Position numbers and translations under genes: made by a program. Below the pieces are notes generated by a model that saw nothing but the letters and a program-made list of their open reading frames with translations, did no database searches and was not told the DNA's origin. 64,000 nucleotides of DNA from Alloactinosynnema sp. L-07 (GTDB taxonomy: Bacteria > Actinomycetota > Actinomycetes > Mycobacteriales > Pseudonocardiaceae), in NCBI RefSeq assembly GCF_900070365.1, contig NZ_LN850107.1:124001-188000 (forward strand). The letters are read 5' to 3'. Below are positions 1-64,000 of this stretch, piece by piece. How positions within the stretch are numbered: position 1 is the first letter of the stretch; each line of letters starts with the position of its first letter.

Positions 1-60
1 GTCGTGCGGAACCTGCCGTTCCCCAGGCGGCGGGTCTGTCGGCCTAAGAGAGCTTGCGCC

Positions 61-110
61 CCAACAGAAGGGCCGCACTCGACGACAAGTCGAGCGCGGC
101 CCTTTGTTGG
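61..110. terminator. hairpin, probable terminator of an upstream gene
   Basis: Imperfect stem: 61-83 pairs with 89-110 around a 5-nt loop (gacaa). The inner arms CTCGAC/GTCGAG and GGGCCGC/GCGGCCC pair nearly completely and the outer CCAACA/TGTTGG also pairs. No gene can be assigned in the first 539 bases, so it probably ends a gene lying left of the window. Confidence 0.5.
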
Positions 111-159
111 TCTCGGATGTTAAACGTTCGGGCTAGGGGAGCGACCCGTTCGTGCCACG

Positions 160-173
160 ACGAGTGCACTCGT
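160..173. promoter_or_regulatory. 14-bp perfect palindrome, possible operator
   Basis: ACGAGTGCACTCGT is its own reverse complement. It lies in the gene-free first 539 bases between the hairpin at 61-110 and the long inverted repeat at 215-302. No cognate regulator is visible; operator function is only inferred from the symmetry. Confidence 0.25.
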
Positions 174-214
174 TGCTGTGCAAGGGAAGGGGGCGCTCCC
201 TCGTCAATCAGCGT

Positions 215-302
215 CTTATGTGGAATCAGGCTTGTCAAGGGCGCCTGCGGCGTCGCTGCGCGATCAGCAAGCTGACCCTTGACAAGCCTGATTCCACATA
301 AG
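215..302. repeat. 27-bp perfect inverted repeat with 34-nt loop
   Basis: Arms 215-241 and 276-302 are perfect reverse complements (they begin CTTATGTGGAATCAGG and end CCTGATTCCACATAAG). Loop 242-275. The rest of 1-539 holds only the hairpin at 61-110, the palindrome at 160-173 and a small GGGACC-TTCG-GTCCC stem near 337-352. This may be a strong terminator or a MITE-like remnant. Confidence 0.75.
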
Positions 303-505
303 GGATTGCCAGGACGAGGGTGCAGGGGGAAGTGCAGGGACCTTCGGTCCCCAAGGCAGGGACCTAGCGGTCTCCCAGGAGCACGGCTAGGCAAGAGCAA
401 GAGCGAGGGGCGTCGTCACTCGGAGCTTGGTCGAGGCGCGCGAGATTCATCCGATAGTGGCTCGATCTCACCTCAAGCGCCCCGCGACCCCGCCCCAGCA
501 CCCTT

Positions 506-524
506 GTCCCATCACGATTGGGAC
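506..524. promoter_or_regulatory. small inverted repeat just upstream of the first SDR gene
   Basis: GTCCCA (506-511) and TGGGAC (519-524) flank a 7-nt spacer, 16 bases before the ATG at 540 and just before the purine-rich AGAAGGGG ribosome site. The position would suit an operator or a leader hairpin; function is unproven. Confidence 0.25.
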
Positions 525-539
525 TAGAAGGGGCACCAG

Positions 540-1280
540 ATGGACCACGGCCTGCACGGAAAGCATGTCCTTGTCACCGGAGGCAGCCGCGGCATCGGCC
601 GAGCCACCGTGCACGCCTTCGCCAAGGCGGGTGCCAAGGTCGTCGCCGTCTACCACCAGCCCAGTGACGCTTCCCAGCAGCTCGCCTGCGAGCTCAAGGA
701 GCTCGGCGACGGCCACCTGCTCGTCCAGGCCGACGTCACCGACGCTGCCTCTACCGCGCAGCTTGCCGAGGCCGTGAACGTCCACTTCGGTGGCAAGCTC
801 GACGTCCTCGTCAACAACGTCGGCGTCGACGGACGCTCGGCCTTCGGTGAGCTGGCAGAGGAGGAGTGGCACCGCGTGATGGACCACAACGTCACCTCCG
901 CCTACCTCGTCACCAACAAGGTTCTCGACCAGCTCGTCGAGGGCGCCTCGATCGTCAACATCGGATCGTCGCTTGCTCTGCGCGGGCGGGCCTTCGGTGT
1001 CCACTACACCGCGAGCAAGGCCGCCCTCATCGGGTTGACGCGCGCGCTCTGCAAGGAGCTCGGTCCCAAGGGGATCCGGGTCAACCTGGTCTCGCCCGGC
1101 GTCACCGAGACCGAGCCCGGTGGCGGGCTGCCGCCGCACGTGCAGCAGATGATCGTCGGCATGACGGCGCTCGGCCGCATGTGCCAGCCCGAGGATGTCG
1201 CGGGCGCGGTCCTGTACCTGGCCGGTGCGACGTCCAAATACGTGACCGGTTCCACAATCAACGTCGACGGCGGCGTCTAG
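540..1280 (+). CDS. SDR-family ketoreductase (FabG-like)
   Basis: A 246-residue classical short-chain dehydrogenase/reductase. The NADPH-binding TGGSRGIG motif is at residues 13-20, the NN(V)G motif near 92, and the catalytic Ser near 143, Tyr156 and Lys160 (YTASK) are present. It starts at ATG 540 behind AGAAGGGG. It opens the type II PKS region but is closed by its own hairpin at 1291-1328, so it is probably transcribed separately from the minimal PKS operon. Family knowledge: such enzymes reduce polyketide keto groups or tailoring carbonyls. It resembles the second SDR at 6178, so one may be the C9-type ketoreductase and the other a tailoring reductase; which is which cannot be told. Confidence 0.85.
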   Translation: MDHGLHGKHVLVTGGSRGIGRATVHAFAKAGAKVVAVYHQPSDASQQLACELKELGDGHLLVQADVTDAASTAQLAEAVNVHFGGKLDVLVNNVGVDGRSAFGELAEEEWHRVMDHNVTSAYLVTNKVLDQLVEGASIVNIGSSLALRGRAFGVHYTASKAALIGLTRALCKELGPKGIRVNLVSPGVTETEPGGGLPPHVQQMIVGMTALGRMCQPEDVAGAVLYLAGATSKYVTGSTINVDGGV

Positions 1281-1290
1281 TTCCTTAAGT

Positions 1291-1328
1291 AGGGGGCACG
1301 CCCACAACTTTAGTAGGGCGTGCCCCCT
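1291..1328 (+). terminator. rho-independent type terminator after the first SDR
   Basis: A perfect 13-bp stem (AGGGGGCACGCCC at 1291-1303; GGGCGTGCCCCCT at 1316-1328) with a 12-nt loop, followed by ATCTTT. It begins 10 bases after the SDR stop codon. The next gene starts at 1529, so a promoter for the PKS operon should lie in 1330-1528; I see no convincing -35/-10 pair. Confidence 0.85.
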
Positions 1329-1528
1329 ATCTTTGCCCTTATTTGGTCGGGTGTGGTCAACCTTTCGGGCGTCCCGCGTATCTACTGGTCGGTCGACTGT
1401 TCTTTTCTTGACGGATTCGAGTTCTTGTCTTACCTGTCCAGCTTAGTTCGATAGCGTTTCGAGTAGACCTCCATCTACGGCTGACACTGTCATCTCGCTT
1501 CGCTTCCACGTCTCGCGTAGGAGTTGCC

Positions 1529-1864
1529 GTGCATCGCACACTGATCGTCGCCAAGTTGAAGACCTCCGATCCCCAGGAGATCGCGAACGTCTTCGCCGAG
1601 TCCGACGCCACGGACCTGCCGCACATGGTCGGTGTGTCCCGCCGGACCCTGTTCACCTTCCACGACCTGTACTTTCACCTGGTCGAGGCCGATGACGACA
1701 TCACCCCCGACCTGTACAAGGCGCGCAGCCACCCGTTGTACAGCAAGATCCACAACGACTTGTTGCCGCTTGTTTTCCCGTACGACCCGAATTGGAAAGA
1801 GCCCAAGGACGCCATGGCGAATCCGTTTTACGTTTGGGACGCCAAGGAAGGTCGGACCAAGTGA
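1529..1864 (+). CDS. TcmI-family aromatic polyketide cyclase
   Basis: A 111-residue protein of the TcmI/WhiE-ORFVII cyclase family (dimeric alpha+beta barrel): an N-terminal strand beginning MHRTLIVAKL, then a central SRRTLFTFHDLYFHLVE segment and the C-terminal ANPFYVWD, typical of this group. Members catalyse late ring closures of unreduced poly-beta-keto chains in pentangular polyphenol and spore-pigment pathways. GTG start at 1529, with TAGGAG 7 bases ahead. Its stop overlaps the cupin start by 4 nt (GTGA), so it is the first gene of the translationally coupled minimal PKS operon. Confidence 0.88.
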   Translation: MHRTLIVAKLKTSDPQEIANVFAESDATDLPHMVGVSRRTLFTFHDLYFHLVEADDDITPDLYKARSHPLYSKIHNDLLPLVFPYDPNWKEPKDAMANPFYVWDAKEGRTK

Positions 1865-2337
1865 CGGCCACCACTGACGCCGACGTCGCGGGCCGGGTCA
1901 ACAACGAGAAATTCACCGCCGCGCAGGTGCGTGTCAACCGGGCAGCTGTTGATTCGAACACCCGCCGTGGTGGCGATATCCGGGTGACTTTGAGCCCGAA
2001 GACCGTGCGCAGCTGCTCTGGTTTCGGCGGCATCCTCAAGCTGGCCCCGGGTGATTTCATCACCGAGCACTACCACCCCTATTCCGAGGAGTTCATCCAC
2101 GTCGTCGAGGGCGAGCTGGAGATGATCCTCAACGGTGAGCCGATCGCGCTGGGCGCGAACGACTCGCTGATGGTCCCGATCGGCGTTCGGCACCGTCTGG
2201 TCAACGTCGGCACCAGTGAGGCGCATGTGGTCTTCCACCTGTCGCCGCTGGCGCCGCGGCCGGAGCTGGGCCACGTCGACACCGAAGAAGCACAGCGGCC
2301 CGAGTTGGCCAACCCGGATGTGGGGGGACACCCGTGA
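1861..2337 (+). CDS. cupin-domain polyketide biosynthesis protein (WhiE-ORFII/CurC type)
   Basis: A 158-residue single cupin: the metal-site motif appears as [17 protein letters not shown] and the second cupin motif around [12 protein letters not shown]. Homologous small cupins sit beside KS-alpha in spore-pigment and pentangular polyphenol clusters, where they assist cyclisation or ring oxidation; the exact reaction varies. GTG start at 1861 overlaps the cyclase stop; its own stop overlaps the KS-alpha start (GTGA). The order cyclase-cupin-KS-CLF-ACP-ARO/CYC resembles whiE. Confidence 0.85.
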
Positions 2338-3587
2338 CGAGGCAAGTAGCGATCACCGGCGTCGGGGTCGTGGCACCCGGCGGCGTCGGCCGCGAGAACT
2401 TCTGGGGTCTGCTGACCGCCGGTCGTACCGCGACCAGGACGATCAGCCTGTTCGACCCGAAGAACTTCCGCTCGCGCATCGGCGCCGAGGTCGACTTCGA
2501 CGCCAAGGCCGCGGGCCTGACGGCGCAGGAGATCCGCCGGATGGACCGGGCGGGGCAGTTCGCCGTCGTCTGTGCCCGTGAGGCCATCGCCGACAGCGGC
2601 GTGGACCTGACCGGCGTGGACCCTGGCCGCATCGGCGTGAGCATCGGCAGCGCGGTCGGCTGCACCATGGGCCTGGAAGAGGAGTACGCGGTCCTCTCCG
2701 ACGGAGGCAAGCGCTGGCTGGTCGACCACACCTACGGTGTGCCGCACCTCTACGGCTACATGGTGCCCAGCACCCTGGCCGTCGAGGTCGCCGCCGAGGT
2801 CCGCGCGGAGGGCTCGGTCGGCCTGGTGTCGACCGGCTGCACCTCCGGGCTCGACGCGGTCGGCCACGGTGTGCAGCTGATCGAGGAGGGCTCGGCCGAC
2901 ATCGTGATCGCCGGGGCCACCGACGCGCCGATCTCGCCGATCACCTCGGCCTGCTTCGACGCGATCAAGGCCACCTCGCCCAACAACGGCGACCCCGAGC
3001 ACGCCTCGCGGCCCTTCGACAACACCCGTGACGGCTTCGTCCTGGGTGAGGGCTCGGCGGTCATGGTGCTGGAGGACCTGGAGTCGGCCAAGGCCCGCGG
3101 CGCGCACATCTACTGTGTCGTCGGCGGCTACGCCTCGCGCAGCAACGCCTTCCACATGACCGGCCTCAAGCCCGACGGCCGGGAGATGGCCGAGGCCATC
3201 CGGGTCGCGCTGGCGGGCGCCAAGCTCGACGCGTCCGATGTGGACTACATCAACGCGCACGGCTCGGGCACCAAGCAGAACGACCGGCACGAGACCGCGG
3301 CGTTCAAGGCGAGCCTCGGCCACCGTGCCTACGAGATCCCGGTCAGCTCCATCAAGTCGATGGTCGGGCACTCGCTCGGCGCGATCGGCTCGATCGAGGT
3401 CGCCGCGTGCGCGCTGGCGCTGGACCGGCAGGTCGTGCCGCCCACCGCCAACCTGCACACCCCCGACCCCGAGTGCGACCTGGACTACACGCCGTTGACG
3501 GCGCGGGACCACAAGATGGACGCGGTGCTCAGCGTGGGCAGCGGGTTCGGCGGGTTCCAGAGCGCGATGGTGCTCGCACGCCACTAA
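2334..3587 (+). CDS. type II PKS ketosynthase KS-alpha
   Basis: A 417-residue beta-ketoacyl synthase with the active-site Cys169 in [13 protein letters not shown], His309 in [13 protein letters not shown] and Lys341/His346 in [10 protein letters not shown]. Length and motifs are standard for the iterative aromatic type II ketosynthase that, with KS-beta and ACP, elongates malonyl units into a poly-beta-keto chain. GTG start overlaps the cupin stop. The [12 protein letters not shown] segment and the TGCTSGLDA signature fit aromatic PKS rather than fatty-acid FabF. Confidence 0.96.
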
Positions 3588-3652
3588 GGCAGCGAGCGCG
3601 GGGGCCGCGGGCTCTCACCGAAGACACCAACACGTGGAAGGGCATTTGAGGC

Positions 3653-4888
3653 ATGAGTCCCACAACCGCAGTGGTGACCGGGCTCGGGATCGTCGCGCCG
3701 ACCGGCCTGGGCATCGAAGAGCACTGGCAGGCGGTGCTCGCGGGCAAGAGCGGGATCGGCCGGATCACCCGGTTCGACCCGTCCGAGTACCCGACCAAGC
3801 TGGCAGGCGAGGTCGCCGGGTTCACCGCCAAGGGGCGGGTACCCGGCCGACTGATCCCGCAGACCGACCACTGGACCCACATGGCGCTGTTCGCCGCGGA
3901 GTCCTCCCTGGCTGACGCGGGCGTCGACCCGACGCAGCTGCCCGAGTTCGAGATGGCCGTGGTCACCTCGTCCTCCTCCGGCGGCACCGACTTCGGCCAG
4001 CACGAGATGGAGCGGCTCTACCAGAACGGCCCGTCCTGGGTCGGGGCCTACCAGTCCATCGCGTGGTTCTACGCGGCCACCACCGGCCAGATCTCCATCC
4101 GGCACGGCATGCGCGGCCCGTGTGGCGTGCTCTGCGCCGAGCAGGCGGGCGGCCTCGACGCGATCGGCCAGGCGCGGCGGCTGCTGCGCACCCAGTCGCA
4201 GCTCGTGGTCACCGGCGGCACCGACAGCTCGCTGTGCCCCTACGGCCTCGTCGCGCAGCTGCCCACCGGTCTGCTGTCCACTTCGGACTCCAGTGACCGG
4301 GCGTACCTGCCGTTCGACACCGAGGCGGCAGGCTACATCCCCGGCGAGGGCGGCGCGATCCTGGTGACCGAGCGGGAGACCACGGCCACCGCGCGCGGCC
4401 TGGGCAAGGGCTACGGCACGATCCTTGGCTACGCGGCCGGGTTCGACCAGTCCGAGCGCACCGACCGCAAGCCGGTGCTGGCCGGGGTCATCCGGCGCGC
4501 GCTGGACGACGCCCAGCTCAACACCTCCGACATCGACGTCGTCTTCGCCGACGCCACCGCCGACCCGCGGCTGGACCGGATCGAGGCCGACGCGATCACC
4601 GAGGTGTTCGGCGCGCGGGGTGTCCCCGTGACCGCGCCCAAGACGCTGACCGGGCGGCTGTTCGGCGGCGGTGCCCCGCTCGACGTGGCCACCGCGTTGC
4701 TCGCGTTGCGCGACGGCGTCATCCCGTTCACCGCGGGCCCGAACCGGCTCGCGAACGGCATCGACATCGATCTGGTGCTCAACACCCCGCGCGAAGCGTC
4801 GCTGCGGCACGCCCTGGTGGTGGCCCGCGGCTACGGCGGCTTCGCCGCGGCGATGGTCGTCGGCAAGGGCGACCGCAGCCCCGCATGA
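3653..4888 (+). CDS. type II PKS chain length factor KS-beta
   Basis: A 411-residue KS-like protein in which the catalytic Cys is replaced by Gln164 (VLCAEQAGGLDA), the hallmark of chain length factors that decarboxylate malonyl-ACP and set chain length. It forms the heterodimer with KS-alpha. ATG at 3653; a 65-nt gap separates it from KS-alpha, unusual because these two are often coupled. The chain length made cannot be read reliably by eye; the neighbouring TcmI-type cyclase, cupin and ABM genes suggest a long (pentangular) chain. Confidence 0.95.
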   Translation: MSPTTAVVTGLGIVAPTGLGIEEHWQAVLAGKSGIGRITRFDPSEYPTKLAGEVAGFTAKGRVPGRLIPQTDHWTHMALFAAESSLADAGVDPTQLPEFEMAVVTSSSSGGTDFGQHEMERLYQNGPSWVGAYQSIAWFYAATTGQISIRHGMRGPCGVLCAEQAGGLDAIGQARRLLRTQSQLVVTGGTDSSLCPYGLVAQLPTGLLSTSDSSDRAYLPFDTEAAGYIPGEGGAILVTERETTATARGLGKGYGTILGYAAGFDQSERTDRKPVLAGVIRRALDDAQLNTSDIDVVFADATADPRLDRIEADAITEVFGARGVPVTAPKTLTGRLFGGGAPLDVATALLALRDGVIPFTAGPNRLANGIDIDLVLNTPREASLRHALVVARGYGGFAAAMVVGKGDRSPA

Positions 4889-4920
4889 GAACTCAAGGAA
4901 CAACTACCGAAGGAGTACCA

Positions 4921-5181
4921 GTGAACAAGTTCGACCTGGACGACCTGCGCGCGATCATGCGCGAGAGCGCTGGCGTGGACGAGGACGTCGACCTCGACGG
5001 CGACATCGCCGACATCGAGTTCACCGAGCTGGGCTACGACTCGCTCGCGGTGCTGGAGCTGGCCAGCCAGGTCCAGCGCAAGTACGGCGTGCCGATCCCG
5101 GACGAGGCCGTGCACGAGATGCCCACCCCGCGTGCGGCGGTGGAGTTCATCAACAAGCAGTTCTCGATCGCGGGAGTCTGA
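4921..5181 (+). CDS. acyl carrier protein of the minimal PKS
   Basis: An 86-residue acidic four-helix carrier protein with the phosphopantetheine Ser41 in LGYDSLAVLEL. GTG start at 4921 with AAGGAG 5 bases upstream. It carries the growing polyketide for KS-alpha/KS-beta. A single base separates its stop from the ATG of the next gene (5183), so the two are coupled. A second ACP gene lies at 16094. Confidence 0.95.
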   Translation: MNKFDLDDLRAIMRESAGVDEDVDLDGDIADIEFTELGYDSLAVLELASQVQRKYGVPIPDEAVHEMPTPRAAVEFINKQFSIAGV

Positions 5182-5182
5182 C

Positions 5183-5641
5183 ATGTCCGGCCACACCGAC
5201 AACTCGATCATCATCGACGCGCCGCTGGACTACGTCTGGGAGCGCACCAACGACATCGAGGCGTGGACCGAGCTGTTCAGCGAGTATTCCATCGCCGAGA
5301 TCACCGAGCAGCGCGGCAACACCTTCCGGTTCAAGCTCGCCCTGCACCCCGACGAGACCGGCAAGGTCTGGTCCTGGGTGTCGGAGCGGACCATCGACCC
5401 GGAGACCCACACCGTGCGCTCGGCCCGCGTCGAGACCGGCGTCTTCAAGTACATGGCGCTGTTCTGGGAGTACACCCAGACCGACGAGGGCGTGCGGATG
5501 CGCTGGGTGCAGGACTTCGAGATGAAGCCGTGGGCGCCGCTGGACGACGCCGGGATGACCGAGCGTTTGAACACCAACACCGCTGTGCAGATGCAGCTGA
5601 TCAAGGACAAGGTCGAGGCGGAAGCCAAGGCTCGCGTCTGA
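5183..5641 (+). CDS. single-domain SRPBCC aromatase/cyclase (TcmN N-domain/WhiE-ORFVI type)
   Basis: A 152-residue START/Bet-v1-like protein: SIIIDAPLDYVWERTNDIEAW at the N terminus, then a run of strands and the long C-terminal helix (residues about 120-150). Single-domain members fold the nascent unreduced chain (C9-C14 or C7-C12 first ring). With two SDRs in the cluster, the substrate could also be partly reduced. It directly follows the ACP, as in whiE. Confidence 0.9.
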   Translation: MSGHTDNSIIIDAPLDYVWERTNDIEAWTELFSEYSIAEITEQRGNTFRFKLALHPDETGKVWSWVSERTIDPETHTVRSARVETGVFKYMALFWEYTQTDEGVRMRWVQDFEMKPWAPLDDAGMTERLNTNTAVQMQLIKDKVEAEAKARV

Positions 5642-5676
5642 TTCTCCAAGGTCCAGAACGAGTAGGGAGGTAGCTG

Positions 5677-6147
5677 GTGCTCGCGGTCCTCATTCCGTTG
5701 GTACTGCTGATGAGCGGATTGTCGGCCGGGGTACTGCTCGGCACGCAGCTGGGTGGATTCCCGCTGCTGGCCGCTCTGCCGACGGACCGATATGTGCACG
5801 CGCACGCTTTCTTCGCCACCCGGTATGACCCGTTCATGCCGATCTGTTTCGTCGGGACGGTCGTGGGCGACATCGCCCTGGCCGTGCTCGCCCCCGAGGC
5901 GGCGGCTTCCGGTTTCTACATCGTGGGCGCGGTACTCGCGCTGGCCACGGTGACGATCTCGCTGGTCAAGAACGTCCCGACGAACAAGTGGGTCCAGACC
6001 CTCGACCCCGAGAACCTTCCCGAAGGCCCCGACTACGAGGGCAAGCGGGCGGACTGGGGCCGGTGGAACCGCAATCGCAGCTACCTGGCGGTGGCCGCGC
6101 TCGTGGCCAACTGCGCCGCGTTGGCCGCGTTGGCCGTGTTGATCTGA
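5677..6147 (+). CDS. DUF1772/anthrone oxygenase-like membrane protein
   Basis: A 156-residue integral membrane protein with about four hydrophobic helices (near residues 3-22, 58-75, 80-97 and 139-156) and a conserved-looking loop (HAHAFFATRYDPFMP). It fits the DUF1772 family, which includes fungal anthrone oxygenases acting on polyketides. Here it may oxidise an anthrone-like intermediate to a quinone at the membrane; that role is inference. GTG start at 5677 behind AGGGAGG. Confidence 0.7.
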   Translation: MLAVLIPLVLLMSGLSAGVLLGTQLGGFPLLAALPTDRYVHAHAFFATRYDPFMPICFVGTVVGDIALAVLAPEAAASGFYIVGAVLALATVTISLVKNVPTNKWVQTLDPENLPEGPDYEGKRADWGRWNRNRSYLAVAALVANCAALAALAVLI

Positions 6148-6177
6148 CAGTCGCGAACAATGTTGGAAGGAAACGCA

Positions 6178-6930
6178 ATGGATCTGGGCCTCAAGGGAAA
6201 GAAGGCGCTGGTCACCGGCGGCGTCCGCGGTGTGGGCCGCGGCATCGTGCTGGCGCTGGCCAAGGCCGGTGTCGACGTCGTCACCTGCTACCGGCAGGAC
6301 AGCGAGCTGGTCGAGTCGCTTCGCCGTGAGCTCAAGGAGATCGGCGGCCAGCACCACGTCATCCAGGCCGACCTGGCCGAGCCCGAGCAGATCACCGAGT
6401 TCATGACCGAGGTCAAGAACCAGTTCGGCACCCTCGACCTGATCGTGAACAACGCGGGCACCATCTCGCACGTGCCCTACGGCCAGCTCGAGCTCGACGA
6501 GTGGCTGCGCATCCTCAACACCAACGTCACCGCCGTGCACCTGGTCATCCAGCAGGCGCTGCCGTTCCTGGCCGAGGACGCCTCCATCGTCAACATCGGC
6601 TCGAAGTCCTCCGAGGTGGGTATCCCGCTGCGGTCGCACTACACCACCACCAAGGCGGCGCTGCGCGGTCTGACCCGCTCGCTGGCCAAGGAGTTCGGCA
6701 CCAAGGGTCTGCGCTTCAACGTCCTCGCGCTCGGCGTCATCGAGACCGAGGCGCTCGACGCCATGCCCGAGGAGCAGCAGGCCATGATGCGCAAGCGCTA
6801 CAGCGAGAAGACCGCGCTGGGCCGCCTGGGCACCCCGGACGAGGTCGCAGGCGCGGTCCTGTGGCTCGCGTCCGACCTGAGCAAGTACGTCACCGGCGCC
6901 ACCATCCACGTCGACGGAGGTATCTCCTAA
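6178..6930 (+). CDS. second SDR-family oxidoreductase
   Basis: A 250-residue classical [11 protein letters not shown] at 13-20, NNAG at 91-94, catalytic Ser near 142, Tyr155 and Lys159 (YTTTK). ATG at 6178 with GGAAGG 6 bases ahead. The ABM gene starts at the very next base after its stop, so they are coupled. It is a paralogue of the SDR at 540. Probable polyketide ketoreductase or tailoring reductase. Confidence 0.87.
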
Positions 6931-7299
6931 ATGTCCGCCGCAACGCAGACCTTCACCGCGTACCGGGTCATGCTCCGCATGGAGATCAACCCGGGCATGG
7001 AAGCCGACTTCGAGCGCGTGTGGACCGAGGTGGGCGACTCGGTCACCTCGCACCCGGCGAACCTGGGCCAGTGGCTCTCGCGCAGCCAGGACGAGGAAGG
7101 CGTGTACTACATCGTCTCCGACTGGGTGGACGAGCCGCGGTTCCGCGAGTTCGAGCTGTCCGACCGGCACCTGGACCACCGCCAGAAGCTGCACCCCTAC
7201 CGGTCCAAGGGTTCCATGGTGACCATGAACGTCGTGGCGCACCTCGCGTCCTCGGCCACCGTGAAGACCCACACGGAGTGGGAAGCCGCTCAGGCATGA
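6931..7299 (+). CDS. ABM-domain small oxygenase/cyclase (first copy)
   Basis: A 122-residue antibiotic-biosynthesis-monooxygenase fold (dimeric alpha-beta barrel): strand AYRVMLRMEINPGMEADFE, a central LSRSQDEEGVYYIVSDW segment and a helix with DRHLDHRQKLHP. Cofactor-free members oxidise anthrone-type carbons to quinones (ActVA-ORF6, PdmH types). It begins immediately after the SDR stop and ends with a 4-nt overlap into the next ABM gene; the pair may form a heterodimer. Confidence 0.78.
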   Translation: MSAATQTFTAYRVMLRMEINPGMEADFERVWTEVGDSVTSHPANLGQWLSRSQDEEGVYYIVSDWVDEPRFREFELSDRHLDHRQKLHPYRSKGSMVTMNVVAHLASSATVKTHTEWEAAQA

Positions 7300-7604
7300 G
7301 TGGCAAGGAAGTTCGGATCTTCATTTACCACGCCACCGACGATGTCGAGGGTGTCGAGCAGGCCTACCACGAGGTGAGCAAGGAACTCGTTGGTGTGCCA
7401 GGGATGCTGGGCAACGACCTCATGCGGTCGGTCCACGACCCGCTGGGGTTCGTGGTGATGAGCCGGTGGGTCGACATGGACGCGTTCAACGAATGGGAGC
7501 AGGGTCCGGCCCACAAGGGGCAGACCTCGGCGTTGCGCAAATACCGCGACACGCGTCCCGGAGCTGTTCCGTTCGCGCTCTATGAGGTCACCGCTAGCTA
7601 CTGA
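7296..7604 (+). CDS. ABM-domain small oxygenase/cyclase (second copy)
   Basis: A 102-residue protein of the same ABM fold (VRIFIYHATDDVEGVEQAYH, MSRWVDMDAFNEWEQG). ATG at 7296 overlaps the first ABM stop (ATGA). The pair ends the first operon, directly before the hairpin at 7606-7666. Tandem ABM genes are known from pentangular polyphenol clusters, where they cooperate in quinone formation; the division of labour here is unknown. Confidence 0.78.
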   Translation: MSGKEVRIFIYHATDDVEGVEQAYHEVSKELVGVPGMLGNDLMRSVHDPLGFVVMSRWVDMDAFNEWEQGPAHKGQTSALRKYRDTRPGAVPFALYEVTASY

Positions 7605-7605
7605 G

Positions 7606-7666
7606 AAGACAGTTTCGGGAGGGTGTTGGACCGGCTGGGCCGGGAGACACCCTCCCGCTGTCTTTT
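7606..7666 (+). terminator. two-tier hairpin terminator closing the PKS operon
   Basis: The outer stem AAGACAG (7606-7612) pairs with CTGTCTT (7658-7664); the inner stem GGGAGGGTGT (7617-7626) pairs with ACACCCTCCC (7647-7656). It ends in TCTTTT. It directly follows the second ABM stop codon at 7604. Confidence 0.88.
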
Positions 7667-7690
7667 CAGGGGAGGGATAGGGGTTGGGCG

Positions 7691-7861
7691 ATGCGTGATT
7701 TGACCGGTGATGAAGAGGAAAGGCTGCGCCAGTGGTGGCGGCAGGTGTTCGCGGCCTGCGGATACGGCCTGGTGGTGATGGGCTCGTTCGACCACGGCGT
7801 CCCGTTGTCGAGTGTGGACGAACAGTCTGAAGAGCGCATTCCAGCGCCTACTGAAAAGTAA
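7691..7861 (+). CDS. small hypothetical protein, 56 residues
   Basis: An ATG at 7691 opens 56 codons of acidic, Trp-containing sequence beginning MRDLTGDEEERLRQWWRQVF and ending PAPTEK, then TAA. A GGGG tract lies 7 bases upstream. It sits alone between the PKS terminator and the acetyl-CoA carboxylase genes. Codon third positions are GC-rich at the start but less so at the end. I do not recognise a family; the compact helix-like amphipathic N terminus suggests a small regulatory or accessory peptide. Confidence 0.45.
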   Translation: MRDLTGDEEERLRQWWRQVFAACGYGLVVMGSFDHGVPLSSVDEQSEERIPAPTEK

Positions 7862-8000
7862 CTGATCAAGGCTGAGAGTTCTCTCAATTCCGCTTCGATC
7901 GCGCCTCTAGGTGACAAAGGCAACATCGACACAGGAACTTTCGTGCCAAGGGGCGATGTGTCCGCAATGGACATTCGGCGGGAACGTGAAGGGGATCTCC

Positions 8001-9719
8001 ATGACGACGGCTGTGCCGCTCGAACCGGCCATGCAGCAAAGCGATGCCGCGGGGTGGGTGCGCTGCGAGCAGTGCCGCACGCTGACCTATGGCAAGCGGT
8101 TCGCCCGGGAACTGCGGGTCTGCCCGTTCTGTGGTCGACACCATCCGGTGGAGCCGGAGTTACGGCTTCAGCACCTGCTCGACGAGGGCTCGGCCCGTGA
8201 GATCGAGGTCGCCGACACGGTGCGCGACCCGCTCGGGTTCACCGACTCCAAGGCCTATGTGGACCGCAGGCGCGACGCCGAGCGCCGCTCCGGCCGCACC
8301 CGCGGGGTCATCCCGGTGCGCGGCCTGATCGAGGGCCAGCCGGTGGTCGTGGCGGTCATGGACTTCGGCTTCCTCGGCGGCAGCCTGGGCACCGCCGAGG
8401 GCGAGGCGATCACCGCGGCGGCCGAGGCCGCGCTGGCGGACAAGACCCCGCTGATCGTGGTCACCGCATCGGGTGGCGCGCGGATGCAGGAGGGCGCGCT
8501 CTCGCTGATGCAGATGGCCAAGACCAGCGCCGCCTTCGCGCTGCTCGACGAGGCCGGGCTGCTCACCATCACCGTGGTGACCGACCCGACCTACGGCGGT
8601 GTGTCGGCGTCCTTCGCCACGCTGTCGGACATCGTGATCGCCGAGCCGGGCGCCCGGATGGGCTTCGCCGGGCCGCGCGTCATCAAGCAGACCGTGCGCC
8701 AGGACCTGCCCGAGGGCTTCCAGACCGCCGAGTTCCTGCTGGCCACCGGCATGATCGACGCCGTGGTCAAGCGCGGCGACCTGCGCGGCGTGCTCTCGCG
8801 CCTGGTCGCGGCGGCCAGCCACCGCGCGGGCCCGGACGCCATCTACGGCGAGGTGCCCGACAAGGTCGTCATGCGCGAGTCCGCCGACCTGCCCGCGCAC
8901 CTGGCCGGTCGCCCGGCGTGGGACGCGGTGAAGCTGGCGCGCGAGCTGCAGCGGCCGACCATGCTCGACCACGCGGGCCAGTGGCTCGACGGGTTCTTCG
9001 AGCTGCACGGCGACCGACTCGGTGGGGACTGCCCGGCGATCGTGGGCGGCATCGGCTGGGTGTCGGGCCGTCCCGCGGTGGTCGTGGGCCACCAGAAGGG
9101 CCACACGACCGGCGAACTCGTCCGCCGCAACTTCGGTATGGCCACCCCGGCCGGCTACCGCAAGGCGGCCCGGCTGTTCCGGCTGGCCGAGAAGCTGACC
9201 ATGCCGGTGGTGACGCTGATCGACACCGCGGGCGCGTACCCGGGGATCGAGGCCGAGGAGAAGGGCCAGTCCATCGCGGTCGCGGAGAGCATCCGGCTGA
9301 TGTCGCGGCTGCCGGTCCCGATCCTGGCGATCGTCACCGGTGAGGGCGGTTCCGGCGGCGCGCTCGCGCTGGCCGTCGCCGACAAGGTGCTGATGTTGGA
9401 GAACGCCACGTACTCGGTCATCTCGCCCGAGGGCTGCGCGGCGATCCTGTGGAAGGCGCCGGAGGCGGCGAGCAAGGCCGCCGAGGCGCTGCGGGTGGCG
9501 GCGCCGGAGCTGCTGCGGCTGCGGGTGGTCGACGGGATCGTGCCCGAGCCGCCGGGTGGTGCGCACACCGACCCGACGTCGGCCTCGGAGCTGGTGCGCC
9601 AGGCCGTCGCCGAGGTCCTGTATGAACTGTCCGATGTGGAGCTTGACGAGCGGTTGGCCCGCAGGCTCGCTCGATTCCGTGGTTTCGGTGTGGTTGCTCA
9701 AGACGGAGGTGTGGCATGA
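8001..9719 (+). CDS. accDA: fused acetyl-CoA carboxylase carboxyltransferase (AccD-AccA)
   Basis: A 572-residue fusion. The AccD half has the zinc finger (Cys22, Cys25, Cys41, Cys44) and the ASGGARMQEGALSLMQMAK core; the AccA half has TPAGYRKAARL, DTAGAYPGIEAEEKGQ and the GEGGSGGALA oxyanion region. It transfers CO2 from carboxybiotin to acetyl-CoA to make malonyl-CoA. I chose ATG 8001, with GAAGGGGATC just ahead, over the in-frame GTG at 7911, whose extension looks non-conserved. Its stop overlaps the BCCP start by 4 nt. Cluster-dedicated ACC genes supply extender units for the type II PKS. Confidence 0.92.
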   Translation: MTTAVPLEPAMQQSDAAGWVRCEQCRTLTYGKRFARELRVCPFCGRHHPVEPELRLQHLLDEGSAREIEVADTVRDPLGFTDSKAYVDRRRDAERRSGRTRGVIPVRGLIEGQPVVVAVMDFGFLGGSLGTAEGEAITAAAEAALADKTPLIVVTASGGARMQEGALSLMQMAKTSAAFALLDEAGLLTITVVTDPTYGGVSASFATLSDIVIAEPGARMGFAGPRVIKQTVRQDLPEGFQTAEFLLATGMIDAVVKRGDLRGVLSRLVAAASHRAGPDAIYGEVPDKVVMRESADLPAHLAGRPAWDAVKLARELQRPTMLDHAGQWLDGFFELHGDRLGGDCPAIVGGIGWVSGRPAVVVGHQKGHTTGELVRRNFGMATPAGYRKAARLFRLAEKLTMPVVTLIDTAGAYPGIEAEEKGQSIAVAESIRLMSRLPVPILAIVTGEGGSGGALALAVADKVLMLENATYSVISPEGCAAILWKAPEAASKAAEALRVAAPELLRLRVVDGIVPEPPGGAHTDPTSASELVRQAVAEVLYELSDVELDERLARRLARFRGFGVVAQDGGVA

Positions 9720-10255
9720 CGGAAGCGCAGGAACGGGCCAGCGACTGGCTGGCGGCCGTCGATCCCGACAACAACGGTCACGACGACCGCAATGTGGCAC
9801 TCGAGCAGATGTGCCGCAGCATCGACGGCATGCTGCGCACCGGCAAGGCCCCGATCCGTCGGGTGCGGATGTCGCTCGGCGTGGCCAGCGTCGAGGTCGA
9901 GTGGGACTACCCGCAGCAGGTCGCTCCCCAGGTCACCGTGACGCCCGCACCGGTCGCGGCAGTCGCGGTGGCGGCTCCGGTCGAGCCCGCCGTCCCCGAG
10001 GTCGTCGGCCACGCGGTGAAGTCGCCGCTGGTGGGCACCTTCTACTCCGCGCCGGAGCCGGGTGCCGCGCCGTTCGTCAAGGTCGGCGACGAGGTGCACG
10101 CCGGTCAGCAGATCGGCATCGTCGAGGCGATGAAGCTGATGAACCCGGTCGAGGCCGACCGCGCGGGTGTCGTCGTGGAGATCAAGGTCGGCAACGCCGA
10201 GCCGGTCGAGTACGACCAGGTGCTCGTCGTGCTGGCGCCGTCTGAACAGGAGTGA
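9716..10255 (+). CDS. accB: biotin carboxyl carrier protein (AccB)
   Basis: A 179-residue protein with an N-terminal helical part, an Ala/Pro/Val linker (about residues 70-95) and a C-terminal biotinyl domain containing the biotinylated Lys140 in VEAMKLMNPV. It shuttles carboxybiotin between AccC and AccDA. ATG at 9716 overlaps accDA; its stop overlaps accC (GTGA), so three subunits are translated in a coupled run. Confidence 0.93.
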   Translation: MTEAQERASDWLAAVDPDNNGHDDRNVALEQMCRSIDGMLRTGKAPIRRVRMSLGVASVEVEWDYPQQVAPQVTVTPAPVAAVAVAAPVEPAVPEVVGHAVKSPLVGTFYSAPEPGAAPFVKVGDEVHAGQQIGIVEAMKLMNPVEADRAGVVVEIKVGNAEPVEYDQVLVVLAPSEQE

Positions 10256-11616
10256 GCGCCGTGTTCGACAAGGTCCTTGTCGCCAACCGGGGGGAGATCG
10301 CCCTGCGGGTCCTGCGGACCTGCAAGGAGATGGGCATCCGGACCGTCGCGGTGTACTCGACGGCCGACGCCGACTCCGCGGTCGTGCGCGCCGCCGACGA
10401 GGCGGTGCAGATCGGCCCGCCCCCGCCCCGCCAGAGCTACCTGTCCGCGCCCGGCATCATCGAGGCCGCGCTGCAGACCGGGGCCCAGGCGATCCACCCC
10501 GGTTACGGGTTCCTCTCCGAGGACCCCGACTTCGCCGAGGTGTGCCAGGAGAACGACCTGGTCTTCATCGGCGCTCCGCCGACGGTGATCAGCCAGCTGG
10601 GCGACAAGGCGGTGGCGCGTGAGCTGATGACGGCCGCGGGCCTGCCGCTGCTGCCCGGCAGCACCCGGACCGCCGACAATCTGACCGACGCCGTGGAACT
10701 GGCCGACCAGATCGGTTTCCCGATCATCATCAAGGCCGCGGCCGGTGGCGGCGGGCGTGGCATGAGCGTGGTCCGCGACCGCGCCGACCTGCCCGCCTCC
10801 TACCGCCGCACCCGCGGTGTCGCGCACGCGGTCTTCAACGACTCGCGGGTCTACATCGAGCGCTACGCCGACGCGGCCCGCCACGTCGAGGTGCAGATCC
10901 TCGCCGACAGCTTCGGCAACGTGGTCCACCTGGGCGAGCGCGACTGCTCGATCCAGCGCCGCCACCAGAAGCTCATCGAGGAGACCCCGGCGCCGGGGCT
11001 TCCGGCGGAGCTGATGCAGGAGATCGCGGAGGCCTCGGTCCGTGGGGCGAAGGCCGTCGGCTACGTCGGGGCGGGGACATTCGAGTTCCTGGTCGACGAC
11101 AGCGGCTTCTACTTCATGGAGATCAACTGCCGGATCCAGGTCGAGCACCCGGTGACGGAGATGGTCACCGGCATCGACATCGTCCGCGAACAGCTGCGGA
11201 TCGCCGCGGGCCTGCCGCTGTCGGTCAAGCAGGAGGACATCCACCCGCGCGGGGTGTCCATCGAATGCCGCGTGAACGCCGAGGACCCCAAGCGCAACTT
11301 CGCGCCGACCCCGGGCCTGCTCACGGAGTTCACCGTGCCGACCGGCCCGTTCACCCGGGTCGACACGCACGCGTACGCGGGCTACAAGATCCCGGCCGAC
11401 TACGACTCGATGATCGCCAAGCTCGTCGTGTGGGCGCCGGACCGGGAACAGGCCATCGCCCGAATGCAGCGAGCGCTCGCCGAGTTCGAGATCGCGGGGA
11501 ACGGGGTGCGTACCACTCGTGACTTGCTGAGTGAGGTGCTCGACGAGCCGACGTTCCGCGAGGCTCAGCACACCACCGGGTTCCTCGACAAGATGATGAA
11601 CCCGACCACGGTCTGA
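10252..11616 (+). CDS. accC: acetyl-CoA carboxylase biotin carboxylase subunit
   Basis: A 454-residue ATP-grasp biotin carboxylase: N-terminal VLVANRGEIALRVLRTCKEMG, the Gly-rich ATP loop AAAGGGGRGMS, catalytic EINCRIQVEHPVTEM and the C-terminal domain with YDSMIAKLVVW. Length matches stand-alone AccC. It carboxylates biotin on AccB using ATP and bicarbonate. GTG start at 10252 overlaps accB. The hairpin at 11624-11660 follows. Confidence 0.95.
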   Translation: MSAVFDKVLVANRGEIALRVLRTCKEMGIRTVAVYSTADADSAVVRAADEAVQIGPPPPRQSYLSAPGIIEAALQTGAQAIHPGYGFLSEDPDFAEVCQENDLVFIGAPPTVISQLGDKAVARELMTAAGLPLLPGSTRTADNLTDAVELADQIGFPIIIKAAAGGGGRGMSVVRDRADLPASYRRTRGVAHAVFNDSRVYIERYADAARHVEVQILADSFGNVVHLGERDCSIQRRHQKLIEETPAPGLPAELMQEIAEASVRGAKAVGYVGAGTFEFLVDDSGFYFMEINCRIQVEHPVTEMVTGIDIVREQLRIAAGLPLSVKQEDIHPRGVSIECRVNAEDPKRNFAPTPGLLTEFTVPTGPFTRVDTHAYAGYKIPADYDSMIAKLVVWAPDREQAIARMQRALAEFEIAGNGVRTTRDLLSEVLDEPTFREAQHTTGFLDKMMNPTTV

Positions 11617-11623
11617 CCCGCGG

Positions 11624-11660
11624 CTGTCGGGGCGTCTCGCATTGCGGGGCGCCCCGACAG
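11624..11660 (+). terminator. terminator after accC
   Basis: A perfect 11-bp stem, CTGTCGGGGCG at 11624-11634 and CGCCCCGACAG at 11650-11660, 8 bases after the accC stop. There is no U-run, as is common in high-GC actinomycetes. Confidence 0.75.
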
Positions 11661-12330
11661 GTGTTTCACGGCATCGGGCTGACACCGGTGGGCACCCACT
11701 GTCAGCTTGACGACCCGGACTCCCGAATGTGGCTGACCCTGCTGCTGAGCAGCGTCACCGCGGCGGACTGTCCCGATGGTCCCGACGAAGCCGTCGACGG
11801 CGTTCCGGTGGACCACCTGGAGAACCTCGACGAGTTCCGCCGCACCATCGCCTCGTTCACCGACCTCCGCCGCCGCGAGCCCGCCCTCGCCGCCGCGGCG
11901 GGCCTGACCCTCACCCGGTCCGAAGTGGACGCAGCCGAGACGATCGTCGGACTGCTCGCCGCCACCCCGGGCCACCAAACGGTTCGCCAACCTGTATCTG
12001 CTGACCAAGTCCATGGTTGTGGGCATGGGACTGACCGTTCCCGAGAGAAACACGCTCGCGTTCCTGCTCGCGGTCTCGGTCGGCAAACCCACCGCGGCGG
12101 CGGCCCGTGCTGCTGCCCGTGATCGCGGCCGGTGCCGCGGCCACACTGCCGTTGTCGACGGTGCTCAGCGCGGGTCTGCCCGGTGCGGAACCGGTCGCGG
12201 AATGGCTGGCGGCCGACCCGGACCGGCGCGACGTCGACCTGGCCGGGACGGGGGGCCTGGATCGACATCGTGACCAGGTTCAGCTTCGCCGATCCCGGTT
12301 ATCATTGGCCGCATGGGGGAGAGACAGGAA
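11661..12330 (+). pseudogene. multiply frameshifted remnant of an unidentified gene (possible KAP-type NTPase tail)
   Basis: Coding-like sequence changes frame at least three times. Frame 1 reads about 11661-11975 (LENLDEFRRTIASFTDL, then AAETIVGLLAATPG). It then shifts to a frame reading KRFANLYLLTKSMVVGMGL near 11979-12100, then to one reading LLPVIAAGAAATLPLSTVL near 12105-12255, and finally GAWIDIVTRFSFADPG near 12252-12300. Each piece has high GC3 and plausible protein content, so this was one gene. The RFANLYLL piece is reminiscent of the C-terminal part of KAP P-loop NTPases, but that is a weak guess. It overlaps the start of the next gene. Confidence 0.6.
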
Positions 12331-12906
12331 CCGAGTGACCTTGTGCCGTCCGCCGTCGCCCGCCGCCGCGGGTGGCTGCTGACCGCAGCCATGGTCGCGG
12401 TCGCCGCGGCGCTGAGCGTCGCCGGGGGCCTGGCGGACTTCGGCGAGGACGAGCCAGGTGTCGCGCTGCCGTTCGGCTCGGCTCTCGTGTTGGCGTTCGC
12501 CTTGTTCGTGTCGTTCGGCGACAAGGTGTGGGTGCGAGGTGACAGCCACCTGTCCGCCAAGACCGTGACCGGCTGGCGCACGATCGACCTGCACGCGGTG
12601 AAGCGGGTCTGGCGGCTGCGACTGCCCACCGAGGGGCAGGCGCGGATCGACCGTCTCGTCATCACCGACCGGCACCGGGTCCGGGTCATGGTCGACCATC
12701 CCGATGCCGACCAGGCGGTGCGCGACGCGTTGCGGCACAGTCCGATCGCGTTGTCCAAGGGAGCTCGCCGCAGGCTTGATGACGAGGAACTGCCGCTGCT
12801 GGTTCGGTTTGTCGGCTACGTCGCGAAACTTGTGGGGATGGCGGCGGGGCTGCTGTTCCTCTGGTTCGTCGCGTATGCGGGGGCTGAGATCGTCAGCCGG
12901 ATGTAG
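12313..12906 (+). CDS. two-helix membrane protein with PH-like core, unknown function
   Basis: A 197-residue protein with a hydrophobic segment pair near residues 21-37 and 52-67, a soluble middle rich in strands (KVWVRGDSHLSAKTVTGW, RLVITDRHRVRVMVD) that resembles a bacterial PH-like domain, and a C-terminal transmembrane helix near 176-193. It does not look like a biosynthetic gene; it sits in the spacer between the two halves of the cluster. Its 3' end overlaps the convergent RidA gene by 14 bp. Confidence 0.6.
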   Translation: MGERQEPSDLVPSAVARRRGWLLTAAMVAVAAALSVAGGLADFGEDEPGVALPFGSALVLAFALFVSFGDKVWVRGDSHLSAKTVTGWRTIDLHAVKRVWRLRLPTEGQARIDRLVITDRHRVRVMVDHPDADQAVRDALRHSPIALSKGARRRLDDEELPLLVRFVGYVAKLVGMAAGLLFLWFVAYAGAEIVSRM

Positions 12907-13252
12907 GGCCGAGGTCGGCGATAGCGTCGATCTCCACGCGGAAGCGTGGGTCGATCAGGGCGCCGATCTCGACCAGGGTCGCGGTGGGGCGTGGGTGGGG
13001 GAGGGTTGCGCGGAGGACCTCGCGGACGGCGGTCAGATCGCTGATGTCGCACAGGTAGTAGGTGAGTTTGACGACGGCGGGCCAGTCGATGCCGTGGTCG
13101 GCGAGGATCGTGGCGATCTTGCTTAGCACTAGCTCGGTCTGTGCGGCGGCGTTCTCGGGTACTGATCCGTCCTCTGTGGACGGGACCTGTCCGGCGACGA
13201 ACAGGGTGGGGCCGGTGGCGATTCTGGCCATCGAGTACACAGGATCGGTCAT
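12893..13252 (-). CDS. RidA family protein
   Basis: A 119-residue RidA/YjgF/UK114 protein with FVAGQVPSTEDG near the N terminus, a central ENAAAQTELVLSKIATILADHG helix and the C-terminal VEIGALIDPRFRVEIDAIA signature that contributes to the trimeric active-site cleft. Family members hydrolyse reactive enamines/imines, and some act in secondary metabolism. Given two PLP aminotransferases nearby, quenching PLP-derived imines would be a sensible role, but that is inference. Confidence 0.85.
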   Translation of the reverse strand: MTDPVYSMARIATGPTLFVAGQVPSTEDGSVPENAAAQTELVLSKIATILADHGIDWPAVVKLTYYLCDISDLTAVREVLRATLPHPRPTATLVEIGALIDPRFRVEIDAIADLGPTSG

Positions 13253-13310
13253 GCGTTCATTCTGCCTTTGCGGCGGGCTGGTCGACTCTGCGCCGGGTTC
13301 GGAGTGATGT

Positions 13311-13370
13311 CCGCCTGGGTCCGCACCGTCCTGGCCTGGTCCGCACCGTCCTGACCTGGGTCCGCACCAT
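13311..13370. repeat. three tandem 20-nt units
   Basis: The phrase CTGGGTCCGCACCGTC recurs with small changes at about 13315, 13335 and 13355 (spacing 20). It lies directly before the long inverted repeat and downstream of nothing recognisable, in the gene-free stretch 13253-13671. It could hold operator sites or be simple slippage. Confidence 0.5.
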
Positions 13371-13521
13371 CGGGTGAAAGTGGGCGATCACGCTGTGCCC
13401 GGGGCCCCTACGACGGCCCCTGTGGGGAAAAAGCGGTGGCGGATAAGGCACCCCACACGCCAGGCAGCTTAGGGGCCGTCGTCCCCCCAGACACAGCGTG
13501 ATCGCCCACTTTCACCCGATG
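13368..13521. repeat. 30-bp perfect inverted repeat around 94-nt loop
   Basis: Arms 13368-13397 (beginning CATCGGGTGAAAGTGGGC) and 13492-13521 are perfect reverse complements. Inside, GGGGCCCCTACGACGGCCCC and GGGGCCGTCGTCCCC partly pair as well. It lies downstream of the minus-strand MMPL gene and upstream of the RidA gene, so it may act as the MMPL terminator or mark an old insertion point between the two halves of the cluster. Confidence 0.8.
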
Positions 13522-13539
13522 CTGCTCAGGCGGCGGGTG

Positions 13540-13630
13540 CGGCTTGGTTGGGGGGCGGCTTGGTTGGGGGTGTGGCTTGGTTGGAGGGCGGCTTGGTTGG
13601 GGGTGTGGCTTGGTTGGGGGTGTGGCTTGG
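13540..13630. repeat. GT-rich 17-nt tandem repeat
   Basis: Five to six copies of a unit like TGGCTTGGTTGGGGGTG run head to tail between the inverted repeat and the MMPL stop codon. Strand asymmetry is strong (almost only G and T on the plus strand). No gene is supported here. Confidence 0.7.
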
Positions 13631-13671
13631 GCAGGCTCGCGCTGGGCGAGCCTGCCCGTTCTCGGTCGGCA

Positions 13672-15879
13672 TCAGTGGGTGGGGACCTTCTCCGGTTCCG
13701 GGGACGGTGTTGAGGCGACCGCGGTTTGGGCGGCGCGGCCCCAGATGCGGGGGCCGATGAGGTTTAGGGCGGCGGGCATGACTAGTAGGCGGATGACCAC
13801 CGCGTCCAGGATGACGGCGATGGCCAGGCCGAGGCCGAGTTGCTGCACGACGCTGATCTTGGCGACCAGGAAGGACGCGAACACCGCCACCATGATCAGG
13901 GCAGCGCCGTTGACCAGGCCCGCGGTGTCGCGCAGGCCGCCGGTGACGGCCTGGGCGTGGTTGCCCGTGTCGACGAAGCGTTCGCGCATGCGGGAGATCA
14001 TGATCACCATGTAGTCCATGCTCAGGCCGAACATGATGGCGAACACCAGCGCGGGGGTGGTGCTGTCGATGCGCTGGTCGAGCCAGTTCTGGCTGACCAT
14101 GGTCAGGATGCCGAGGCTCGCCGCGACGACCATGGCGTTGAGGGCCAGTGCCAGCAGCGGCAGCAGCCACGAGCGGAACGCCCTGGCCAGCAGGGCGATG
14201 GTGATCAGGGCGACGGCGCCGAGGATGGCGGGGAAGGTGTCGATCAGGACCTCGTCGAAGTCGACGCCGTGGGCGGTGGCGCCGGTGAGGTGGACCGTGA
14301 CGCCCGCTGGGACGGCGCCGGGGAGCTTGTCGCGAAGGGTGTGGACGAGGTCGTGGGCGGCGTCGGTGTCGGGGTCGTAGCCGGGGACGATGACGACGCG
14401 GCTGACGCGCTTGCCTTCGTGGGTGCGCCACAGCTGTTCGAAGCCGTCCTTGGCTTCCGGGGGCAGTTCGTCGAACTTGCCCGCGATGGCCAGGTCAAGG
14501 GCCTCGGCGGGCAGGCCGATCGAGCGGACGTCGGTGACCTTGTCCATGTTCGGCTGCGCGTTGACCACGTCCGACACCTTGCGGACGCCGTCGAGGAGCT
14601 TGTCCGGGTCGGCGTCGGCGGGCGTGCTCACGACCACCTGAAGCGGGAACAGGTTGCGGAACTCCAGCGCGGACTGGAGCTTCTCGATGCCCTGCCGCGA
14701 GTCGGCCTCCTCCGGCAGGATCGTCGCGCTGGCGACCGGGGCCTGCAGGCGGATGTCGGACATCGGGAAGGCGAGCGCGCCGAACGCGGCGATCAGGATC
14801 AGCAGCAGGGCGACCGGCTTGGCGTGCAGCTTGGCCATCACACCGGGGCCGGTCTTCTCCTTGGGCGCGCGCGGCTTGAGGGACAGCCAGTTGATCCGCT
14901 TGCCCATCAGCCGCAGCGCGGCGGGCAGCAGCGTCATCGACATGGCCAATGCGACCAGGGTGACCACGATGCCCGCGATCGCCATGCTGCCGAACACCAT
15001 GATCTGCGGGATGAACAGCGCGAGCAGGGCCACGACCACGGCCAGGCCGCTGAACACCACCGCGTGGCCCGCGGTCCGCATGGCCGTGCGCAGCGCTGGT
15101 TCGTACACCTCGCCCTCGGCCAGTTCGTCGCGATACCTCTTGATGATGAACAGCGAATAGTCGACCGCGACCGCCAGGCCGATGATCGATACCGCGTTGG
15201 TGAACAGGGTCGACAGGTCGGTGAGGTAGGTGATCAGGTAGCCGACCGCGGAGGCGACCACCAGGGCCAGGCCCGCCAGCACGACCGGGAGCAGCATCGC
15301 CGCGACGGAGCGGAAGACCAGCAGCAGCACGATGATCAGCAGCGGGAACGCGATCAGCTCGGCGGTGGCGGCGTCTTCCTCCGACTGCGCGCTCAGGTCG
15401 TAGTCGAGCGCCTGCGCCCCGGTGACGTGCACCTGGACGTCGTCGCCGCGCAGCAGGCCGGCCATCTGGGTGCGCAGACCCTTGATCTCACCCTGGATCG
15501 TGGACTTGTCGACGCGGAAGCCGAGTTGCAGGAACGTGGTGTGCCGGTCGGACGAGAGCCAGGTCGGGTCGACCGTGTAGTCCTGCACTGTGGCCACGTG
15601 CGGCGTCTTCTTCGCGATCTCGATGGCCTTCGGCAGCACAGTGGTGACGTCGCCGTCGGGCTTGGTCAGGACCACCTGCAGCGTCTCGGGCGTCTCGTCG
15701 AACGAGCGCTCAAGCGCGGTCTGACCCGCGGCGGCCTCGCCGCGCGGGTTGTCGAAGCCACCGGCCTTGAGCGCGCCGGTCAGCTCGATCATCAGTGGTA
15801 CGCAGATCGCGGCGATCACGAGCCAGACCGCGAGCACCGCCTTGGGGCGGGCGATGGAGAACCGGACTACGGCGTTCAC
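13672..15879 (-). CDS. MMPL/RND-family transporter, probable cluster exporter
   Basis: A 735-residue membrane protein with the MMPL architecture: one N-terminal helix (about 15-32), an extracellular domain (about 40-170), five helices including LSTLFTNAVSIIGLAVAVDYSLF, a second helix and extracellular domain (about 375-550), and five terminal helices with FAIMFGLSMDYMVIMISRMRE. Such transporters export lipids and polyketides using proton motive force. It diverges from the ACP2 operon (214-bp shared promoter region 15880-16093). Product export or self-resistance is likely. Confidence 0.88.
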   Translation of the reverse strand: MNAVVRFSIARPKAVLAVWLVIAAICVPLMIELTGALKAGGFDNPRGEAAAGQTALERSFDETPETLQVVLTKPDGDVTTVLPKAIEIAKKTPHVATVQDYTVDPTWLSSDRHTTFLQLGFRVDKSTIQGEIKGLRTQMAGLLRGDDVQVHVTGAQALDYDLSAQSEEDAATAELIAFPLLIIVLLLVFRSVAAMLLPVVLAGLALVVASAVGYLITYLTDLSTLFTNAVSIIGLAVAVDYSLFIIKRYRDELAEGEVYEPALRTAMRTAGHAVVFSGLAVVVALLALFIPQIMVFGSMAIAGIVVTLVALAMSMTLLPAALRLMGKRINWLSLKPRAPKEKTGPGVMAKLHAKPVALLLILIAAFGALAFPMSDIRLQAPVASATILPEEADSRQGIEKLQSALEFRNLFPLQVVVSTPADADPDKLLDGVRKVSDVVNAQPNMDKVTDVRSIGLPAEALDLAIAGKFDELPPEAKDGFEQLWRTHEGKRVSRVVIVPGYDPDTDAAHDLVHTLRDKLPGAVPAGVTVHLTGATAHGVDFDEVLIDTFPAILGAVALITIALLARAFRSWLLPLLALALNAMVVAASLGILTMVSQNWLDQRIDSTTPALVFAIMFGLSMDYMVIMISRMRERFVDTGNHAQAVTGGLRDTAGLVNGAALIMVAVFASFLVAKISVVQQLGLGLAIAVILDAVVIRLLVMPAALNLIGPRIWGRAAQTAVASTPSPEPEKVPTH

Positions 15880-16093
15880 GTCGGTGCGCTCCCAGGTCGG
15901 TGTGCGGCCGACCCACGCGACCGTCGCGCGAATGGTCTCGCAAGCCGCTAGAGGCTGGCTAGAGACGCACTGGAGTCACCACGAGTGCCCGGTTCGAGTG
16001 AATCACCAGGCACCCACTAAGGGAGCGACTCAGCATTCGCACCCGGTGCGGAGTAGCGCCAGTCATCCATCGGAGCGCATCGGAGACACCTGT

Positions 16094-16387
16094 ATGACGG
16101 ACTCAACGCGTGTAGTGACCGACGCTCATGTCGCCGCCCTGGTCCAGGACCTGGTCGCGGTGAAGCCGACGCTGGCGGCCGAGGACATCCGGCCGGAGTC
16201 CTCGATCACCGAGGAACTGGGCTTCGACTCGCTCGACCTGGTCGAGCTGGCCCACCGGATCCGCGACGACTACCCGGACTTCGACCTGCGGGTGTGGCTC
16301 GCCGCCGCCATGTCGTCCGAAGTGGACAGTGTGGGCTCGATGGCCGCGCTGCTCGCCGCCTCGCGCAAGGCGGAGGTGGCCAGATGA
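16094..16387 (+). CDS. second acyl carrier protein
   Basis: A 97-residue carrier protein with Ser46 in ELGFDSLDLVEL. The ATG at 16094 follows GGAG by 8 bases; an in-frame upstream extension lacks carrier-protein character. It heads the second biosynthetic operon, and its stop overlaps the acyl-CoA dehydrogenase start (ATGA). The DSLDL type and location suggest it carries a separate acyl unit loaded by the FAAL-like ligase at 23650, rather than the main polyketide. Confidence 0.9.
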   Translation: MTDSTRVVTDAHVAALVQDLVAVKPTLAAEDIRPESSITEELGFDSLDLVELAHRIRDDYPDFDLRVWLAAAMSSEVDSVGSMAALLAASRKAEVAR

Positions 16388-17553
16388 CCGCCACCAAGAC
16401 CAAGACCGACTACATCGCGCTGGCCCACGAGCTGGCGCCGAGGTTCGCCGAGCGGGCGCGTCAGCACGACGCCGACTCCAGCTTTCCGCACGAGAACATC
16501 GCCGAGCTGGTCAGCTCCGGCTACACCGCGATGACCGTCCCGGCCGAGTTCGGCGGCGACAACGCGACCCTGGCCGAGCTGTGCGAGGCCCAGCAGATCC
16601 TCGCGGGCGGCTGCGCGTCCACGGCGTTCGCGGTCAACATGCACGTCCACGGCCTGGCGATGATCGCCCGCCTCGGCGGCGCGAGCGCCGAATGGGCCTG
16701 CCGCGCGGTCGTCGACGGAGCGGTGATCTCGGGTGGCTTCAGCGAGCCCGGCGTCGGCGGCAACTGGTGGCACCCGACGACCAGGGCCGAGGAGGTCGAC
16801 GGCGGGTTCAAGCTCAACGGCTTCAAGGGTTTCTTCACCGGATTCCCCGGTGCGACCCACCTGTTCCTATCGGCGGCGACCCTGGACGACCGCGGGCTGC
16901 CGCAGCCGATGGCGTTCCTGGTGCCCAAGCCGGAGCAGGGTGTCCGGGTCGTCGGCGAGTGGGACGCGGCGGGCATGCGCGCCACCGGCAGTCACTCGCT
17001 GGCGCTGGAAGACCTCTACATCGAGGACAAGTGGTCGGTCGGCGAGCGCGGGACGCTGCCGATGCTGTTCATGATGGGCGTGCACTGGGCATGGTGCAGC
17101 TTCGCCTCCTGCTTCGTGGGCATCGCCCGCGCCGCGCTGGACCACGTGGTGGCCACGCAGAAGAAGCGGATCATCAGCGTGATCGGCAAGCCGAACGCGC
17201 ACCTGCCGGGCATCCAGTTCCGCATCGCCGAGATGGCGGCCAAGGTCGCTGCGGCCCGCGCGCACCTGGAAGCGGCCATCCACGCCGAGCACGACGACGT
17301 CGACCCGCTGGCGCACTACATCGACATGAGCGTCATGAAGTCGAGCGTCACCAAGCTCGCGCACGAGGTGCTGACCCTGGGCATGCAGGTCCAAGGCGGC
17401 TCCGGGCTGTCCTCGGCCGACCCGCTGCAGCGGATGTACCGCGACGTAGTGGCCGGTCTGCTCGTGCCCCCGGCCACCGACGTGGTGCAGGAGTGGGCGG
17501 GCAAGCAGGCCCTTGGCGTGCCGATCTTCGCCGAACCCCGCTGGGTCGGGTGA
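16384..17553 (+). CDS. acyl-CoA (acyl-ACP) dehydrogenase
   Basis: A 389-residue flavoprotein of full acyl-CoA dehydrogenase length: N-terminal helical domain to about 120, middle beta domain around GGFSEPGVGGNWWHPTTRAE to MRATGSHSLALEDL, and C-terminal helices with the FAD-contacting QVQGGSGL segment. It would introduce a double bond into, or oxidise, an acyl chain, probably bound to ACP2. It overlaps both neighbours by 4 nt (ATGA before, GTGA after), suggesting stoichiometric expression with the shorter partner at 17550. Confidence 0.88.
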   Translation: MTATKTKTDYIALAHELAPRFAERARQHDADSSFPHENIAELVSSGYTAMTVPAEFGGDNATLAELCEAQQILAGGCASTAFAVNMHVHGLAMIARLGGASAEWACRAVVDGAVISGGFSEPGVGGNWWHPTTRAEEVDGGFKLNGFKGFFTGFPGATHLFLSAATLDDRGLPQPMAFLVPKPEQGVRVVGEWDAAGMRATGSHSLALEDLYIEDKWSVGERGTLPMLFMMGVHWAWCSFASCFVGIARAALDHVVATQKKRIISVIGKPNAHLPGIQFRIAEMAAKVAAARAHLEAAIHAEHDDVDPLAHYIDMSVMKSSVTKLAHEVLTLGMQVQGGSGLSSADPLQRMYRDVVAGLLVPPATDVVQEWAGKQALGVPIFAEPRWVG

Positions 17554-18251
17554 TCACGATGACTCTGAGGGAGACCACTGTGCACACCGGTCTTGACACC
17601 GCAAGCGAACTGGCCGCGGGATTCGAGAAGCGCCGCGCCGGTCGGGTCGACGCCGGGGACGTCAAGGAGAACCTGGCCGAGTTGGCGGCGGCGGGCATCA
17701 CTGTCGCCGAGATCAAGGACGCCGCTGAGCGTCGGGCCGCCCTGCGCGCGGTCGCGGCGGGCTGTGGCGCGACCGCGTTCGCGCTGGCCGAGACCTTCTC
17801 GGCCGGTATGGCGTACGGGACGCTGTACGACTCGGCCGTCCGCCTCGGCCTGGCCGAGCGCGCCTACGAGATCGCGGTGGAGCGGGTCAAGGCGCGCGGC
17901 ATCGAGGTCACCGGCCTGCCCGGCACCCAGTTCGCGGTGTCCCGGATGCGCGGCTCGCTGGCGACCATGGTCGCGCTGCTCGACCGGCAGTCGGGCCGCG
18001 CGACCGCTGACGGCGCCGCGGGCCTGGCCGAGGCGTGCACCGCGAGCCTGCACGTGACCCCCGAGGCCGACAGCGTCGTCTCGACGGCGTTCAGCGTGCT
18101 CAGCGGCGACCGCGATGGCACCGCCCGGCTCACCCAGATCTGGCACGACCTGAAGGCCGCGAGCGCTCCGGTGTCGGCCGATCTGGCCCGCGAGCTGGTC
18201 GGCAAAGCCGCGGTGGGCATCGACCCCACCGAGACCCCGAGGTGGTTGTGA
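17550..18251 (+). CDS. shortened acyl-CoA dehydrogenase-like partner
   Basis: A 233-residue homologue of the preceding gene lacking the central beta domain. ENLAELAAAGITVAE matches ENIAELVSSGYT in the partner, AAGCGATAFALAETFSAGMAYG matches AGGCASTAFAVNMHVHGLAM, and the C termini (VGKAAVGIDPTETPRWL and AGKQALGVPIFAEPRWVG) align. Without the beta domain it cannot bind FAD fully, so it is probably the non-catalytic half of a heteromeric dehydrogenase, as known for some mycobacterial FadE pairs. GTG 17550 overlaps the previous stop; ATG 17559 is an alternative. Confidence 0.75.
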   Translation: MITMTLRETTVHTGLDTASELAAGFEKRRAGRVDAGDVKENLAELAAAGITVAEIKDAAERRAALRAVAAGCGATAFALAETFSAGMAYGTLYDSAVRLGLAERAYEIAVERVKARGIEVTGLPGTQFAVSRMRGSLATMVALLDRQSGRATADGAAGLAEACTASLHVTPEADSVVSTAFSVLSGDRDGTARLTQIWHDLKAASAPVSADLARELVGKAAVGIDPTETPRWL

Positions 18252-19048
18252 TGGCAGGCAACGATCGGCACCTGGTCGCGCTGGACCCGACCGCCGTCGC
18301 GATCGACAACGAGTACTACCACGAGGTCGGCGACGACTGGTGGAACGAGTCCGGCCCGCTGCGCGCGCTGCACGAGATGAACCCGGCGCGCGTCGGCTAC
18401 TTCCACGCCGCCGCCCGCGAGGCGTTCGGCCGGGAGCCCGGCCAGGTCACCGTGCTCGACATCGGTTGCGGCGGCGGACTGGTCTCCGAGCGGATGGCCG
18501 CCCTTGGCTACGACGTCACCGGCGTCGACCTGTCGGAGGGCTCGATCGAGACCGCGCGCAAGCACGCCGCGGCCAACGGCGTCACGGTGAACTACGTCGT
18601 CGGCTCGGCTTACGAACTGCCCGCGGGCGACGGCACCATCGACATGGTCGTCATCTCCGACGTCCTGGAGCACCTGCACGACCTGCCCGGCGCGGTCGCC
18701 GAGATCGCCCGCGTGCTGCGCGACGGCGGCATCGTCGTGTTCGACACGATCAACCGCACGGTCATCAGCTACCTCAAGGCGATCGTGCTCTCCGAGAAGA
18801 TCCTCAAGATCATCTACCCGGGCACGCACAACTGGAAGATGTTCATCCGCCCGAGCGAGCTGACGTCGGTCTTCGCCGACCACGGCCTGGTCATGGGCGA
18901 AACGCGCGGCCTGGAGCCCAAGGCCCCGCCGCACAAGCTCATCCCCAACGCCCTGCGCGGCCGCGCGATCGGCGAGTTCCACCTCACCAAGTCCACCGCG
19001 GTCAGCTACATCGGCCAAGCCGTCAAGAACCCCGCCCAGGAGAGCTGA
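18251..19048 (+). CDS. UbiG-like SAM-dependent O-methyltransferase
   Basis: A 265-residue class I methyltransferase: SAM motif I VLDIGCGGGLVSERMA near residues 75-90, motif II/III around VVGSAYELPAGDG, and DVLEHLHDL. It resembles UbiG/3-demethylubiquinol O-methyltransferases (EYYHEVGDDWWNESGPLRALH N terminus), which methylate ring hydroxyls, so ring O-methylation of the product is likely. The ATG shares one base with the previous stop (TGATG). Confidence 0.85.
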   Translation: MAGNDRHLVALDPTAVAIDNEYYHEVGDDWWNESGPLRALHEMNPARVGYFHAAAREAFGREPGQVTVLDIGCGGGLVSERMAALGYDVTGVDLSEGSIETARKHAAANGVTVNYVVGSAYELPAGDGTIDMVVISDVLEHLHDLPGAVAEIARVLRDGGIVVFDTINRTVISYLKAIVLSEKILKIIYPGTHNWKMFIRPSELTSVFADHGLVMGETRGLEPKAPPHKLIPNALRGRAIGEFHLTKSTAVSYIGQAVKNPAQES

Positions 19049-19051
19049 GAG

Positions 19052-19528
19052 ATGGTCTGGATCCGCTCCAAGAGCAAGCGAGAGATCACCATCCGCACCG
19101 ACCGGGAGACGCTGCGTCGCACTGTCGCGGCCGTGCTGGATACCGGTCGCCTGATGCCCGGCGTCGACGAGATGACCGACCTAGGCGAGGGCCGGTACCA
19201 CCTGCGCCTCGCGACGGTGTCCAACGGCGCGGTCGTGTTCACCCCCGACTACGAGGCCAGCTACGACACCACCGACGCGGACCTGGTCACCTGGGAACCG
19301 CACGGCGAGCACAACTTCCGCACCTGGGGACACTTCCGCATCTCCGACGGCGCGGCCGCCGGCGAGCAGATCCTGGAGATCGAGACCCGGGCCGAGGCCT
19401 CCGTCGACGTCGCGGCGGTCGTGGTCATCCTGATCGAGCCGTTCGCGCAGAAGGAGAGCGACGAGGCCACCGAGGGCTTCCTGACGGCCATCCGCGACTC
19501 CGTCGAAAAAGTGAGCGTGGCCAGATGA
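19052..19528 (+). CDS. SRPBCC/CoxG-like protein
   Basis: A 158-residue protein with a START-like pattern: a helix after SKREITIRTDRETLRRTVAAV, strands RYHLRLATVSNGAVVFTPDY, and a long C-terminal helix SDEATEGFLTAIRDSVEKV. It is similar in build to polyketide cyclases but not close to the one at 5183. It overlaps the type III PKS start by 4 nt, so it may cyclise or hold the type III PKS product; this is inference from context. Confidence 0.6.
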   Translation: MVWIRSKSKREITIRTDRETLRRTVAAVLDTGRLMPGVDEMTDLGEGRYHLRLATVSNGAVVFTPDYEASYDTTDADLVTWEPHGEHNFRTWGHFRISDGAAAGEQILEIETRAEASVDVAAVVVILIEPFAQKESDEATEGFLTAIRDSVEKVSVAR

Positions 19529-20601
19529 TCTCGGCGACCACCGCCGTCGCGCCCGCGCGCATCCTGGGACTGCGCACCGCGCAGGCGGGCCCGGCCGTCT
19601 CGCAGGACGAGATGTTCGAGACCTTCTACAAGGACCTCTACGCCGAGGTCCCCGACGCCGAGAAGCTGTTCAAGAGCACCCAGGTCAAGCAGCGCAGGCA
19701 GGCGTGGTCGCCCGCCGAGCGCTACGCCGACGGCTGGCCGGGGATGCGGACCCGGATCGAGGCGTGGGAGGAAAGCGTCCTGGCCATGGGCCGGGAGACC
19801 GTCGGCGGCGTCATCGACGGCGTGGACACCGACAAGATCGGCAGCTACACCTTCGTCAGCTGCACCGGCTACGCGGGCCCGACCCCGGAGATGCTGCTGG
19901 CCAAGGAGTTCGGCCTGCCGCAGAACCTGCGCCGCACCTTCGTCGGCCACATGGGCTGCTACGCGGCGTTCAACGGCATCAAGGTCGCGCTGGACTCGCT
20001 GGCAGGCAGGCCCGACGAGCTGGCCCTGGTCACCTGCGCGGAGGTGTGCTCGGTGCACCTGCGCCCGGAGGCCACCAAGGAGCAGGTCGTGGTCACCGGC
20101 CTGTTCGGCGACGCCGCAGCCACCCTGCTGCTGTCCTCTGTGGACGGCGATGTGGACGACGTCGACGGCCCGGTGATCCTCGGCACGCACACCGAGACCC
20201 ACCCCGAGACCTCCGCGGCGATGACGTGGAAGGTCATGGACGACGCCTTCCGCATGACGCTGTCGCCGTACGTCCCGCTCTACCTGTCCGAGACGATCGT
20301 GCCGTTCGTCGGCCGACTGCTCGACCAGCACGGCCTCAAGCCCGGCGACGTCAAGCACTGGGGCATCCACCCCGGCGGCCCGAAGATCATCGACTACGTC
20401 GGCGAGCGGCTGGACCTGCCGGTCGCCGCGCTGCAGCCGTCGCTGCACATCCTCGGCTCGTGGGGCAACTGCTCCTCGCCGACGGTGCTGCTCATCCTCG
20501 ACCACATCCTGCGCGAAGTCCGCCCGGCGGCGGGGGAGTACGGCGTGTTCATGGCCTTCGGTCCCGGCCTGACCATGGAATCCGCGCTGATCCGCTTCTG
20601 A
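19525..20601 (+). CDS. type III polyketide synthase (chalcone synthase superfamily)
   Basis: A 358-residue type III PKS with the complete triad: Cys145 in GHMGCYAAF, His282 in WGIHPGGPKI, Asn315 in GNCSSPTV; the closing AFGPGLTMESALIRF matches the GFGPGL loop. Such homodimers extend a CoA- or ACP-bound starter with malonyl units without a carrier protein and cyclise to resorcinols, pyrones or phloroglucinols. Finding it in the middle of a type II PKS cluster is unusual. The ATG at 19525 overlaps the SRPBCC gene. Confidence 0.92.
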   Translation: MISATTAVAPARILGLRTAQAGPAVSQDEMFETFYKDLYAEVPDAEKLFKSTQVKQRRQAWSPAERYADGWPGMRTRIEAWEESVLAMGRETVGGVIDGVDTDKIGSYTFVSCTGYAGPTPEMLLAKEFGLPQNLRRTFVGHMGCYAAFNGIKVALDSLAGRPDELALVTCAEVCSVHLRPEATKEQVVVTGLFGDAAATLLLSSVDGDVDDVDGPVILGTHTETHPETSAAMTWKVMDDAFRMTLSPYVPLYLSETIVPFVGRLLDQHGLKPGDVKHWGIHPGGPKIIDYVGERLDLPVAALQPSLHILGSWGNCSSPTVLLILDHILREVRPAAGEYGVFMAFGPGLTMESALIRF

Positions 20602-20632
20602 TCCTTTCCCTTTGACCTGAACGGAGTCGGCC

Positions 20633-22105
20633 ATGGCCACCCCATCCACCACCGTCGAGAGCCTGGTCGCCGACCTACTCGGCCAGCAGTGGGTCATCGA
20701 GCTGTTCACCGACCTCGGCGAGCGCCAGCGCCAGTCGCTGGAGGTCGCGGGCCAGGTCCGCGAGCGCGCCGCGTCCAACCACGTGTTCTGGCCCTTCCAC
20801 GCCCCGCAGTTTCCGCTGGTCGTCGCCGAGGCGTCGGGCAGCCGGATCACCGACATCGACGGCAACACCTATCTCGACTCGCACCTGGGCTTCGGCTCGC
20901 AGGCGCTCTTCGGCCACAACCCGCCCGCGGTGGTCGACCACATCAAGGAGTCGCTGGGCCGCTCCACCGGCAACGGCTACCTCAACCTGACCGAGCTGCA
21001 GCTGGTCGACCTGCTGGAGGACTTCCTCCCGCACGCGCAGAAGTTCGCCTTCCTCAACTCCGGCACCGACGCCACCAACGCCTCGATCCGGCTGGTCCGC
21101 GCGCACACCGGCAAGCGGATGATCGCCAAGTTCGAGGGCGCGCTGCACGGCGTGCACGACCTGGCCGCGCACAACACCGCGTTCTGGTACCACGGCCACC
21201 CGGTGCAGCCCTTCCCCGAGGTGACCGACAACGGCATCGCGCCGCTGCCCGCGCTCACCGGCGTCACCCCGGCGTCGCCGGACGAGCTGCTGATCCTGCC
21301 CAACGACACCGCCAAGGCGCTCGAACTCATCGAGCGGCACCGCGACCAGCTCGCGGGCGTGCTCGGCGAGGCCGTCTCGTCGTCGTTCCCGTACGTCGAG
21401 CACACCGTGCCGATGATCCGCGAGGTCGCCCAGCGCTGCCAGGCGCTGCGCATCCCGTTCATCCTCGACGAGGTGCTGACCGGCTTCCGCTTCGGCCCGC
21501 AGGGCGCCGCGGGGCACTTCGACATCCCGGCCGACCTGTACTGCTACGGCAAGGTCGTCACCGGCCTGGGCCTGCCGCTGTCCATCGTGGCGGGCCGCGC
21601 CGACATCATCGACCACATGCAGACCTCGGGTCTGCCGCTGACCGACCTGGGCCGCAAGACCTGCGTGCAGACCACGCACGCGGGCAACCACCTGTCCCTG
21701 GCCGCGTCCTTCGCCGCGCTGAGCGCCCTGCGCGACGCGGGCGACGCCTACTACGACCGCACCCGCGCCAAGGTCGGCCGGGTCCAGTCGAGGCTGGCCG
21801 AGTTCCGCGCCGAGACCGGCATCCCGCTGCGGCTGCTCGGTTTCGGTGACTTCATCGGCTCGTTCGGCTTCGTCGCCGAGGAGTCCTACGGCGACTACCG
21901 CGAGTTCGCCAGCGCGGTGAACCCGATCGGCCTGTTCCTGCTCACCCTGATGCTGCGCCGCCGCGGCGTCTACACGCTGAGCCTGCCGATGTTCTTCACC
22001 GGCGACGCGCACAGCGAGTCCGATGTGGACGAACTGCTGACCGCGGTGCTCGACTCGGCACTGGAGCTCGACAAGCACGGCTTCCCCTTCGTGCTGCCTT
22101 CGTAA
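20633..22105 (+). CDS. PLP class-III aminotransferase/aminomutase (GSAM-like), copy 1
   Basis: A 490-residue fold-type I PLP enzyme related to glutamate-1-semialdehyde aminomutase: NSGTDATNASIRLVRAHTG (142-160), PLP ring Asp279 in FILDEVLTGFR and Schiff-base Lys307 in YCYGKVVTGLGLP. It is longer than HemL (about 430), with an extra N-terminal helical region (residues 1-50). It would transaminate or migrate an amino group on an acyl or aldehyde substrate. Tandem paralogue of the next gene, which it matches closely along its whole length. Confidence 0.87.
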   Translation: MATPSTTVESLVADLLGQQWVIELFTDLGERQRQSLEVAGQVRERAASNHVFWPFHAPQFPLVVAEASGSRITDIDGNTYLDSHLGFGSQALFGHNPPAVVDHIKESLGRSTGNGYLNLTELQLVDLLEDFLPHAQKFAFLNSGTDATNASIRLVRAHTGKRMIAKFEGALHGVHDLAAHNTAFWYHGHPVQPFPEVTDNGIAPLPALTGVTPASPDELLILPNDTAKALELIERHRDQLAGVLGEAVSSSFPYVEHTVPMIREVAQRCQALRIPFILDEVLTGFRFGPQGAAGHFDIPADLYCYGKVVTGLGLPLSIVAGRADIIDHMQTSGLPLTDLGRKTCVQTTHAGNHLSLAASFAALSALRDAGDAYYDRTRAKVGRVQSRLAEFRAETGIPLRLLGFGDFIGSFGFVAEESYGDYREFASAVNPIGLFLLTLMLRRRGVYTLSLPMFFTGDAHSESDVDELLTAVLDSALELDKHGFPFVLPS

Positions 22106-22144
22106 ACCACCACCTCGTCGGGATCAAAGGACAGGCGAACAACC

Positions 22145-23623
22145 ATGACCATCGCGCAGACTCGGCCGGACACCCGTACGCCGCAGGAGATCGTCACCGA
22201 GCTGCTCTCGCAGCAGTGGGTGATCGAGCTGTTCACCGAACTGGGGCAGCGCCAGGCGAAGTCGCTGGCGCTGGCCGGGCAGGTGCGCGAGCACGTGGTG
22301 ACCAACCACGTGTTCCTGCCCTTCCACGCGCCGATGTTCCCGCTGGCCGTCGCCGAGGCGCAGGGCAGCACGCTCACCGACGTCGACGGCAACACCTATA
22401 TCGACTCCCACCTCGGCTTCGGCGGGCAGTCGCTGTGGGGCCACAACCCCCAGCCGGTGGTCGACTTCGTCCGAGAGCAGGCTCTGCGCGGACCCGGCAA
22501 CGGCTACCTCAACCCGCTGGAGCTCCAACTGGGCGAGCTTCTCAAGGACCTGATCCCGCACTGCGAGAAGTTCGCCCTGCTCAACTCCGGCACCGACGCC
22601 ACCGGCACGGCGATCCGGCTGGCCCGCGCCAAGACCGGCCGCAAGCTGGTCGCCAAGTTCGAGGGCTGCTGGCACGGCGTGCACGACGTCGCCGCCCGCA
22701 ACACCTCGTTCTTCGCCCACGGCCACCCGAAGGTCAACCCGTTCCCGGAGATCGGCGCCGACGGCATCGAGCCGCTCAACGCCTTCACCGGCACCGCCGA
22801 TGTGAACATCCTGATCCTGCCGCACGACGCCGCCGCGGCGGGCGCGCTGATCGAGAAGCACAAGGACGAGCTGGCCTGCGTCATCGCCGACGCGGCCTGC
22901 CAGTCGTGGCCCTACGTCGAGCAGACCATCCCCGAGGTCCGCGACGTGGCACTGCGCTGCCAGGGGCTCGGGGTGCCCTTCATCCTCGACGAGGTACTGA
23001 CCGGGTTCCGCTTCGGCACCGCGGGCGCGGCGGGCAAGTACGACATCCCCGCCGACCTGTACTGCTACGGCAAGGTCGTCTCCGGCCTCGGTCTGCCGCT
23101 GGCCGCGATCGGCGGCAAGGCCGAGTTCCTGGAGATCGCCACCACGTCGGGCACCTCGCTCGGCGACATCGGCACCAAGACCTTCGTGGTCAACACCCAC
23201 TCGGCCAACCACCTGTCGATGGCCGCGTCCTACGCCTCGCTCAACCTGTTGCGCGAGGCCGGACCCGCGTTCTACGAGCGCACCGACGCCAAGGTCGACC
23301 GGATCAAGGCCCGACTCGCCGCTTTCCGCGCGGAGTCCGGCATCCCGATCCGGCTGCTGGGCTTCGGCGCCTTCGCGGGCACCTTCGGGTTCGTCCAGCA
23401 GGACTCCTACGACACCTACCGCGAGTTCGGCGCCGCGGTGAACCCGCTCGGCCCGGCCGTGCTCACCCTGATGCTGCGCAGGCGCGGCGTCTACACGCTC
23501 AGCATGCCGATGTTCTACACCGGCGACGCGCACTCCGAGTCCGATGTGGACACCATTGTCGACGCCGTGATCGACGCGGCGGGCGAGATGGGCCGCAACG
23601 GATTCCCCTTCGTGATGCCCTGA
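22145..23623 (+). CDS. PLP class-III aminotransferase/aminomutase (GSAM-like), copy 2
   Basis: A 492-residue tandem paralogue of the gene at 20633 with the same landmarks (NSGTDATGTAIRLARAKTG, ILDEVLTGFRFG, YCYGKVVSGLGLP with the PLP Lys). Both copies keep catalytic residues, so they may act on different substrates or form a heterodimer. ATG at 22145, 39 nt after copy 1. Differences are concentrated around HNTAFWYHGH versus RNTSFFAHGH, near the expected substrate pocket. Confidence 0.87.
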   Translation: MTIAQTRPDTRTPQEIVTELLSQQWVIELFTELGQRQAKSLALAGQVREHVVTNHVFLPFHAPMFPLAVAEAQGSTLTDVDGNTYIDSHLGFGGQSLWGHNPQPVVDFVREQALRGPGNGYLNPLELQLGELLKDLIPHCEKFALLNSGTDATGTAIRLARAKTGRKLVAKFEGCWHGVHDVAARNTSFFAHGHPKVNPFPEIGADGIEPLNAFTGTADVNILILPHDAAAAGALIEKHKDELACVIADAACQSWPYVEQTIPEVRDVALRCQGLGVPFILDEVLTGFRFGTAGAAGKYDIPADLYCYGKVVSGLGLPLAAIGGKAEFLEIATTSGTSLGDIGTKTFVVNTHSANHLSMAASYASLNLLREAGPAFYERTDAKVDRIKARLAAFRAESGIPIRLLGFGAFAGTFGFVQQDSYDTYREFGAAVNPLGPAVLTLMLRRRGVYTLSMPMFYTGDAHSESDVDTIVDAVIDAAGEMGRNGFPFVMP

Positions 23624-23649
23624 ACCCGCTTACCCGAACCGGAGTCACA

Positions 23650-25410
23650 ATGAGCATCGACAGCGGCTTGCGGGCCGACCTCGAAGTCCATCCTGACCGG
23701 CGCGGCTTCGTCCCCGACCCGAACGCACCGGTGGCCAAGCTCAGCACGGCGGGCACTGTGGCGGGCACCCTCATCGAGCGGGCCCGCCGCGAGCCCGACG
23801 CCGTGGCCTACTACCTGCCCGACGAGCCCGAGTCCGACCAGCGGATCACCATGGCCGACCTGCACGACCGGGCCCACGCGGCCGGGTCGGCGCTGGCCGC
23901 GGCCGGGCTCACCCGGGGCGGGCGGGTCTGCCTGTGCCTGGACACCTCCGCCGACCTGCTCTCCGGCCTGTTCGGCGCCGCGCTGCTCGGCGCGGTGCCG
24001 TCGGTGATCGAGCCGCCGCTCACCGCGGGCCGCAAGCAGCTGTGGCTCGACCGGGTTCGTCACCTCGTGGCCGTGGCCGAGCCCCAGGTCCTGGTGTGCG
24101 CGGAGAACCTGCGCGAGGACGCCGCCGAGGCGTTGGCGGGCATGAAGGTCACCGTGATCAGCCCGCCGTTCGGCGACGGGCTGGTGGCCGACCCGGTGCT
24201 GACCGCCGACCCGGAGGACCCGGCGTTCATCCAGTTCACCTCGGGCACCACGTCGGCGGCCAAGGGCATCGTGCTCAGCCACCGCGCGGTGTTCGCCGCC
24301 GCGTCGGCGATCGGCCTCGCGGGCCCGTTCTGCGAGGGCGACCTGCTGGCCAGCTGGCTGCCGCTGCACCACGACATGGGCATGGTCGGCGCCACTATGA
24401 CTCCGTTCCTGCTGTCGCTGCCGTCGGTGCTGGTCCGGCCGCTGGCCTTCGGCACCCGGCCGGACCGGTGGGTGCGGCTGATCCACCAGTACCGGGCCAC
24501 GATCTCGCCCGCGCCGAACTTCGCCTACCGGCTGGTCGCGTCCCTGGCCCGCAAGATCGACCTGGCAGGCCTTGACCTGAGCTGCTGGCGGAAAGCGTTC
24601 AACGGCGCCGAGGTGGTCGACGCGGTGACGCTGCGGGAGTTCCAGGAGACGATGGGCCGCTTCGGCTTCCCCGTCGAGACGATGCGGCCCTGCTACGGCA
24701 TGGCCGAACTCGGCTTGGCCGCGACGTTCTCGCCGGTCGGGTCGCCCCCGCGGGTCGAGGTGCTGTCCCGCACGGCGATGGCCGAGACCGGCAGGGCCGA
24801 GGCACCCCGCTCGACCGAGGACGCCCACCCGTATGTCTCGTCGGGCATCCCGGTGCCGGGGACCAAGGTCAGGGTCAGCGACACCGAGGACATCGACCTG
24901 CCCGACGGCCACGTCGGCCGGGTGCGGGTGGCCAGCGAGTCGATGATGACCGGCTATCTCAACGGTCCCGCCGACCCGGTGCTGGACCTGCGCGACGGCT
25001 GGCTCGACACCGGCGACCTGGGCTTCCTGCGCGACGGCGAGCTGTTCGTCACCGGGCGCGGCAAGGATCTGATCATCCTGGCGGGCCGCAACTACCAGCC
25101 GCAGAACTTCGAGCGCGCCGCCGAGACCGTCGACGGGGTCCGCGCCGGCGCCGCGGCCGCGGTGGGCGTCCCCGATGCGGCCAGCGGCACCGAGAAGATG
25201 GTGCTGGTGGTGGAGAGCAAGTACCACCGCGACCCGGCCACCGCCTTGCACACCGGCAAGCTGATCGAGCGCGCGGTCGCCGAGCACACCGGCGTTCGGC
25301 CCGCGCGCGTGATCGTCGTCAGCCCGCGCACGCTGCCCAAGACCTCCAGCGGCAAGCTGCAGCGTTCGCAGGTGGCCGCGGCGGTGGCGGCCGGCGTTCT
25401 GGGCGGGTGA
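23650..25410 (+). CDS. FAAL-like acyl-AMP ligase
   Basis: A 586-residue ANL-superfamily adenylating enzyme: phosphate loop FTSGTTSAAKGI (about 196-207), WLPLHHDMGMVG, PCYGMAE(L)GL, GWLDTGDLG and the C-terminal Lys in KTSSGKLQR. The LPLHHDMGM motif and long middle section fit fatty-acyl-AMP ligases, which pass acyl-AMP to a carrier protein rather than CoA; ACP2 (16094) is the obvious acceptor. ATG at 23650 with GGAG ahead; its stop overlaps the next gene by GTGA. Confidence 0.85.
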   Translation: MSIDSGLRADLEVHPDRRGFVPDPNAPVAKLSTAGTVAGTLIERARREPDAVAYYLPDEPESDQRITMADLHDRAHAAGSALAAAGLTRGGRVCLCLDTSADLLSGLFGAALLGAVPSVIEPPLTAGRKQLWLDRVRHLVAVAEPQVLVCAENLREDAAEALAGMKVTVISPPFGDGLVADPVLTADPEDPAFIQFTSGTTSAAKGIVLSHRAVFAAASAIGLAGPFCEGDLLASWLPLHHDMGMVGATMTPFLLSLPSVLVRPLAFGTRPDRWVRLIHQYRATISPAPNFAYRLVASLARKIDLAGLDLSCWRKAFNGAEVVDAVTLREFQETMGRFGFPVETMRPCYGMAELGLAATFSPVGSPPRVEVLSRTAMAETGRAEAPRSTEDAHPYVSSGIPVPGTKVRVSDTEDIDLPDGHVGRVRVASESMMTGYLNGPADPVLDLRDGWLDTGDLGFLRDGELFVTGRGKDLIILAGRNYQPQNFERAAETVDGVRAGAAAAVGVPDAASGTEKMVLVVESKYHRDPATALHTGKLIERAVAEHTGVRPARVIVVSPRTLPKTSSGKLQRSQVAAAVAAGVLGG

Positions 25411-25988
25411 CGGGCGTGGAACTGGCACTCGTCGGCGGGTCGCTGCGCCCGGGCTCGGTGAGCGAGCGGGTGCTGCGCGCCTGCGCCGACCTCGCCGCCG
25501 AGCACGGCGCCCGCTCGACGGTGCTCACCGCCGAGGATCTCGACCTCCCGCTCTACCGGCCGGGTTCCCCGCATCGGGCCGCGCGGGAGCTGTTGTCGGC
25601 GCTGCGGCGGGCCGACGGCGTGATCATCGCGACGCCGACCTACCACGGCGGCGTCTCCGGGTTGCTGAAGAACGCGCTGGACTATGTCGAGGACCTGGCC
25701 GGGGACACCCCGGCCTACCTCGACGGGCGCGTGGTCGGCACGGTCGCGGTCGGCTGGAGCGAGCACGGCGCGGCGACCGCGGTGGCCGAGCTGCGCACGG
25801 CGGTGCTGTGCCTGCGCGGCTGGGTGACGCCGATGGCCGTCACGGTCAATTCCGTTCCTTTGTCCACTTTGGATGGTTTAGCCGCCGACGCCGCGCTGCG
25901 CTCGGACGCCCGGCTGATGCGCAGGCTCGAAATCCTGGTCGGCCAAGTCGTCGACTTCGCGGGCACTCGCCTGGTCACCGCTGTCTAA
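25407..25988 (+). CDS. NAD(P)H-dependent FMN reductase
   Basis: A 193-residue flavodoxin-like reductase: phosphate-binding GGSLRPGSVSERVL (9-22), TPTYHGGVSGLLKNALDY (about 73-90) and the WSEHGAATA loop. It probably supplies reduced flavin or reduces a quinone intermediate. GTG 25407 overlaps the ligase; GTG 25416 is an in-frame alternative. Confidence 0.82.
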   Translation: MTGVELALVGGSLRPGSVSERVLRACADLAAEHGARSTVLTAEDLDLPLYRPGSPHRAARELLSALRRADGVIIATPTYHGGVSGLLKNALDYVEDLAGDTPAYLDGRVVGTVAVGWSEHGAATAVAELRTAVLCLRGWVTPMAVTVNSVPLSTLDGLAADAALRSDARLMRRLEILVGQVVDFAGTRLVTAV

Positions 25989-26007
25989 CGAAACTTAGGA
26001 GAGAGAC

Positions 26008-26898
26008 GTGAGCACCACCACCGACACCGGTCTGAGCCAGGAAGGCTCGGTCGAGGACCTGCACCGGGCCGTGCGCGACCACTACGACAAGCTGGTCGAC
26101 CTGTACGAGGACCTCTGGGGCGAGCACATCCACCACGGCTACTGGGACCTCGATGCCCAGGACGTGCCGCGCGACATCGCCCAGCAGCGCACCACCCAGG
26201 AACTGATCAAGTTCGGCGGCATCGCGCCGGGCTCGAAGGTCCTCGACAGCGGCTGCGGGATCGGCGCCTCGGCGATCATGCTCGCGGCGGACCTCGGCTG
26301 CACCGTCGACGGCATCACCCTGAGCCACGAGCAGGTCAAGCGCGCCACCGACAAGGCCGCGCAGGCCGGGGTCGGCGCCAAGACCCACTTCCAGGTGATG
26401 GACGCGCTGCACACCACCTATGAGGACAACACCTTCGACGTCATCTGGTCGATGGAGTCCTGCGAGCTGATGCCCGACAAGCGCGCCTACCTCGCCGAGA
26501 ACCTGCGCATCCTCAAGCCCGGCGGCCGTCTCGTCGTGGCCACCTGGACCAGCCGCGACGACCAGCTCAACCCGAAGGAGGTCAAGCTGCTGCGCAGGCT
26601 CTACCGCGACTTCGCCATCTCGCACGTGCTGCCGCTGGACCACTACGCCAAGCTGTGCGCCGACCTCGGCTACGTCGACGTCGCCCAGGCCGACTGGACC
26701 GACAACGTCAAGGCCACCTGGAAGCTCTCGGCAGACATCGTCAAGCCGCTGGTGCGCGACCCGTCGTACGTGTGGAAGCTGGTCAAGGCCAAGGGCGCCG
26801 ACATCTTCCGCTTCTTCAACTCGGTCCCGCTGATGAAGCAGGCCTACGACAAGGACGTCATGCACTACGGCGTCTACACCGCTGTCAAGCCCAGCTGA
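26008..26898 (+). CDS. SAM-dependent methyltransferase (tocopherol C-MT-like)
   Basis: A 296-residue class I methyltransferase with HYDKLVDLYEDLWGEHIHHGYWD before motif I VLDSGCGIGASAIMLA (about 75-90), then GITLSHEQV and LKPGGRLVVATWTS. This N-terminal HHGYW arrangement is typical of gamma-tocopherol/sterol C-methyltransferases and of RebM-like natural-product enzymes. AGGAGAGAG precedes the GTG start. Last gene of the cluster; the hairpin at 26906 follows by 7 bases. Confidence 0.85.
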   Translation: MSTTTDTGLSQEGSVEDLHRAVRDHYDKLVDLYEDLWGEHIHHGYWDLDAQDVPRDIAQQRTTQELIKFGGIAPGSKVLDSGCGIGASAIMLAADLGCTVDGITLSHEQVKRATDKAAQAGVGAKTHFQVMDALHTTYEDNTFDVIWSMESCELMPDKRAYLAENLRILKPGGRLVVATWTSRDDQLNPKEVKLLRRLYRDFAISHVLPLDHYAKLCADLGYVDVAQADWTDNVKATWKLSADIVKPLVRDPSYVWKLVKAKGADIFRFFNSVPLMKQAYDKDVMHYGVYTAVKPS

Positions 26899-26905
26899 CA
26901 CAGCG

Positions 26906-26937
26906 CGGCGCCGCGGGCGACAAGGCCCGCGGCGCCG
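26906..26937 (+). terminator. strong terminator closing the biosynthetic cluster
   Basis: A perfect 13-bp GC stem, CGGCGCCGCGGGC (26906-26918) and GCCCGCGGCGCCG (26925-26937), with a 6-nt loop. It marks the right end of the biosynthetic operon; the next gene is on the opposite strand. Confidence 0.9.
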
Positions 26938-27061
26938 ACGCTTCAGATCAGAACCACGGCCCCGCCTCGAACCAACCGAACCCGGTCACCCACGCCGTGC
27001 CCGGGGTAGCCGCGCCGGACCGGCCGCGGCGCGTCGGTAGGAAACCTGGGTGGCGCGGCGC

Positions 27062-29737
27062 TCACAGCGGGCACCGGAACACACACTGCACTTGGGATGC
27101 CACGTCGCTGATGTCGCTGATGTGCAGGATCGCGAGCCGGTCGCCGCCGCCGTCCCTGCGCTCGTGGAAGTTGATCGGTCCGGTCACGCCGGTTTGCGCC
27201 CGCAGCTCCCGCAGCTCCATCGCGATGACGGCCCGGTCGGGGATGGGCCGCTGCGGAAGCGCATCGGAGTTGCCGCGCCTGCTCCGGTATCGCGCGACCG
27301 CGGCCTGGTAGAGGCTGACCGCGTCGTACGCGACCCCGATGCGCTCGGCGGGCCAGGGGACCGACGGCTTGGTGCCGCCCGCGGCAAGCTGACCGGTGTA
27401 CCCCTTGCAGAACTCGTTCAGTGTGTGTTCTGGCGTGCTCGCCGGTGTGCTGCTGGTGCCGCAGGAACTGCCCGCCAGCACGGTGCGGCTGCCCATGGAC
27501 ACATAGGACAGTGGGATCGCGTTGAGTTCGTTCACCTGGCGCAGCGACGGCTGCGCGACGAACCGCGACACCGCGTCGTCGCCGACCACGGACGGCCGGT
27601 TCTCCCGGCACTTCTGGCCGACGGCGGTCAGCAGCGTGGCGATCCCGTCCTCCCGGCCCGCGTAGAACGCGACCTGGTCGGGCCCGCAGGTCACGTCGAT
27701 CGGGGCGTCGGTGTTCTCCCACTCGACGACCCGGACGGCGGTGGGCGCGAACGCTTGCTCGATCGCGGTGAGCAGGGTCGCGACGTAGGTGTCGCCAGGG
27801 TCCGGCTTGGGGCGGTACACCGTCAGCTTGGCCTGTTTGCTGTCGGTGAACTCGCGCATCAGCATCGCCTGCTGGTCGTTGCCGGGGGCCAGCGAGAAGT
27901 ACGTCGCCGACAGGCCCGGCAGATGCGGACCGGTCAAGGTCGTGGCGATGACGGGGATCCCTTCGCCGCCGAGCTTCCAGATCGCCTGCTCGGTCTCGGT
28001 CACCGTCCGGTCCATCCCGATCACGCCCAGGACGTTCGGGTCGTCGCGGAACAAGGGGATCAGGAAGTCCTCGGTCACGGTGTTCGCCTTGCGCATGCTG
28101 TCGCCGCCGTTGGCGATGATCACTCGCAGCAGTGTCCCTTCCCGGCTGGGATGGGTGTTCCACTGCTTCTGGCGGATCCAGATGCCCTCGAGTTCCTCGG
28201 AGATCGCCTCGGCGGTCTCCTGCCCGCTGTTCGCCGACAACGCGGCGAAGTAGACGACGCTGAAATAGGGCCGACCGGGATTCTGGTCGAACTGCTTCTC
28301 GGCCTCCCGGTTCATGGTGAAGATCGCGGTCTGCGCCCGGTTCAGGCGGTCGCTCTCGGTGCTGAACACCATGGCGGAGTCGTCGCTGTAGCCGACGCAT
28401 TCGTCGCCGGTCCACTTGACCGCGATCCCCGACGAGACATGCGGCAGGCAGTTGTGCGCCCACCGGTTCGCCAGCCAGGTGCCGCCGGTGGCCAGCGGCC
28501 CGCCGACCAGCACGAGCACCATGGCCAGCACGACCGACCGCCGGGCCAGCACCGGCGCCTGCCGCGGCCGGATCGCCGAGGTGTTCCCGGCGGCCTTCTC
28601 GTCCTCGGCGGTGGGCTCCGGGCCGCCTGGTTCGGGGAGCCGCACGACGAGGAACCGGGCCTTGCCGTCCATCCGCTGCCTGCGCGCGGGCAGCGCGCTG
28701 CGCCACCGGCTGTACTCCGACTCGATCGCGTGGACCGGCGGGGCCTGACGCCCGGACGCGGTCGAGACGTTTCGGTCGACGGTGCTCACGACCAGCAGGG
28801 GATCGATCTCGCCGGACTCGTTGCGCACGTCGTTGATCAGCTGGAGCAGCTCCCAGCCGCCGTTGGCGTCGGTCACCCCGTCGAGCAGAACCGTGACGTA
28901 GGCGGTGCGCCGCCAGCGCCTCGGCCGCAGGCCCCGCGGCCGGAACGCCAGCCGGAGGTCCTCCAGGAACGCGTGCACCAGCAGTCGTTTGAGCTGCTCG
29001 GGCTTCTCGCGTTCGTTGCTCGGCTTGGTGATCCGCTCGGCGAAGCCGACGAAGCTGGTGGAGTGCAGGGGCACCATGAACGGCTGGCGCATGAACCAGC
29101 GCGGCTCTCGCCCGCCGCCCCACTTGCCCGTCGACCAGAGCAGGAACCGCAGCGGACGGTGCCAGGCCACGAAGACCGCGGTCAGCAGCCGCAGCGCCTT
29201 GGACTCGGCGAGCACGGGCTCGGCGTCGGGGAACAGCGTGGGCTCGGCGACGCCGTACCAGGTGCGCAGCAGGGCCGTCACCGCGCGATCGTCGCGCTCG
29301 CCCGCTGGCCTGACCTCGCTGGCGCTGAGCCACGCGGCCAGCCGGTAGTGCCGGAACCGGCGGATCCTGGCGGCGCCGAACCGGTTCGCGGCCAGGGCGT
29401 GGTGGATCTCGTCGAGCAGGGGCATCAGCGGGACCCGGTCGGAGCCCTCGGTCTGCCAGCGGCTCTTGGCCCGCTCACCCGCCCCGGCCACGTCGATCAG
29501 CACGTGCGGGACCTTGTCCGGCCGCGCCTTGGCCAGCCGGTCGTCCAGCGCGGCCAGGAAGCCCCGGTAGGAGTCGGTCGGCGGCTGTTGCAGGCACAGG
29601 AGCGGGAGCGCGCGGTCGCCCCGCAGGTCGGTTTTGTCCGGGTTGGGCAACCAGCGTGGGCGGTTGATCAGCTTGCGGATGAGATCCACCACGGCACTGA
29701 GGCCGCGAAAAGCCGGTCCAGGTTCAGTTGACGACAC
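27062..29737 (-). CDS. membrane receptor: cytoplasmic N-domain, one TM helix, extracellular type-1 binding-protein domain
   Basis: An 891-residue protein. Residues 1-430 are soluble and basic-rich with LLCLQQPPTDSYRGFLAALD and a Trp/Arg-rich stretch (RWFMRQPFMVPLH). One transmembrane helix (VVLAMVLVLVGGPLATGG, about 432-449) follows, then an extracellular part with several Cys and a type-1 periplasmic-binding fold (FSVVYFAALSANSGQ, VLGVIGMDRTVTETEQAIWKLG, GIPVIATTLTGPHLPG), as in branched-chain amino acid receptors. It is built like a sensor that reads an extracellular ligand. GTG start at 29737. It faces away from the kinase module but shares the locus. Confidence 0.65.
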   Translation of the reverse strand: MSSTEPGPAFRGLSAVVDLIRKLINRPRWLPNPDKTDLRGDRALPLLCLQQPPTDSYRGFLAALDDRLAKARPDKVPHVLIDVAGAGERAKSRWQTEGSDRVPLMPLLDEIHHALAANRFGAARIRRFRHYRLAAWLSASEVRPAGERDDRAVTALLRTWYGVAEPTLFPDAEPVLAESKALRLLTAVFVAWHRPLRFLLWSTGKWGGGREPRWFMRQPFMVPLHSTSFVGFAERITKPSNEREKPEQLKRLLVHAFLEDLRLAFRPRGLRPRRWRRTAYVTVLLDGVTDANGGWELLQLINDVRNESGEIDPLLVVSTVDRNVSTASGRQAPPVHAIESEYSRWRSALPARRQRMDGKARFLVVRLPEPGGPEPTAEDEKAAGNTSAIRPRQAPVLARRSVVLAMVLVLVGGPLATGGTWLANRWAHNCLPHVSSGIAVKWTGDECVGYSDDSAMVFSTESDRLNRAQTAIFTMNREAEKQFDQNPGRPYFSVVYFAALSANSGQETAEAISEELEGIWIRQKQWNTHPSREGTLLRVIIANGGDSMRKANTVTEDFLIPLFRDDPNVLGVIGMDRTVTETEQAIWKLGGEGIPVIATTLTGPHLPGLSATYFSLAPGNDQQAMLMREFTDSKQAKLTVYRPKPDPGDTYVATLLTAIEQAFAPTAVRVVEWENTDAPIDVTCGPDQVAFYAGREDGIATLLTAVGQKCRENRPSVVGDDAVSRFVAQPSLRQVNELNAIPLSYVSMGSRTVLAGSSCGTSSTPASTPEHTLNEFCKGYTGQLAAGGTKPSVPWPAERIGVAYDAVSLYQAAVARYRSRRGNSDALPQRPIPDRAVIAMELRELRAQTGVTGPINFHERRDGGGDRLAILHISDISDVASQVQCVFRCPL

Positions 29738-29841
29738 TGTCAGCCCCTGTTGCAGACGGCAATCGATCGGTCACTCGAAGAGACCAACGTACCGCCGCCG
29801 GGGGCCCCGGCCAAGATCCATCCCCCGGCCGGGGCGAGTCG

Positions 29842-30687
29842 TCAGGTGCCTGGGACGAACCGACGCGGCCCGATCAGCGCGGCGACGCCGATGAGCAGGT
29901 AACCCAGGGACGGACCGAACGCGCCGATGTTCAACTCGCTCAGGTCGGCGGCCTTGACCAGGTCCATGACGGCGTAGATGTGCACGCCGGACAGGGCGAT
30001 CAGGACCAGGCCCGCCACTCGGCGGAACATGGTGACGGCGGTTTTGAGCACGAACACCACCAGGACGACCGCGGCTACGGCCACTCCCGCGAGGACGATC
30101 TCCTTGGTGCCGAAGTCGTGTTCGCCGAAGCTGCCGGTCAGGGGGCCGAAGCCGTAGCGGAGCAGGAGGTAGCCGAGGCCGAGCAGCATCAGGCCCGCCC
30201 ACACCACCTTCATCGCGACCGACTCGAGTACGGCGGCGAAGGCGAGCAGGATGCCGAGGATCATCAGGGGGTAGCTGAAGATCACGACGTACCAGTCACC
30301 GAAGCCGTTGGCGCTTTTGGAGAGCTGGTCCCACAGGTCGAACAGCGATCTTGGGTCGTTGCCCGCGCTGACCCAGGGGAGGACGGTCAGGCAGAGGATC
30401 TGGACCAGGGAGCCGACCAGGGTGAGGATCAGGCCCAGGCCGGGGATCCGCAGGCCACCGCTGGGCGGTGTGGTCGGTGGGGCGGGGCGGGGGGCCTGTC
30501 GCGGCTCGGGGCGGTGTGGGGCGGGGTCGCGGTACTGGGGCTGTTCGTATCCGGGCTGGTATCCGGGCTGGTGGGCGGGCTGTTGGTAGGCCTGTCCGTA
30601 GCCGGGGTGCTGGTAGCCGCCCTGCTGATTGCCTGGGCGATAGGGCTGCTGCGGCTGGCCCGGAGGTCGGTACGGCGGCTGCGACAT
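29842..30687 (-). CDS. Pro/Gln/Tyr-rich membrane protein
   Basis: A 281-residue protein whose first 75 residues are repetitive (PPYRPPGQPQQPYRPG, PGYQPGYEQPQYRDP), followed by about six hydrophobic segments from residue 80 on (GLILTLVGSLVQILCLTVLPW; YVVIFSYPLMILGILLAFAAV). The disordered tail plus helices resembles actinobacterial membrane adaptor proteins. Start ATG 30687; the ribosome site is weak. Function unknown; possible partner of the adjacent receptor or kinase. Confidence 0.65.
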   Translation of the reverse strand: MSQPPYRPPGQPQQPYRPGNQQGGYQHPGYGQAYQQPAHQPGYQPGYEQPQYRDPAPHRPEPRQAPRPAPPTTPPSGGLRIPGLGLILTLVGSLVQILCLTVLPWVSAGNDPRSLFDLWDQLSKSANGFGDWYVVIFSYPLMILGILLAFAAVLESVAMKVVWAGLMLLGLGYLLLRYGFGPLTGSFGEHDFGTKEIVLAGVAVAAVVLVVFVLKTAVTMFRRVAGLVLIALSGVHIYAVMDLVKAADLSELNIGAFGPSLGYLLIGVAALIGPRRFVPGT

Positions 30688-30763
30688 GTCGGAACCGTAC
30701 AGTCCTGTTGTGGATTTGCCGACTACCTGGGGCTGATCGGCTGGCCGGGTTGGCGGGGTGGGC

Positions 30764-30821
30764 GCCTGTTTGGGTGGTTCGCCTTGATTCGGGGACCCCG
30801 AAAATGGGCCTGTGCGGGTCA
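30764..30821 (+). repeat. 58-bp repeat element, copy 1
   Basis: Begins GCCTGTTTGGGTGGTTCGCC and ends TGGGCCTGTGCGGGTCA. It is about 90 percent identical to the reverse complement of 36681-36738 and to most of 36600-36640. It lies 137 bp before the start of the trypsin-kinase-VWA-Trypco1 module. Confidence 0.8.
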
Positions 30822-30957
30822 TCCATGAAGGAGCCAGTCGCGGTTGGCCAGGCTGCGAGCGGGGCGCGGTTGTGTTGGTGTCTAGGCATATTCGGCCGAT
30901 CGGGTGGCGTTTTCGGCGTGATCCATCTTGTCGGTGCGGTCCGCTATGGTGCCGGTG

Positions 30958-32500
30958 ATGACCACGAGTGGGGGGAGTGTCGGGCCATTCGCCTACGGCG
31001 GGGAACCGTGGCGGGTCCGGGTGCGGGGCGCCGGTCCGGAGGGGGCGGTGCTGGGTGCGGGTGTGCTGGTCGACAGCAGCCACGTGCTCACGTGCGCGCA
31101 CGTCGTCATGGGTGTGGGTGACGTGGTGGTCGATATGGTCGGGTTGCCGGGTAGGCCGAGTTCGCGAGCGGCGGATCACCCACGGGATGTGTGTCCCGCC
31201 GACCGACGACGAGCGTGGGGATGTCGCGCTGCTGCGCTTGGACGTCCCGCAGCCCCGTACGGCTGGGGCCATGCTGCGCCGGGTCGCGCTGACCTGGGAC
31301 CGGCCGGTGCACACCATGGGCTATCCGAGCGGGCAAGGGCTGGAGATCGGGGTCTGGACCAGGATGACGCTGGCCGGTAAGGCAGGCGTCGAGTGGTTGC
31401 AGATGAACCGTCGCTCCGCGCAAGACCAGCGGGTGCGGGCCGGGTTCAGCGGGTCGGGTGTCGCCGACGACGCGACCGGTGACGTGTTGGGCATCGTGGT
31501 GAGCGAGTACACCGACGACTCCGCAGGGCTGTCGTGGATGCTGCCGGTCGACGCGATCGTGGCGCATCTGCCGGTGGTGTCGGAGTGGGTGGTGGGCGAC
31601 AGCGGCATCGACCCGATCTTCGCCGCGCGCGGGCGGGGTGAGTTGATCGGGCAGGCGGCCGAGGTGGCCCAGTGGCTGCGCCGCCGCCACGACGGGGCGG
31701 CCGTGCTGATCGTGTTGGGGCCGGATCTCGACGCGGTCCGTCAGGCGGTCGCGGTGTCCAGTAGCCGGTCGGCGCCGGGGGAGCCGGTGGGCGGGATCGA
31801 CCTGGCGCTGGACGTCGAGGGTCGCACGGTGGACGAGGTGTCGCGCCGCATTGTCGACCGGGCGGGGCTGGCCGTGTCCGGGGCCGAGAGCGCGCGTGAT
31901 CGCCTGCGTGCGGGTGCGCCGCCGATGACGATCGTGGTGGACGGGCTCGACGCGGCCGACGAGCCCGAGGCGCTCCTCGATGAGGTCCTGAAACCGCTGG
32001 TGGACAGCGGAACCAGGCTGGTGCTCGGCTTCCGCGACGAGGACGCGGCGAGCCTCGCCGCGGCGAAGAGTCTGGCCGACGATACGGTCAGTACCCGATT
32101 GGAGGCCATCGCGCGGCGGGCGGAAGCGTTGGCAGGCGGACCCGACGGCGACGAGTGGCGGCTGAACCTGCGCCTGCTGCGCAAGGTGGCCGCGGTCGAT
32201 TCCGCGCTGGTGGCGGGCAGGCTGGCCGATGTCGAGCGGCGGCTGGTGCGGGCCGAGCGCCGGGCCAGGAAGGCGCGGTCGAGGTCCGGCGCGGTGGCCG
32301 ACGACCGCGGTCTGCTGGCGGCCTGGTTCGTGATGGCCGCCGAGGCGGGGCTCGATGAGGACCCAGGACTGGACCAGGTGTACCGCTGGGCCGACAGCCT
32401 GCTGTCCGCCGACCCGGTCGACCACGCCGCGGCGCACGCCGCGGTTCGCGCCTATCAGCAAGCGGTGCGCGAGGCACTCGCGAAAGGAGAGCGGCGATGA
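30958..32500 (+). pseudogene. trypsin-like serine protease with C-terminal region, frameshifted as sequenced
   Basis: The N-terminal part in one frame (from ATG 30958: MTTSGGSVGPFAYGGEPWRV, then VDSSHVLTCAHVV with the catalytic His) stops making sense near 31150-31175; the following part in the +1 frame has the catalytic Asp (DDERGDVALLRLD) and Ser (RVRAGFSGSGVADD). Together they form a complete trypsin domain (about 200 residues), followed by a 300-residue alpha-helical region with IVVDGLDAADEPEALLDE that looks P-loop-derived or helical repeat, and a charged coiled coil. Its end overlaps the kinase start by 4 nt. Either an assembly indel or a real disruption. Trypsin domains of this type feed effector systems in actinomycetes. 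Confidence 0.75.
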
Positions 32501-34725
32501 CGGCCTGTTCCCGGTTCGGCTGCGCGGGCACGATCGACGAGACCGGATACTGCGACGCCTGCGGGCACCCGCCGTCGAGCCCGCCGACCGACCTGGCCCA
32601 GTCGACCCGGTCCGAGTCGACCGCGAGCAGGCGTGCCCGCGACGGCGCGGTGCCGTCGCTGCCCGTCTTCGACTACCCGGACCCGTCCAGCCGGATCCTG
32701 CGCGAGTTCCAAGTCCCCGACCGGGCCCGCCGCTGCGCCAACCCCGACTGCGCCGACCGCAGGAAGCTCCCGCCGCAGCCGTCGGGGTTCTGCCTGGCCT
32801 GCGGCACCGCGTTCTCCTTCTTGCCCAGCCTGGACAACGAGGTCGTGGTCGGCGACCAGTACCGGGTCGAGGGCGTCCTCGCCCGCGGCGGCCTCGGCTG
32901 GATCTACCTGGCCCACGACACCCGGCTCGACGACAACCGGGTCGTCCTCAAAGGACTTATCGACGTCGGCGACGCCGACATCGCCACCGCCGAGCGCCAA
33001 GCGCTGACCACGATCGACCACCCGAACATCGTCCGTATCTTCAACTTCGTCAGCCATCCCGACCCGCGCTCTGGCACCCGCGCCTACATCGTGATGGAGT
33101 ACGTCGACGGGTTCCCGCTGAGCGAGGTCGCCTACAAGTCCCGCCACGGCGAGAAACCGCCGCTGGGCGAGCCGCTGCTCATCGAGCACGTGATCACCTG
33201 CGGGCTCCAGGTCCTGGCCGCCTTCGAGTACCTGCACGAGCGCGGCCTGCTCTACTGCGACCTCAAGCCCGACAACGTGATCATCCGGTCCGGCAAGTAC
33301 GGCGAGCGCGACAACCGGATCAAGCTGATCGACCTCGGCGCCGTGCGCCGCATGGACGACCGGATCAGCCCGATCATCGGCACCGTGGGCTACCAGGTCA
33401 GCAAGGCCGAGATCGATGAGCGCGGCCTAACCGTGGCCTCGGAGATCCACACCGTCGGCGAGACCCTGCACCAGCTCTACCTGGCCACCGCCGACCGGAC
33501 CGGCCACCACGGCGCCGACGCCGACCAGCGGCGCATCGCCGTCGGCGTCGAATCGTTCAAACGGGTCTGCGCCAGGGCGAAGCACGCCGACCCGGACCGC
33601 CGGTTCGCCTCGGCCGCGGACATGGCCGAGCAGCTGCGCGGCGTCCTGCGCGAGATCGCCGCGCTGCGCGACGGCAGGCCCCGGCCCGGCCAGTCGGAGC
33701 TGTTCCACCCGTCCGCGGCCCTGCTCGACGACGGCCTCGGCGCGGTGCCGCCGCTGCACCGCTGGATCGACCGGCCCGCCGACGTGCCGCTGACCGACCT
33801 GCCCTTGGACGACGGGATGCCGACCCCCGCCGCGGTCGCGGTGGGTCTGCCCGCGCCCCGGCCGTTCGCCGACGACCCCGCTGCCGCCTTCCTCACCACC
33901 GCCGCGGCCGACTTCCTCGCCGATGGCGGCGCCGACGCGGCGCACCGGCTGCTGGCCAAGCTCGCGCAGGCCGAGTTGCGGACCGTCGAGGCCGGGTTCG
34001 CCCGTTGCCGGGCCGCGCTGGCCGCAGGTGATTCCAAGGCCGCGGCCGACGGCCTGGCCCAAGCCCGAGAGCTGCTCGGCGCGACCGAGGACTGGCGTCT
34101 GCACTGGCACGACGGCCTGGTCAGCCTCATGGGCGAGGACTTCGCGGCCGCGGAGAAGTCCTTCGACACGGTCTATGCCGCGCTGCCCGGTGAGGACGCG
34201 CCCAAACTGGCGCTGGCCTACTGCGCAGAGTACGAAGGCCGCCTTGAGCAGGCGGAGGCGTTCTACCTCGCGGTCTGGCGGCGCGACCGGTCGGCTGCCA
34301 GCGCCGCGTTCGGCATCGCCCGCGGACACCTGGCGCGGGACGAGCGGGAGCGCGCGGTCGCCCTGCTCGACGAGACCCCGGCGATGTCCCGGCACTTCGA
34401 CGCCGCCCGGATCGCCACCGTGCGGGTGCTCAGCGGCTACCTCGACGGCGACCGGCCCTCGGCGGACGACCTGCGCGCCGCCGCGGACCGGCTGGGCGGG
34501 CTCTACCTCGACGGGGGCGCCAAGACCGGCCAGTCCCGCACCCGGCTCGACACGGTGGTGCTGGAGGCCAGGCTCGGCGCCACGGCGGGCGGTGCGGGTG
34601 AGGACGGCCTGCGTTCGCGGCTGGAGGAGTGCTACCGCGCGCTCGCCCGGCAGTCCGAGACCCGCGACCACCACTCCGACCTGGTCGACCTGGCCAACGA
34701 GCACCGTCCGTTCACCTTCACGTGA
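32497..34725 (+). CDS. pknG: PknG-like serine/threonine kinase with TPR domain
   Basis: A 742-residue homologue of mycobacterial PknG (750 aa). An N-terminal Cys pair region (CANPDC, then GFCLACGTAF near residues 79-109) forms the rubredoxin-like part, then a kinase domain (VLARGGLGWIYLAHD about 126-140; VVLKGLIDV; YCDLKPDNVI; LIDLGAVRR in place of DFG), and C-terminal TPR helices (about 470-735). PknG phosphorylates OdhI/GarA and links amino acid availability to 2-oxoglutarate metabolism. ATG overlaps the protease gene. An extra Cys4 zinc-like motif (CSRFGC, YCDAC) sits at residues 4-22. Confidence 0.92.
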   Translation: MTACSRFGCAGTIDETGYCDACGHPPSSPPTDLAQSTRSESTASRRARDGAVPSLPVFDYPDPSSRILREFQVPDRARRCANPDCADRRKLPPQPSGFCLACGTAFSFLPSLDNEVVVGDQYRVEGVLARGGLGWIYLAHDTRLDDNRVVLKGLIDVGDADIATAERQALTTIDHPNIVRIFNFVSHPDPRSGTRAYIVMEYVDGFPLSEVAYKSRHGEKPPLGEPLLIEHVITCGLQVLAAFEYLHERGLLYCDLKPDNVIIRSGKYGERDNRIKLIDLGAVRRMDDRISPIIGTVGYQVSKAEIDERGLTVASEIHTVGETLHQLYLATADRTGHHGADADQRRIAVGVESFKRVCARAKHADPDRRFASAADMAEQLRGVLREIAALRDGRPRPGQSELFHPSAALLDDGLGAVPPLHRWIDRPADVPLTDLPLDDGMPTPAAVAVGLPAPRPFADDPAAAFLTTAAADFLADGGADAAHRLLAKLAQAELRTVEAGFARCRAALAAGDSKAAADGLAQARELLGATEDWRLHWHDGLVSLMGEDFAAAEKSFDTVYAALPGEDAPKLALAYCAEYEGRLEQAEAFYLAVWRRDRSAASAAFGIARGHLARDERERAVALLDETPAMSRHFDAARIATVRVLSGYLDGDRPSADDLRAAADRLGGLYLDGGAKTGQSRTRLDTVVLEARLGATAGGAGEDGLRSRLEECYRALARQSETRDHHSDLVDLANEHRPFTFT

Positions 34726-34745
34726 GCCGCAGGGGAGACGACGAC

Positions 34746-36173
34746 ATGGACACCGCGCCCGGCTTCAGCATGGTGGTCAGCCAGAACCGTTATCTGTCCA
34801 CAGAGGACGACGAGATCCACGCCGCGCTCGTGGTGACCGCCGAGGGAACCTCGGGAATCGAGCCGTCCGCCCAGGTGGCGCAGGTGATCGCCATCGACTG
34901 CTCCGGGTCGATGCGGATGCCGCCCACCAGGTTCGCCGCGGCGCAAAAGGCGACCAAGGCGGCGATCGACGCCTTGCGCGACGGCGCGATGTTCGCCGTC
35001 GTCCAGGGCACGAACACCGCGCGGGTGGTGTATCCGCCGACCGGCCTGGCCGTGGCGAACCCGCAGACCAAGCGCGCGGCCAAGCTGGCCGTGAGCGACC
35101 TGCGGGCCTCGGGCGGCACGGCGATGGGCGAGTGGCTGCTCATGGCCAGGCACCTGCTGGCGCCGCACCGTACCGCCGTGCGGCACGTCATCATGCTCAC
35201 CGACGGCATGAACGGCGAGTCCCGCACCTCGCTCGACCGCGTCCTGGAGACCTGCCGCGCGGACTTCTCCTGCGACGCACGCGGCATCGGCGTCGACTGG
35301 AGGCCCCACGAGCTGCTGCGGATCGCCGAGGTCCTGCACGGCACCGCCGACGCCGTTCGCGACTACGCCGACCTCGCGGCCGACTTCGCCGCGATGACCA
35401 AGTCCGCCATGGCCAAACTGGTGCCCGAACTGCGGATCCTGGTCCGCACCACGACGTCGTCGCGCCTGGACTTCCTGCGCCAGACCCATCCAACCGAGGC
35501 CGCCCTAACCGGGACGACCGACGACGGCACGACCACGTTCACCACCGGCTCCTGGGCCGAGGAGAGCCGCGAGTACCACCTGCGGCTCACCGTCGACTCG
35601 TCCGGCCACGCGCTCGACACCGACATCCGCATGGCCCGCGTCGACCTGGAGATCCGCCCGCCGGGGGCGACCGAGTTCGTCAGGGCGAGCCCGCCGAAGG
35701 TGGTACTCGCGCACTGGACCGACGACCTCAAGCTGTCCAGCCACATCGACCCGAGGATCGCCCACTACACCGGCCAGACCGAACTCCGCCAAGCCGTCCT
35801 GCGCGGCAGCGAAGCCCACGACAACGGCGACCTCGACACAGCGGCCGCCGAGTGGGGCACCGCCGTGGCACTGGCGACCCAACTGGCGAACGAGAAGATC
35901 CTGGTCCGCCTCCGGCGACTCGTCGAAGTCATCGGCGACCCATCCGACGGCGTCGTCCGCGTCAAGGACACCCTGCGGCCCGAGGACCTGCTGTCAGTGG
36001 TCGTCGGATCAACCCAGTCCAGCATGAGCATGGCCGACTCGTCAGCGGCGTCATCCCCCATGGACGTCGACACGCCGTCCACCCAAACAGAACTCGCGGT
36101 GACCTGCCCGACCTGCGGGCGCGACTGGCCCGACACGGCGGCGTTCTGCGGCGGCTGCGGCACCCGACTGTGA
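34746..36173 (+). CDS. von Willebrand factor A protein with C-terminal zinc ribbon
   Basis: A 475-residue protein with a VWA domain from about 45 to 240: MIDAS motif AIDCSGSMRMPP, RASGGTAMGEW and the conserved HVIMLTDGMNGES strand. A beta-sandwich region follows, and a double-CxxC zinc ribbon ends it (CPTCGRDW, FCGGCGTRL). Zinc ribbons of the same kind occur at the N terminus of the kinase next to it. ATG 34746; a 23-nt gap to the next gene. Likely a scaffold in the kinase/protease complex. Confidence 0.88.
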   Translation: MDTAPGFSMVVSQNRYLSTEDDEIHAALVVTAEGTSGIEPSAQVAQVIAIDCSGSMRMPPTRFAAAQKATKAAIDALRDGAMFAVVQGTNTARVVYPPTGLAVANPQTKRAAKLAVSDLRASGGTAMGEWLLMARHLLAPHRTAVRHVIMLTDGMNGESRTSLDRVLETCRADFSCDARGIGVDWRPHELLRIAEVLHGTADAVRDYADLAADFAAMTKSAMAKLVPELRILVRTTTSSRLDFLRQTHPTEAALTGTTDDGTTTFTTGSWAEESREYHLRLTVDSSGHALDTDIRMARVDLEIRPPGATEFVRASPPKVVLAHWTDDLKLSSHIDPRIAHYTGQTELRQAVLRGSEAHDNGDLDTAAAEWGTAVALATQLANEKILVRLRRLVEVIGDPSDGVVRVKDTLRPEDLLSVVVGSTQSSMSMADSSAASSPMDVDTPSTQTELAVTCPTCGRDWPDTAAFCGGCGTRL

Positions 36174-36196
36174 CCTCACGACAAGGAGAGACCACT

Positions 36197-36556
36197 GTGG
36201 ACACAGGCATGGAACTGGCCCGCTTTCCCTTGGCAAGCGGCGGATCGGTCGTCGTCGAAGTCGACGCGCAACCGGGCGTCTCCCGAGCAGGCCGCCCAGC
36301 CCGCGTGATGCGGGAAATGCAAGGCGCCCTAGAGAACGCGGTCGGCGAAGTCCGCGACGCCGCCTCGGCCGCACTGGAACAGTTCACCGCCATGACCCGC
36401 CCACCGGACGAGGTGGAACTGAAATTCGGCATCAAACTCGACGTGGAAGCAGGCGCCGTCATCGCAAGAACCGGCGCACAGGCCCAGTTCGAGGTAAAAC
36501 TCAAGTGGCGCAGGGACGACCTCCCCATCGAAGAAGACGTGGTCGAAGAGTCCTAA
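36197..36556 (+). CDS. Trypco1-like (trypsin-co-occurring) small protein
   Basis: A 119-residue protein matching the CU044_2847/Trypco1 pattern: an N-terminal strand ELARFPLASGGSVVVEVD, a central helix with ALENAVGEVRDAASAALEQF, and the tail VELKFGIKLDVEAGAVIART then AQFEVKLKWRRD. Trypco1 proteins are defined by association with trypsin-like proteases in proposed conflict/effector systems. GTG 36197 follows AAGGAGAG; ATG 36209 is possible. Last gene of the four-gene module. Confidence 0.82.
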   Translation: MDTGMELARFPLASGGSVVVEVDAQPGVSRAGRPARVMREMQGALENAVGEVRDAASAALEQFTAMTRPPDEVELKFGIKLDVEAGAVIARTGAQAQFEVKLKWRRDDLPIEEDVVEES

Positions 36557-36599
36557 TTAGAACGAAACCCACAACGAACGCAACGGGCCAAGCAAAACG

Positions 36600-36738
36600 G
36601 CCTGTTTGGGTGGTTCGCCTTGATTTGGGGGAAATGGGCCTAAAATCGCGGTGCGGGTGAGGTTCCTTGAGCTCGCCTTTTGACCCGCACAGGCCCATTT
36701 CTAGGGGCCCCAAATCAAGGCGAACCACCCAAACAGGC
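36600..36738. repeat. 58-bp repeat copies 2 and 3 in inverted arrangement (bidirectional terminator position)
   Basis: Copy 2 at 36600-36640 and copy 3 at 36681-36738 (inverted) form a 31-bp perfect inverted repeat, 36600-36630 against 36708-36738 (GCCTGTTTGGGTGGTTCGCC side). It lies between the convergent Trypco1 and glnH genes, where a bidirectional terminator is expected. Together with copy 1 at 30764 it brackets the four-gene plus-strand module. Confidence 0.85.
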
Positions 36739-36757
36739 ACCCGAAGACCAAGAAGGC

Positions 36758-37825
36758 TCAGCCCCGATAAGGATTCCCCGGCAGCGGGAGCCGGTGCCGC
36801 TGGGGCACTTCCTTGAAATGTTCGTCATAAGCCCGCTGCAAGCTCCCATCAGCCCGCATATCCCCAAGAACGCTGTTCACGAACCGAATCAGATCCTCCT
36901 GGTCCGCCCGCCCGCTCATAGCGATCCCCGCCGCGCCCAGCCCCTTGCCGTCATCCGTGTCGTGGTAGTCCAACACCACGGCCCCCGGATCCTGCTGCCG
37001 ATACCCCTCCAAGATCAGCACATCGGTGTAGATCGCATCGACCAACCCGCGTTGCAACAGCATCAGGCACTCACTCGTATCGGCCACCGCGACCGGCTTG
37101 ACCTCGGGTTTTCTCGCCGTCCGCTGCTGATTGCGCAGGTCGATCATCTCGTCACTGTTCGTGGTCCGGTCACCGGAGCACACCTTCCGACCGCCGAGAT
37201 CAGCGGGCCCCGCGACGTTCTTCAAGCCCGCGCGCACGAGTAGGCCGCTGTTGGTGGACAGGTAGGGAATCGAGTACCGCAGGCCGTAGTCCCGTTCCCT
37301 GGCGCAGGTGATGCTCACGTCGGCGATCACCATGTCGACGTTCGGGACCTCAGACCGTTCGGGTTTCGCCTGTCTGGCGGCTGAGTTCTTGTCCGTGTCC
37401 AGCGAGTACAGACGATTTCCGGTCGGCAGGGTGACCAGCCGCAGCCGGGGGTCGCCTGGGGTGAAGTTGGGCAGCAGGGCGGCGGCGATCCGGTTGGCGA
37501 TGTCGATCTCGAAGCCCTGGAGTGTGCCGGTCACCAGGTCGCGCTTGCTGAAGAACGGGGCGGTCTGGCTGACGCCGATCACCAGCTCGTTCTCCTGGCG
37601 GATCAGGTTCACCTTGTTCCCGGTGGGCTTGCCGTCGCCGCCTTGGGCGCCGTTTCGGGGGTCGACGCTGACGGGTGCGTTCGCGCAGCTGTCGCTGCGG
37701 TTGGGGGACTCGGTGTACCCGTCGGGCAGCACCACCGGCGCTGTGCGGTCGGGGCGGGACTCGGGCGCGGTGGCGGCGCACGCGGTGAGCAGCGCGGCCA
37801 TGGCCACGGCGATGGCTGTCCTCAT
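36758..37825 (-). CDS. glnH: GlnH-like glutamate/glutamine-binding lipoprotein
   Basis: A 355-residue lipoprotein: signal peptide with lipobox LLTAC (Cys about 16), then a family-3 solute-binding fold (VNLIRQENELVIGVSQTAPFF, LQGFEIDIANRIAAAL, IYTDVLILEGYR). GlnH with the membrane protein GlnX senses Asp/Glu outside the cell and signals to PknG in mycobacteria and corynebacteria. Start ATG 37825 overlaps the glnX stop (ATGA), giving the glnX-glnH operon; the kinase lies on the opposite strand, converging on it. Confidence 0.87.
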   Translation of the reverse strand: MRTAIAVAMAALLTACAATAPESRPDRTAPVVLPDGYTESPNRSDSCANAPVSVDPRNGAQGGDGKPTGNKVNLIRQENELVIGVSQTAPFFSKRDLVTGTLQGFEIDIANRIAAALLPNFTPGDPRLRLVTLPTGNRLYSLDTDKNSAARQAKPERSEVPNVDMVIADVSITCARERDYGLRYSIPYLSTNSGLLVRAGLKNVAGPADLGGRKVCSGDRTTNSDEMIDLRNQQRTARKPEVKPVAVADTSECLMLLQRGLVDAIYTDVLILEGYRQQDPGAVVLDYHDTDDGKGLGAAGIAMSGRADQEDLIRFVNSVLGDMRADGSLQRAYDEHFKEVPQRHRLPLPGNPYRG

Positions 37826-39111
37826 CGGTAGTACTCCACGATTCGGCGGCGCAGGCCCCACACCGAGGCCGCGGCGGCGGCGAGCATGGTGGCTGGGAAG
37901 TAGATGTCGAGGTCGGCCAATGCTTCCCGCGCCGAGTGGGTCGACGCCTTGGAGCGGCTGGTGTGGGTGTCGATCAGGGTGGTGAGCAGCGTGTCGAGCT
38001 GTTGGGCGTGGGTCTCCGATGCGCCGGCGGGCGGCTCGGTGATCATGACGGCGAGTTCCTGGAACACCGGCGGCTTCTGCTGGGCCGACGGCGTGGCCCG
38101 GTTCAGCAGCGCCAAGTCGTGCTCGCGCCAGGACCGCAGGGCGGTGAGCGCCGGTTCGACCTGTTCGGGTCCGGTGGCGGTGCCCGCCTTGACGATGTCG
38201 TCCTCGATGCTGCGCAGGGCCCGGTCGAGCGAGCCGATGTCGCCGACCTTGGGGAAGATCAGGATTCGGGCCTCGGCGCCGTCGGCCTCCCGGCCGAGTT
38301 TGCGCGCCTGGGCCAGTGGTGCGGTCAGGTCTTCGAGTTCGCGGGCGCCGTCGGCGCCGCGTACGCCCGCGATGTGCACGTCGACCGTCAGCCAGACGAG
38401 CGCCCCGGCCACCAGCACGGTCGCCACCGCCAGGCCGCGGTTGACCCGCCGCCGGGTGCGTCGGGTGACGAACCGCTGCGCCGCCACCAGGACGATCAGC
38501 GTCGCCGCTCCTGTCCCCAGCGTCACCCACGGCGTGCTTCCCGCCGCCCGCTGCGCGTCGACCAACGCGCTGGTTTGCTGACCGCGCAACGCTTCGGCGA
38601 TCGGCAGGATCCGGGTGCGGACCAGGTTCGACGCCTGCGCCAGGTAGGAGGTGCCGACCGGATGTCCCGCGCGCAGGTTCGTCCAGCCCGTCTCGACCAG
38701 CCGGGCGTACTCGGGCAGCAGGTCGGTCAGTTCCTGGATCTGCTGACTCGGTGCCGGGTCCACGCTGCGCGCCGCCGCCGTTCGCAGCGCGTCGCCCGCG
38801 TCGAAGATGTCCTCGCGGAACCGCGCCCGCACCGGAGCGCTGCGCTCCGGGTCGACCAGCACCGCGTTGAGCGAGGCGGCGTCGGCGTCGGCCAGGCCGC
38901 GGTACACGTCGAGTGCGGCGGAGGTCAGTTCCCCTTGGCGTGCCACCGCCTCGTCCAGCCTGCCCTGCCGCTCGGTGACGGCGGCCCACCCGATGCCGCC
39001 CACAGCGATCGCGGCGACCGCCGTGGCCGCGGCGAACAGGGTGAGCTTTCCCTCGGTCCGGCGCAGGAAGGACTTGACCCGGTCGACTGGGACCGTTCTC
39101 ACCCGCGCCAC
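37822..39111 (-). CDS. glnX: GlnX-like transmembrane signalling protein
   Basis: A 429-residue protein with four hydrophobic helices (about 24-45, 199-216, 231-246, 402-418) and two extracellular helical regions, matching GlnX (about 440 aa), the membrane link between GlnH and PknG. The alternating helix-bundle sensor build is seen in the sequence; the function is from the family. GTG 39111 has a poor ribosome site, whereas an in-frame GTG at 39102 has GGAGGTG correctly spaced and may be the real start. Confidence 0.82.
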   Translation of the reverse strand: MARVRTVPVDRVKSFLRRTEGKLTLFAAATAVAAIAVGGIGWAAVTERQGRLDEAVARQGELTSAALDVYRGLADADAASLNAVLVDPERSAPVRARFREDIFDAGDALRTAAARSVDPAPSQQIQELTDLLPEYARLVETGWTNLRAGHPVGTSYLAQASNLVRTRILPIAEALRGQQTSALVDAQRAAGSTPWVTLGTGAATLIVLVAAQRFVTRRTRRRVNRGLAVATVLVAGALVWLTVDVHIAGVRGADGARELEDLTAPLAQARKLGREADGAEARILIFPKVGDIGSLDRALRSIEDDIVKAGTATGPEQVEPALTALRSWREHDLALLNRATPSAQQKPPVFQELAVMITEPPAGASETHAQQLDTLLTTLIDTHTSRSKASTHSAREALADLDIYFPATMLAAAAASVWGLRRRIVEYYR

Positions 39112-39262
39112 CTCCAGGGACGACGACCGTCGAATTCGATCATCATCTCTTATCGGCGGCTGCCCTGGTTCCGTTTCGGCACAGGCGGGCTATGGCGGCC
39201 TCGACCTGGCTACCGTCGTACTCCCGGCGACCGAAGGTAACGCCCATCGAGGGCGGCTTCGA

Positions 39263-39664
39263 TCAGCCGTCGAGCAGTTCGGCGAGCAGGCCGCGCACGC
39301 GGCGGTCGATGTCGTCGCGGATCGGGCGGACGGCGTCGATGCCCTGTCCGGCCGGGTCTTCGAGCGCCCAGTCGAGGTAGCGCTTGCCGGGGAAGACCGG
39401 GCAGGTGTCGCCGCAGCCCATGGTGATGACCACGTCGGCGTCCTCGACGGCGCCATACGAGAGCTTGGTGGGGATCTCGGCGGTGATGTCGAGCCCGAGT
39501 TCGGCCATGGCCTCGGCGGCGGCGGGGTTGACCTGCTCGGCGGGCTCGGACCCGGCGGAGGCGACCCGGACCCGGCCCATCGCGTAGTGCCGCAGCAGCG
39601 CGGCGGCCATCTGGGAGCGGCCCGCGTTGTGCACGCAGACGAAGAGCACCTCGGGGGCGGTCAT
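39263..39664 (-). CDS. arsC: arsenate reductase, low-MW phosphatase family
   Basis: A 133-residue protein with the P-loop nucleophile Cys10 in VCVHNAGRSQMA, the conserved Cys-containing loop MGCGDTCPVFPGKRYLDW (second/third redox Cys) and RPIRDDIDRRV at the end. It reduces As(V) to As(III) with mycothiol/thioredoxin-type reductants. ATG 39664 overlaps the MIP gene stop, so the two form one transcript. Confidence 0.93.
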   Translation of the reverse strand: MTAPEVLFVCVHNAGRSQMAAALLRHYAMGRVRVASAGSEPAEQVNPAAAEAMAELGLDITAEIPTKLSYGAVEDADVVITMGCGDTCPVFPGKRYLDWALEDPAGQGIDAVRPIRDDIDRRVRGLLAELLDG

Positions 39665-40386
39665 GCTGTGTCCTCCGGTTTCAAGACGGTGGCGAGCGCG
39701 ACACCGATGGCGGCGCCGACGAGTTGGGCGGCGATGAACGCCAGGACCGAGGACGGCGCGATCCCGGCGAACGAGCCGGTGAGCGCGCGGCCGACGGTGA
39801 CCGCCGGGTTGGCGAACGAGGTCGACGAGGTGAAGAAGTAGGCGGCGAGGATCCAGGCGGGCACGAACGCGGCGGCGAGGTGGCCCCGGCCGGAGCCGAC
39901 GAGCATCTTGATCACGAGCACCAGCCCGGCGGTGGCCACCACCTCGCCGATCAGCAGGCCGAGCCCGGCCCGCTGCTGCCCGGTCCACTGCACCAGCGGC
40001 TGGCTGAACATCGCGTGGGCCAAGACGGTTCCGGCGCCCGCCCCGACGAGTTGGGCGCCGATGTACGCGCCCGCCGCCGCCCAGGTCCGGTTTCCCGCGA
40101 CGGTGTCGACCAGGGTGACCGCCGGGTTGAAGTGCGCGCCCGACACCGGGCCGAGCACCGCGATGAGCACTCCAAGCACCGCGACCGTCGCGAAGGCGTT
40201 GCACAGCAGCTGCAACAGCACCTGGCCGGGGGCGAGCACCTGCCCCATCACTCCGGAGCCGACGACCGTGGCCACCAGCAGTCCGGTGCCCAGCGCCTCG
40301 GCCACGACCTGACGCGCTTCTACCGGAGCCTTCACCCTTGACCGCGGCAGGCCTGCCGACTTCGTCCCACCCGCCACGCGCCGCAC
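39661..40386 (-). CDS. MIP-family channel (aquaglyceroporin, arsenite efflux type)
   Basis: A 241-residue MIP channel with about six helices and both pore motifs (HFNPAVTLVDT; FANPAVTVGRAL). In arsenic operons, such channels (AqpS-type) let As(III) leave the cell after ArsC reduction, replacing ArsB/Acr3. GTG 40386 gives a 30-residue tail with no obvious helix; GTG 40335 is an alternative start. Divergent from arsR; the operator pair lies between. Confidence 0.85.
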   Translation of the reverse strand: MRRVAGGTKSAGLPRSRVKAPVEARQVVAEALGTGLLVATVVGSGVMGQVLAPGQVLLQLLCNAFATVAVLGVLIAVLGPVSGAHFNPAVTLVDTVAGNRTWAAAGAYIGAQLVGAGAGTVLAHAMFSQPLVQWTGQQRAGLGLLIGEVVATAGLVLVIKMLVGSGRGHLAAAFVPAWILAAYFFTSSTSFANPAVTVGRALTGSFAGIAPSSVLAFIAAQLVGAAIGVALATVLKPEDTA

Positions 40387-40394
40387 TCCAGATC

Positions 40395-40450
40395 ATATTG
40401 AAGAAGGTCGATAAGGGGAGTTCAACACGGACATCGACTACAGTCAATAT
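40395..40450. promoter_or_regulatory. paired inverted 18-bp sites, candidate ArsR operators
   Basis: Site 1, 40395-40412, reads ATCGACCTTCTTCAATAT on the minus strand; site 2, 40433-40450, reads ATCGACTACAGTCAATAT on plus. Outer ATCGAC and TCAATAT are identical in both. They face each other across the divergent arsR/MIP promoter region, ending 1 base before the arsR ATG. The GACT-AC-AGTC core of site 2 is itself palindromic. Confidence 0.7.
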
Positions 40451-40451
40451 T

Positions 40452-40835
40452 ATGAGCGAGGACGTGACCATCGCGACCCGGCAACGGCGCACCAAGGCGC
40501 CCGGCGACGCCGACTGCGGCACCGACCCGCTGTGCTGCGTGCCGCTGGGCGACGCCGGATTCACCGAAGCCGACGCCGAACGCGTCGCGAACGTCCTCAA
40601 GGCCATGGGCGACCCGGCCCGGGTGCGGGTGCTCGCGCTCATCCGCGGCGCGCTCAGCGGCGAGGTGTGCGTGGGCGAGTTGGTCGAGCCGCTGGGCCTG
40701 AGCCAGCCCACGGTGTCCCACCACCTGCGCGTCATGACCGAGGCGGGCCTGCTGCGCCGCGAACGCCGCGGCAGCTGGGCCTGGTACTCGATCAACGCCG
40801 ATCGCCTCGCCGAGATCCGCACCCTGCTGGCCTAG
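40452..40835 (+). CDS. arsR: ArsR-family transcriptional repressor
   Basis: A 127-residue winged-helix repressor: VANVLKAMGDPARVRVLALI, the recognition helix VEPLGLSQPTVSHHLRVM, and the wing RRERRGSWAWYSI. Cys residues for As(III) binding occur at the N-terminal DCGTDPLCC segment and in GEVCVGEL. It should repress itself and the divergent MIP-arsC operon. ATG 40452 lies directly against the operator site, so bound repressor would block initiation. Confidence 0.92.
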   Translation: MSEDVTIATRQRRTKAPGDADCGTDPLCCVPLGDAGFTEADAERVANVLKAMGDPARVRVLALIRGALSGEVCVGELVEPLGLSQPTVSHHLRVMTEAGLLRRERRGSWAWYSINADRLAEIRTLLA

Positions 40836-40841
40836 CACTAA

Positions 40842-41659
40842 TGGCTCGTCCAGGAACGTCGACCAGGTCTCGACGTGCCCACGACGCCGCTGCTCGCGTT
40901 GCGGGAACAGCCACGTACACCCGGTACGAGCACTCCACCGGCAAGCCGAACAACCCGCCGATCATGCCGGGATGGGACGGATTCGACGTGCCCGCCGCGG
41001 TCGGCGCCGAGTTCGACGCGCCGGTGCTGGTCGACAACGAGGTCAACCTGATGGCGCTGGGGGAGCACGCCGCGGAGTTCCCCAACGACGAGCACATGAT
41101 CGTGGTCAAGGCCGCCACCGGCATCGGCGCGGGCCTGATCAGCAACGGCGCCCTGCACCGGGGCGCCGCCGGTGCGGCGGGCGATCTCGGGCACATCCAG
41201 GTCCCGAACGGCGGGGACGTGCTGTGTCACTGCGGCAACACCGGATGCCTGGAGGCGGTGGCGGGCGGCCCGGCCGTGGCGGCCAACCTCCGCGCCCTCG
41301 GCGTCGACGCGCACACCACCGCCGACGTCGTGCGGCTGGTCCGCTCCGGCAACCCGGAAGCAGGCCGCGTGGTCCGTCAAGCGGGCCGCGACATCGGCGA
41401 GGTCCTGGCCGGGTGCGTCAGCATGTTCAACCCCTCGCTGATCGTCATCGGCGGACTCGTCGCCCAAGCCGGGGAGACCCTGCTGGCAGGCGTGCGCGAG
41501 TCGGTCTACCGCCGCTCCCTGCCCCTGGCCACCGGAAACCTGCGCATCGTCGCCTCCGGCGCGGGCACCGAGGCAGGCGTCCTCGGCGCCGCGGCCATGG
41601 TCGTCAAACACATCCTGTCCCCAGAGATCCTCGACGCCTGGCTCACGACGGCCGACTAG
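40842..41659 (+). pseudogene. N-terminally truncated ROK-family sugar kinase/repressor
   Basis: From about 40930 the frame reads a ROK protein from its middle (STGKPNNPPIMPGWDGFDVP; LVDNEVNLMALGEHAAEF) through the zinc signature LCHCGNTGCLEAV to the C terminus. The DNA-binding and ATP-binding N-terminal portion (roughly 130 or more residues) is missing; arsR ends a few bases upstream. No credible start or ribosome site exists in the fused stretch. It looks truncated by arrival of the arsenic genes. Confidence 0.7.
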
Positions 41660-41767
41660 GCGCTGTCGCACCAGGTCGCTGCTGGCGGACAAAATCACAC
41701 CGAGGGGCGGCAGTGATCGAAACGGTGCTGGTTCTGTCCTTGTTGTGCCCGCACGTACGCTGTCCTG

Positions 41768-42160
41768 GTGCCCGAGACGATGACCAGTCGGCCCAGGCGA
41801 GCGGTGCTCGTCCGGTTGCTGGTCGCGCTGTTCCTCGTGGCCGGGGCGCTGTTCGGCATGCACTGCGCCTCCGATGGGCCCCAGACCGCGGGCCACGCCG
41901 CGACGCACCTCGCCGAGTCGGTCATTGAGACCGTCGCGATTGTCACCGAAGTCGCCCCGACGTCCCATGGTGAGGGCGCACCGACCGGGCTCCTGGCGTT
42001 GTGCGTATCGGTGGCGGCCGCCGTCCTCTTCGCCTGCGCACGGTTGACAGGTGCGCTTGACGTTCAGGTGCGAGCCCTCCCGCCGCGCCGAACCAGCGGG
42101 CGACCTGCCGTTGTCTTCTCCTGTGTCGATCTGACCCGGCTCTGCGTGCTGCGCACGTAG
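41768..42160 (+). CDS. DUF6153-like small membrane protein of the copper region
   Basis: A 130-residue protein with a hydrophobic N-terminal helix (LVRLLVALFLVAGALFGMHC, about 14-33), a His-containing extracellular part (HAATHLAESV, TSHGEGAP), and a second helix (LLALCVSVAAAVLFACARL). Similar small proteins often precede copper genes in actinomycetes. GTG start at 41768. Function unknown; metal-linked by position. Confidence 0.6.
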   Translation: MPETMTSRPRRAVLVRLLVALFLVAGALFGMHCASDGPQTAGHAATHLAESVIETVAIVTEVAPTSHGEGAPTGLLALCVSVAAAVLFACARLTGALDVQVRALPPRRTSGRPAVVFSCVDLTRLCVLRT

Positions 42161-42238
42161 GAGAGGTCTGTCCGCACCCGTTCGCGGTGTTCGGACGTCC
42201 GACTCCGGTTCCGACCAACACACGGAAGGCGCGCTGCC

Positions 42239-43264
42239 GTGGATCTTCTCGCTGTCCTGCTCACTGGCTTGTTCGCTGGTGGGATCTCCTGTGCCGCCGT
42301 CCAAGGTGGCCTACTCGCCGGGCTTGTCGCCCGGCAACGCTCCGGGGAAGACCCGCACCCAGAGCGCTCCGCACTCGCGCGGCTGGGCGACGACCTCGCC
42401 CCGGTCGGCGGATTCCTCGCAGGCAAACTCGTGTCACACACCGTGCTCGGGGCATTGCTCGGCGCGGTCGGAGGGGCGGTGCAGCTCTCGCTCGGCACCC
42501 GGACGGTACTGCAGCTTGTCGCGGGCGCCCTGATCATCGTCTTCGGCCTCGCGCAGCTGGGCGTGCCCGGCTTCCGGCGGATCGTGGTCATGCCGCCGCT
42601 GCCGTGGATGCGAATGGTGCGCGCGCGGTCGCGGTCGCAGGCCGCGTTCGCGCCCGCCGTGCTGGGCCTGGCCACCGTCGCGATCCCGTGCGGGGTGACA
42701 CTTTCGGTCGAGGCGCTGGCGCTGACCTCCGGATCGGCGCTCTCCGGCGCCGCGGTCATGGCCGTGTTCGTGCTCGGCACCGGCCCGTTGTTCGCGTTGC
42801 TCGGGTACGCGGCCCGCAAGGCAGCCACCGCCTGGCGCGGCAAACTGGCCGTGGCCACCGGGATCATCCTGCTCTTGACCGGGCTCTACACGGTCAACGG
42901 CGGGCTGGAGGTCGCCGGGTCGCCCCTTGCCGCGAGCAGGCTACTGGCCACGAGCGACGGCGAGGCCGACCGGAGCGCGACGACGGTCGACCAGGACGGC
43001 GGCCAAGTCGTCGAGATCATCGCGACAGCAGGGTCCTACCGCCCGCCCAACGTCGCCGCGCGCGCCGGTGTGCCGACGACACTGCTGGTGCGCTCGCAGA
43101 ACGCGCAGGGCTGTGTCCGGGCACTGGTCGTGCCCTCCCTGGGTATCGAGCGGACACTGCCGGTGCGTGGTGAGACCCGCATCGATCTGGGCGTTCTCGA
43201 GTCGGGCACCCTCGAATACTCCTGCGCCATGGGCATGTACACCGGCGTCATCACCGTCGCTTGA
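42239..43264 (+). CDS. TauE/SafE-like (UreH-type) transporter fused to a cupredoxin domain
   Basis: A 341-residue protein. The first about 225 residues form six helices of the sulfite-exporter/DsbD-like type, with CAAVQGGLLAGL and AIPCGVTLSVEAL carrying Cys residues in the first helices of each half. A C-terminal extracellular cupredoxin-like domain (about 250-341) ends with LEYSCAMGMYTG, which supplies Cys and Met ligands. The arrangement suggests copper transfer across the membrane (CcoH/CopZ-linked). GTG 42239 behind GGAAGG. Confidence 0.75.
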   Translation: MDLLAVLLTGLFAGGISCAAVQGGLLAGLVARQRSGEDPHPERSALARLGDDLAPVGGFLAGKLVSHTVLGALLGAVGGAVQLSLGTRTVLQLVAGALIIVFGLAQLGVPGFRRIVVMPPLPWMRMVRARSRSQAAFAPAVLGLATVAIPCGVTLSVEALALTSGSALSGAAVMAVFVLGTGPLFALLGYAARKAATAWRGKLAVATGIILLLTGLYTVNGGLEVAGSPLAASRLLATSDGEADRSATTVDQDGGQVVEIIATAGSYRPPNVAARAGVPTTLLVRSQNAQGCVRALVVPSLGIERTLPVRGETRIDLGVLESGTLEYSCAMGMYTGVITVA

Positions 43265-43290
43265 CCTTCGTCGGACCGCCTTGCCGTTGG

Positions 43291-43305
43291 TACCCCCTGG
43301 GGGTA
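43291..43305. promoter_or_regulatory. CsoR-type copper operator
   Basis: TACCCCCTGGGGGTA is a perfect 15-base palindrome of the class bound by CsoR Cu(I)-sensing repressors. It precedes the csoR remnant, copZ, the secreted copper protein and copA, so it probably controls that operon. Confidence 0.75.
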
Positions 43306-43333
43306 TGTTGGTGATAGCTGAAGGAGGCGCGCG

Positions 43334-43405
43334 ATGCACGGTTACCCGTCCGACAGGGACGACTACAAGGCGCTGCGCTCCCGATTCGCCGGTCCCCACC
43401 ACTAG
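43334..43405 (+). pseudogene. 23-codon remnant of csoR
   Basis: ATG at 43334 behind AAGGAGG encodes 23 residues beginning MHGYPSDRDDY and ending AGPHH, then TAG. The MHGY..D.DDY start resembles the N terminus of actinobacterial CsoR repressors, which continue into a LKRLRRIEGQ helix; here the sequence ends instead, 13 bases before copZ. It is either a deleted csoR or a retained leader peptide. The strong ribosome site suggests it is still translated. Confidence 0.55.
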
Positions 43406-43418
43406 TAGGAGTAATCGC

Positions 43419-43625
43419 ATGTCTCAGAACACCTACACCGTCACCGGAATGACCTGCGGGCACTGTGTCCAGTCCGTTCGCGACGAGGTCGGCCGCATCG
43501 ACGGTGTCACCGCCGTCAAGGTCGATCTGCCGACCGGCGCGGTCACTGTGGACAGTGCCCGCGCGCTGTCCGACGACGAGGTTCGCGCCGCGGTCGAGGA
43601 AGCCGGATATCAGCTGACCGCCTAG
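43419..43625 (+). CDS. copZ: copper chaperone CopZ
   Basis: A 68-residue HMA-domain chaperone with the Cu(I) site GMTCGHC (about residues 10-16) and the ferredoxin-like VKVDLPTGAVTV strand. It passes Cu(I) to the ATPase CopA encoded three genes on. TAGGAG lies ahead of ATG 43419. Confidence 0.95.
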   Translation: MSQNTYTVTGMTCGHCVQSVRDEVGRIDGVTAVKVDLPTGAVTVDSARALSDDEVRAAVEEAGYQLTA

Positions 43626-43651
43626 AACCCACGGTGGGGTAAGGACAAGAC

Positions 43652-44596
43652 ATGAATACAGCAGCGAAGCTCACCGCCTACGGTGCGGCGCTCGCCTTGG
43701 CCGCCGGTGGCGCCTGGGCGATCGGCACCGCTGTCGGCCCCCTGTCCGCCGACTCCGCGGCGCGGGCCGACGGACACGGCGGAGCCCACGGCGGCACCGT
43801 CGCGGAGAGCACGCCGAACGACCTGCCCAAGGGGCTGGCGTCGTCCAGGGGCGGATTCACCTTCACGCCCACCCACGCGACGCTGCCCTCTGGCTCGGCC
43901 CAGCAGTTCTCCTTCCGGATCACCAAGCCCGGGGGAGACGCGCTGACCGCATTCGACATCGCACACGACAAGCCACTGCACCTGATCGTCGTGCGACGTG
44001 ATACGTCCGGGTTCCAGCACGTGCACCCGACGATGGCGGCCGACGGCACGTGGTCGGTCCCGTTGAACCTGCGGCAGGCGGGCAGCTATCGCGCCTTCGC
44101 CGACTTCGCGCCGACCGGCGCTGAGCCGCTGACGCTCGGCGTCGACTTCGCCGTCCCCGGCGACAGCGTCCCGGTGGAGCACCCGGAATCCCGAGTGGCC
44201 ACAGTGGACGGATACGAGGTCCGGCTCACAGGTGACCTCGTGTCCGGGTCGTCGTCCAAAGTGGTCCTGTCGGTCACCAGGGACAGCAAGCCGGTCGGCG
44301 ACTTGCAGCCGTACCTCGGTGCGTACGGCCACTTGGTCGCGCTGCGCGGTGGAGACCTCGCGTATCTGCACGTGCATCCCGAGGGTGTGCCCGGGGACGG
44401 CAAGACCCGACCAGGTCCGAATGTGGTGTTCTTCGCCGAGGTCCCGAGCCCCGCCGTCTACCGGCTGTTCCTCGACTTCCAACACGATGGTGTCGTCCGC
44501 ACGGCCGAGTTCACGGTGTCCACCAACGAGACCACACCGTCCACAATGTCCACACCGTCCACATCGGCCTCGGCAGGCCACGGTGGCCACAACTGA
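43652..44596 (+). CDS. secreted copper-associated protein with YtkA-like domains
   Basis: A 314-residue protein with an N-terminal membrane/signal helix ([19 protein letters not shown]), a His-rich segment (DGHGGAHGG), two beta-sandwich repeats rich in His ([25 protein letters not shown]) and a Ser/Thr tail ending HGGHN. Actinobacterial copper operons often include this kind of extracytoplasmic copper-binding protein. It sits between copZ and copA in the same transcript. Confidence 0.75.
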
Positions 44597-44609
44597 GAGC
44601 GGAGGATTC

Positions 44610-46838
<2,229 letters not shown>

Positions 46839-46846
46839 CAACACGA

Positions 46847-46881
46847 ACGGCGCCCCCGACCGGATTGGCCGGGGGCGCCGT
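46847..46881 (+). terminator. terminator after copA
   Basis: A perfect 12-bp stem, ACGGCGCCCCCG (46847-46858) and CGGGGGCGCCGT (46870-46881), with an 11-nt loop, 8 bases after the copA stop. It also lies 3' of the convergent LVIVD gene and may serve both. Confidence 0.85.
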
Positions 46882-46940
46882 CGTGCGGACGAGAATCGCT
46901 GACGCGACCGGGATCGGACGCGCGTCGCGGCACGGCTCCG

Positions 46941-48317
46941 CTACGGGAGGCTGAACTCCTGTGTTTGCGGGTTGAGGTGGTCGAGTCTCATCGCACCGCC
47001 GGTCGTGTTACCGCTGAGGCGGAAGATGTTGACGCCTTCGGTGATGCTCGACTCGTAGATGAAGTTGTTGTACCAGTAGGAGGACCATGCGCCGCCGAGG
47101 TCGGGCGGGCTGATCGCGGGCGGGTCGGACCAGCCGACGGTTACCGGGCTGGCGGGGTTGGTGAACTCGGTGGCCCAGGTGCCTGCCTGGTAGTGCCCGC
47201 CCACGGCGACGTAGCGCCCGCTGCGCAACGGCACGATGTTGTAGTTGTGGACGGTGCAGTTCTCGGCGACGCCGTCCTGGCCTCTCGGCAGGACCCACTG
47301 GCCGAGTTTGGCTCCGGTTTGAGCGCTGTAGAAGAACAGGCTCTTGTCGACCGCGGGGTCAGTGGTCTGGCATTCCGGCTCGGCGCCACCACCGGGTTCC
47401 CACCCGGCGACGAGGATCTGGCCGTCCCAGCTGAACGAGGCCGAGTGCCAGCGGCCGTTTGTGCCTGCCTGTCCGACGCCGGGTTCGCTGACGACGAACA
47501 GGAACGCGGGGTCGGCCAAGCTGCCTCCGGGCAGCGCGTTGGCGCCGACGTCCCAGACGTTGATCGCGTCCGCGCTGGCGCAGGCCAGCAGGTTCACCTG
47601 TCCGAGGATGAGACCCGCGTCGTGGCAGCCGGTGCGCACGTTGGTGATCGGGCCGGTGAGAGGTTCACGGCGCAGCAGGTTCGCCCCGGCCGGATTGGCC
47701 AAGGGGACCTCGATGACGTCCATGAAGTCGCCAACGGGGTCGTCGTTGGCGCGGGTGCCGTCGACGCATCCCGCGCTGCTGGAGTTGTTGCTGTAGATGA
47801 TCAGCCGGTTGCCGTCGCGGGCGCCGGTGAGGGTGTGCGAGCCGCAGGGCAGCGACACCGCGGTGAGCAGTGCCGGGTTGACCGGGTTGCTGATGTCGAA
47901 GACGTGGACGCCTTCCCAGCCCGCGGGGACCGTCTGGCCGTCACAGGTGCGGGCGACGGCCTTCTTCGAGTTCCATGAGCGGACAAGAATGTTCTCCCAC
48001 ACGAAGATGTCGCCCTGATCGCCGTTGCAGCGCTGGTGGGAGATCTCCAGTGGATTGTCCGGGTCCGAGATGTCGATGACGCGGAAGCCGTCGTAGTTTC
48101 CGCTGAAGGCGAGGTTTCCCCAGAACGCGAGGTCGGAGTTGATGTGCCGGACCCCGTCTGGTTCGCCGAGGAATGTGGCGGGGTGCGGACTGTGGCCTTT
48201 GGCGTGCATGTTCTGGGTGTGCGGGTTCGTCGCGTGGTCGGCGGTCGCGATGGCCGGGGCGATCAGGACGCCCGCGGCGACGAGTGCGCCGAAGATGAGT
48301 TTGGTGTGCCGTGACAT
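46941..48317 (-). CDS. secreted LVIVD-repeat protein, copy 1
   Basis: A 458-residue secreted protein: signal peptide (LIFGALVAAGVLIAPAIATA), then LVIVD-type beta-propeller blades (FSGNYDGFRVIDISDPDNPL; EGVHVFDISNPVNPAL; DAINVWDVG) and a shared tail ending PQTQEFSLP. AAGGAGGATGTCGC precedes ATG 48317. LVIVD proteins are extracellular propellers of unknown role. It is a paralogue of the gene at 48397 with the same closing SSYWYNNFIYESSI and NPQTQE motifs. Confidence 0.82.
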   Translation of the reverse strand: MSRHTKLIFGALVAAGVLIAPAIATADHATNPHTQNMHAKGHSPHPATFLGEPDGVRHINSDLAFWGNLAFSGNYDGFRVIDISDPDNPLEISHQRCNGDQGDIFVWENILVRSWNSKKAVARTCDGQTVPAGWEGVHVFDISNPVNPALLTAVSLPCGSHTLTGARDGNRLIIYSNNSSSAGCVDGTRANDDPVGDFMDVIEVPLANPAGANLLRREPLTGPITNVRTGCHDAGLILGQVNLLACASADAINVWDVGANALPGGSLADPAFLFVVSEPGVGQAGTNGRWHSASFSWDGQILVAGWEPGGGAEPECQTTDPAVDKSLFFYSAQTGAKLGQWVLPRGQDGVAENCTVHNYNIVPLRSGRYVAVGGHYQAGTWATEFTNPASPVTVGWSDPPAISPPDLGGAWSSYWYNNFIYESSITEGVNIFRLSGNTTGGAMRLDHLNPQTQEFSLP

Positions 48318-48396
48318 GCGACATCCTCCTTGGGTGTGGTGAGGTCGTCACGGAGTGGGTGGCCGGGTGAGGAATCGACCCGGCCACCGGCGTCGA

Positions 48397-49773
48397 CTAC
48401 GGGAACATTCGTTCCTGCGTCTGTGGGTTGTTTCGCTGCAGCAAGGCTGCCCCTGCGACCGCGGAATGGTTGATCGCGAAGACATCCACGCCGCGAAGGA
48501 TGTCGTTGCCATAGATGAATCCGTTGTGCCAGTACGACGACCAGGTGTTCGCGGCGATAGGGTCGCCCGGCCGGTAGAACCCGAGCTCGACGGGGTTGGC
48601 CGGATCGGTGAGATCGGCGACTGTCGTCCCACCGGTGTACGCGGCTGAGACCAGGATGTCGCGGTCGACACCAGGCACATAGCTGAAGTTGTGCATCGTG
48701 CACACACCTGGTTCCACCCGCGGAATCTTGTAGTGGCCGAGCTCGGACGCGGTCGCCACGTCGTACGTCCACACCGCGCCGGTCGTCGACTGATCCACGG
48801 CCCGGCACCGCGCGAGCGCGCCGCCGCCTGCTTCGTCACCGAAGGTGACCCGCCGTCCGTCCCAGGTGAACTGAGCCGAGTGCCAGGCTTTGACCTGGGG
48901 TGTTGTGATGGTGTGCAGGACCTTGGGATGCGCGCGGTCGCTGATGTCCCAGATCTGCCCGACGCTCAGACACGCCGCTGCGGCCAGGTTCAACGGCTTG
49001 AACACGGTGATGTCGTGGCATCCAGTCGTGTTCTGCAGCACCGGCGCGGAGAACTCCAGTCGCGTGTGGTCGAACACCGGGACACCCGTCGTCTCCGGTG
49101 TCGAGACCACTTTGGCCTTCTCCGGGTTGTTCAACGCCACGTGGATCACCGAGATCTTGCCGTGGAACTGCTGGCAGTGCGGGCCGACAGAGGTCGTCGT
49201 CACCGCGTAGGAGGAGACATAGATGAACAGGCTGCCTTTGCCTGCCGGTGACAGGGTGTGGGTGTGAGAACCACAATCGGTCCGTACTGAAGCGATGTGT
49301 TTGATGTCGGCGGGGTTGCGCACGTCGAAGATCCGCACGCCCTCCCACGCGGTCGGGTTCGCCGCGGTCGTGTTGGCGCTGTCGCACTCGGGTTTGGTCT
49401 GCGGAGTGTCGACCGATGAGAACAGCAGTCCGTTGTAGATCGAAACATCGCCCTGGCCACCGTTGCACGGCTTGAACGCGACCTGACTGGCCGCGCCCGG
49501 GTTGGAGATGTCGATCACGCGGAAGCCGGAGAAAGCGCCCGCGTAGGCGTAGTTGCCTTCGAACGCCAGGTCGGACTGAGTCGCGCCGTCGACCTTGGGT
49601 AAGTTCTTGAGTAAAGCCATGTTTGCGCTATGCAGATCGGGTCCGCCGCCCCCGGTGGGCGGGTGTGTCCCGCCATCGTGGTCCGGGTCGTGGGCGTAGG
49701 CAGTCGCCTGCGCCGATACCAACGCGGCGGAGGCGAGAACGGTGACGCAGGTAAGCCGCCATGTTCGTCTCAC
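48397..49773 (-). CDS. secreted LVIVD-repeat protein, copy 2
   Basis: A 458-residue paralogue of copy 1: signal peptide (LTCVTVLASAALVSAQATAYA), blades FAGAFSGFRVIDISNPGAA-like, EGVRIFDVRNPADIKH and GQIWDISDRAHPKVL, ending PQTQERMFP. GTG start at 49773 behind GGAGGAG; the longer in-frame reading to 50304 runs into the neighbour and is not real. Both copies are the same length, so a tandem duplication is likely. Confidence 0.82.
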   Translation of the reverse strand: MRRTWRLTCVTVLASAALVSAQATAYAHDPDHDGGTHPPTGGGGPDLHSANMALLKNLPKVDGATQSDLAFEGNYAYAGAFSGFRVIDISNPGAASQVAFKPCNGGQGDVSIYNGLLFSSVDTPQTKPECDSANTTAANPTAWEGVRIFDVRNPADIKHIASVRTDCGSHTHTLSPAGKGSLFIYVSSYAVTTTSVGPHCQQFHGKISVIHVALNNPEKAKVVSTPETTGVPVFDHTRLEFSAPVLQNTTGCHDITVFKPLNLAAAACLSVGQIWDISDRAHPKVLHTITTPQVKAWHSAQFTWDGRRVTFGDEAGGGALARCRAVDQSTTGAVWTYDVATASELGHYKIPRVEPGVCTMHNFSYVPGVDRDILVSAAYTGGTTVADLTDPANPVELGFYRPGDPIAANTWSSYWHNGFIYGNDILRGVDVFAINHSAVAGAALLQRNNPQTQERMFP

Positions 49774-49820
49774 GGCAGCTCCTCCTCTCGGGTTTGCGAG
49801 CAGTGAACTCGGGCAGGCGA

Positions 49821-49845
49821 CGCCCCCGGCTGTTTGTCGGGGGCG
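49821..49845 (-). terminator. terminator after LVIVD protein 3
   Basis: CGCCCCCG (49821-49828) pairs with CGGGGGCG (49838-49845) around a 9-nt loop. It lies just past the stop of the minus-strand gene at 49863 and before the start of copy 2, so copy 2 probably has its own promoter or read-through. Confidence 0.6.
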
Positions 49846-49862
49846 CCACTGGCGGGCCCGAC

Positions 49863-51779
49863 TCAGCCGGTGAAGCGGAAGATGTAGAGGCCGAAGTCCC
49901 GGTCGCTGCCGAGGATGTACTTCTGGCCGGTCTCGTCCTTCCAGACCTCCACGCCCCAGAAGTTGTTGCCTCCCTGATCGATGAAGGCGCCGACTTCCTG
50001 GATACCTGTCTTTCCGTACTTCACCACGCGGAATCCGGCCGCGTAGTAGGAGATGTAGGCGATCTCGCTGTTGTCGGGGTCCATCGCGACCTCGTGCACC
50101 GAGAGATCGCCGAACCCGATGGCGTAAGCCGGGTCCTGCGCCTCGGGGACGCTGTAGGTGTCGATCTGGGTGATCGAACCCGGGACGCCGACCTTGGGTG
50201 AGATCTCGGTGCCGAACAGCCTGACGTAGCCCCACCCGTCGAACACCGCGCGGATGGTCGTGGTCGCGCTCGGGCTGCCCGCGGCCGGGCTCGGCGTGGT
50301 GCACGCGTTCGCCTCGGTCACGCCCGCGATGCCGAGCAGTTGGAGCCCGCGGAGCCGGTTGACGAACACATAGGGGATGCCGCCGCTCGCGAGCATTGTC
50401 ACGCCCGCCAGGCAGTCGGCGCGAACGTTCTGGAACACGATCCCAGCCGTGTAGCCCGCGGCGGTGATGTTGTTCAGTTTGGCCTGGAAGGTGCAGGTGC
50501 CGCGTTCGACGAGCGCGGTCCCGCTCCCGGCCGGGAGCGCCGCGCAGGCGTTGCCGACGTAGGTCGTCGGCCCGCTGATCTCGGTGTCCTGGTCGATCGG
50601 CGGGGTGTCACTGGCCTGCGTGGCGATGTAGGACGTGCCCGCGTACGGGCCGGAGTCGATCGTCGCGATCACCCGGAACGGGTTGAAGTCCTCGTCGGTG
50701 CCGAGCAGGAACTTCTTGTTCGGCGACAGCTCGGACTGATGGGAGTTGCCCTCCGGCGAGATCGAGTGCCCGCGGGCCAGCCGCTGCTCGTCCAGGGCGG
50801 CGTAGTCGGACTCGGCGATCAGGGTGACCTTGCCCGGACCCGGATCGGTGACGTCGAGCAGGACGTAGCCGCCGTCCCAGTAGTTCATGTTCATCACGTA
50901 CCGCTGACCGATCTTGGTGATCATCATGTCGTGGCTGAACACCGAGGTCAGGTTCGTCGGGGTCGCTTGGTCGACGCCGAACAGCACGTCAAGGTCGAGC
51001 GTGTCGTTGACCATCACCGGGTGGAACGGGTCGGTGATGTCCATGATGTCGACATCGGCCTGCTCCTCGTCATCGACGAGCACGACGTAGGTCTTCCCGT
51101 CGAAGTTGTTCGTCCACATGCGCATGCTGTGGGTCTGGTTCGGCGCCGGGTCGAGGCCACCGCCGGGGTTGGTGAAGTCACCGGTGTGCAGCGCCACTGG
51201 CTGCGGGTGCCGCGGGTCGGTGACGTCCCACAGCGAGATGCCGCCCGAGTTCGGCGGCGCGGGCGCGGCACCGGGGCAGGTCTCGTTCTGGTGGGCCAGC
51301 AGGTCGCCGGAGAAGTACGCGTTGTCCACGTGCATGACCTGGATGCCCTCGCCCGCGTACGAGCCCGCGCTGGTGGGGATGAACGCGTCGAGGACCTCCG
51401 CCGGGTGGGCCGGATCGGAGATGTCCACGACGTGCACGCCGGTCTGCCCGCACGTCGGCTCGCGGAACGCGTTGAGATAGGCGTAGTCACCGAAGGCGGT
51501 GACGTCGGCGACCCGGCCGGTGTTGCCGGTGCCCGCCGGGTTCGTCACCTCGGCCCTACCCACCAAGGTGACGTTGTTGTTGACCGGCGGCAGGTGACCT
51601 TCGGTGCCGTCGTGCTGCTTGTACATCCCGTCGGCGACGCCTTCGCCGGGAAAGTCCTCACGGCCGCCGCTGCCAGGATGGTCCGGGTGGGCTTGGGACA
51701 CACCGGTCACCATCACACCGACGACCAGGGTGAGGGAGCTGAGTAGGGCTGTTCGACGCAGTCGACGTTGACCACGCAT
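49863..51779 (-). CDS. secreted LVIVD-repeat protein with PA domain, copy 3
   Basis: A 638-residue secreted protein: signal peptide (LLSSLTLVVGVMVTGVSQA), LVIVD blades (TGVHVVDISDPAHPAEVL; GGISLWDVTDPRHPQPV; GGYVLLDVTDPGPG; AGFRVVKYG), and a protease-associated domain inserted at about 390-490 (ALVERGTCTFQAKLNNITAAG, GIPYVFVNRLRG). ATG 51779 has GGGAGG 6 bases upstream; the longer reading to 51890 is rejected. Divergent from the BlaI gene; the 187-bp gap holds a palindrome. Confidence 0.83.
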   Translation of the reverse strand: MRGQRRLRRTALLSSLTLVVGVMVTGVSQAHPDHPGSGGREDFPGEGVADGMYKQHDGTEGHLPPVNNNVTLVGRAEVTNPAGTGNTGRVADVTAFGDYAYLNAFREPTCGQTGVHVVDISDPAHPAEVLDAFIPTSAGSYAGEGIQVMHVDNAYFSGDLLAHQNETCPGAAPAPPNSGGISLWDVTDPRHPQPVALHTGDFTNPGGGLDPAPNQTHSMRMWTNNFDGKTYVVLVDDEEQADVDIMDITDPFHPVMVNDTLDLDVLFGVDQATPTNLTSVFSHDMMITKIGQRYVMNMNYWDGGYVLLDVTDPGPGKVTLIAESDYAALDEQRLARGHSISPEGNSHQSELSPNKKFLLGTDEDFNPFRVIATIDSGPYAGTSYIATQASDTPPIDQDTEISGPTTYVGNACAALPAGSGTALVERGTCTFQAKLNNITAAGYTAGIVFQNVRADCLAGVTMLASGGIPYVFVNRLRGLQLLGIAGVTEANACTTPSPAAGSPSATTTIRAVFDGWGYVRLFGTEISPKVGVPGSITQIDTYSVPEAQDPAYAIGFGDLSVHEVAMDPDNSEIAYISYYAAGFRVVKYGKTGIQEVGAFIDQGGNNFWGVEVWKDETGQKYILGSDRDFGLYIFRFTG

Positions 51780-51923
51780 GTTCGCCTCCCGGGGTGCGCA
51801 GTTCCCCCGACTCGGCGAAACTATGCCTCGGTCGAACGTCGTGCAAGGGTCGCAGGACACGGCTCGACGAAAGTCCCCGAAATGGCCCATCCGGCCTCAC
51901 TGGAAGGAACTTCTCCGGGATGC

Positions 51924-51940
51924 TCCAGTACAGTCGTGGA
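51924..51940. promoter_or_regulatory. candidate BlaI operator in the LVIVD/blaI divergent region
   Basis: TCCAGTACAGTCGTGGA is an interrupted palindrome (TCCA..AC.GT..TGGA) centred 34 bases before the blaI ATG. Spacing and AC-GT core suit the dimeric BlaI/MecI repressor. The match to the family consensus is moderate. Confidence 0.4.
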
Positions 51941-51966
51941 ATCTCCTGTCGAGAGGTGGGCAGACG

Positions 51967-52329
51967 ATGCACGGGCTGGGCGACCTGGAGTCTTCGGTCA
52001 TGAGTGTCCTGTGGGACTCAGAGGACAGTCTCTGTGTCCGCGACGTGTTGGAACGTCTGGACACCGGCAAGGACCTGGCCTACACGACCGTCATGACGGT
52101 CCTGGACAACCTCCATCGCAAGACCTGGGTCGAACGTGAACGGGTCGGTCGCGCGTTCTACTACTGTCCTTCGTACACCCGGGCGGAGTTCGCCGCCCAG
52201 TCGCTTCGCCACGTGCTGGAGGCCTCCGGTGACCCGGAGGCGGTGCTCCTGCACTTCGCGCGGTCGGCCACCGCGGAGGAGACCGAGGTGCTGCGCAAGG
52301 GGTTGCGCAGGAGGTCGAACAAGCGATGA
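51967..52329 (+). CDS. BlaI/MecI-family transcriptional repressor
   Basis: A 120-residue winged helix repressor: MHGLGDLESSVMSVLWDSED start, recognition region KDLAYTTVMTVLDNLHRKTWVERER and a C-terminal dimer helix. ATG 51967 follows GAGAGG; the upstream in-frame ATG at 51778 would add 63 non-conserved residues. Its stop overlaps the M56 peptidase gene (ATGA). BlaI repressors are released by cleavage triggered by the cognate M56 protein. Confidence 0.9.
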   Translation: MHGLGDLESSVMSVLWDSEDSLCVRDVLERLDTGKDLAYTTVMTVLDNLHRKTWVERERVGRAFYYCPSYTRAEFAAQSLRHVLEASGDPEAVLLHFARSATAEETEVLRKGLRRRSNKR

Positions 52330-53255
52330 CGTTCACGGTCGCGATGCTGCTCGGCGCGGCCGTCGTGGCCATGCTGGGGCCGCGCTGGCTGAGCGGGCTG
52401 GCCCGCCGCGGGGTTGATCCGCTGGTGTTGTTCACCGCGTGGATCGCCTCGATCGTGAGCGCGGTCCTGATGTCCACCAGCGCCGTCGTCGTGTTGATGG
52501 TTCCCGACCACAACCCGGTCGGCGATTCGTTCACCTTCCTGCTCCACGGCGTTACGTCGGTGGCACACGGCCTCAACCCGCACGCCGAGGAACTCATCGG
52601 CCTCGTCGGTACGGTCCTCATTGCCTGCCTGACGGTCCGTGCCGCGGTGCTCGCGATCCGGTCGGCGATCCGCCGCCGCCGGGCCAACCGCCGCTACCTG
52701 GCCGAACTCGGGGTCAGCGCGCGAACCGCCGACGGGGTCCTGTGGTTGGACCACGAGAGTCCGCTTGCCTTCAGCATCGCGGGCCCGCCGGGCGTCATCA
52801 TCGCCACAAATGGTCTCAACAGGACGATGAGTCCGGCCGAGGTCGCCGCGGTCCTGGCCCACGAACGCGCTCATCTGCGCGGCAGACACCACCTCCTGGT
52901 CGCCCTCGCCGACGCCGTCGCCGACGCCCTGCCGCTGGTGCCGCTCGCCCAGCGAGCACCCCGGGAGTTCCGCGTATTGGCCGAGCTCAGCGCCGACACC
53001 CAAGCCGTGCGGTTGCACGGTCGCGCCGCACTTCGCGCCGCGCTCATGGCCGTCGCGAGCGGACCGACGCCGATGGGCAGTCTCGGCGTGACCGGCGGCG
53101 AGATCACCCACCGGTTGCGTCGCCTGGAGCACGCCACCGGGACCGGGCCCCTGGGCAAGACAGTCGGTTGCGTGACCGCACTCCTCACGGCGTTCACGAC
53201 ACCGGTCGTGGTCGCGCTCGCGGTGCTCCAAGTCGCCGTGCTCACCGGGTGCTGA
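52326..53255 (+). CDS. M56-family membrane peptidase (BlaR1-like)
   Basis: A 309-residue integral membrane metalloprotease: three hydrophobic helices in the first 115 residues, zinc motif HERAHLRGRHH (about 179-189), Glu ligand in the following helix LAELSADTQAV, and a final helix near 281-305. There is no extracellular penicillin-binding domain, so the signal sensed is unknown. Coupled to blaI. Its target probably includes BlaI. Confidence 0.88.
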   Translation: MTFTVAMLLGAAVVAMLGPRWLSGLARRGVDPLVLFTAWIASIVSAVLMSTSAVVVLMVPDHNPVGDSFTFLLHGVTSVAHGLNPHAEELIGLVGTVLIACLTVRAAVLAIRSAIRRRRANRRYLAELGVSARTADGVLWLDHESPLAFSIAGPPGVIIATNGLNRTMSPAEVAAVLAHERAHLRGRHHLLVALADAVADALPLVPLAQRAPREFRVLAELSADTQAVRLHGRAALRAALMAVASGPTPMGSLGVTGGEITHRLRRLEHATGTGPLGKTVGCVTALLTAFTTPVVVALAVLQVAVLTGC

Positions 53256-53679
53256 CGCGACCCACCTACGACTCCGGTTAGTACGATTGTAGTTAGTAGA
53301 TATGGCCGCTGACCTGCGAAATTCATCTACTAAATTTGATAGTACGAACGCTCGTAGTATTTTGATGGCGCCGTATTGTCAGGCCTGAGTACCCGGATGA
53401 GTGCGGGTAGTGCGATGGCGACGCGGTGCGCTCGTCTGGCGACAAGCTCTTGAATCTGGCGGAGTGCCTGCGGCGGATCGCGTCCGCTACCTGGTCGCGG
53501 ACTCCTTCCCCGAGGGGAGTCCAAGGTGATCGGCAAGGGTTCCCTGAGTGCAAGCCCCGATCTGATCTGAGGTTCCCCCTCGGGCTGCGGCGCAGCCGCC
53601 GCCCGGCCAGGCCAATTCCCGGGTATGAACCGGGCGATCCGCCTGCGGCACAGGCATCGAAGGCTTGCGAGTACGAACG
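53256..53679. other. gene-free stretch with AT-rich palindromic segment
   Basis: The first 110 bases are unusually AT-rich and repeat TAGTA/TACGA words: TAGTACGATTGTAGTTAGTA near 53278-53298, and TACGAACGCTCGTA (53343-53356, arms TACGA/TCGTA). These resemble BlaI-type sites. Two hairpins follow (GGACTCC/GGAGTCC at 53499-53522; GGCTGCG/CGCAGCC at 53583-53597), likely terminators for the M56 and MarR transcripts. No gene is supported. Confidence 0.5.
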
Positions 53680-54120
53680 CTATGGAAGCGTCTCCACGGA
53701 CGTCAGCAGACCTGGCATCTCGGCCAGGGCGCGGCGCAGTGTGGCCATCCGGCGCGGTCCCAGCCCGGCTTGCCAGCGGTCCTCAACGTCGACAATGGCG
53801 GCCGCCGCGACTTGCACCGCTTCCCAGCCCCGGGGGGTGAGACGCACGATCTTGGCTCGGCCGTCGCGGGGGTCGGGTGCTCGTTGTACGTAGCCCCTGG
53901 CCTCGAGGTAGTCGACAAGTTCGGCCATCGCGCCCTTGGTGATACGGGCTTGCTCGGCCATGGCGGTGAGTCGGTTGCCGTCCTGACCGATCGTCTCAAA
54001 CACCTTGCCGTGGGCCGGGCGGATGTCGGCGAAGCCTGCGGCGTCGAGCTGGCGGTGCAGCTCGGCCTCCAGTGCCCGATAGGCATCGTCGAGCAGGGTC
54101 GAGATGTCTGGTTCTGTCAC
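53680..54120 (-). CDS. MarR-family transcriptional regulator
   Basis: A 146-residue winged-helix regulator: recognition helix RITKGAMAELVDYLEARGYV and wing APDPRDGRAKIVRLTPRGWE. ATG 54120 overlaps the cupin stop (ATGA). It probably controls its own operon through the palindromes at 54618-54659. The ligand is unknown; the co-transcribed cupin may act on the same compound. Confidence 0.9.
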   Translation of the reverse strand: MTEPDISTLLDDAYRALEAELHRQLDAAGFADIRPAHGKVFETIGQDGNRLTAMAEQARITKGAMAELVDYLEARGYVQRAPDPRDGRAKIVRLTPRGWEAVQVAAAAIVDVEDRWQAGLGPRRMATLRRALAEMPGLLTSVETLP

Positions 54121-54605
54121 GAGAGCGGCGGTCCCACGATCTCGTAGCGGTACCGCGACTGCATCTCCGCCATCTGTTCGGCATCAGGTGGCCCGTCGGG
54201 TAGCGGCCCGAACGTCATGGCCTCAGCCGGTGCGCCCATCTCCCGGAACTCGTTCTCGGCACCGCCGGGCACCATCAGGCACAACACGCGGGCGGTCTCG
54301 GTCTGGCAGCGGAACCCGTGCGATACCTCGCGCGGCCCCCAGACGAACGTGCCGGGCGGGGCGTCGATCAGCTCCTCGCCGAGGAGGTAGGTCAGGTGGC
54401 CGTCGAGCACGTAGAAGGCCTCGTCCTCGCCGTGATGCACGTGCACCGGCGGCTCACCGCCCTGGTACATGCGGATCTCGGTCACCGACAGCTGCCCGCT
54501 GGTGTCCGCGGCGTCGGCGAGGAACGAGAACACGTGGCCGAAATACCACGTGGAGTTTGCTTTCGCGGCCGCTCGGGCGTAGGGCCGAGATGTGGTCGTG
54601 GTCAT
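54117..54605 (-). CDS. cupin-domain protein
   Basis: A 162-residue single cupin: metal-binding HVHHGEDEAFYVLDGHLTYLL and PGTFVWGPREVSHGFRCQ. ATG 54605 has GGAGGG correctly spaced; the upstream TTG (54617) is unlikely. Role unknown: possible dioxygenase or sensor partner of MarR. Confidence 0.85.
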   Translation of the reverse strand: MTTTTSRPYARAAAKANSTWYFGHVFSFLADAADTSGQLSVTEIRMYQGGEPPVHVHHGEDEAFYVLDGHLTYLLGEELIDAPPGTFVWGPREVSHGFRCQTETARVLCLMVPGGAENEFREMGAPAEAMTFGPLPDGPPDAEQMAEMQSRYRYEIVGPPLS

Positions 54606-54617
54606 GCTTCCCTCCAA

Positions 54618-54659
54618 TTAGTTCGGCTCCCGAACGAGATGGTACTGCTCCCGAACTAA
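54618..54659. promoter_or_regulatory. MarR operator: overlapping palindromes
   Basis: GTTCGGCTCCCGAAC (54621-54635) is a perfect inverted repeat with a 3-nt centre, and the outer TTAGTTCGG (54618-54626) pairs perfectly with CCGAACTAA (54651-54659). They lie just upstream of the cupin-marR start, over its expected promoter. Confidence 0.8.
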
Positions 54660-54995
54660 CGGGGCAAGCGTCCGCTGTTGTGGATAGGGCAGGTGCAAGT
54701 CTGGCTTGAGCCCAAAATCACGGCCAGTTACTCATCCGCTACGCACCCGACGCGACGCCTCCAACGTCCTGTCATGCCCTTGGGGTCGAGAGGTCCTCGC
54801 AACACCCCGGTTCAGGGGATGCGATGGACTTTCAGATCCGGGCGGTGCAACCTCGGCAGGCGAGGCCGCGAACGAGGCTCGGGAGTCGAATCGGCAGCCT
54901 GGAAGACGGCCCCTGTCTGGGGTGCCCGCGTTGCGCGGTGGATGTTGATGTTGTGGCGCGCCTCCGTGCCTCACTCTCGAACCCGAGTTTGAAGG
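54660..54995. other. gene-free stretch, probable integration boundary
   Basis: It lies between an intact chromosomal-type operon and the serine recombinase stop. I searched both strands for a tRNA or tmRNA 3' end and found none. Large serine integrases often sit next to their attachment site, so an att half-site is expected here or just inside; the core cannot be named without the other end, which is outside the window. Confidence 0.35.
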
Positions 54996-56930
54996 TCAAG
55001 GGTTTGAGTAAGACAGGTTTGGTGCCCCCGGCAGGACACGCAAAACATGGGCAACATCATCGTCCGACGCCGGTTGTGGCGGTACCTGCACGTCGCGGTC
55101 GGCATTTGCGCTGTTCAGTGCGATGATGGTGGCCGACTGTTCCACGGCTGGCACCGTTTCACCGCGTAGGGTGGCGCGGATCGTGACGTTGCGGGTGGCG
55201 TGGTCGTAGTAGATCTTCATGCCACAGGCTTCGTACAGACCCCGCTGCAGTGGGTCGGGTGCATCGGCCAGGGCGAGCGACAGTTGCGGCAGCATATCGA
55301 GCAGCTCGGGCTGTTGAGGCTGTTCCCGTTCGGCCACGATTCGGAGCTCGTCCAACTCGGCCAGTTTCGCCCGTCGCTGGTTCTCCAGGTCGGCGAAGCG
55401 AGCGCGGAGCCGTTCGGCCCACGCGCGTCCGGCCTCGTCGTTGTCGTCGAGGGTCTTGGCTTCCCGCTCATCCATGAGGTTGTCCTGGCGACGGCCCAGC
55501 TCGGTGATGGCCTTCTCGAGCGCCGCGATCCGGTTCTTGTGGTCTTGGCGTTGGTGGGTGCCTTGCTTGGCCATTTGGTGCCGGAGGAGCACGGCGCGGT
55601 CTTGGCCGAGGACCCGTTGGGCGAAGAAGGTCTGCACGCAGTCGAGCAGTCGGTCTTCCCGCACGTACACGGCGCGGGGGTGGTCGGCGTAGTCCTGTGG
55701 GTTCCCGACGCGGTCCAGTTGCGGTTGGCAGGTGTAGTAGGCCAGTTCCTTTCGGCGGGTCTTGCCGAACATGCGCTTGTTACACGAGACGTGGTGGACG
55801 TAGTGACGCAGGACGTAGGTGCGTCGGGTGGCTGGGTGCCGGTTCGCTCCGACCATCCGGGAGCCCTGTCGGCTGGTGGCGATCTCCTGGACTTCCTTCC
55901 ACATCTCCAGGGTGACCAGCGGCTCGTGGGTGGGCTCGGGTGACCAGATCCACTTGCCCGGCGGGTTGAGCTTCCCGCCCTTCTTGCTCGCCCGCCGATT
56001 CCAGACCATGTACCCGGTGTATTTCGGGTTACAGAGGATGTCGCGGACCGAGGAGACCGTCCAGCAGTTGCGCGCCCGCTCGCGTCGGTTGGGCTGGGGT
56101 GGCAGGTAGCGGTCGAGGTCGAGATTGAGGCGTTCGGCGATCTCCTTGTAGGCGAGCTTCTCGTCATGGCGCCAGAGGAAGATCTGCGTCGCTGTCTGCC
56201 CGCGTTCGGAGTCCACCAGCAGCCGCGACTTGGTCTTGCCCTCCTCGCGTTTCGCGGCGACGGGGTGTTCGATCTTCTGGAGGGTGTAGCCGTAGAGGGC
56301 CTTGCCGATGTTCCAGCCCTGCTTGGTGTGTTCGCGGAAGCCTTCCCAGGATTGCTCCAGGGTGTGCCGGAGGAACCACTCGCCGACGCCCTGCTTCATC
56401 CGGCGGACCAGGATCTGGGTCGCGCGCTTCTCAGTGATGGAGATCGGGCCTTCGTCGGCGGCGAACAGCGGGACGCCGACCTTCTCCAGGGTGTGTTCGA
56501 GCTGGGTGGACTGGTGGGTCCAGCGGGCAGCGCGTTCGATCTCCTCGACCACGACGGCCTCGAACCGGCGGCCGGGATGCTGGGCTTCAGCGAGCAGGTC
56601 GGCCAGACCGCCGTCGCGGGGGATCGGGATGTTGAACGCCTCGTGGGCGTTGCCCAGACCACGCTGGTCGAGGTCCTTGCGGGAGGACTCCACGTCGTAG
56701 AAGAACGCGACGATGACGAACCCTGGCGGCAGGACTTTGCGGCAGTTGTCCAGCTGCCGGGGTAGCGACAGCGTCGGGTCTTGAAGGTCACGGGTCGAGG
56801 TGCGCAGGAACACCGCGACCGGGACTTCGCTAACCCCGCCGCCGAGCCCGACCAGTGCCGTCATGTCCTCCTCGGCTGCCTGCGGGCGGCGCAGGGCCAG
56901 CGGTGCGGAGTCGGAGTGAAGGCCGCTCAT
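54996..56930 (-). CDS. large serine recombinase (integrase)
   Basis: A 644-residue serine recombinase: catalytic Ser45 in FLRTSTRDLQDPTLSLPRQL, resolvase core to about 190, the recombinase domain (IGKALYGYTLQKIEHP; SSVRDILCNPKYTGYMVWNRR), a zinc-ribbon region (VHHVSCNKRM, YYTCQPQ), and a coiled coil at about 470-550. It carries out site-specific integration of an element. ATG 56930 overlaps the accessory gene upstream (ATGA). Confidence 0.92.
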   Translation of the reverse strand: MSGLHSDSAPLALRRPQAAEEDMTALVGLGGGVSEVPVAVFLRTSTRDLQDPTLSLPRQLDNCRKVLPPGFVIVAFFYDVESSRKDLDQRGLGNAHEAFNIPIPRDGGLADLLAEAQHPGRRFEAVVVEEIERAARWTHQSTQLEHTLEKVGVPLFAADEGPISITEKRATQILVRRMKQGVGEWFLRHTLEQSWEGFREHTKQGWNIGKALYGYTLQKIEHPVAAKREEGKTKSRLLVDSERGQTATQIFLWRHDEKLAYKEIAERLNLDLDRYLPPQPNRRERARNCWTVSSVRDILCNPKYTGYMVWNRRASKKGGKLNPPGKWIWSPEPTHEPLVTLEMWKEVQEIATSRQGSRMVGANRHPATRRTYVLRHYVHHVSCNKRMFGKTRRKELAYYTCQPQLDRVGNPQDYADHPRAVYVREDRLLDCVQTFFAQRVLGQDRAVLLRHQMAKQGTHQRQDHKNRIAALEKAITELGRRQDNLMDEREAKTLDDNDEAGRAWAERLRARFADLENQRRAKLAELDELRIVAEREQPQQPELLDMLPQLSLALADAPDPLQRGLYEACGMKIYYDHATRNVTIRATLRGETVPAVEQSATIIALNSANADRDVQVPPQPASDDDVAHVLRVLPGAPNLSYSNP

Positions 56931-57325
56931 GCCGCTCGCCCCTCCTCGGCCGCGCGCCCGGCACCACCCTGCTCCAAGGTGCTCGTGGCCTCGCGGTGGG
57001 CGAGCCAGTTCAGCAGCGCGGAGATGGCGGCTGCCTGCGCGGCGGCCACCCGCTCACCTTCCTCGCCGTCGACATAGCGGATGTCGAAGGTCACAGTGAG
57101 CCCGTCGCAGACCGCGTCGACACCCGGCGGCAGCGACACCGGCTGGCGGGTTCTCGGCCCGGAAGATGATGTACGCCTCGTTGACGGTGAGCTGCTCGAC
57201 TCGGGTCGGTGACGCGATGGCGGCCGACGCCGTGACTGATCTTCGGGTGCGCCCGGTGGCCGGGACGAGGCCCGGCCACGCCGCGCGGGTGGCGCGGTGA
57301 TCTGGTTTTCCGGTGACGTGGTCAC
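56927..57325 (-). CDS. small accessory protein of the integrase operon, probably frameshifted
   Basis: As read, 132 residues from GTG 57325 (GGAGG well placed), ending SALLNWLAHREATSTLEQGG. The C-terminal half (LPPGVDAVCDGLTVTFDIRYVDGEEGERV) is clearly coding. In the middle, the alternative frame reads VEQLTVNEAYIIFRAENPP with higher GC3, so a frame change near 57145-57160 is likely. Possibly a recombination directionality or accessory factor; not identified. Confidence 0.55.
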   Translation of the reverse strand: MTTSPENQITAPPARRGRASSRPPGAPEDQSRRRPPSRHRPESSSSPSTRRTSSSGPRTRQPVSLPPGVDAVCDGLTVTFDIRYVDGEEGERVAAAQAAAISALLNWLAHREATSTLEQGGAGRAAEEGRAA

Positions 57326-58004
57326 GACGGTCCTCCTGGAAAGTCATGGCTGGTCGACATGGTTGGGTCCACAACACCTCTGTCCACATCGAGCTGGCAA
57401 GCATCCTCGACGACCTGCTTTCCCTGCGGCACAAGATGTTTCGTGCCGACCGGGAACCTGTGTGCGCACTGTCGTGAACAGAATCGTGGTTCGCGGCGGA
57501 GGCTGGGGGTCGTCTCAAGGACGGAACTACTGTTGGCGCTACTCGTGCACGGCCGCTGCCGGGCGGGACGCCCGTTCCGGACATGTCGCCCGCGCCGCCG
57601 CCGAACCGTCGGCAGCGCGGGCGACAGCGGGCGCGGTGGCCCCGGTCGCAGGTAGCCCAGCAACCGCCTTGGCGATACGCCGGCTAGTGGTCAACCCCGG
57701 CGCCTGCGAGTCTGGACTGGCCGGACCGCCACGAACGCTGGCTCGGCCTGCTGAACGGGATAGCCCTCCCACCGGAGTTCATCGTTGACTTCCCGCTGCA
57801 ACGCGGTGATGACGTCGATCGTCAACCCGTCCGGGTGGTGGTTCGCGGCCGTCACGCGGCCCCGCCGGTGATCGGACGGCAGCGCATTCGCCGAGTCGTC
57901 GTTGGCCCTGGCCGAGGTAGGGACACCTCGGGCCTAGCGCGGGCGCGGCGAGCCAGGGCGGGTGCGACCGCTCTTCTGGCCGCGCGCTCGCGATCCCTTG
58001 CCCG
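57326..58004. other. 679-bp stretch with no supported gene
   Basis: It lies between the PAPS-reductase-like gene and the integrase operon, both on minus. Reading frames on either strand are low-complexity Arg/Pro/Ala shadows. A Cys-containing minus frame (RFCSRQCAHRFPVGTK) just before the accessory gene start is the only hint of a decayed small gene. The promoter of the integrase operon should be at the left end. Confidence 0.4.
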
Positions 58005-58928
58005 TCATGCCGCACGCTCCGCGGTGACCGGGGCGCCGGACCGGCATGACCACGGCGAGCAGCCGTCGGGGTCGTCCTCCTCCGTCGGACTGGTGGAGAC
58101 CAGCCGCAGGTGCCGTTTGCCGAGAGCGGACGGGTCGAGGTCGACTTCGTCGAGCGGCTGACAACTCCGATGCAGGAAGTACTGCCCACGCAGCTCTTGC
58201 CCTTGTGTCGTGGCGTGCGGGTAGCCGTCGCGGATCGCCTTGTCGAACTCGACCGCCTCGGCCCAGCCGTCCGGGTCGTTGTCGCGAATCCAGCGCCAGC
58301 CCGCGTTGCCGTGGAACGGGCACCCGACACAGGCTGACTTCACGGTCTCCCCGAAGCCTCGTTCGGCGAGGAACTCGATGCACCGTGCCCGGTTGAAGCC
58401 GAGGTCGATCAGCGGGAAGACGTTGTGCAGGAACCGCAGCCCGGAGTCCTTGGCGCGCGTGAACTCGTCGGTGCTGATCCCGATGGCCTGCTCGGCGTAC
58501 ACCCCACGCGGCACCCGTCGCGGATGCGGGTATCCCAGTAGCTCCCGCGCGGCCTTCTTGAGCGGGTTGATCTTGTACTCGGAGGTGCATTGCCTCCTCG
58601 CGAGCCCTCGCGACCCGTCGGGGTTGAGGGTGTGCAGGGGCATGGACACGAAGCGGTGGCGTGGATCGAGGGCGTCGGCACGGATGTTCCCTGCCGACAC
58701 CTGACGCACCGGGATGCCGTGTCTCTCGGCGTGCGCGGTCAGCCGGTCGAGGTTCGCGTACACGGCGCGCGGTTCCCAGCCGGTGTCGGCGAAAAGAGCG
58801 ACGTCGAAACGCGGTATCTCACCCTCGCACGCCAGCAGCAGCACGGTCGTGCTCTGCACTCCGGCGCCCAGGGACAGCAGTCGCAAGGCGGGGCCGGTGT
58901 CGGTCGCCTTCAGGCTTGTCGTGGTCAT
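58005..58928 (-). CDS. PAPS-reductase-like PP-loop ATPase
   Basis: A 307-residue N-type ATP pyrophosphatase: PP-loop LSLGAGVQSTTVLLLA (18-33), DTGWEPRAVYANL, RRQCTSEYKINPLKKAARE, and SACVGCPFHGNAGWRWI with a CxxC pair. These Cys sets resemble those in phage and mobile-element members, some of which (DndC) move sulfur into DNA; others act on tRNA. Here it is the last gene of a DNA methyltransferase operon (ATGA overlap), so nucleic-acid modification is plausible but unproven. Confidence 0.8.
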   Translation of the reverse strand: MTTTSLKATDTGPALRLLSLGAGVQSTTVLLLACEGEIPRFDVALFADTGWEPRAVYANLDRLTAHAERHGIPVRQVSAGNIRADALDPRHRFVSMPLHTLNPDGSRGLARRQCTSEYKINPLKKAARELLGYPHPRRVPRGVYAEQAIGISTDEFTRAKDSGLRFLHNVFPLIDLGFNRARCIEFLAERGFGETVKSACVGCPFHGNAGWRWIRDNDPDGWAEAVEFDKAIRDGYPHATTQGQELRGQYFLHRSCQPLDEVDLDPSALGKRHLRLVSTSPTEEDDPDGCSPWSCRSGAPVTAERAA

Positions 58929-60262
58929 GCCGCGGTCACCTCCTGCCCGGTCGGTGACCGGTGGTCGGTGTTGATGTCGAGGAGTTCGGCGAGGTCGGCG
59001 AGCAGCAGGGCCACCGCGTAGGCGGCTTGCTGGGGAACCACGCCGTTGCCCAGCGCGCGGAGCTGCGCGGTGCGGGGCAGGGAGAGGTCGGTGACCCAGC
59101 CTTCGGTCAGTCCCATGAGGTGCTCGACGAAGGCGGGAGCGAGGACCGGGCGGCCGTGGTTGCCGGGCTGGGTCGGGTGCGGTGTCGGGCGGCCCAGCAC
59201 CGCCTCCCAGCGGCGGATCGCCGCCTCGTAGACACCCCAGTTCACCGGCGCCGACTCGACGCCGGATGCCGAGCTCGTCTCAGCGTCGGGAACCGCTACG
59301 AGATGTCGTCGGTCTCGCTGTCCTCGGCCCGGTGGTGCGCCGGCGGGGTGAGCAGGCGGATGACCGCCGAGGGCAGCATCAGGTCGCCCTTGGAGCCCCG
59401 CTGTGCCGGACAGCCCTTCGTTCCGTCCGTCGCTCGTGGCGTCGGCAGGAACGCCTCGGGGTCCACCAGCGGGAGCACCTGCTGTGACAGTGGCGGCCGG
59501 AATCCCGCTCCGGCCCTGCGGCCCGCCGTACCGGTGTCCGAGGCTCGCGGAGTCGGCAACAGCCGAAGCCGGTCCAGCAGTGACGGACCGCCCTGCCTGC
59601 TGGCGGCGCTGATGCCATTGGACGAGCCGTCGTGCGCAGTCGGCGTCGGCAGCATCTCCGTCTCGTCGACCGGGGCTGGGCTCGCGCAGCCAGGCGAGCA
59701 GGAACACGCGCTCGCGGCGGTGCGCGGCTCCGACGTCGGCGGCGCGGACGCTACGCCAGAGCGCGTCATACCCCGCTTCGGCCAGGTCGCCGAGTACACG
59801 GTGGAGTCCTCCATTGCGCCAGCGAAGCGCGGCGACGTTCTCCACGATGAGCAGCGCGGGTCGTAGTACGCGAAGGCCCGCCACGATGTCGGCCCACAGC
59901 CCACTGCGGACTCCCTTCTCGATGCCCGCGCGCTTTCCGGCGGCGGAGATGTCTTGGCAGGGGAACCCCGCGACGAGCACGTCAACCGGCTCAATGGAGG
60001 TCCAGTCGATGTGCCGCAGGTCGCCGAGGTTCGGGATGCCCGGTGTCCGGGCGTCGAGGATCTGGGCGATGTGCGGGTCGGGGTCGGCGACCCAGGCAAT
60101 TCGGCCGCCGCCCAGGGCGGCCAGCACCCCGAGGTCCAAGCCGCCGTAACCGGTGCACAACGAGCCCACGACCGGACCGGACTCGGCGACAGGTCGAGTC
60201 CGCCGTCCCGGCCCCGGCGTCACCGCCGGGGCCGGGACAAGCGTGAGCGAACGGCGTGTCAT
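58925..60262 (-). CDS. DNA C5-cytosine methyltransferase with two compensating frame changes
   Basis: Motif I SLCTGYGGLDLGVL (about 34-47), motif IV GFPCQDIS with catalytic Cys102, motif VI ENVAALRW, motif VIII RRERVFLLAW, and C-terminal motifs IX/X (LSLPRTAQLRALGNGVVPQQ). The variable target-recognition segment is in a different frame: between about 59675 and 59300 the other frame reads EMLPTPTAHDGSSNG, LLPTPRASDTG, FLPTPRATDGTKG, typical of phage-type C5 enzymes and with high GC3. The main frame resumes by VNWGVYEAAIRRWEAVLG. ATG 60262 overlaps the upstream methyltransferase gene. Confidence 0.82.
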   Translation of the reverse strand: MTRRSLTLVPAPAVTPGPGRRTRPVAESGPVVGSLCTGYGGLDLGVLAALGGGRIAWVADPDPHIAQILDARTPGIPNLGDLRHIDWTSIEPVDVLVAGFPCQDISAAGKRAGIEKGVRSGLWADIVAGLRVLRPALLIVENVAALRWRNGGLHRVLGDLAEAGYDALWRSVRAADVGAAHRRERVFLLAWLREPSPGRRDGDAADADCARRLVQWHQRRQQAGRSVTAGPASAVADSASLGHRYGGPQGRSGIPAATVTAGAPAGGPRGVPADATSDGRNEGLSGTAGLQGRPDAALGGHPPAHPAGAPPGRGQRDRRHLVAVPDAETSSASGVESAPVNWGVYEAAIRRWEAVLGRPTPHPTQPGNHGRPVLAPAFVEHLMGLTEGWVTDLSLPRTAQLRALGNGVVPQQAAYAVALLLADLAELLDINTDHRSPTGQEVTAA

Positions 60263-61482
60263 GCCGCCCGGCCTCGCTCACCCGCACCGTCACGCGCGAC
60301 GCCTGCGGATCGCGCCGAGCGGTACTGCCCGAGGTCCACCACGTCCCCCGACGAAGTACCGGCCGCGGTGCTCCCGGCGGACCTATGCAGGGCGGTGCGG
60401 AACACGAGGACGTCCTCGTGGGCGATCAGGTGCAGCGGCAGTCCGGCCTCGCGCTGTTTGCGGATGAAGTCGCGCTGGAAGAAGCTGCCGCGCGCCACCA
60501 GGTCGGTCTCGGCTGCGCGGGCGAGCAGTGCGACGTTGCGCTCGACCGGGATCAGGCCGGCCGCGCGTCCGCAGGCGAGGATCTGGGAGGGCAGGTCGAT
60601 CAGTTCGGCGTGCTCGCGCCACGGGCGGATGGTGATGGCGATGTGCCCGCCGGGCTTCAGGAACGTCCGCAGCGCGGCGAGGATGCGGGTGAACCCGGCC
60701 AGCAGGCGGTGGTGGCCGATGTTGGCGAGGTTGCCGCGGTCGAGGGTGTTGCCGTAGAGGTGGTGGTACTTCTGCACCCCCGCGCCAGGCGCGACCGACA
60801 CCTGCCCGTGCGTGGAGGGACCGTAGGGCGGAGACGTCACCACCAGCGCCGCTTGGCCGACGTACTCGGGCGGCAGCAGCGTCACGAGCTGGCGGGCGTC
60901 ACCGTGGAACACCCGCGCGTCGATCCCCTCTTCACCGCCGACGCCCTGCTCCCGAGCCAGGTCGAGGTTGGCGTTCGCCACGTCGACCCAGTGGGGTTCG
61001 TACTCCACGCCGACGGCGCGGCGGCCGAGTCGGACAGCTTCGACGAGGGTGGTGCCGATGCCGCACATCGGGTCGAGCACCAGGTCGCCGGGCTTCGTGT
61101 AGTGGGTGACGGCGTGGCGGACGACCTCGGGCAGCATCTTGGCCGGGTGCGCGGTCGACTCGGGCGTGTACTTGTTCTTGCGCTGGGCGGCCGGCGAGGA
61201 CTGCGCGGTGGTCCACACCGACACCGCAGGGGGCTCCGTGCTGCTCTTCTGCTCACCGCTGTCCACAGAGTTGTCCACAGCGGTGGGTGGGGTGTCGAGC
61301 GCGGCGATGAGCGCGCGCGGGATGCGCTGGGTCGGCTCGTCGCCGACCGCTGCGGCGGTGGTCGCGGAGGACTCGGCGGCGGGTTGATGGGTGGCGTCGT
61401 GCGTCACGGGCGTGCCTTCCTGGCGGTGCGGTCCGGGGTGGGCGAAGTCGTCGTTCGGCGCGGGGTTGGGTGTGGTCGTCAT
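60259..61482 (-). CDS. N4-cytosine/N6-adenine DNA methyltransferase
   Basis: A 407-residue beta-type methyltransferase: low-complexity start (1-105), then STAHPAKMLPEVVRHAVTHY, SAM motif DPMCGIGTTLVEAV (about 138-151), catalytic VVTSPPYGPS (about 217-226) and the C-terminal RGSFFQRDFIRKQREAG segment. Start ATG 61482 overlaps the preceding stop; an internal GTG at residue 26 has its own AGGAAGG site. Confidence 0.88.
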   Translation of the reverse strand: MTTTPNPAPNDDFAHPGPHRQEGTPVTHDATHQPAAESSATTAAAVGDEPTQRIPRALIAALDTPPTAVDNSVDSGEQKSSTEPPAVSVWTTAQSSPAAQRKNKYTPESTAHPAKMLPEVVRHAVTHYTKPGDLVLDPMCGIGTTLVEAVRLGRRAVGVEYEPHWVDVANANLDLAREQGVGGEEGIDARVFHGDARQLVTLLPPEYVGQAALVVTSPPYGPSTHGQVSVAPGAGVQKYHHLYGNTLDRGNLANIGHHRLLAGFTRILAALRTFLKPGGHIAITIRPWREHAELIDLPSQILACGRAAGLIPVERNVALLARAAETDLVARGSFFQRDFIRKQREAGLPLHLIAHEDVLVFRTALHRSAGSTAAGTSSGDVVDLGQYRSARSAGVARDGAGERGRAA

Positions 61483-62615
61483 CGGATGTCTTCGGGTTGC
61501 GAGACCGCGTCCGTGGGCGCACTCGGCAAGGCCGTGGGCGTCGGCTGGTGGTCGTGCGGCTGGGCGAAGACGAGGACGTCGGAGTGGATGCGTCGATGCG
61601 GCACAGGCAGCCCGCGCACGACGGCGCGGTGGCGTGCTCGCGCGTCGGCGTCGGCGGTGTCGCGGTCACCGAAGTTGGCGTCGAGGTGGTCGTCGGAGTG
61701 GGTGTCGGCGAGGTGGAAACGGCCGTCGCGGACGGGCGTGTGCAGGGCGACGATGTGCTGCAGGTAGAGCAGGTCGGCGTTCTGTCCTGCGGTCACCACC
61801 GCGCCGGTCGGGTCGGTCAGCTCGCCCGACGTCCAGTCACAGTGCGTGAGCACGACGAGGATGCCGCCGACCCGTAGCCGCCGTGCCGCGTAGAGCGCGA
61901 TGAGGTCGGCGGTATTGCCGTGACCGTGGCCGCCGGGGCGGTGCGGCGGCAGGCTGGCGACGATCAGGTCGGCGCTGTCCACGGGTGCGGTCACCACGTC
62001 CGGGACGGACACCTCGACGGTGAGTTCCGGTGCCGTGGGGAGGGTCGCCGGAGCCGGGCCCACTCCACCGACGAGGTCGGCCCAGAACGGGCGGGAGGCC
62101 GGACCGGTCGACGTCGGGTCGACCGGGACGCGCTCGACGCGCGCGGCGCGGCCGAGGCGTTCGACGGCGGCGACGGTGTCGGCCAGTTCGGGGTCCGGCT
62201 CGGTGCCGGGGGCGTGGTCGATGACGCCGTCGGCACCGACCACGCCGAGCGTCGGGCGGGTGCGATCGGGGGTCGTCCGGTCCAGCAGCACGACTCGTTC
62301 GGCGGGCTTGCTGAACGAGGTGACGATCCGCTCGACGAGGGTCGCGGGCCACGTGGCGTCGAGGTCGATCGGCGCGGAGCCGGCGGTCCAGACGGTTGCC
62401 GGAGTCGGGGTCGCGGCCGACCCGCGTGAGCGCGAGCGGCCGGTGCCGGCGGTGGACTTCGCGGGCTTGCCAGGGCTGACGCGGGTGGTGGTCGGAGCGG
62501 TCGGCCAGGGGCGGCGGTCACCGCCTCGGTGCCCGCCGGGGCGGGCCGGAGCCGGGTGGGTGGAGTCGGCGCGCCGTCGGGGCGAGCGGCGGGCGGAGTT
62601 GTCGGGCTGGGTCAC
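61479..62615 (-). CDS. degenerate DNA methyltransferase-like protein
   Basis: A 378-residue protein with the frame of an N4/N6 methyltransferase but altered key motifs. Where PxxLxERIVxxFSxPGDxVLDPF is expected it reads WPATLVERIVTSFSKPAERV then VLLDRT, and where DLIVTSPPY is expected it reads ADLIVASLPPHRPGGHG. The C-terminal RRLRVGGILVVLTHCDWTSG, then RIHSDVLVFAQP keep the fold. GTG 62615 follows GAAGGGA; an upstream reading from 62894 is rejected. Probably a specificity or allosteric partner of the active enzyme downstream. Confidence 0.7.
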   Translation of the reverse strand: MTQPDNSARRSPRRRADSTHPAPARPGGHRGGDRRPWPTAPTTTRVSPGKPAKSTAGTGRSRSRGSAATPTPATVWTAGSAPIDLDATWPATLVERIVTSFSKPAERVVLLDRTTPDRTRPTLGVVGADGVIDHAPGTEPDPELADTVAAVERLGRAARVERVPVDPTSTGPASRPFWADLVGGVGPAPATLPTAPELTVEVSVPDVVTAPVDSADLIVASLPPHRPGGHGHGNTADLIALYAARRLRVGGILVVLTHCDWTSGELTDPTGAVVTAGQNADLLYLQHIVALHTPVRDGRFHLADTHSDDHLDANFGDRDTADADARARHRAVVRGLPVPHRRIHSDVLVFAQPHDHQPTPTALPSAPTDAVSQPEDIR

Positions 62616-62886
62616 GGGTGTCCCTTCGCCAGGGGTGGGTGCGCCTGTCGGTGCGAGGCGCTGATGACACCCCTGAACTCCGAAATACGACCCCTTTGGG
62701 GACACGCCCTCGTCACTTTTCTCAACGGATTTGACGGGCGCGAATAGCAGGGAAAGGTTCGCGCGCGCGTGCCCGCGCAGGGAGAGGCGGCGGGTCCGAA
62801 AGGAGGGGGCCGAGCGCTTTTTCCGATCCGCCGGGGATCGCGGTTGCTTCCAACCGGTAGCAGCGCGTGACGGCTCGCTCACGGCT

Positions 62887-63085
62887 ATGACCAAACTGGT
62901 ACCGAACTAGTACCGGGCACAAGTATTCGCAGCTAGGCGGGTATTACCGGACAAGTCAGCTTGATCTTGACGTCACGTGTTCAGTGATCCACTAAGACGC
63001 CCGAAGTGGATCTTGTAACACTTGCGGCGCGGATGTGAAGATCGCCGGTACCTCTGCGGTACTAGTTCGGTACCAGTTTGGTCAT
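62887..63085. repeat. 28-bp perfect inverted repeat with nested repeat and GGTAC iterons
   Basis: Arms 62887-62914 (ATGACCAAACTGGTACC side) and 63058-63085 are perfect reverse complements. Inside, GTGTTCAGTGATCCACT (62977-62993) pairs with AGTGGATCTTGTAACAC (63005-63021; AGTGGATC/GATCCACT and GTGTT/AACAC exact). GGTAC words recur at least five times (62899, 62909 region, 63047, 63058, 63069, 63090). It fills most of the 62616-63154 gap between divergent transcripts; operator or replication/transfer origin are both possible. Confidence 0.8.
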
Positions 63086-63154
63086 CGGTTGGTACTACCC
63101 GCCGTGGCGTCCTGGGCAAGTCATTGATTCCGACTTGCTTTCGGGAGCCATTCC

Positions 63155-64000
63155 ATGAGTTCACGTGAGGCTATTCCGCGCTCCGGTTTCGAGCGCGACT
63201 CCATGCCGTTGGACGCGGCGCGGTCGGCGTTCGAGTGGCTGGTCGCCGGGCCGCATCCGGTGTCGGTGGACGGCCGGTTGTTCCCCGGTCTTCCGGCGCG
63301 GCGGGTGCCGTTGAACGAGCTACGTGACCGGTTGCTGCGCCGCCGTTGCCCGCAGACGCTGCGGGACGCGGCGTGGGCGCACCTGGTCCTGCTTGCCCGC
63401 ACCGAGGGCGGTGCCTGGACCGTGGGCGCGGTCGGGGTCGCGTTGCCCGCGCTGACCTCCATCGCCGCGACCTTGTCGGCGCGCTTCGCTGGTGACCCGA
63501 GCGACATCCACGCCGCGGTGCTCGCCGGTTTCGTCGCCGAGCTCGGCGAGATCGACCTGCGCCGTCCGCGGGTCATGTTGCGTCTGCGGTGGGCCGCCTA
63601 CCGCGCCGGCCACGCGTGCGTGCGCGAGGCGCTGGACGCGCCGGTGCCCTCGGGACACGGGTTCCGCTCGACGACGCCGCCGCCCCCGTGGGGCCACCCC
63701 GACTTCGTCCTCGCCCGCGCCGTCGCCGAGGGCGCCATCACCTCCGCCGAGGCCGAGCTCATCGGCTCCACCCGGCTGGAAGGTGTGCCGCTGGCCGACG
63801 CCGCGGCCGAACGCAACCTCTCTTACCAAGCGGCAAAGAAGGCCCGCCAGCGCGCCGAGCACCGCCTGGTCGCCTACCTGCTCGACGACACCACCGACGC
63901 CCCGCACGCCGGTCCACACGAGGGTGACGTGGCGGCACAGGTGGCCGACGCGGTGACCATCACCGCCGCCGCCCAGCATTCGACCAGCGCCGCCTCACTG
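63155..64000 (+). CDS. sigma-like helix-turn-helix protein, partial (runs off window)
   Basis: An open frame from ATG 63155 (GGGAG 9 bases ahead) continues without stop for 282 codons to the window end. It includes RRRCPQTLRDAAWAHLVLLART, GEIDLRRPRVMLRLRWAAYRAG and a sigma-region-4-like HTH (TSAEAELIGSTRLEGVPLAD, then AAERNLSYQAAKKARQRAEHRL, about residues 198-240). Such proteins are common in actinobacterial integrative elements as regulators. It reads away from the methyltransferase operon across the inverted repeats. Confidence 0.65.
   Translation, partial: MSSREAIPRSGFERDSMPLDAARSAFEWLVAGPHPVSVDGRLFPGLPARRVPLNELRDRLLRRRCPQTLRDAAWAHLVLLARTEGGAWTVGAVGVALPALTSIAATLSARFAGDPSDIHAAVLAGFVAELGEIDLRRPRVMLRLRWAAYRAGHACVREALDAPVPSGHGFRSTTPPPPWGHPDFVLARAVAEGAITSAEAELIGSTRLEGVPLADAAAERNLSYQAAKKARQRAEHRLVAYLLDDTTDAPHAGPHEGDVAAQVADAVTITAAAQHSTSAASL

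Follow-up and report, generated by a model that had tools for sequence, protein, structure and literature searches.

Two sets of biosynthetic genes were found on one Actinokineospora chromosome within the window, that is, the whole 64,000-nucleotide stretch of DNA that was analyzed. Arm A (540-11616) comprises type II PKS genes, apparently of the pentangular type, and arm B (13672-26898) is a cassette conserved among relatives that contains an ACP, a flavoenzyme, a UbiG-like methyltransferase, an SRPBCC protein, a type III PKS, two class III aminotransferases, an acyl-AMP ligase, and an MMPL exporter. In this genome a 2 kb stretch and the oppositely oriented MMPL gene divide the two arms into distinct blocks. 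Pfam matches for the genes of both arms bore out the gene set of a first-pass annotation; all genes listed there were present, and a second ABM-like gene that it had overlooked was added.

All arm A genes in the window were located on the plus strand. The set began with a ketoreductase-like SDR (540..1280; PF13561, 211 bits), a PF04673 polyketide cyclase (1529..1864; 135.6 bits), and a cupin (1864..2337; PF07883, 66 bits; start uncertain, 1792-1984). These were followed by KSα (2334..3587; Pfam, Cys within STGCTSG), KSβ/CLF (3653..4888; Pfam, Gln within the AEQAGG motif, best PDB chain actinorhodin KS2, 1tqy_B), and ACP1 (4885..5181; PF00550, Ser within GYDSL), so that the complete aromatic minimal PKS reported earlier was recognized in full by Pfam and motifs. 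An SRPBCC aromatase/cyclase-like protein (5183..5641; PF10604) completed the features expected of an aromatic type II PKS, namely KSα with its Cys, CLF with its Gln, an ACP, and an ARO/CYC. Downstream were an anthrone oxygenase-like gene (5677..6147; PF08592), SDR 2 (6160..6930; PF13561), ABM monooxygenase 1 (6931..7299; PF03992), and the added ABM-like gene 2 (7296..7604), whose reciprocal best matches were genes of Microbispora (36%; itself a PF03992 protein) and Microtetraspora (32%). Three carboxylase genes closed the arm: an acyl-CoA carboxylase AccA/D fusion (7911..9719; PF03255, 356 bits; start uncertain), a biotin carboxyl carrier (9716..10255; PF00364), and a biotin carboxylase (10252..11616; PF02786, 242 bits).

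The cluster extended approximately 11 kb past the left end of the window, where arm A continued with an AsnB-type amidotransferase gene (roughly 5 kb before the window begins) and an FAD monooxygenase whose top matches were GrhO5 and RubL (469 and 467 bits); the Pfam scan covered the window genes and part of the upstream genes. Read by eye, genes upstream of the window looked like methionine salvage. Taken by themselves, the gene set and the GrhO5-like monooxygenase suggest a chain length of C24-C26 and pentangular folding for arm A, a type assignment supported by family and relatives and not by a product.

Arm B opened with the MMPL-family exporter (13672..15879, minus strand; PF03176, 272 bits), which we assign to this arm because an orthologue (63-77% identity) was located at the arm B locus in 8/8 other genomes with the two-aminotransferase form. 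The remaining genes were on the plus strand. The second ACP proposed earlier was present as ACP2 (16094..16387; PF00550, 28 bits; Ser within GFDSL), and the UbiG-like O-methyltransferase (18251..19048) scored 196.5 bits with TIGR01983 (cut-off 102.95). The adjoining 158-residue protein (19052..19528) gave no Pfam match; its AlphaFold2 model (pLDDT 83.3) had the SRPBCC (helix-grip) fold of a cyclase-like protein, with 3p9v (function unknown) as the best fold match, followed by ZhuI, and with WhiE-ORFVI lower. The type III PKS (19525..20601; PF02797 and PF00195) carried the intact triad that had been described, and Cys145, His282, and Asn315 were unchanged in 24/24 aligned sequences. Its assignment as DpgA (3,5-dihydroxyphenylacetyl-CoA synthase) was rejected, with NF042429 giving 162.6 bits versus a cut-off of 425. 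At the right end were an NADPH-dependent FMN reductase (25407..25988; PF03358, 103 bits) and a SAM methyltransferase (26008..26898; PF08241), for which the nearest NCBIfam family was geranyl diphosphate C-methyltransferase (87 bits versus a cut-off of 400).

The two aminotransferases (20633..22105 and 22145..23623) are Aminotran_3 proteins in Pfam and tandem paralogues (63%). Their closest PDB chains were 6kfm/6kfu, the closest solved relative being the aminotransferase domain of mycosubtilin synthase, which is also the best match of the first enzyme. The first-pass annotation had called both GSAM-like; this label was abandoned, since the aminotransferase profile scored 206 bits with MycA AMT and 164 bits with the best GSAM in the PDB, and TIGR00713 (glutamate-1-semialdehyde aminomutase) gave 197.5 and 203.2 bits versus a cut-off of 527.3. 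A MycA-type AMT is a β-aminotransferase that acts on a β-ketone carried by an ACP, which may also be the activity of these two. The acyl-AMP ligase (23650..25410; PF00501, 197 bits) was found as previously noted and appears FAAL-like, with scores below the curated cut-offs for both fatty acyl-AMP ligase PRK09192 (378 versus 600 bits) and CoA ligase PRK07768 (395 versus 572 bits). Domain content supports an arm centered on a type III PKS, an ACP, and putative amine-forming enzymes.

Between ACP2 and the methyltransferase were two ACAD-fold proteins. B02 (16384..17553) is a putative flavoenzyme, either a dehydrogenase or a monooxygenase; its PDB scores (ACADs up to 102 bits, the FAD-dependent oxidoreductase 3m9v 94, nitrososynthase 78) tilt slightly toward the dehydrogenases. 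The catalytic Glu of ACADs presumably lies shortly after the YRD stretch; B02 reads VPPATD just past YRD, where three alignments to true ACADs stop. B03 (17559..18251) lacked the middle one of the three ACAD domains in the alignment, approximately 150 residues being missing. It had no PDB sequence match up to E 1; its AlphaFold2 model was all-helical (pLDDT 89.9), and 50/50 fold matches listed were ACAD-fold proteins (best E 2.5e-3). Judging from alignment and model, B03 is a reduced remnant of an acyl-CoA dehydrogenase. The earlier description of a paired acyl-CoA dehydrogenase therefore stands for the fold of both proteins and fails for the integrity of the second, which rules out two intact enzymes.

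Both arms occurred together, in three gene orders, in Microbispora, Microtetraspora, and two Couchioplanes-type genomes, so that, with the genome under study, the pairing is known from five genomes representing at least four genera (the four others representing at least three). The KSα of arm A was 76-82% identical to those of the four linked relatives. In Microbispora hainanensis and Microtetraspora fusca, arms A and B lay within about 43 kb. In two further genomes, G957 (identified as Couchioplanes azureus through two proteins with 100% identity) and G960 (97-99% in the same comparison), arm B lay with ABM2 on one side and the arm A carboxylase genes on the other. Arm A was found without arm B at 7/7 sampled loci, which came from 7 of 16 candidate genomes and ranged in length from 16.3 kb (the entire G1182 contig) to 30 kb; the other nine candidates held no close arm B type III PKS. 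Conversely, arm B was complete without arm A in four Micromonospora, including Micromonospora inyonensis and M. cathayae, where the nearest KSα genes were located far from it and were 66-68% identical. Independent occurrence of the two halves, which the first-pass annotation had named as evidence against its proposal, was therefore observed for each arm; set against this, the pairing recurred in four other genomes, and the arm A's involved do not form a single clade. The AsnB-type gene was present in 5/5 linked clusters versus 3/7 arm-A-only stretches (16-30 kb), and no gene unique to the linked clusters looked like an obvious linker. Proteins closely related to the type III PKS were rare and patchy: 2/394 genomes in the class sample, one being the genome under study; 2/297 in the family to which Microbispora belongs, neither of them new; and 7/354 in Micromonosporaceae, one at just 50% identity. 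In G1159, a PvcA isonitrile synthase, a P450, and an AsnB-type gene adjoined arm B; G1121 and G1137 had similar-sized genes at the same place and G1101 did not (G1159 being the one scanned). These genes are probably neighbors by descent.

The arm A tree (26 rows, seven of them outgroup) was built from loci, leaving matches without a locus unused and omitting L189 (a near copy of L188) and six short loci without a close KSα (L191, L192, L193, L196, L200, and L201); in G1138, KSα and CLF were apart within one 30 kb stretch. Placing all paired arm A's in one clade was rejected (AU p 1.4e-13). The arm B tree, which lacked the acyl-AMP ligase of S. hiroshimensis, placed the two-aminotransferase arm B's in one clade (support 100/100). 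The pairing was therefore formed or retained with different arm A partners. Three separate pairings are possible, because the grouping of our arm A with Couchioplanes against L187 was weakly supported (90/54), and a single old pairing with many losses may also account for the trees. P0037, a type III PKS from Streptomyces sp. CA-250714 (71%), fell inside our 26-row type III PKS clade (100/99), in which two aminotransferases are known for some rows. The same pairing is probably present in that strain too, according to PMC13200232.

Type II PKSs make aromatic polyketides, and carboxylases supply malonyl-CoA. We propose, with a probability of about 50%, that the two arms cooperate as parts of a single gene cluster. 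Arm A would make a pentangular aromatic polyketide with malonyl-CoA from its own carboxylase. Arm B would be a dissociated mycosubtilin-type acyl ligase-ACP-ketosynthase-AMT module in which the type III PKS replaces the type I ketosynthase: the acyl-AMP ligase would charge ACP2 with an acid, the type III PKS would elongate the ACP2-borne chain with malonyl-CoA, the SRPBCC protein would steer cyclization, and the two AMT-like enzymes would convert keto groups to amines. By comparison with agq/loseolamycin-type alkylresorcinol loci, the UbiG-like enzyme could methylate and the flavoenzyme oxidize the ring. The amine-bearing phenolic unit would be joined to the pentangular acid, most likely through an amide or N-substituted lactam formed by the upstream AsnB-type amidotransferase, and the product would leave the cell through the MMPL protein. 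Recurrent pairing favors one functional pathway, whose reactions, order, joining step, and product we infer.

The pairing in other genera, with arm A partners that do not form one clade, argues against chance neighbors, in which a mobile arm B would lie beside arm A with no functional tie. Although the rare, patchy distribution of close type III PKS relatives would suit such mobility, the same pairing in five genomes, and one more that is probable from PMC13200232, make this improbable. Equally doubtful is a role for arm B in priming the type II PKS, as the first-pass annotation had suggested, by passing its ACP2-bound acyl chain to KSα. A separate ACP and an acyl-AMP ligase exist for such a starter unit, but no KSIII or AT gene was among the Pfam-scanned window genes, the same arm A family occurs without arm B, and arm B stands alone in Micromonospora.

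Appreciable weight, short of an even chance, is given to a supercluster in which arm A makes a pentangular antibiotic and arm B an MMPL-exported amino-alkylphenol lipid, the two being co-inherited for joint action or through shared malonyl-CoA or regulation and never joined. Arm B may yield a finished product alone, because it is complete, with its MMPL gene, in the four Micromonospora; arm A likewise occurs alone, and the arms are separate blocks in the genome under study. The authors of PMC13200232 left open whether theirs is a hybrid or a second cluster. Against this, the arm A partners fall into more than one clade, and the two Couchioplanes-type genomes have arm B within the arm A gene set. 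Further points against the joined pathway itself are that the MMPL gene travels with arm B and not with arm A, and that the arm B loci of Microbispora and Microtetraspora have no FMN reductase. The joining role proposed for AsnB is not specific to the pairing, because AsnB-like genes are also found in arm-A-only clusters.

No bacterial molecule known to us is the joint work of a type II and a type III PKS, and any combined molecule of these arms seems not to have been isolated. The pairing across genera, together with each arm alone elsewhere, provides a natural control, so that the question is testable in named strains (paired: Microbispora hainanensis, Microtetraspora fusca, and Couchioplanes azureus; arm B only: Micromonospora inyonensis and M. 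cathayae). If the arms are joined, the result would be a new class of hybrid antibiotics, together with an amine module transferable among aromatic polyketides. A bolder and rather unlikely extension is that arm B is a new discrete type III PKS-based architecture for aminated phenols, with a catalytically stripped ACAD partner, that has been plugged repeatedly into pentangular clusters; its amine, replacing ammonia, would be the nucleophile for a XanA-type amidotransferase, leading to N-substituted pentangular lactams or amides.

In the open-licence PMC literature, no characterized product was found for a pentangular cluster combining type II and type III PKSs, in agreement with the first-pass annotation. 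The nearest counterpart is the xantholipin-type cluster of Streptomyces sp. CA-250714 (PMC13200232, 2026), which is described as having, like ours, a pentangular type II PKS accompanied by a type III PKS, aminotransferases, methyltransferases, and oxidoreductases, and is presented as one variant with no product. Our upstream FAD monooxygenase is nearest to GrhO5/RubL of the rubromycin/griseorhodin systems, and our AsnB-type amidotransferase resembles xanA/abf2 of xantholipin/albofungin; the available parts of these sources make no mention of a counterpart to arm B in either group (PMC7933358, PMC9469721). There, homologues of grhO5, grhO1, and grhO6 mark the spiroketal pathway, and XanO4 is also related to GrhO5 (42%) (PMC7933358). 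The agq/loseolamycin loci share with arm B an adjoining methyltransferase, ACAD-like protein, and type III PKS, whereas the losA gene list, as far as available, includes a UbiA prenyltransferase and mentions no ACP, acyl-AMP ligase, aminotransferase, or MMPL gene (PMC7587189, PMC9967187). In 6/12 of the more distant loci listed (L048-L059), UbiG-like (33-39%) and ACAD-like (30-33%) genes precede the type III PKS (39-40%). Unlike the mycosubtilin/puwainaphycin FAAL-ACP-KS-AMT systems, arm B consists of discrete proteins, has a type III PKS for the type I module, and no NRPS was found with it; with those systems it shares an acyl-AMP ligase, an ACP, a ketosynthase function, and an AMT (PMC3870968, PMC4219810).

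Arm A, the type II PKS half (540-11616), contains the complete aromatic minimal PKS claimed in the first-pass annotation, together with cyclases, reductases, small oxygenases, and an acyl-CoA carboxylase set. The window (124001-188000) lies within a single 7.405 Mb contig, and upstream of it Pfam identified an AsnB-type amidotransferase and a hydroxyisobutyrate-dehydrogenase-like protein. An FAD monooxygenase is also encoded there; reading by eye or weak similarity added a SARP regulator that extends into the window, an anthrone oxygenase, two ABM proteins, and a POT-type transporter. The upstream monooxygenase, transporter, and amidotransferase had reciprocal best hits among the cluster genes of Microbispora and Microtetraspora. 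Among PDB entries, the monooxygenase was closest to GrhO5 (469 bits) and RubL (467 bits), with RdmE at 331 bits, and the amidotransferase to 7ylz, named a 'hydroxyamidotransferase', at 439 bits, with asparagine synthetase B scoring 67. In the xantholipin and albofungin pathways, AsnB-type enzymes are credited with forming the lactam (PMC9469721). The far upstream end (L137:2653-5480) carries genes reading by eye as methionine-salvage enzymes, which may or may not belong to the cluster.

Arm B, the type III PKS half (13672-26898), encodes an MMPL protein, the carrier protein ACP2, two acyl-CoA dehydrogenase (ACAD)-fold proteins, a UbiG-like methyltransferase, an SRPBCC-like protein, the type III PKS, two class III aminotransferases, an acyl-AMP ligase, an FMN reductase, and a methyltransferase; the first-pass gene list stands with two labels changed. 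The aminotransferases had been called GSAM-like, a name we dropped, as their profile (nine sequences) scored 206 bits against the MycA AMT domain of mycosubtilin synthase compared with 164 bits for the best GSAM. K307, which by its motif we take to be the PLP lysine, was invariant in all nine aminotransferases aligned. AMT is reported to aminate an ACP-borne beta-ketothioester (PMC3870968). The gap between the arms (12313-13252) holds a protein without a Pfam match and a RidA/L-PSP protein (PF01042, 12893-13252, minus strand), neither matched in the linked relatives' stretches compared. Past arm B, an 891-residue reading frame (27062-29737, minus strand) shows strong coding bias and had no Pfam match at E 0.001; right of the cluster (32497-36173) come ordinary actinobacterial genes, one for a PknG-like kinase (PF16918) and one with a VWA domain.

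Judged from its sequence, B02 (16384-17553) is an ACAD-fold flavoenzyme that may act as a dehydrogenase or perform other flavin chemistry. It scored 186 bits against two entries that bear the name 'acyl-CoA dehydrogenase type 2 domain protein'; beyond these, true ACADs reached at most 102, compared with 94 for an FAD-dependent oxidoreductase, 78 for a nitrososynthase, and 48-51 for carrier-protein-bound prolyl dehydrogenases. It reads VPPATD at what is presumably the position of the catalytic Glu in MCAD-type enzymes, and the printed true-ACAD alignments end just short of there. The FMN reductase gene lies further along the cluster, after B02; the arm B loci of Microbispora and Microtetraspora yielded none. 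The first-pass annotation had described a paired acyl-CoA dehydrogenase, and two ACAD-fold proteins are present, but B03 (17559-18251) aligns with full-length ACADs at its two ends only and lacks about 150 middle residues. Its structure model, a high-confidence one, was all-helical (pLDDT 89.9), and the best 50 of 478 fold-search hits were ACAD-fold proteins, none of these below E 0.001. All nine loci with two aminotransferases encode a short B03 at the corresponding position, but its forms differ: both ends are retained here and in four Micromonospora, and little besides the C-terminal part remains in Microbispora, Microtetraspora, G957, and G960. Stand-alone cassettes (Actinokineospora spheciospongiae, three Streptomyces) encode two full-length ACADs and one aminotransferase in four of four cases. 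B03 may be a structural partner of B02.

When the type III PKS was used as the query, close relatives were rare: 2 of 394 genomes in a class sample at E 1e-100 (this one and A. spheciospongiae, G045), two of the 297 from the Microbispora family at E 1e-90, neither of them new to the set, and 7 of 354 Micromonosporaceae at E 1e-90, of which G947 (50% identity) was left out of the arm B count. Among 249 Pseudonocardiaceae, identity exceeded 41% in this genome, G045, and G176 only. The two-aminotransferase form occurs in nine genomes, and arm A adjoins it in five: this one, Microbispora, Microtetraspora, G957, and G960. By its proteins, two of them 100% identical to Couchioplanes azureus, G957 is that species or very close kin, with G960 near it. 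The linked gene order is A-carboxylase-B here and A-B-carboxylase in G957 and G960; in Microbispora and Microtetraspora arm A is split, with the carboxylase adjoining arm B. In Microbispora hainanensis (L132-L133), cytochrome bd subunits, two PLP enzymes, and two-component regulators were read by eye among the pentangular genes.

The other four of the nine are Micromonospora (M. inyonensis G1137 and M. cathayae G1101 by protein identity, two assigned by closeness), with no type II PKS near arm B within the 40-51 kb fetched; the closest KSalphas in these genomes, at 66-68% identity, are encoded far from arm B. Beside arm B of one, G1159 (L153:10450-18188), are a DIT1_PvcA isonitrile synthase family gene, a P450, an AsnB-type gene, and CopC/CopD proteins. 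Arm A alone is commoner: linked genomes excluded, 16 sampled genomes (10 Pseudonocardiaceae, 6 Micromonosporaceae) had a CLF of at least 69% identity but lacked any close type III PKS of the arm B kind. In the seven fetched (16-30 kb each), no arm B genes were recognised save an acyl-AMP-ligase-like match (26%) in G1225. The halves, which the first-pass annotation had read as one cluster, do occur separately on both sides, arm A in these genomes and arm B in the four Micromonospora, a result which that annotation had named as counting against its reading; in our view, recurrent pairing outweighs this.

In a KSalpha+CLF tree of 26 rows, the arm A's of the five linked genomes did not form one clade (AU p 1.4e-13), and two changes were required. 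In the arm B tree (six proteins, 13 rows), a 100/100 branch set the nine two-aminotransferase loci on one side, and the linked rows within them failed to form a single clade (p 1.7e-43), since those of Micromonospora group next to the present one. On the two trees, therefore, arm B probably descends from a form that was paired with a pentangular cluster; its partner was later replaced or acquired anew, and in Micromonospora it was lost or left behind. A single ancient pairing, with arm B lost many times afterwards, is the alternative.

A 2026 paper (PMC13200232) reports a type III PKS and aminotransferases in the xantholipin-type cluster of Streptomyces sp. CA-250714, and allows for either a hybrid or a second cluster. 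The same strain encodes a type III PKS (P0037) and an SRPBCC-like protein (P0157); P0037 falls in the 26-row type III PKS clade with the present enzyme, Microbispora, and Couchioplanes (100/99), and the stand-alone A. spheciospongiae enzyme falls outside it. We infer that P0037 is the type III PKS of that cluster. We consider a joined product, as first proposed, somewhat more likely than two separate co-inherited products, one per arm; we infer its proposed chemistry, above all an amide or lactam link.

Among 12 more distant loci printed (L048-L059), UbiG-like and ACAD-like genes precede a type III PKS (39-40% identity) in six. This order matches that reported for the losA locus, namely UbiA, methyltransferase, acyl-CoA dehydrogenase, and type III PKS, with alkylresorcinols as the PKS product (PMC7587189). 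Arm B has the look of a more elaborate relative, with carrier-protein loading and amination added.
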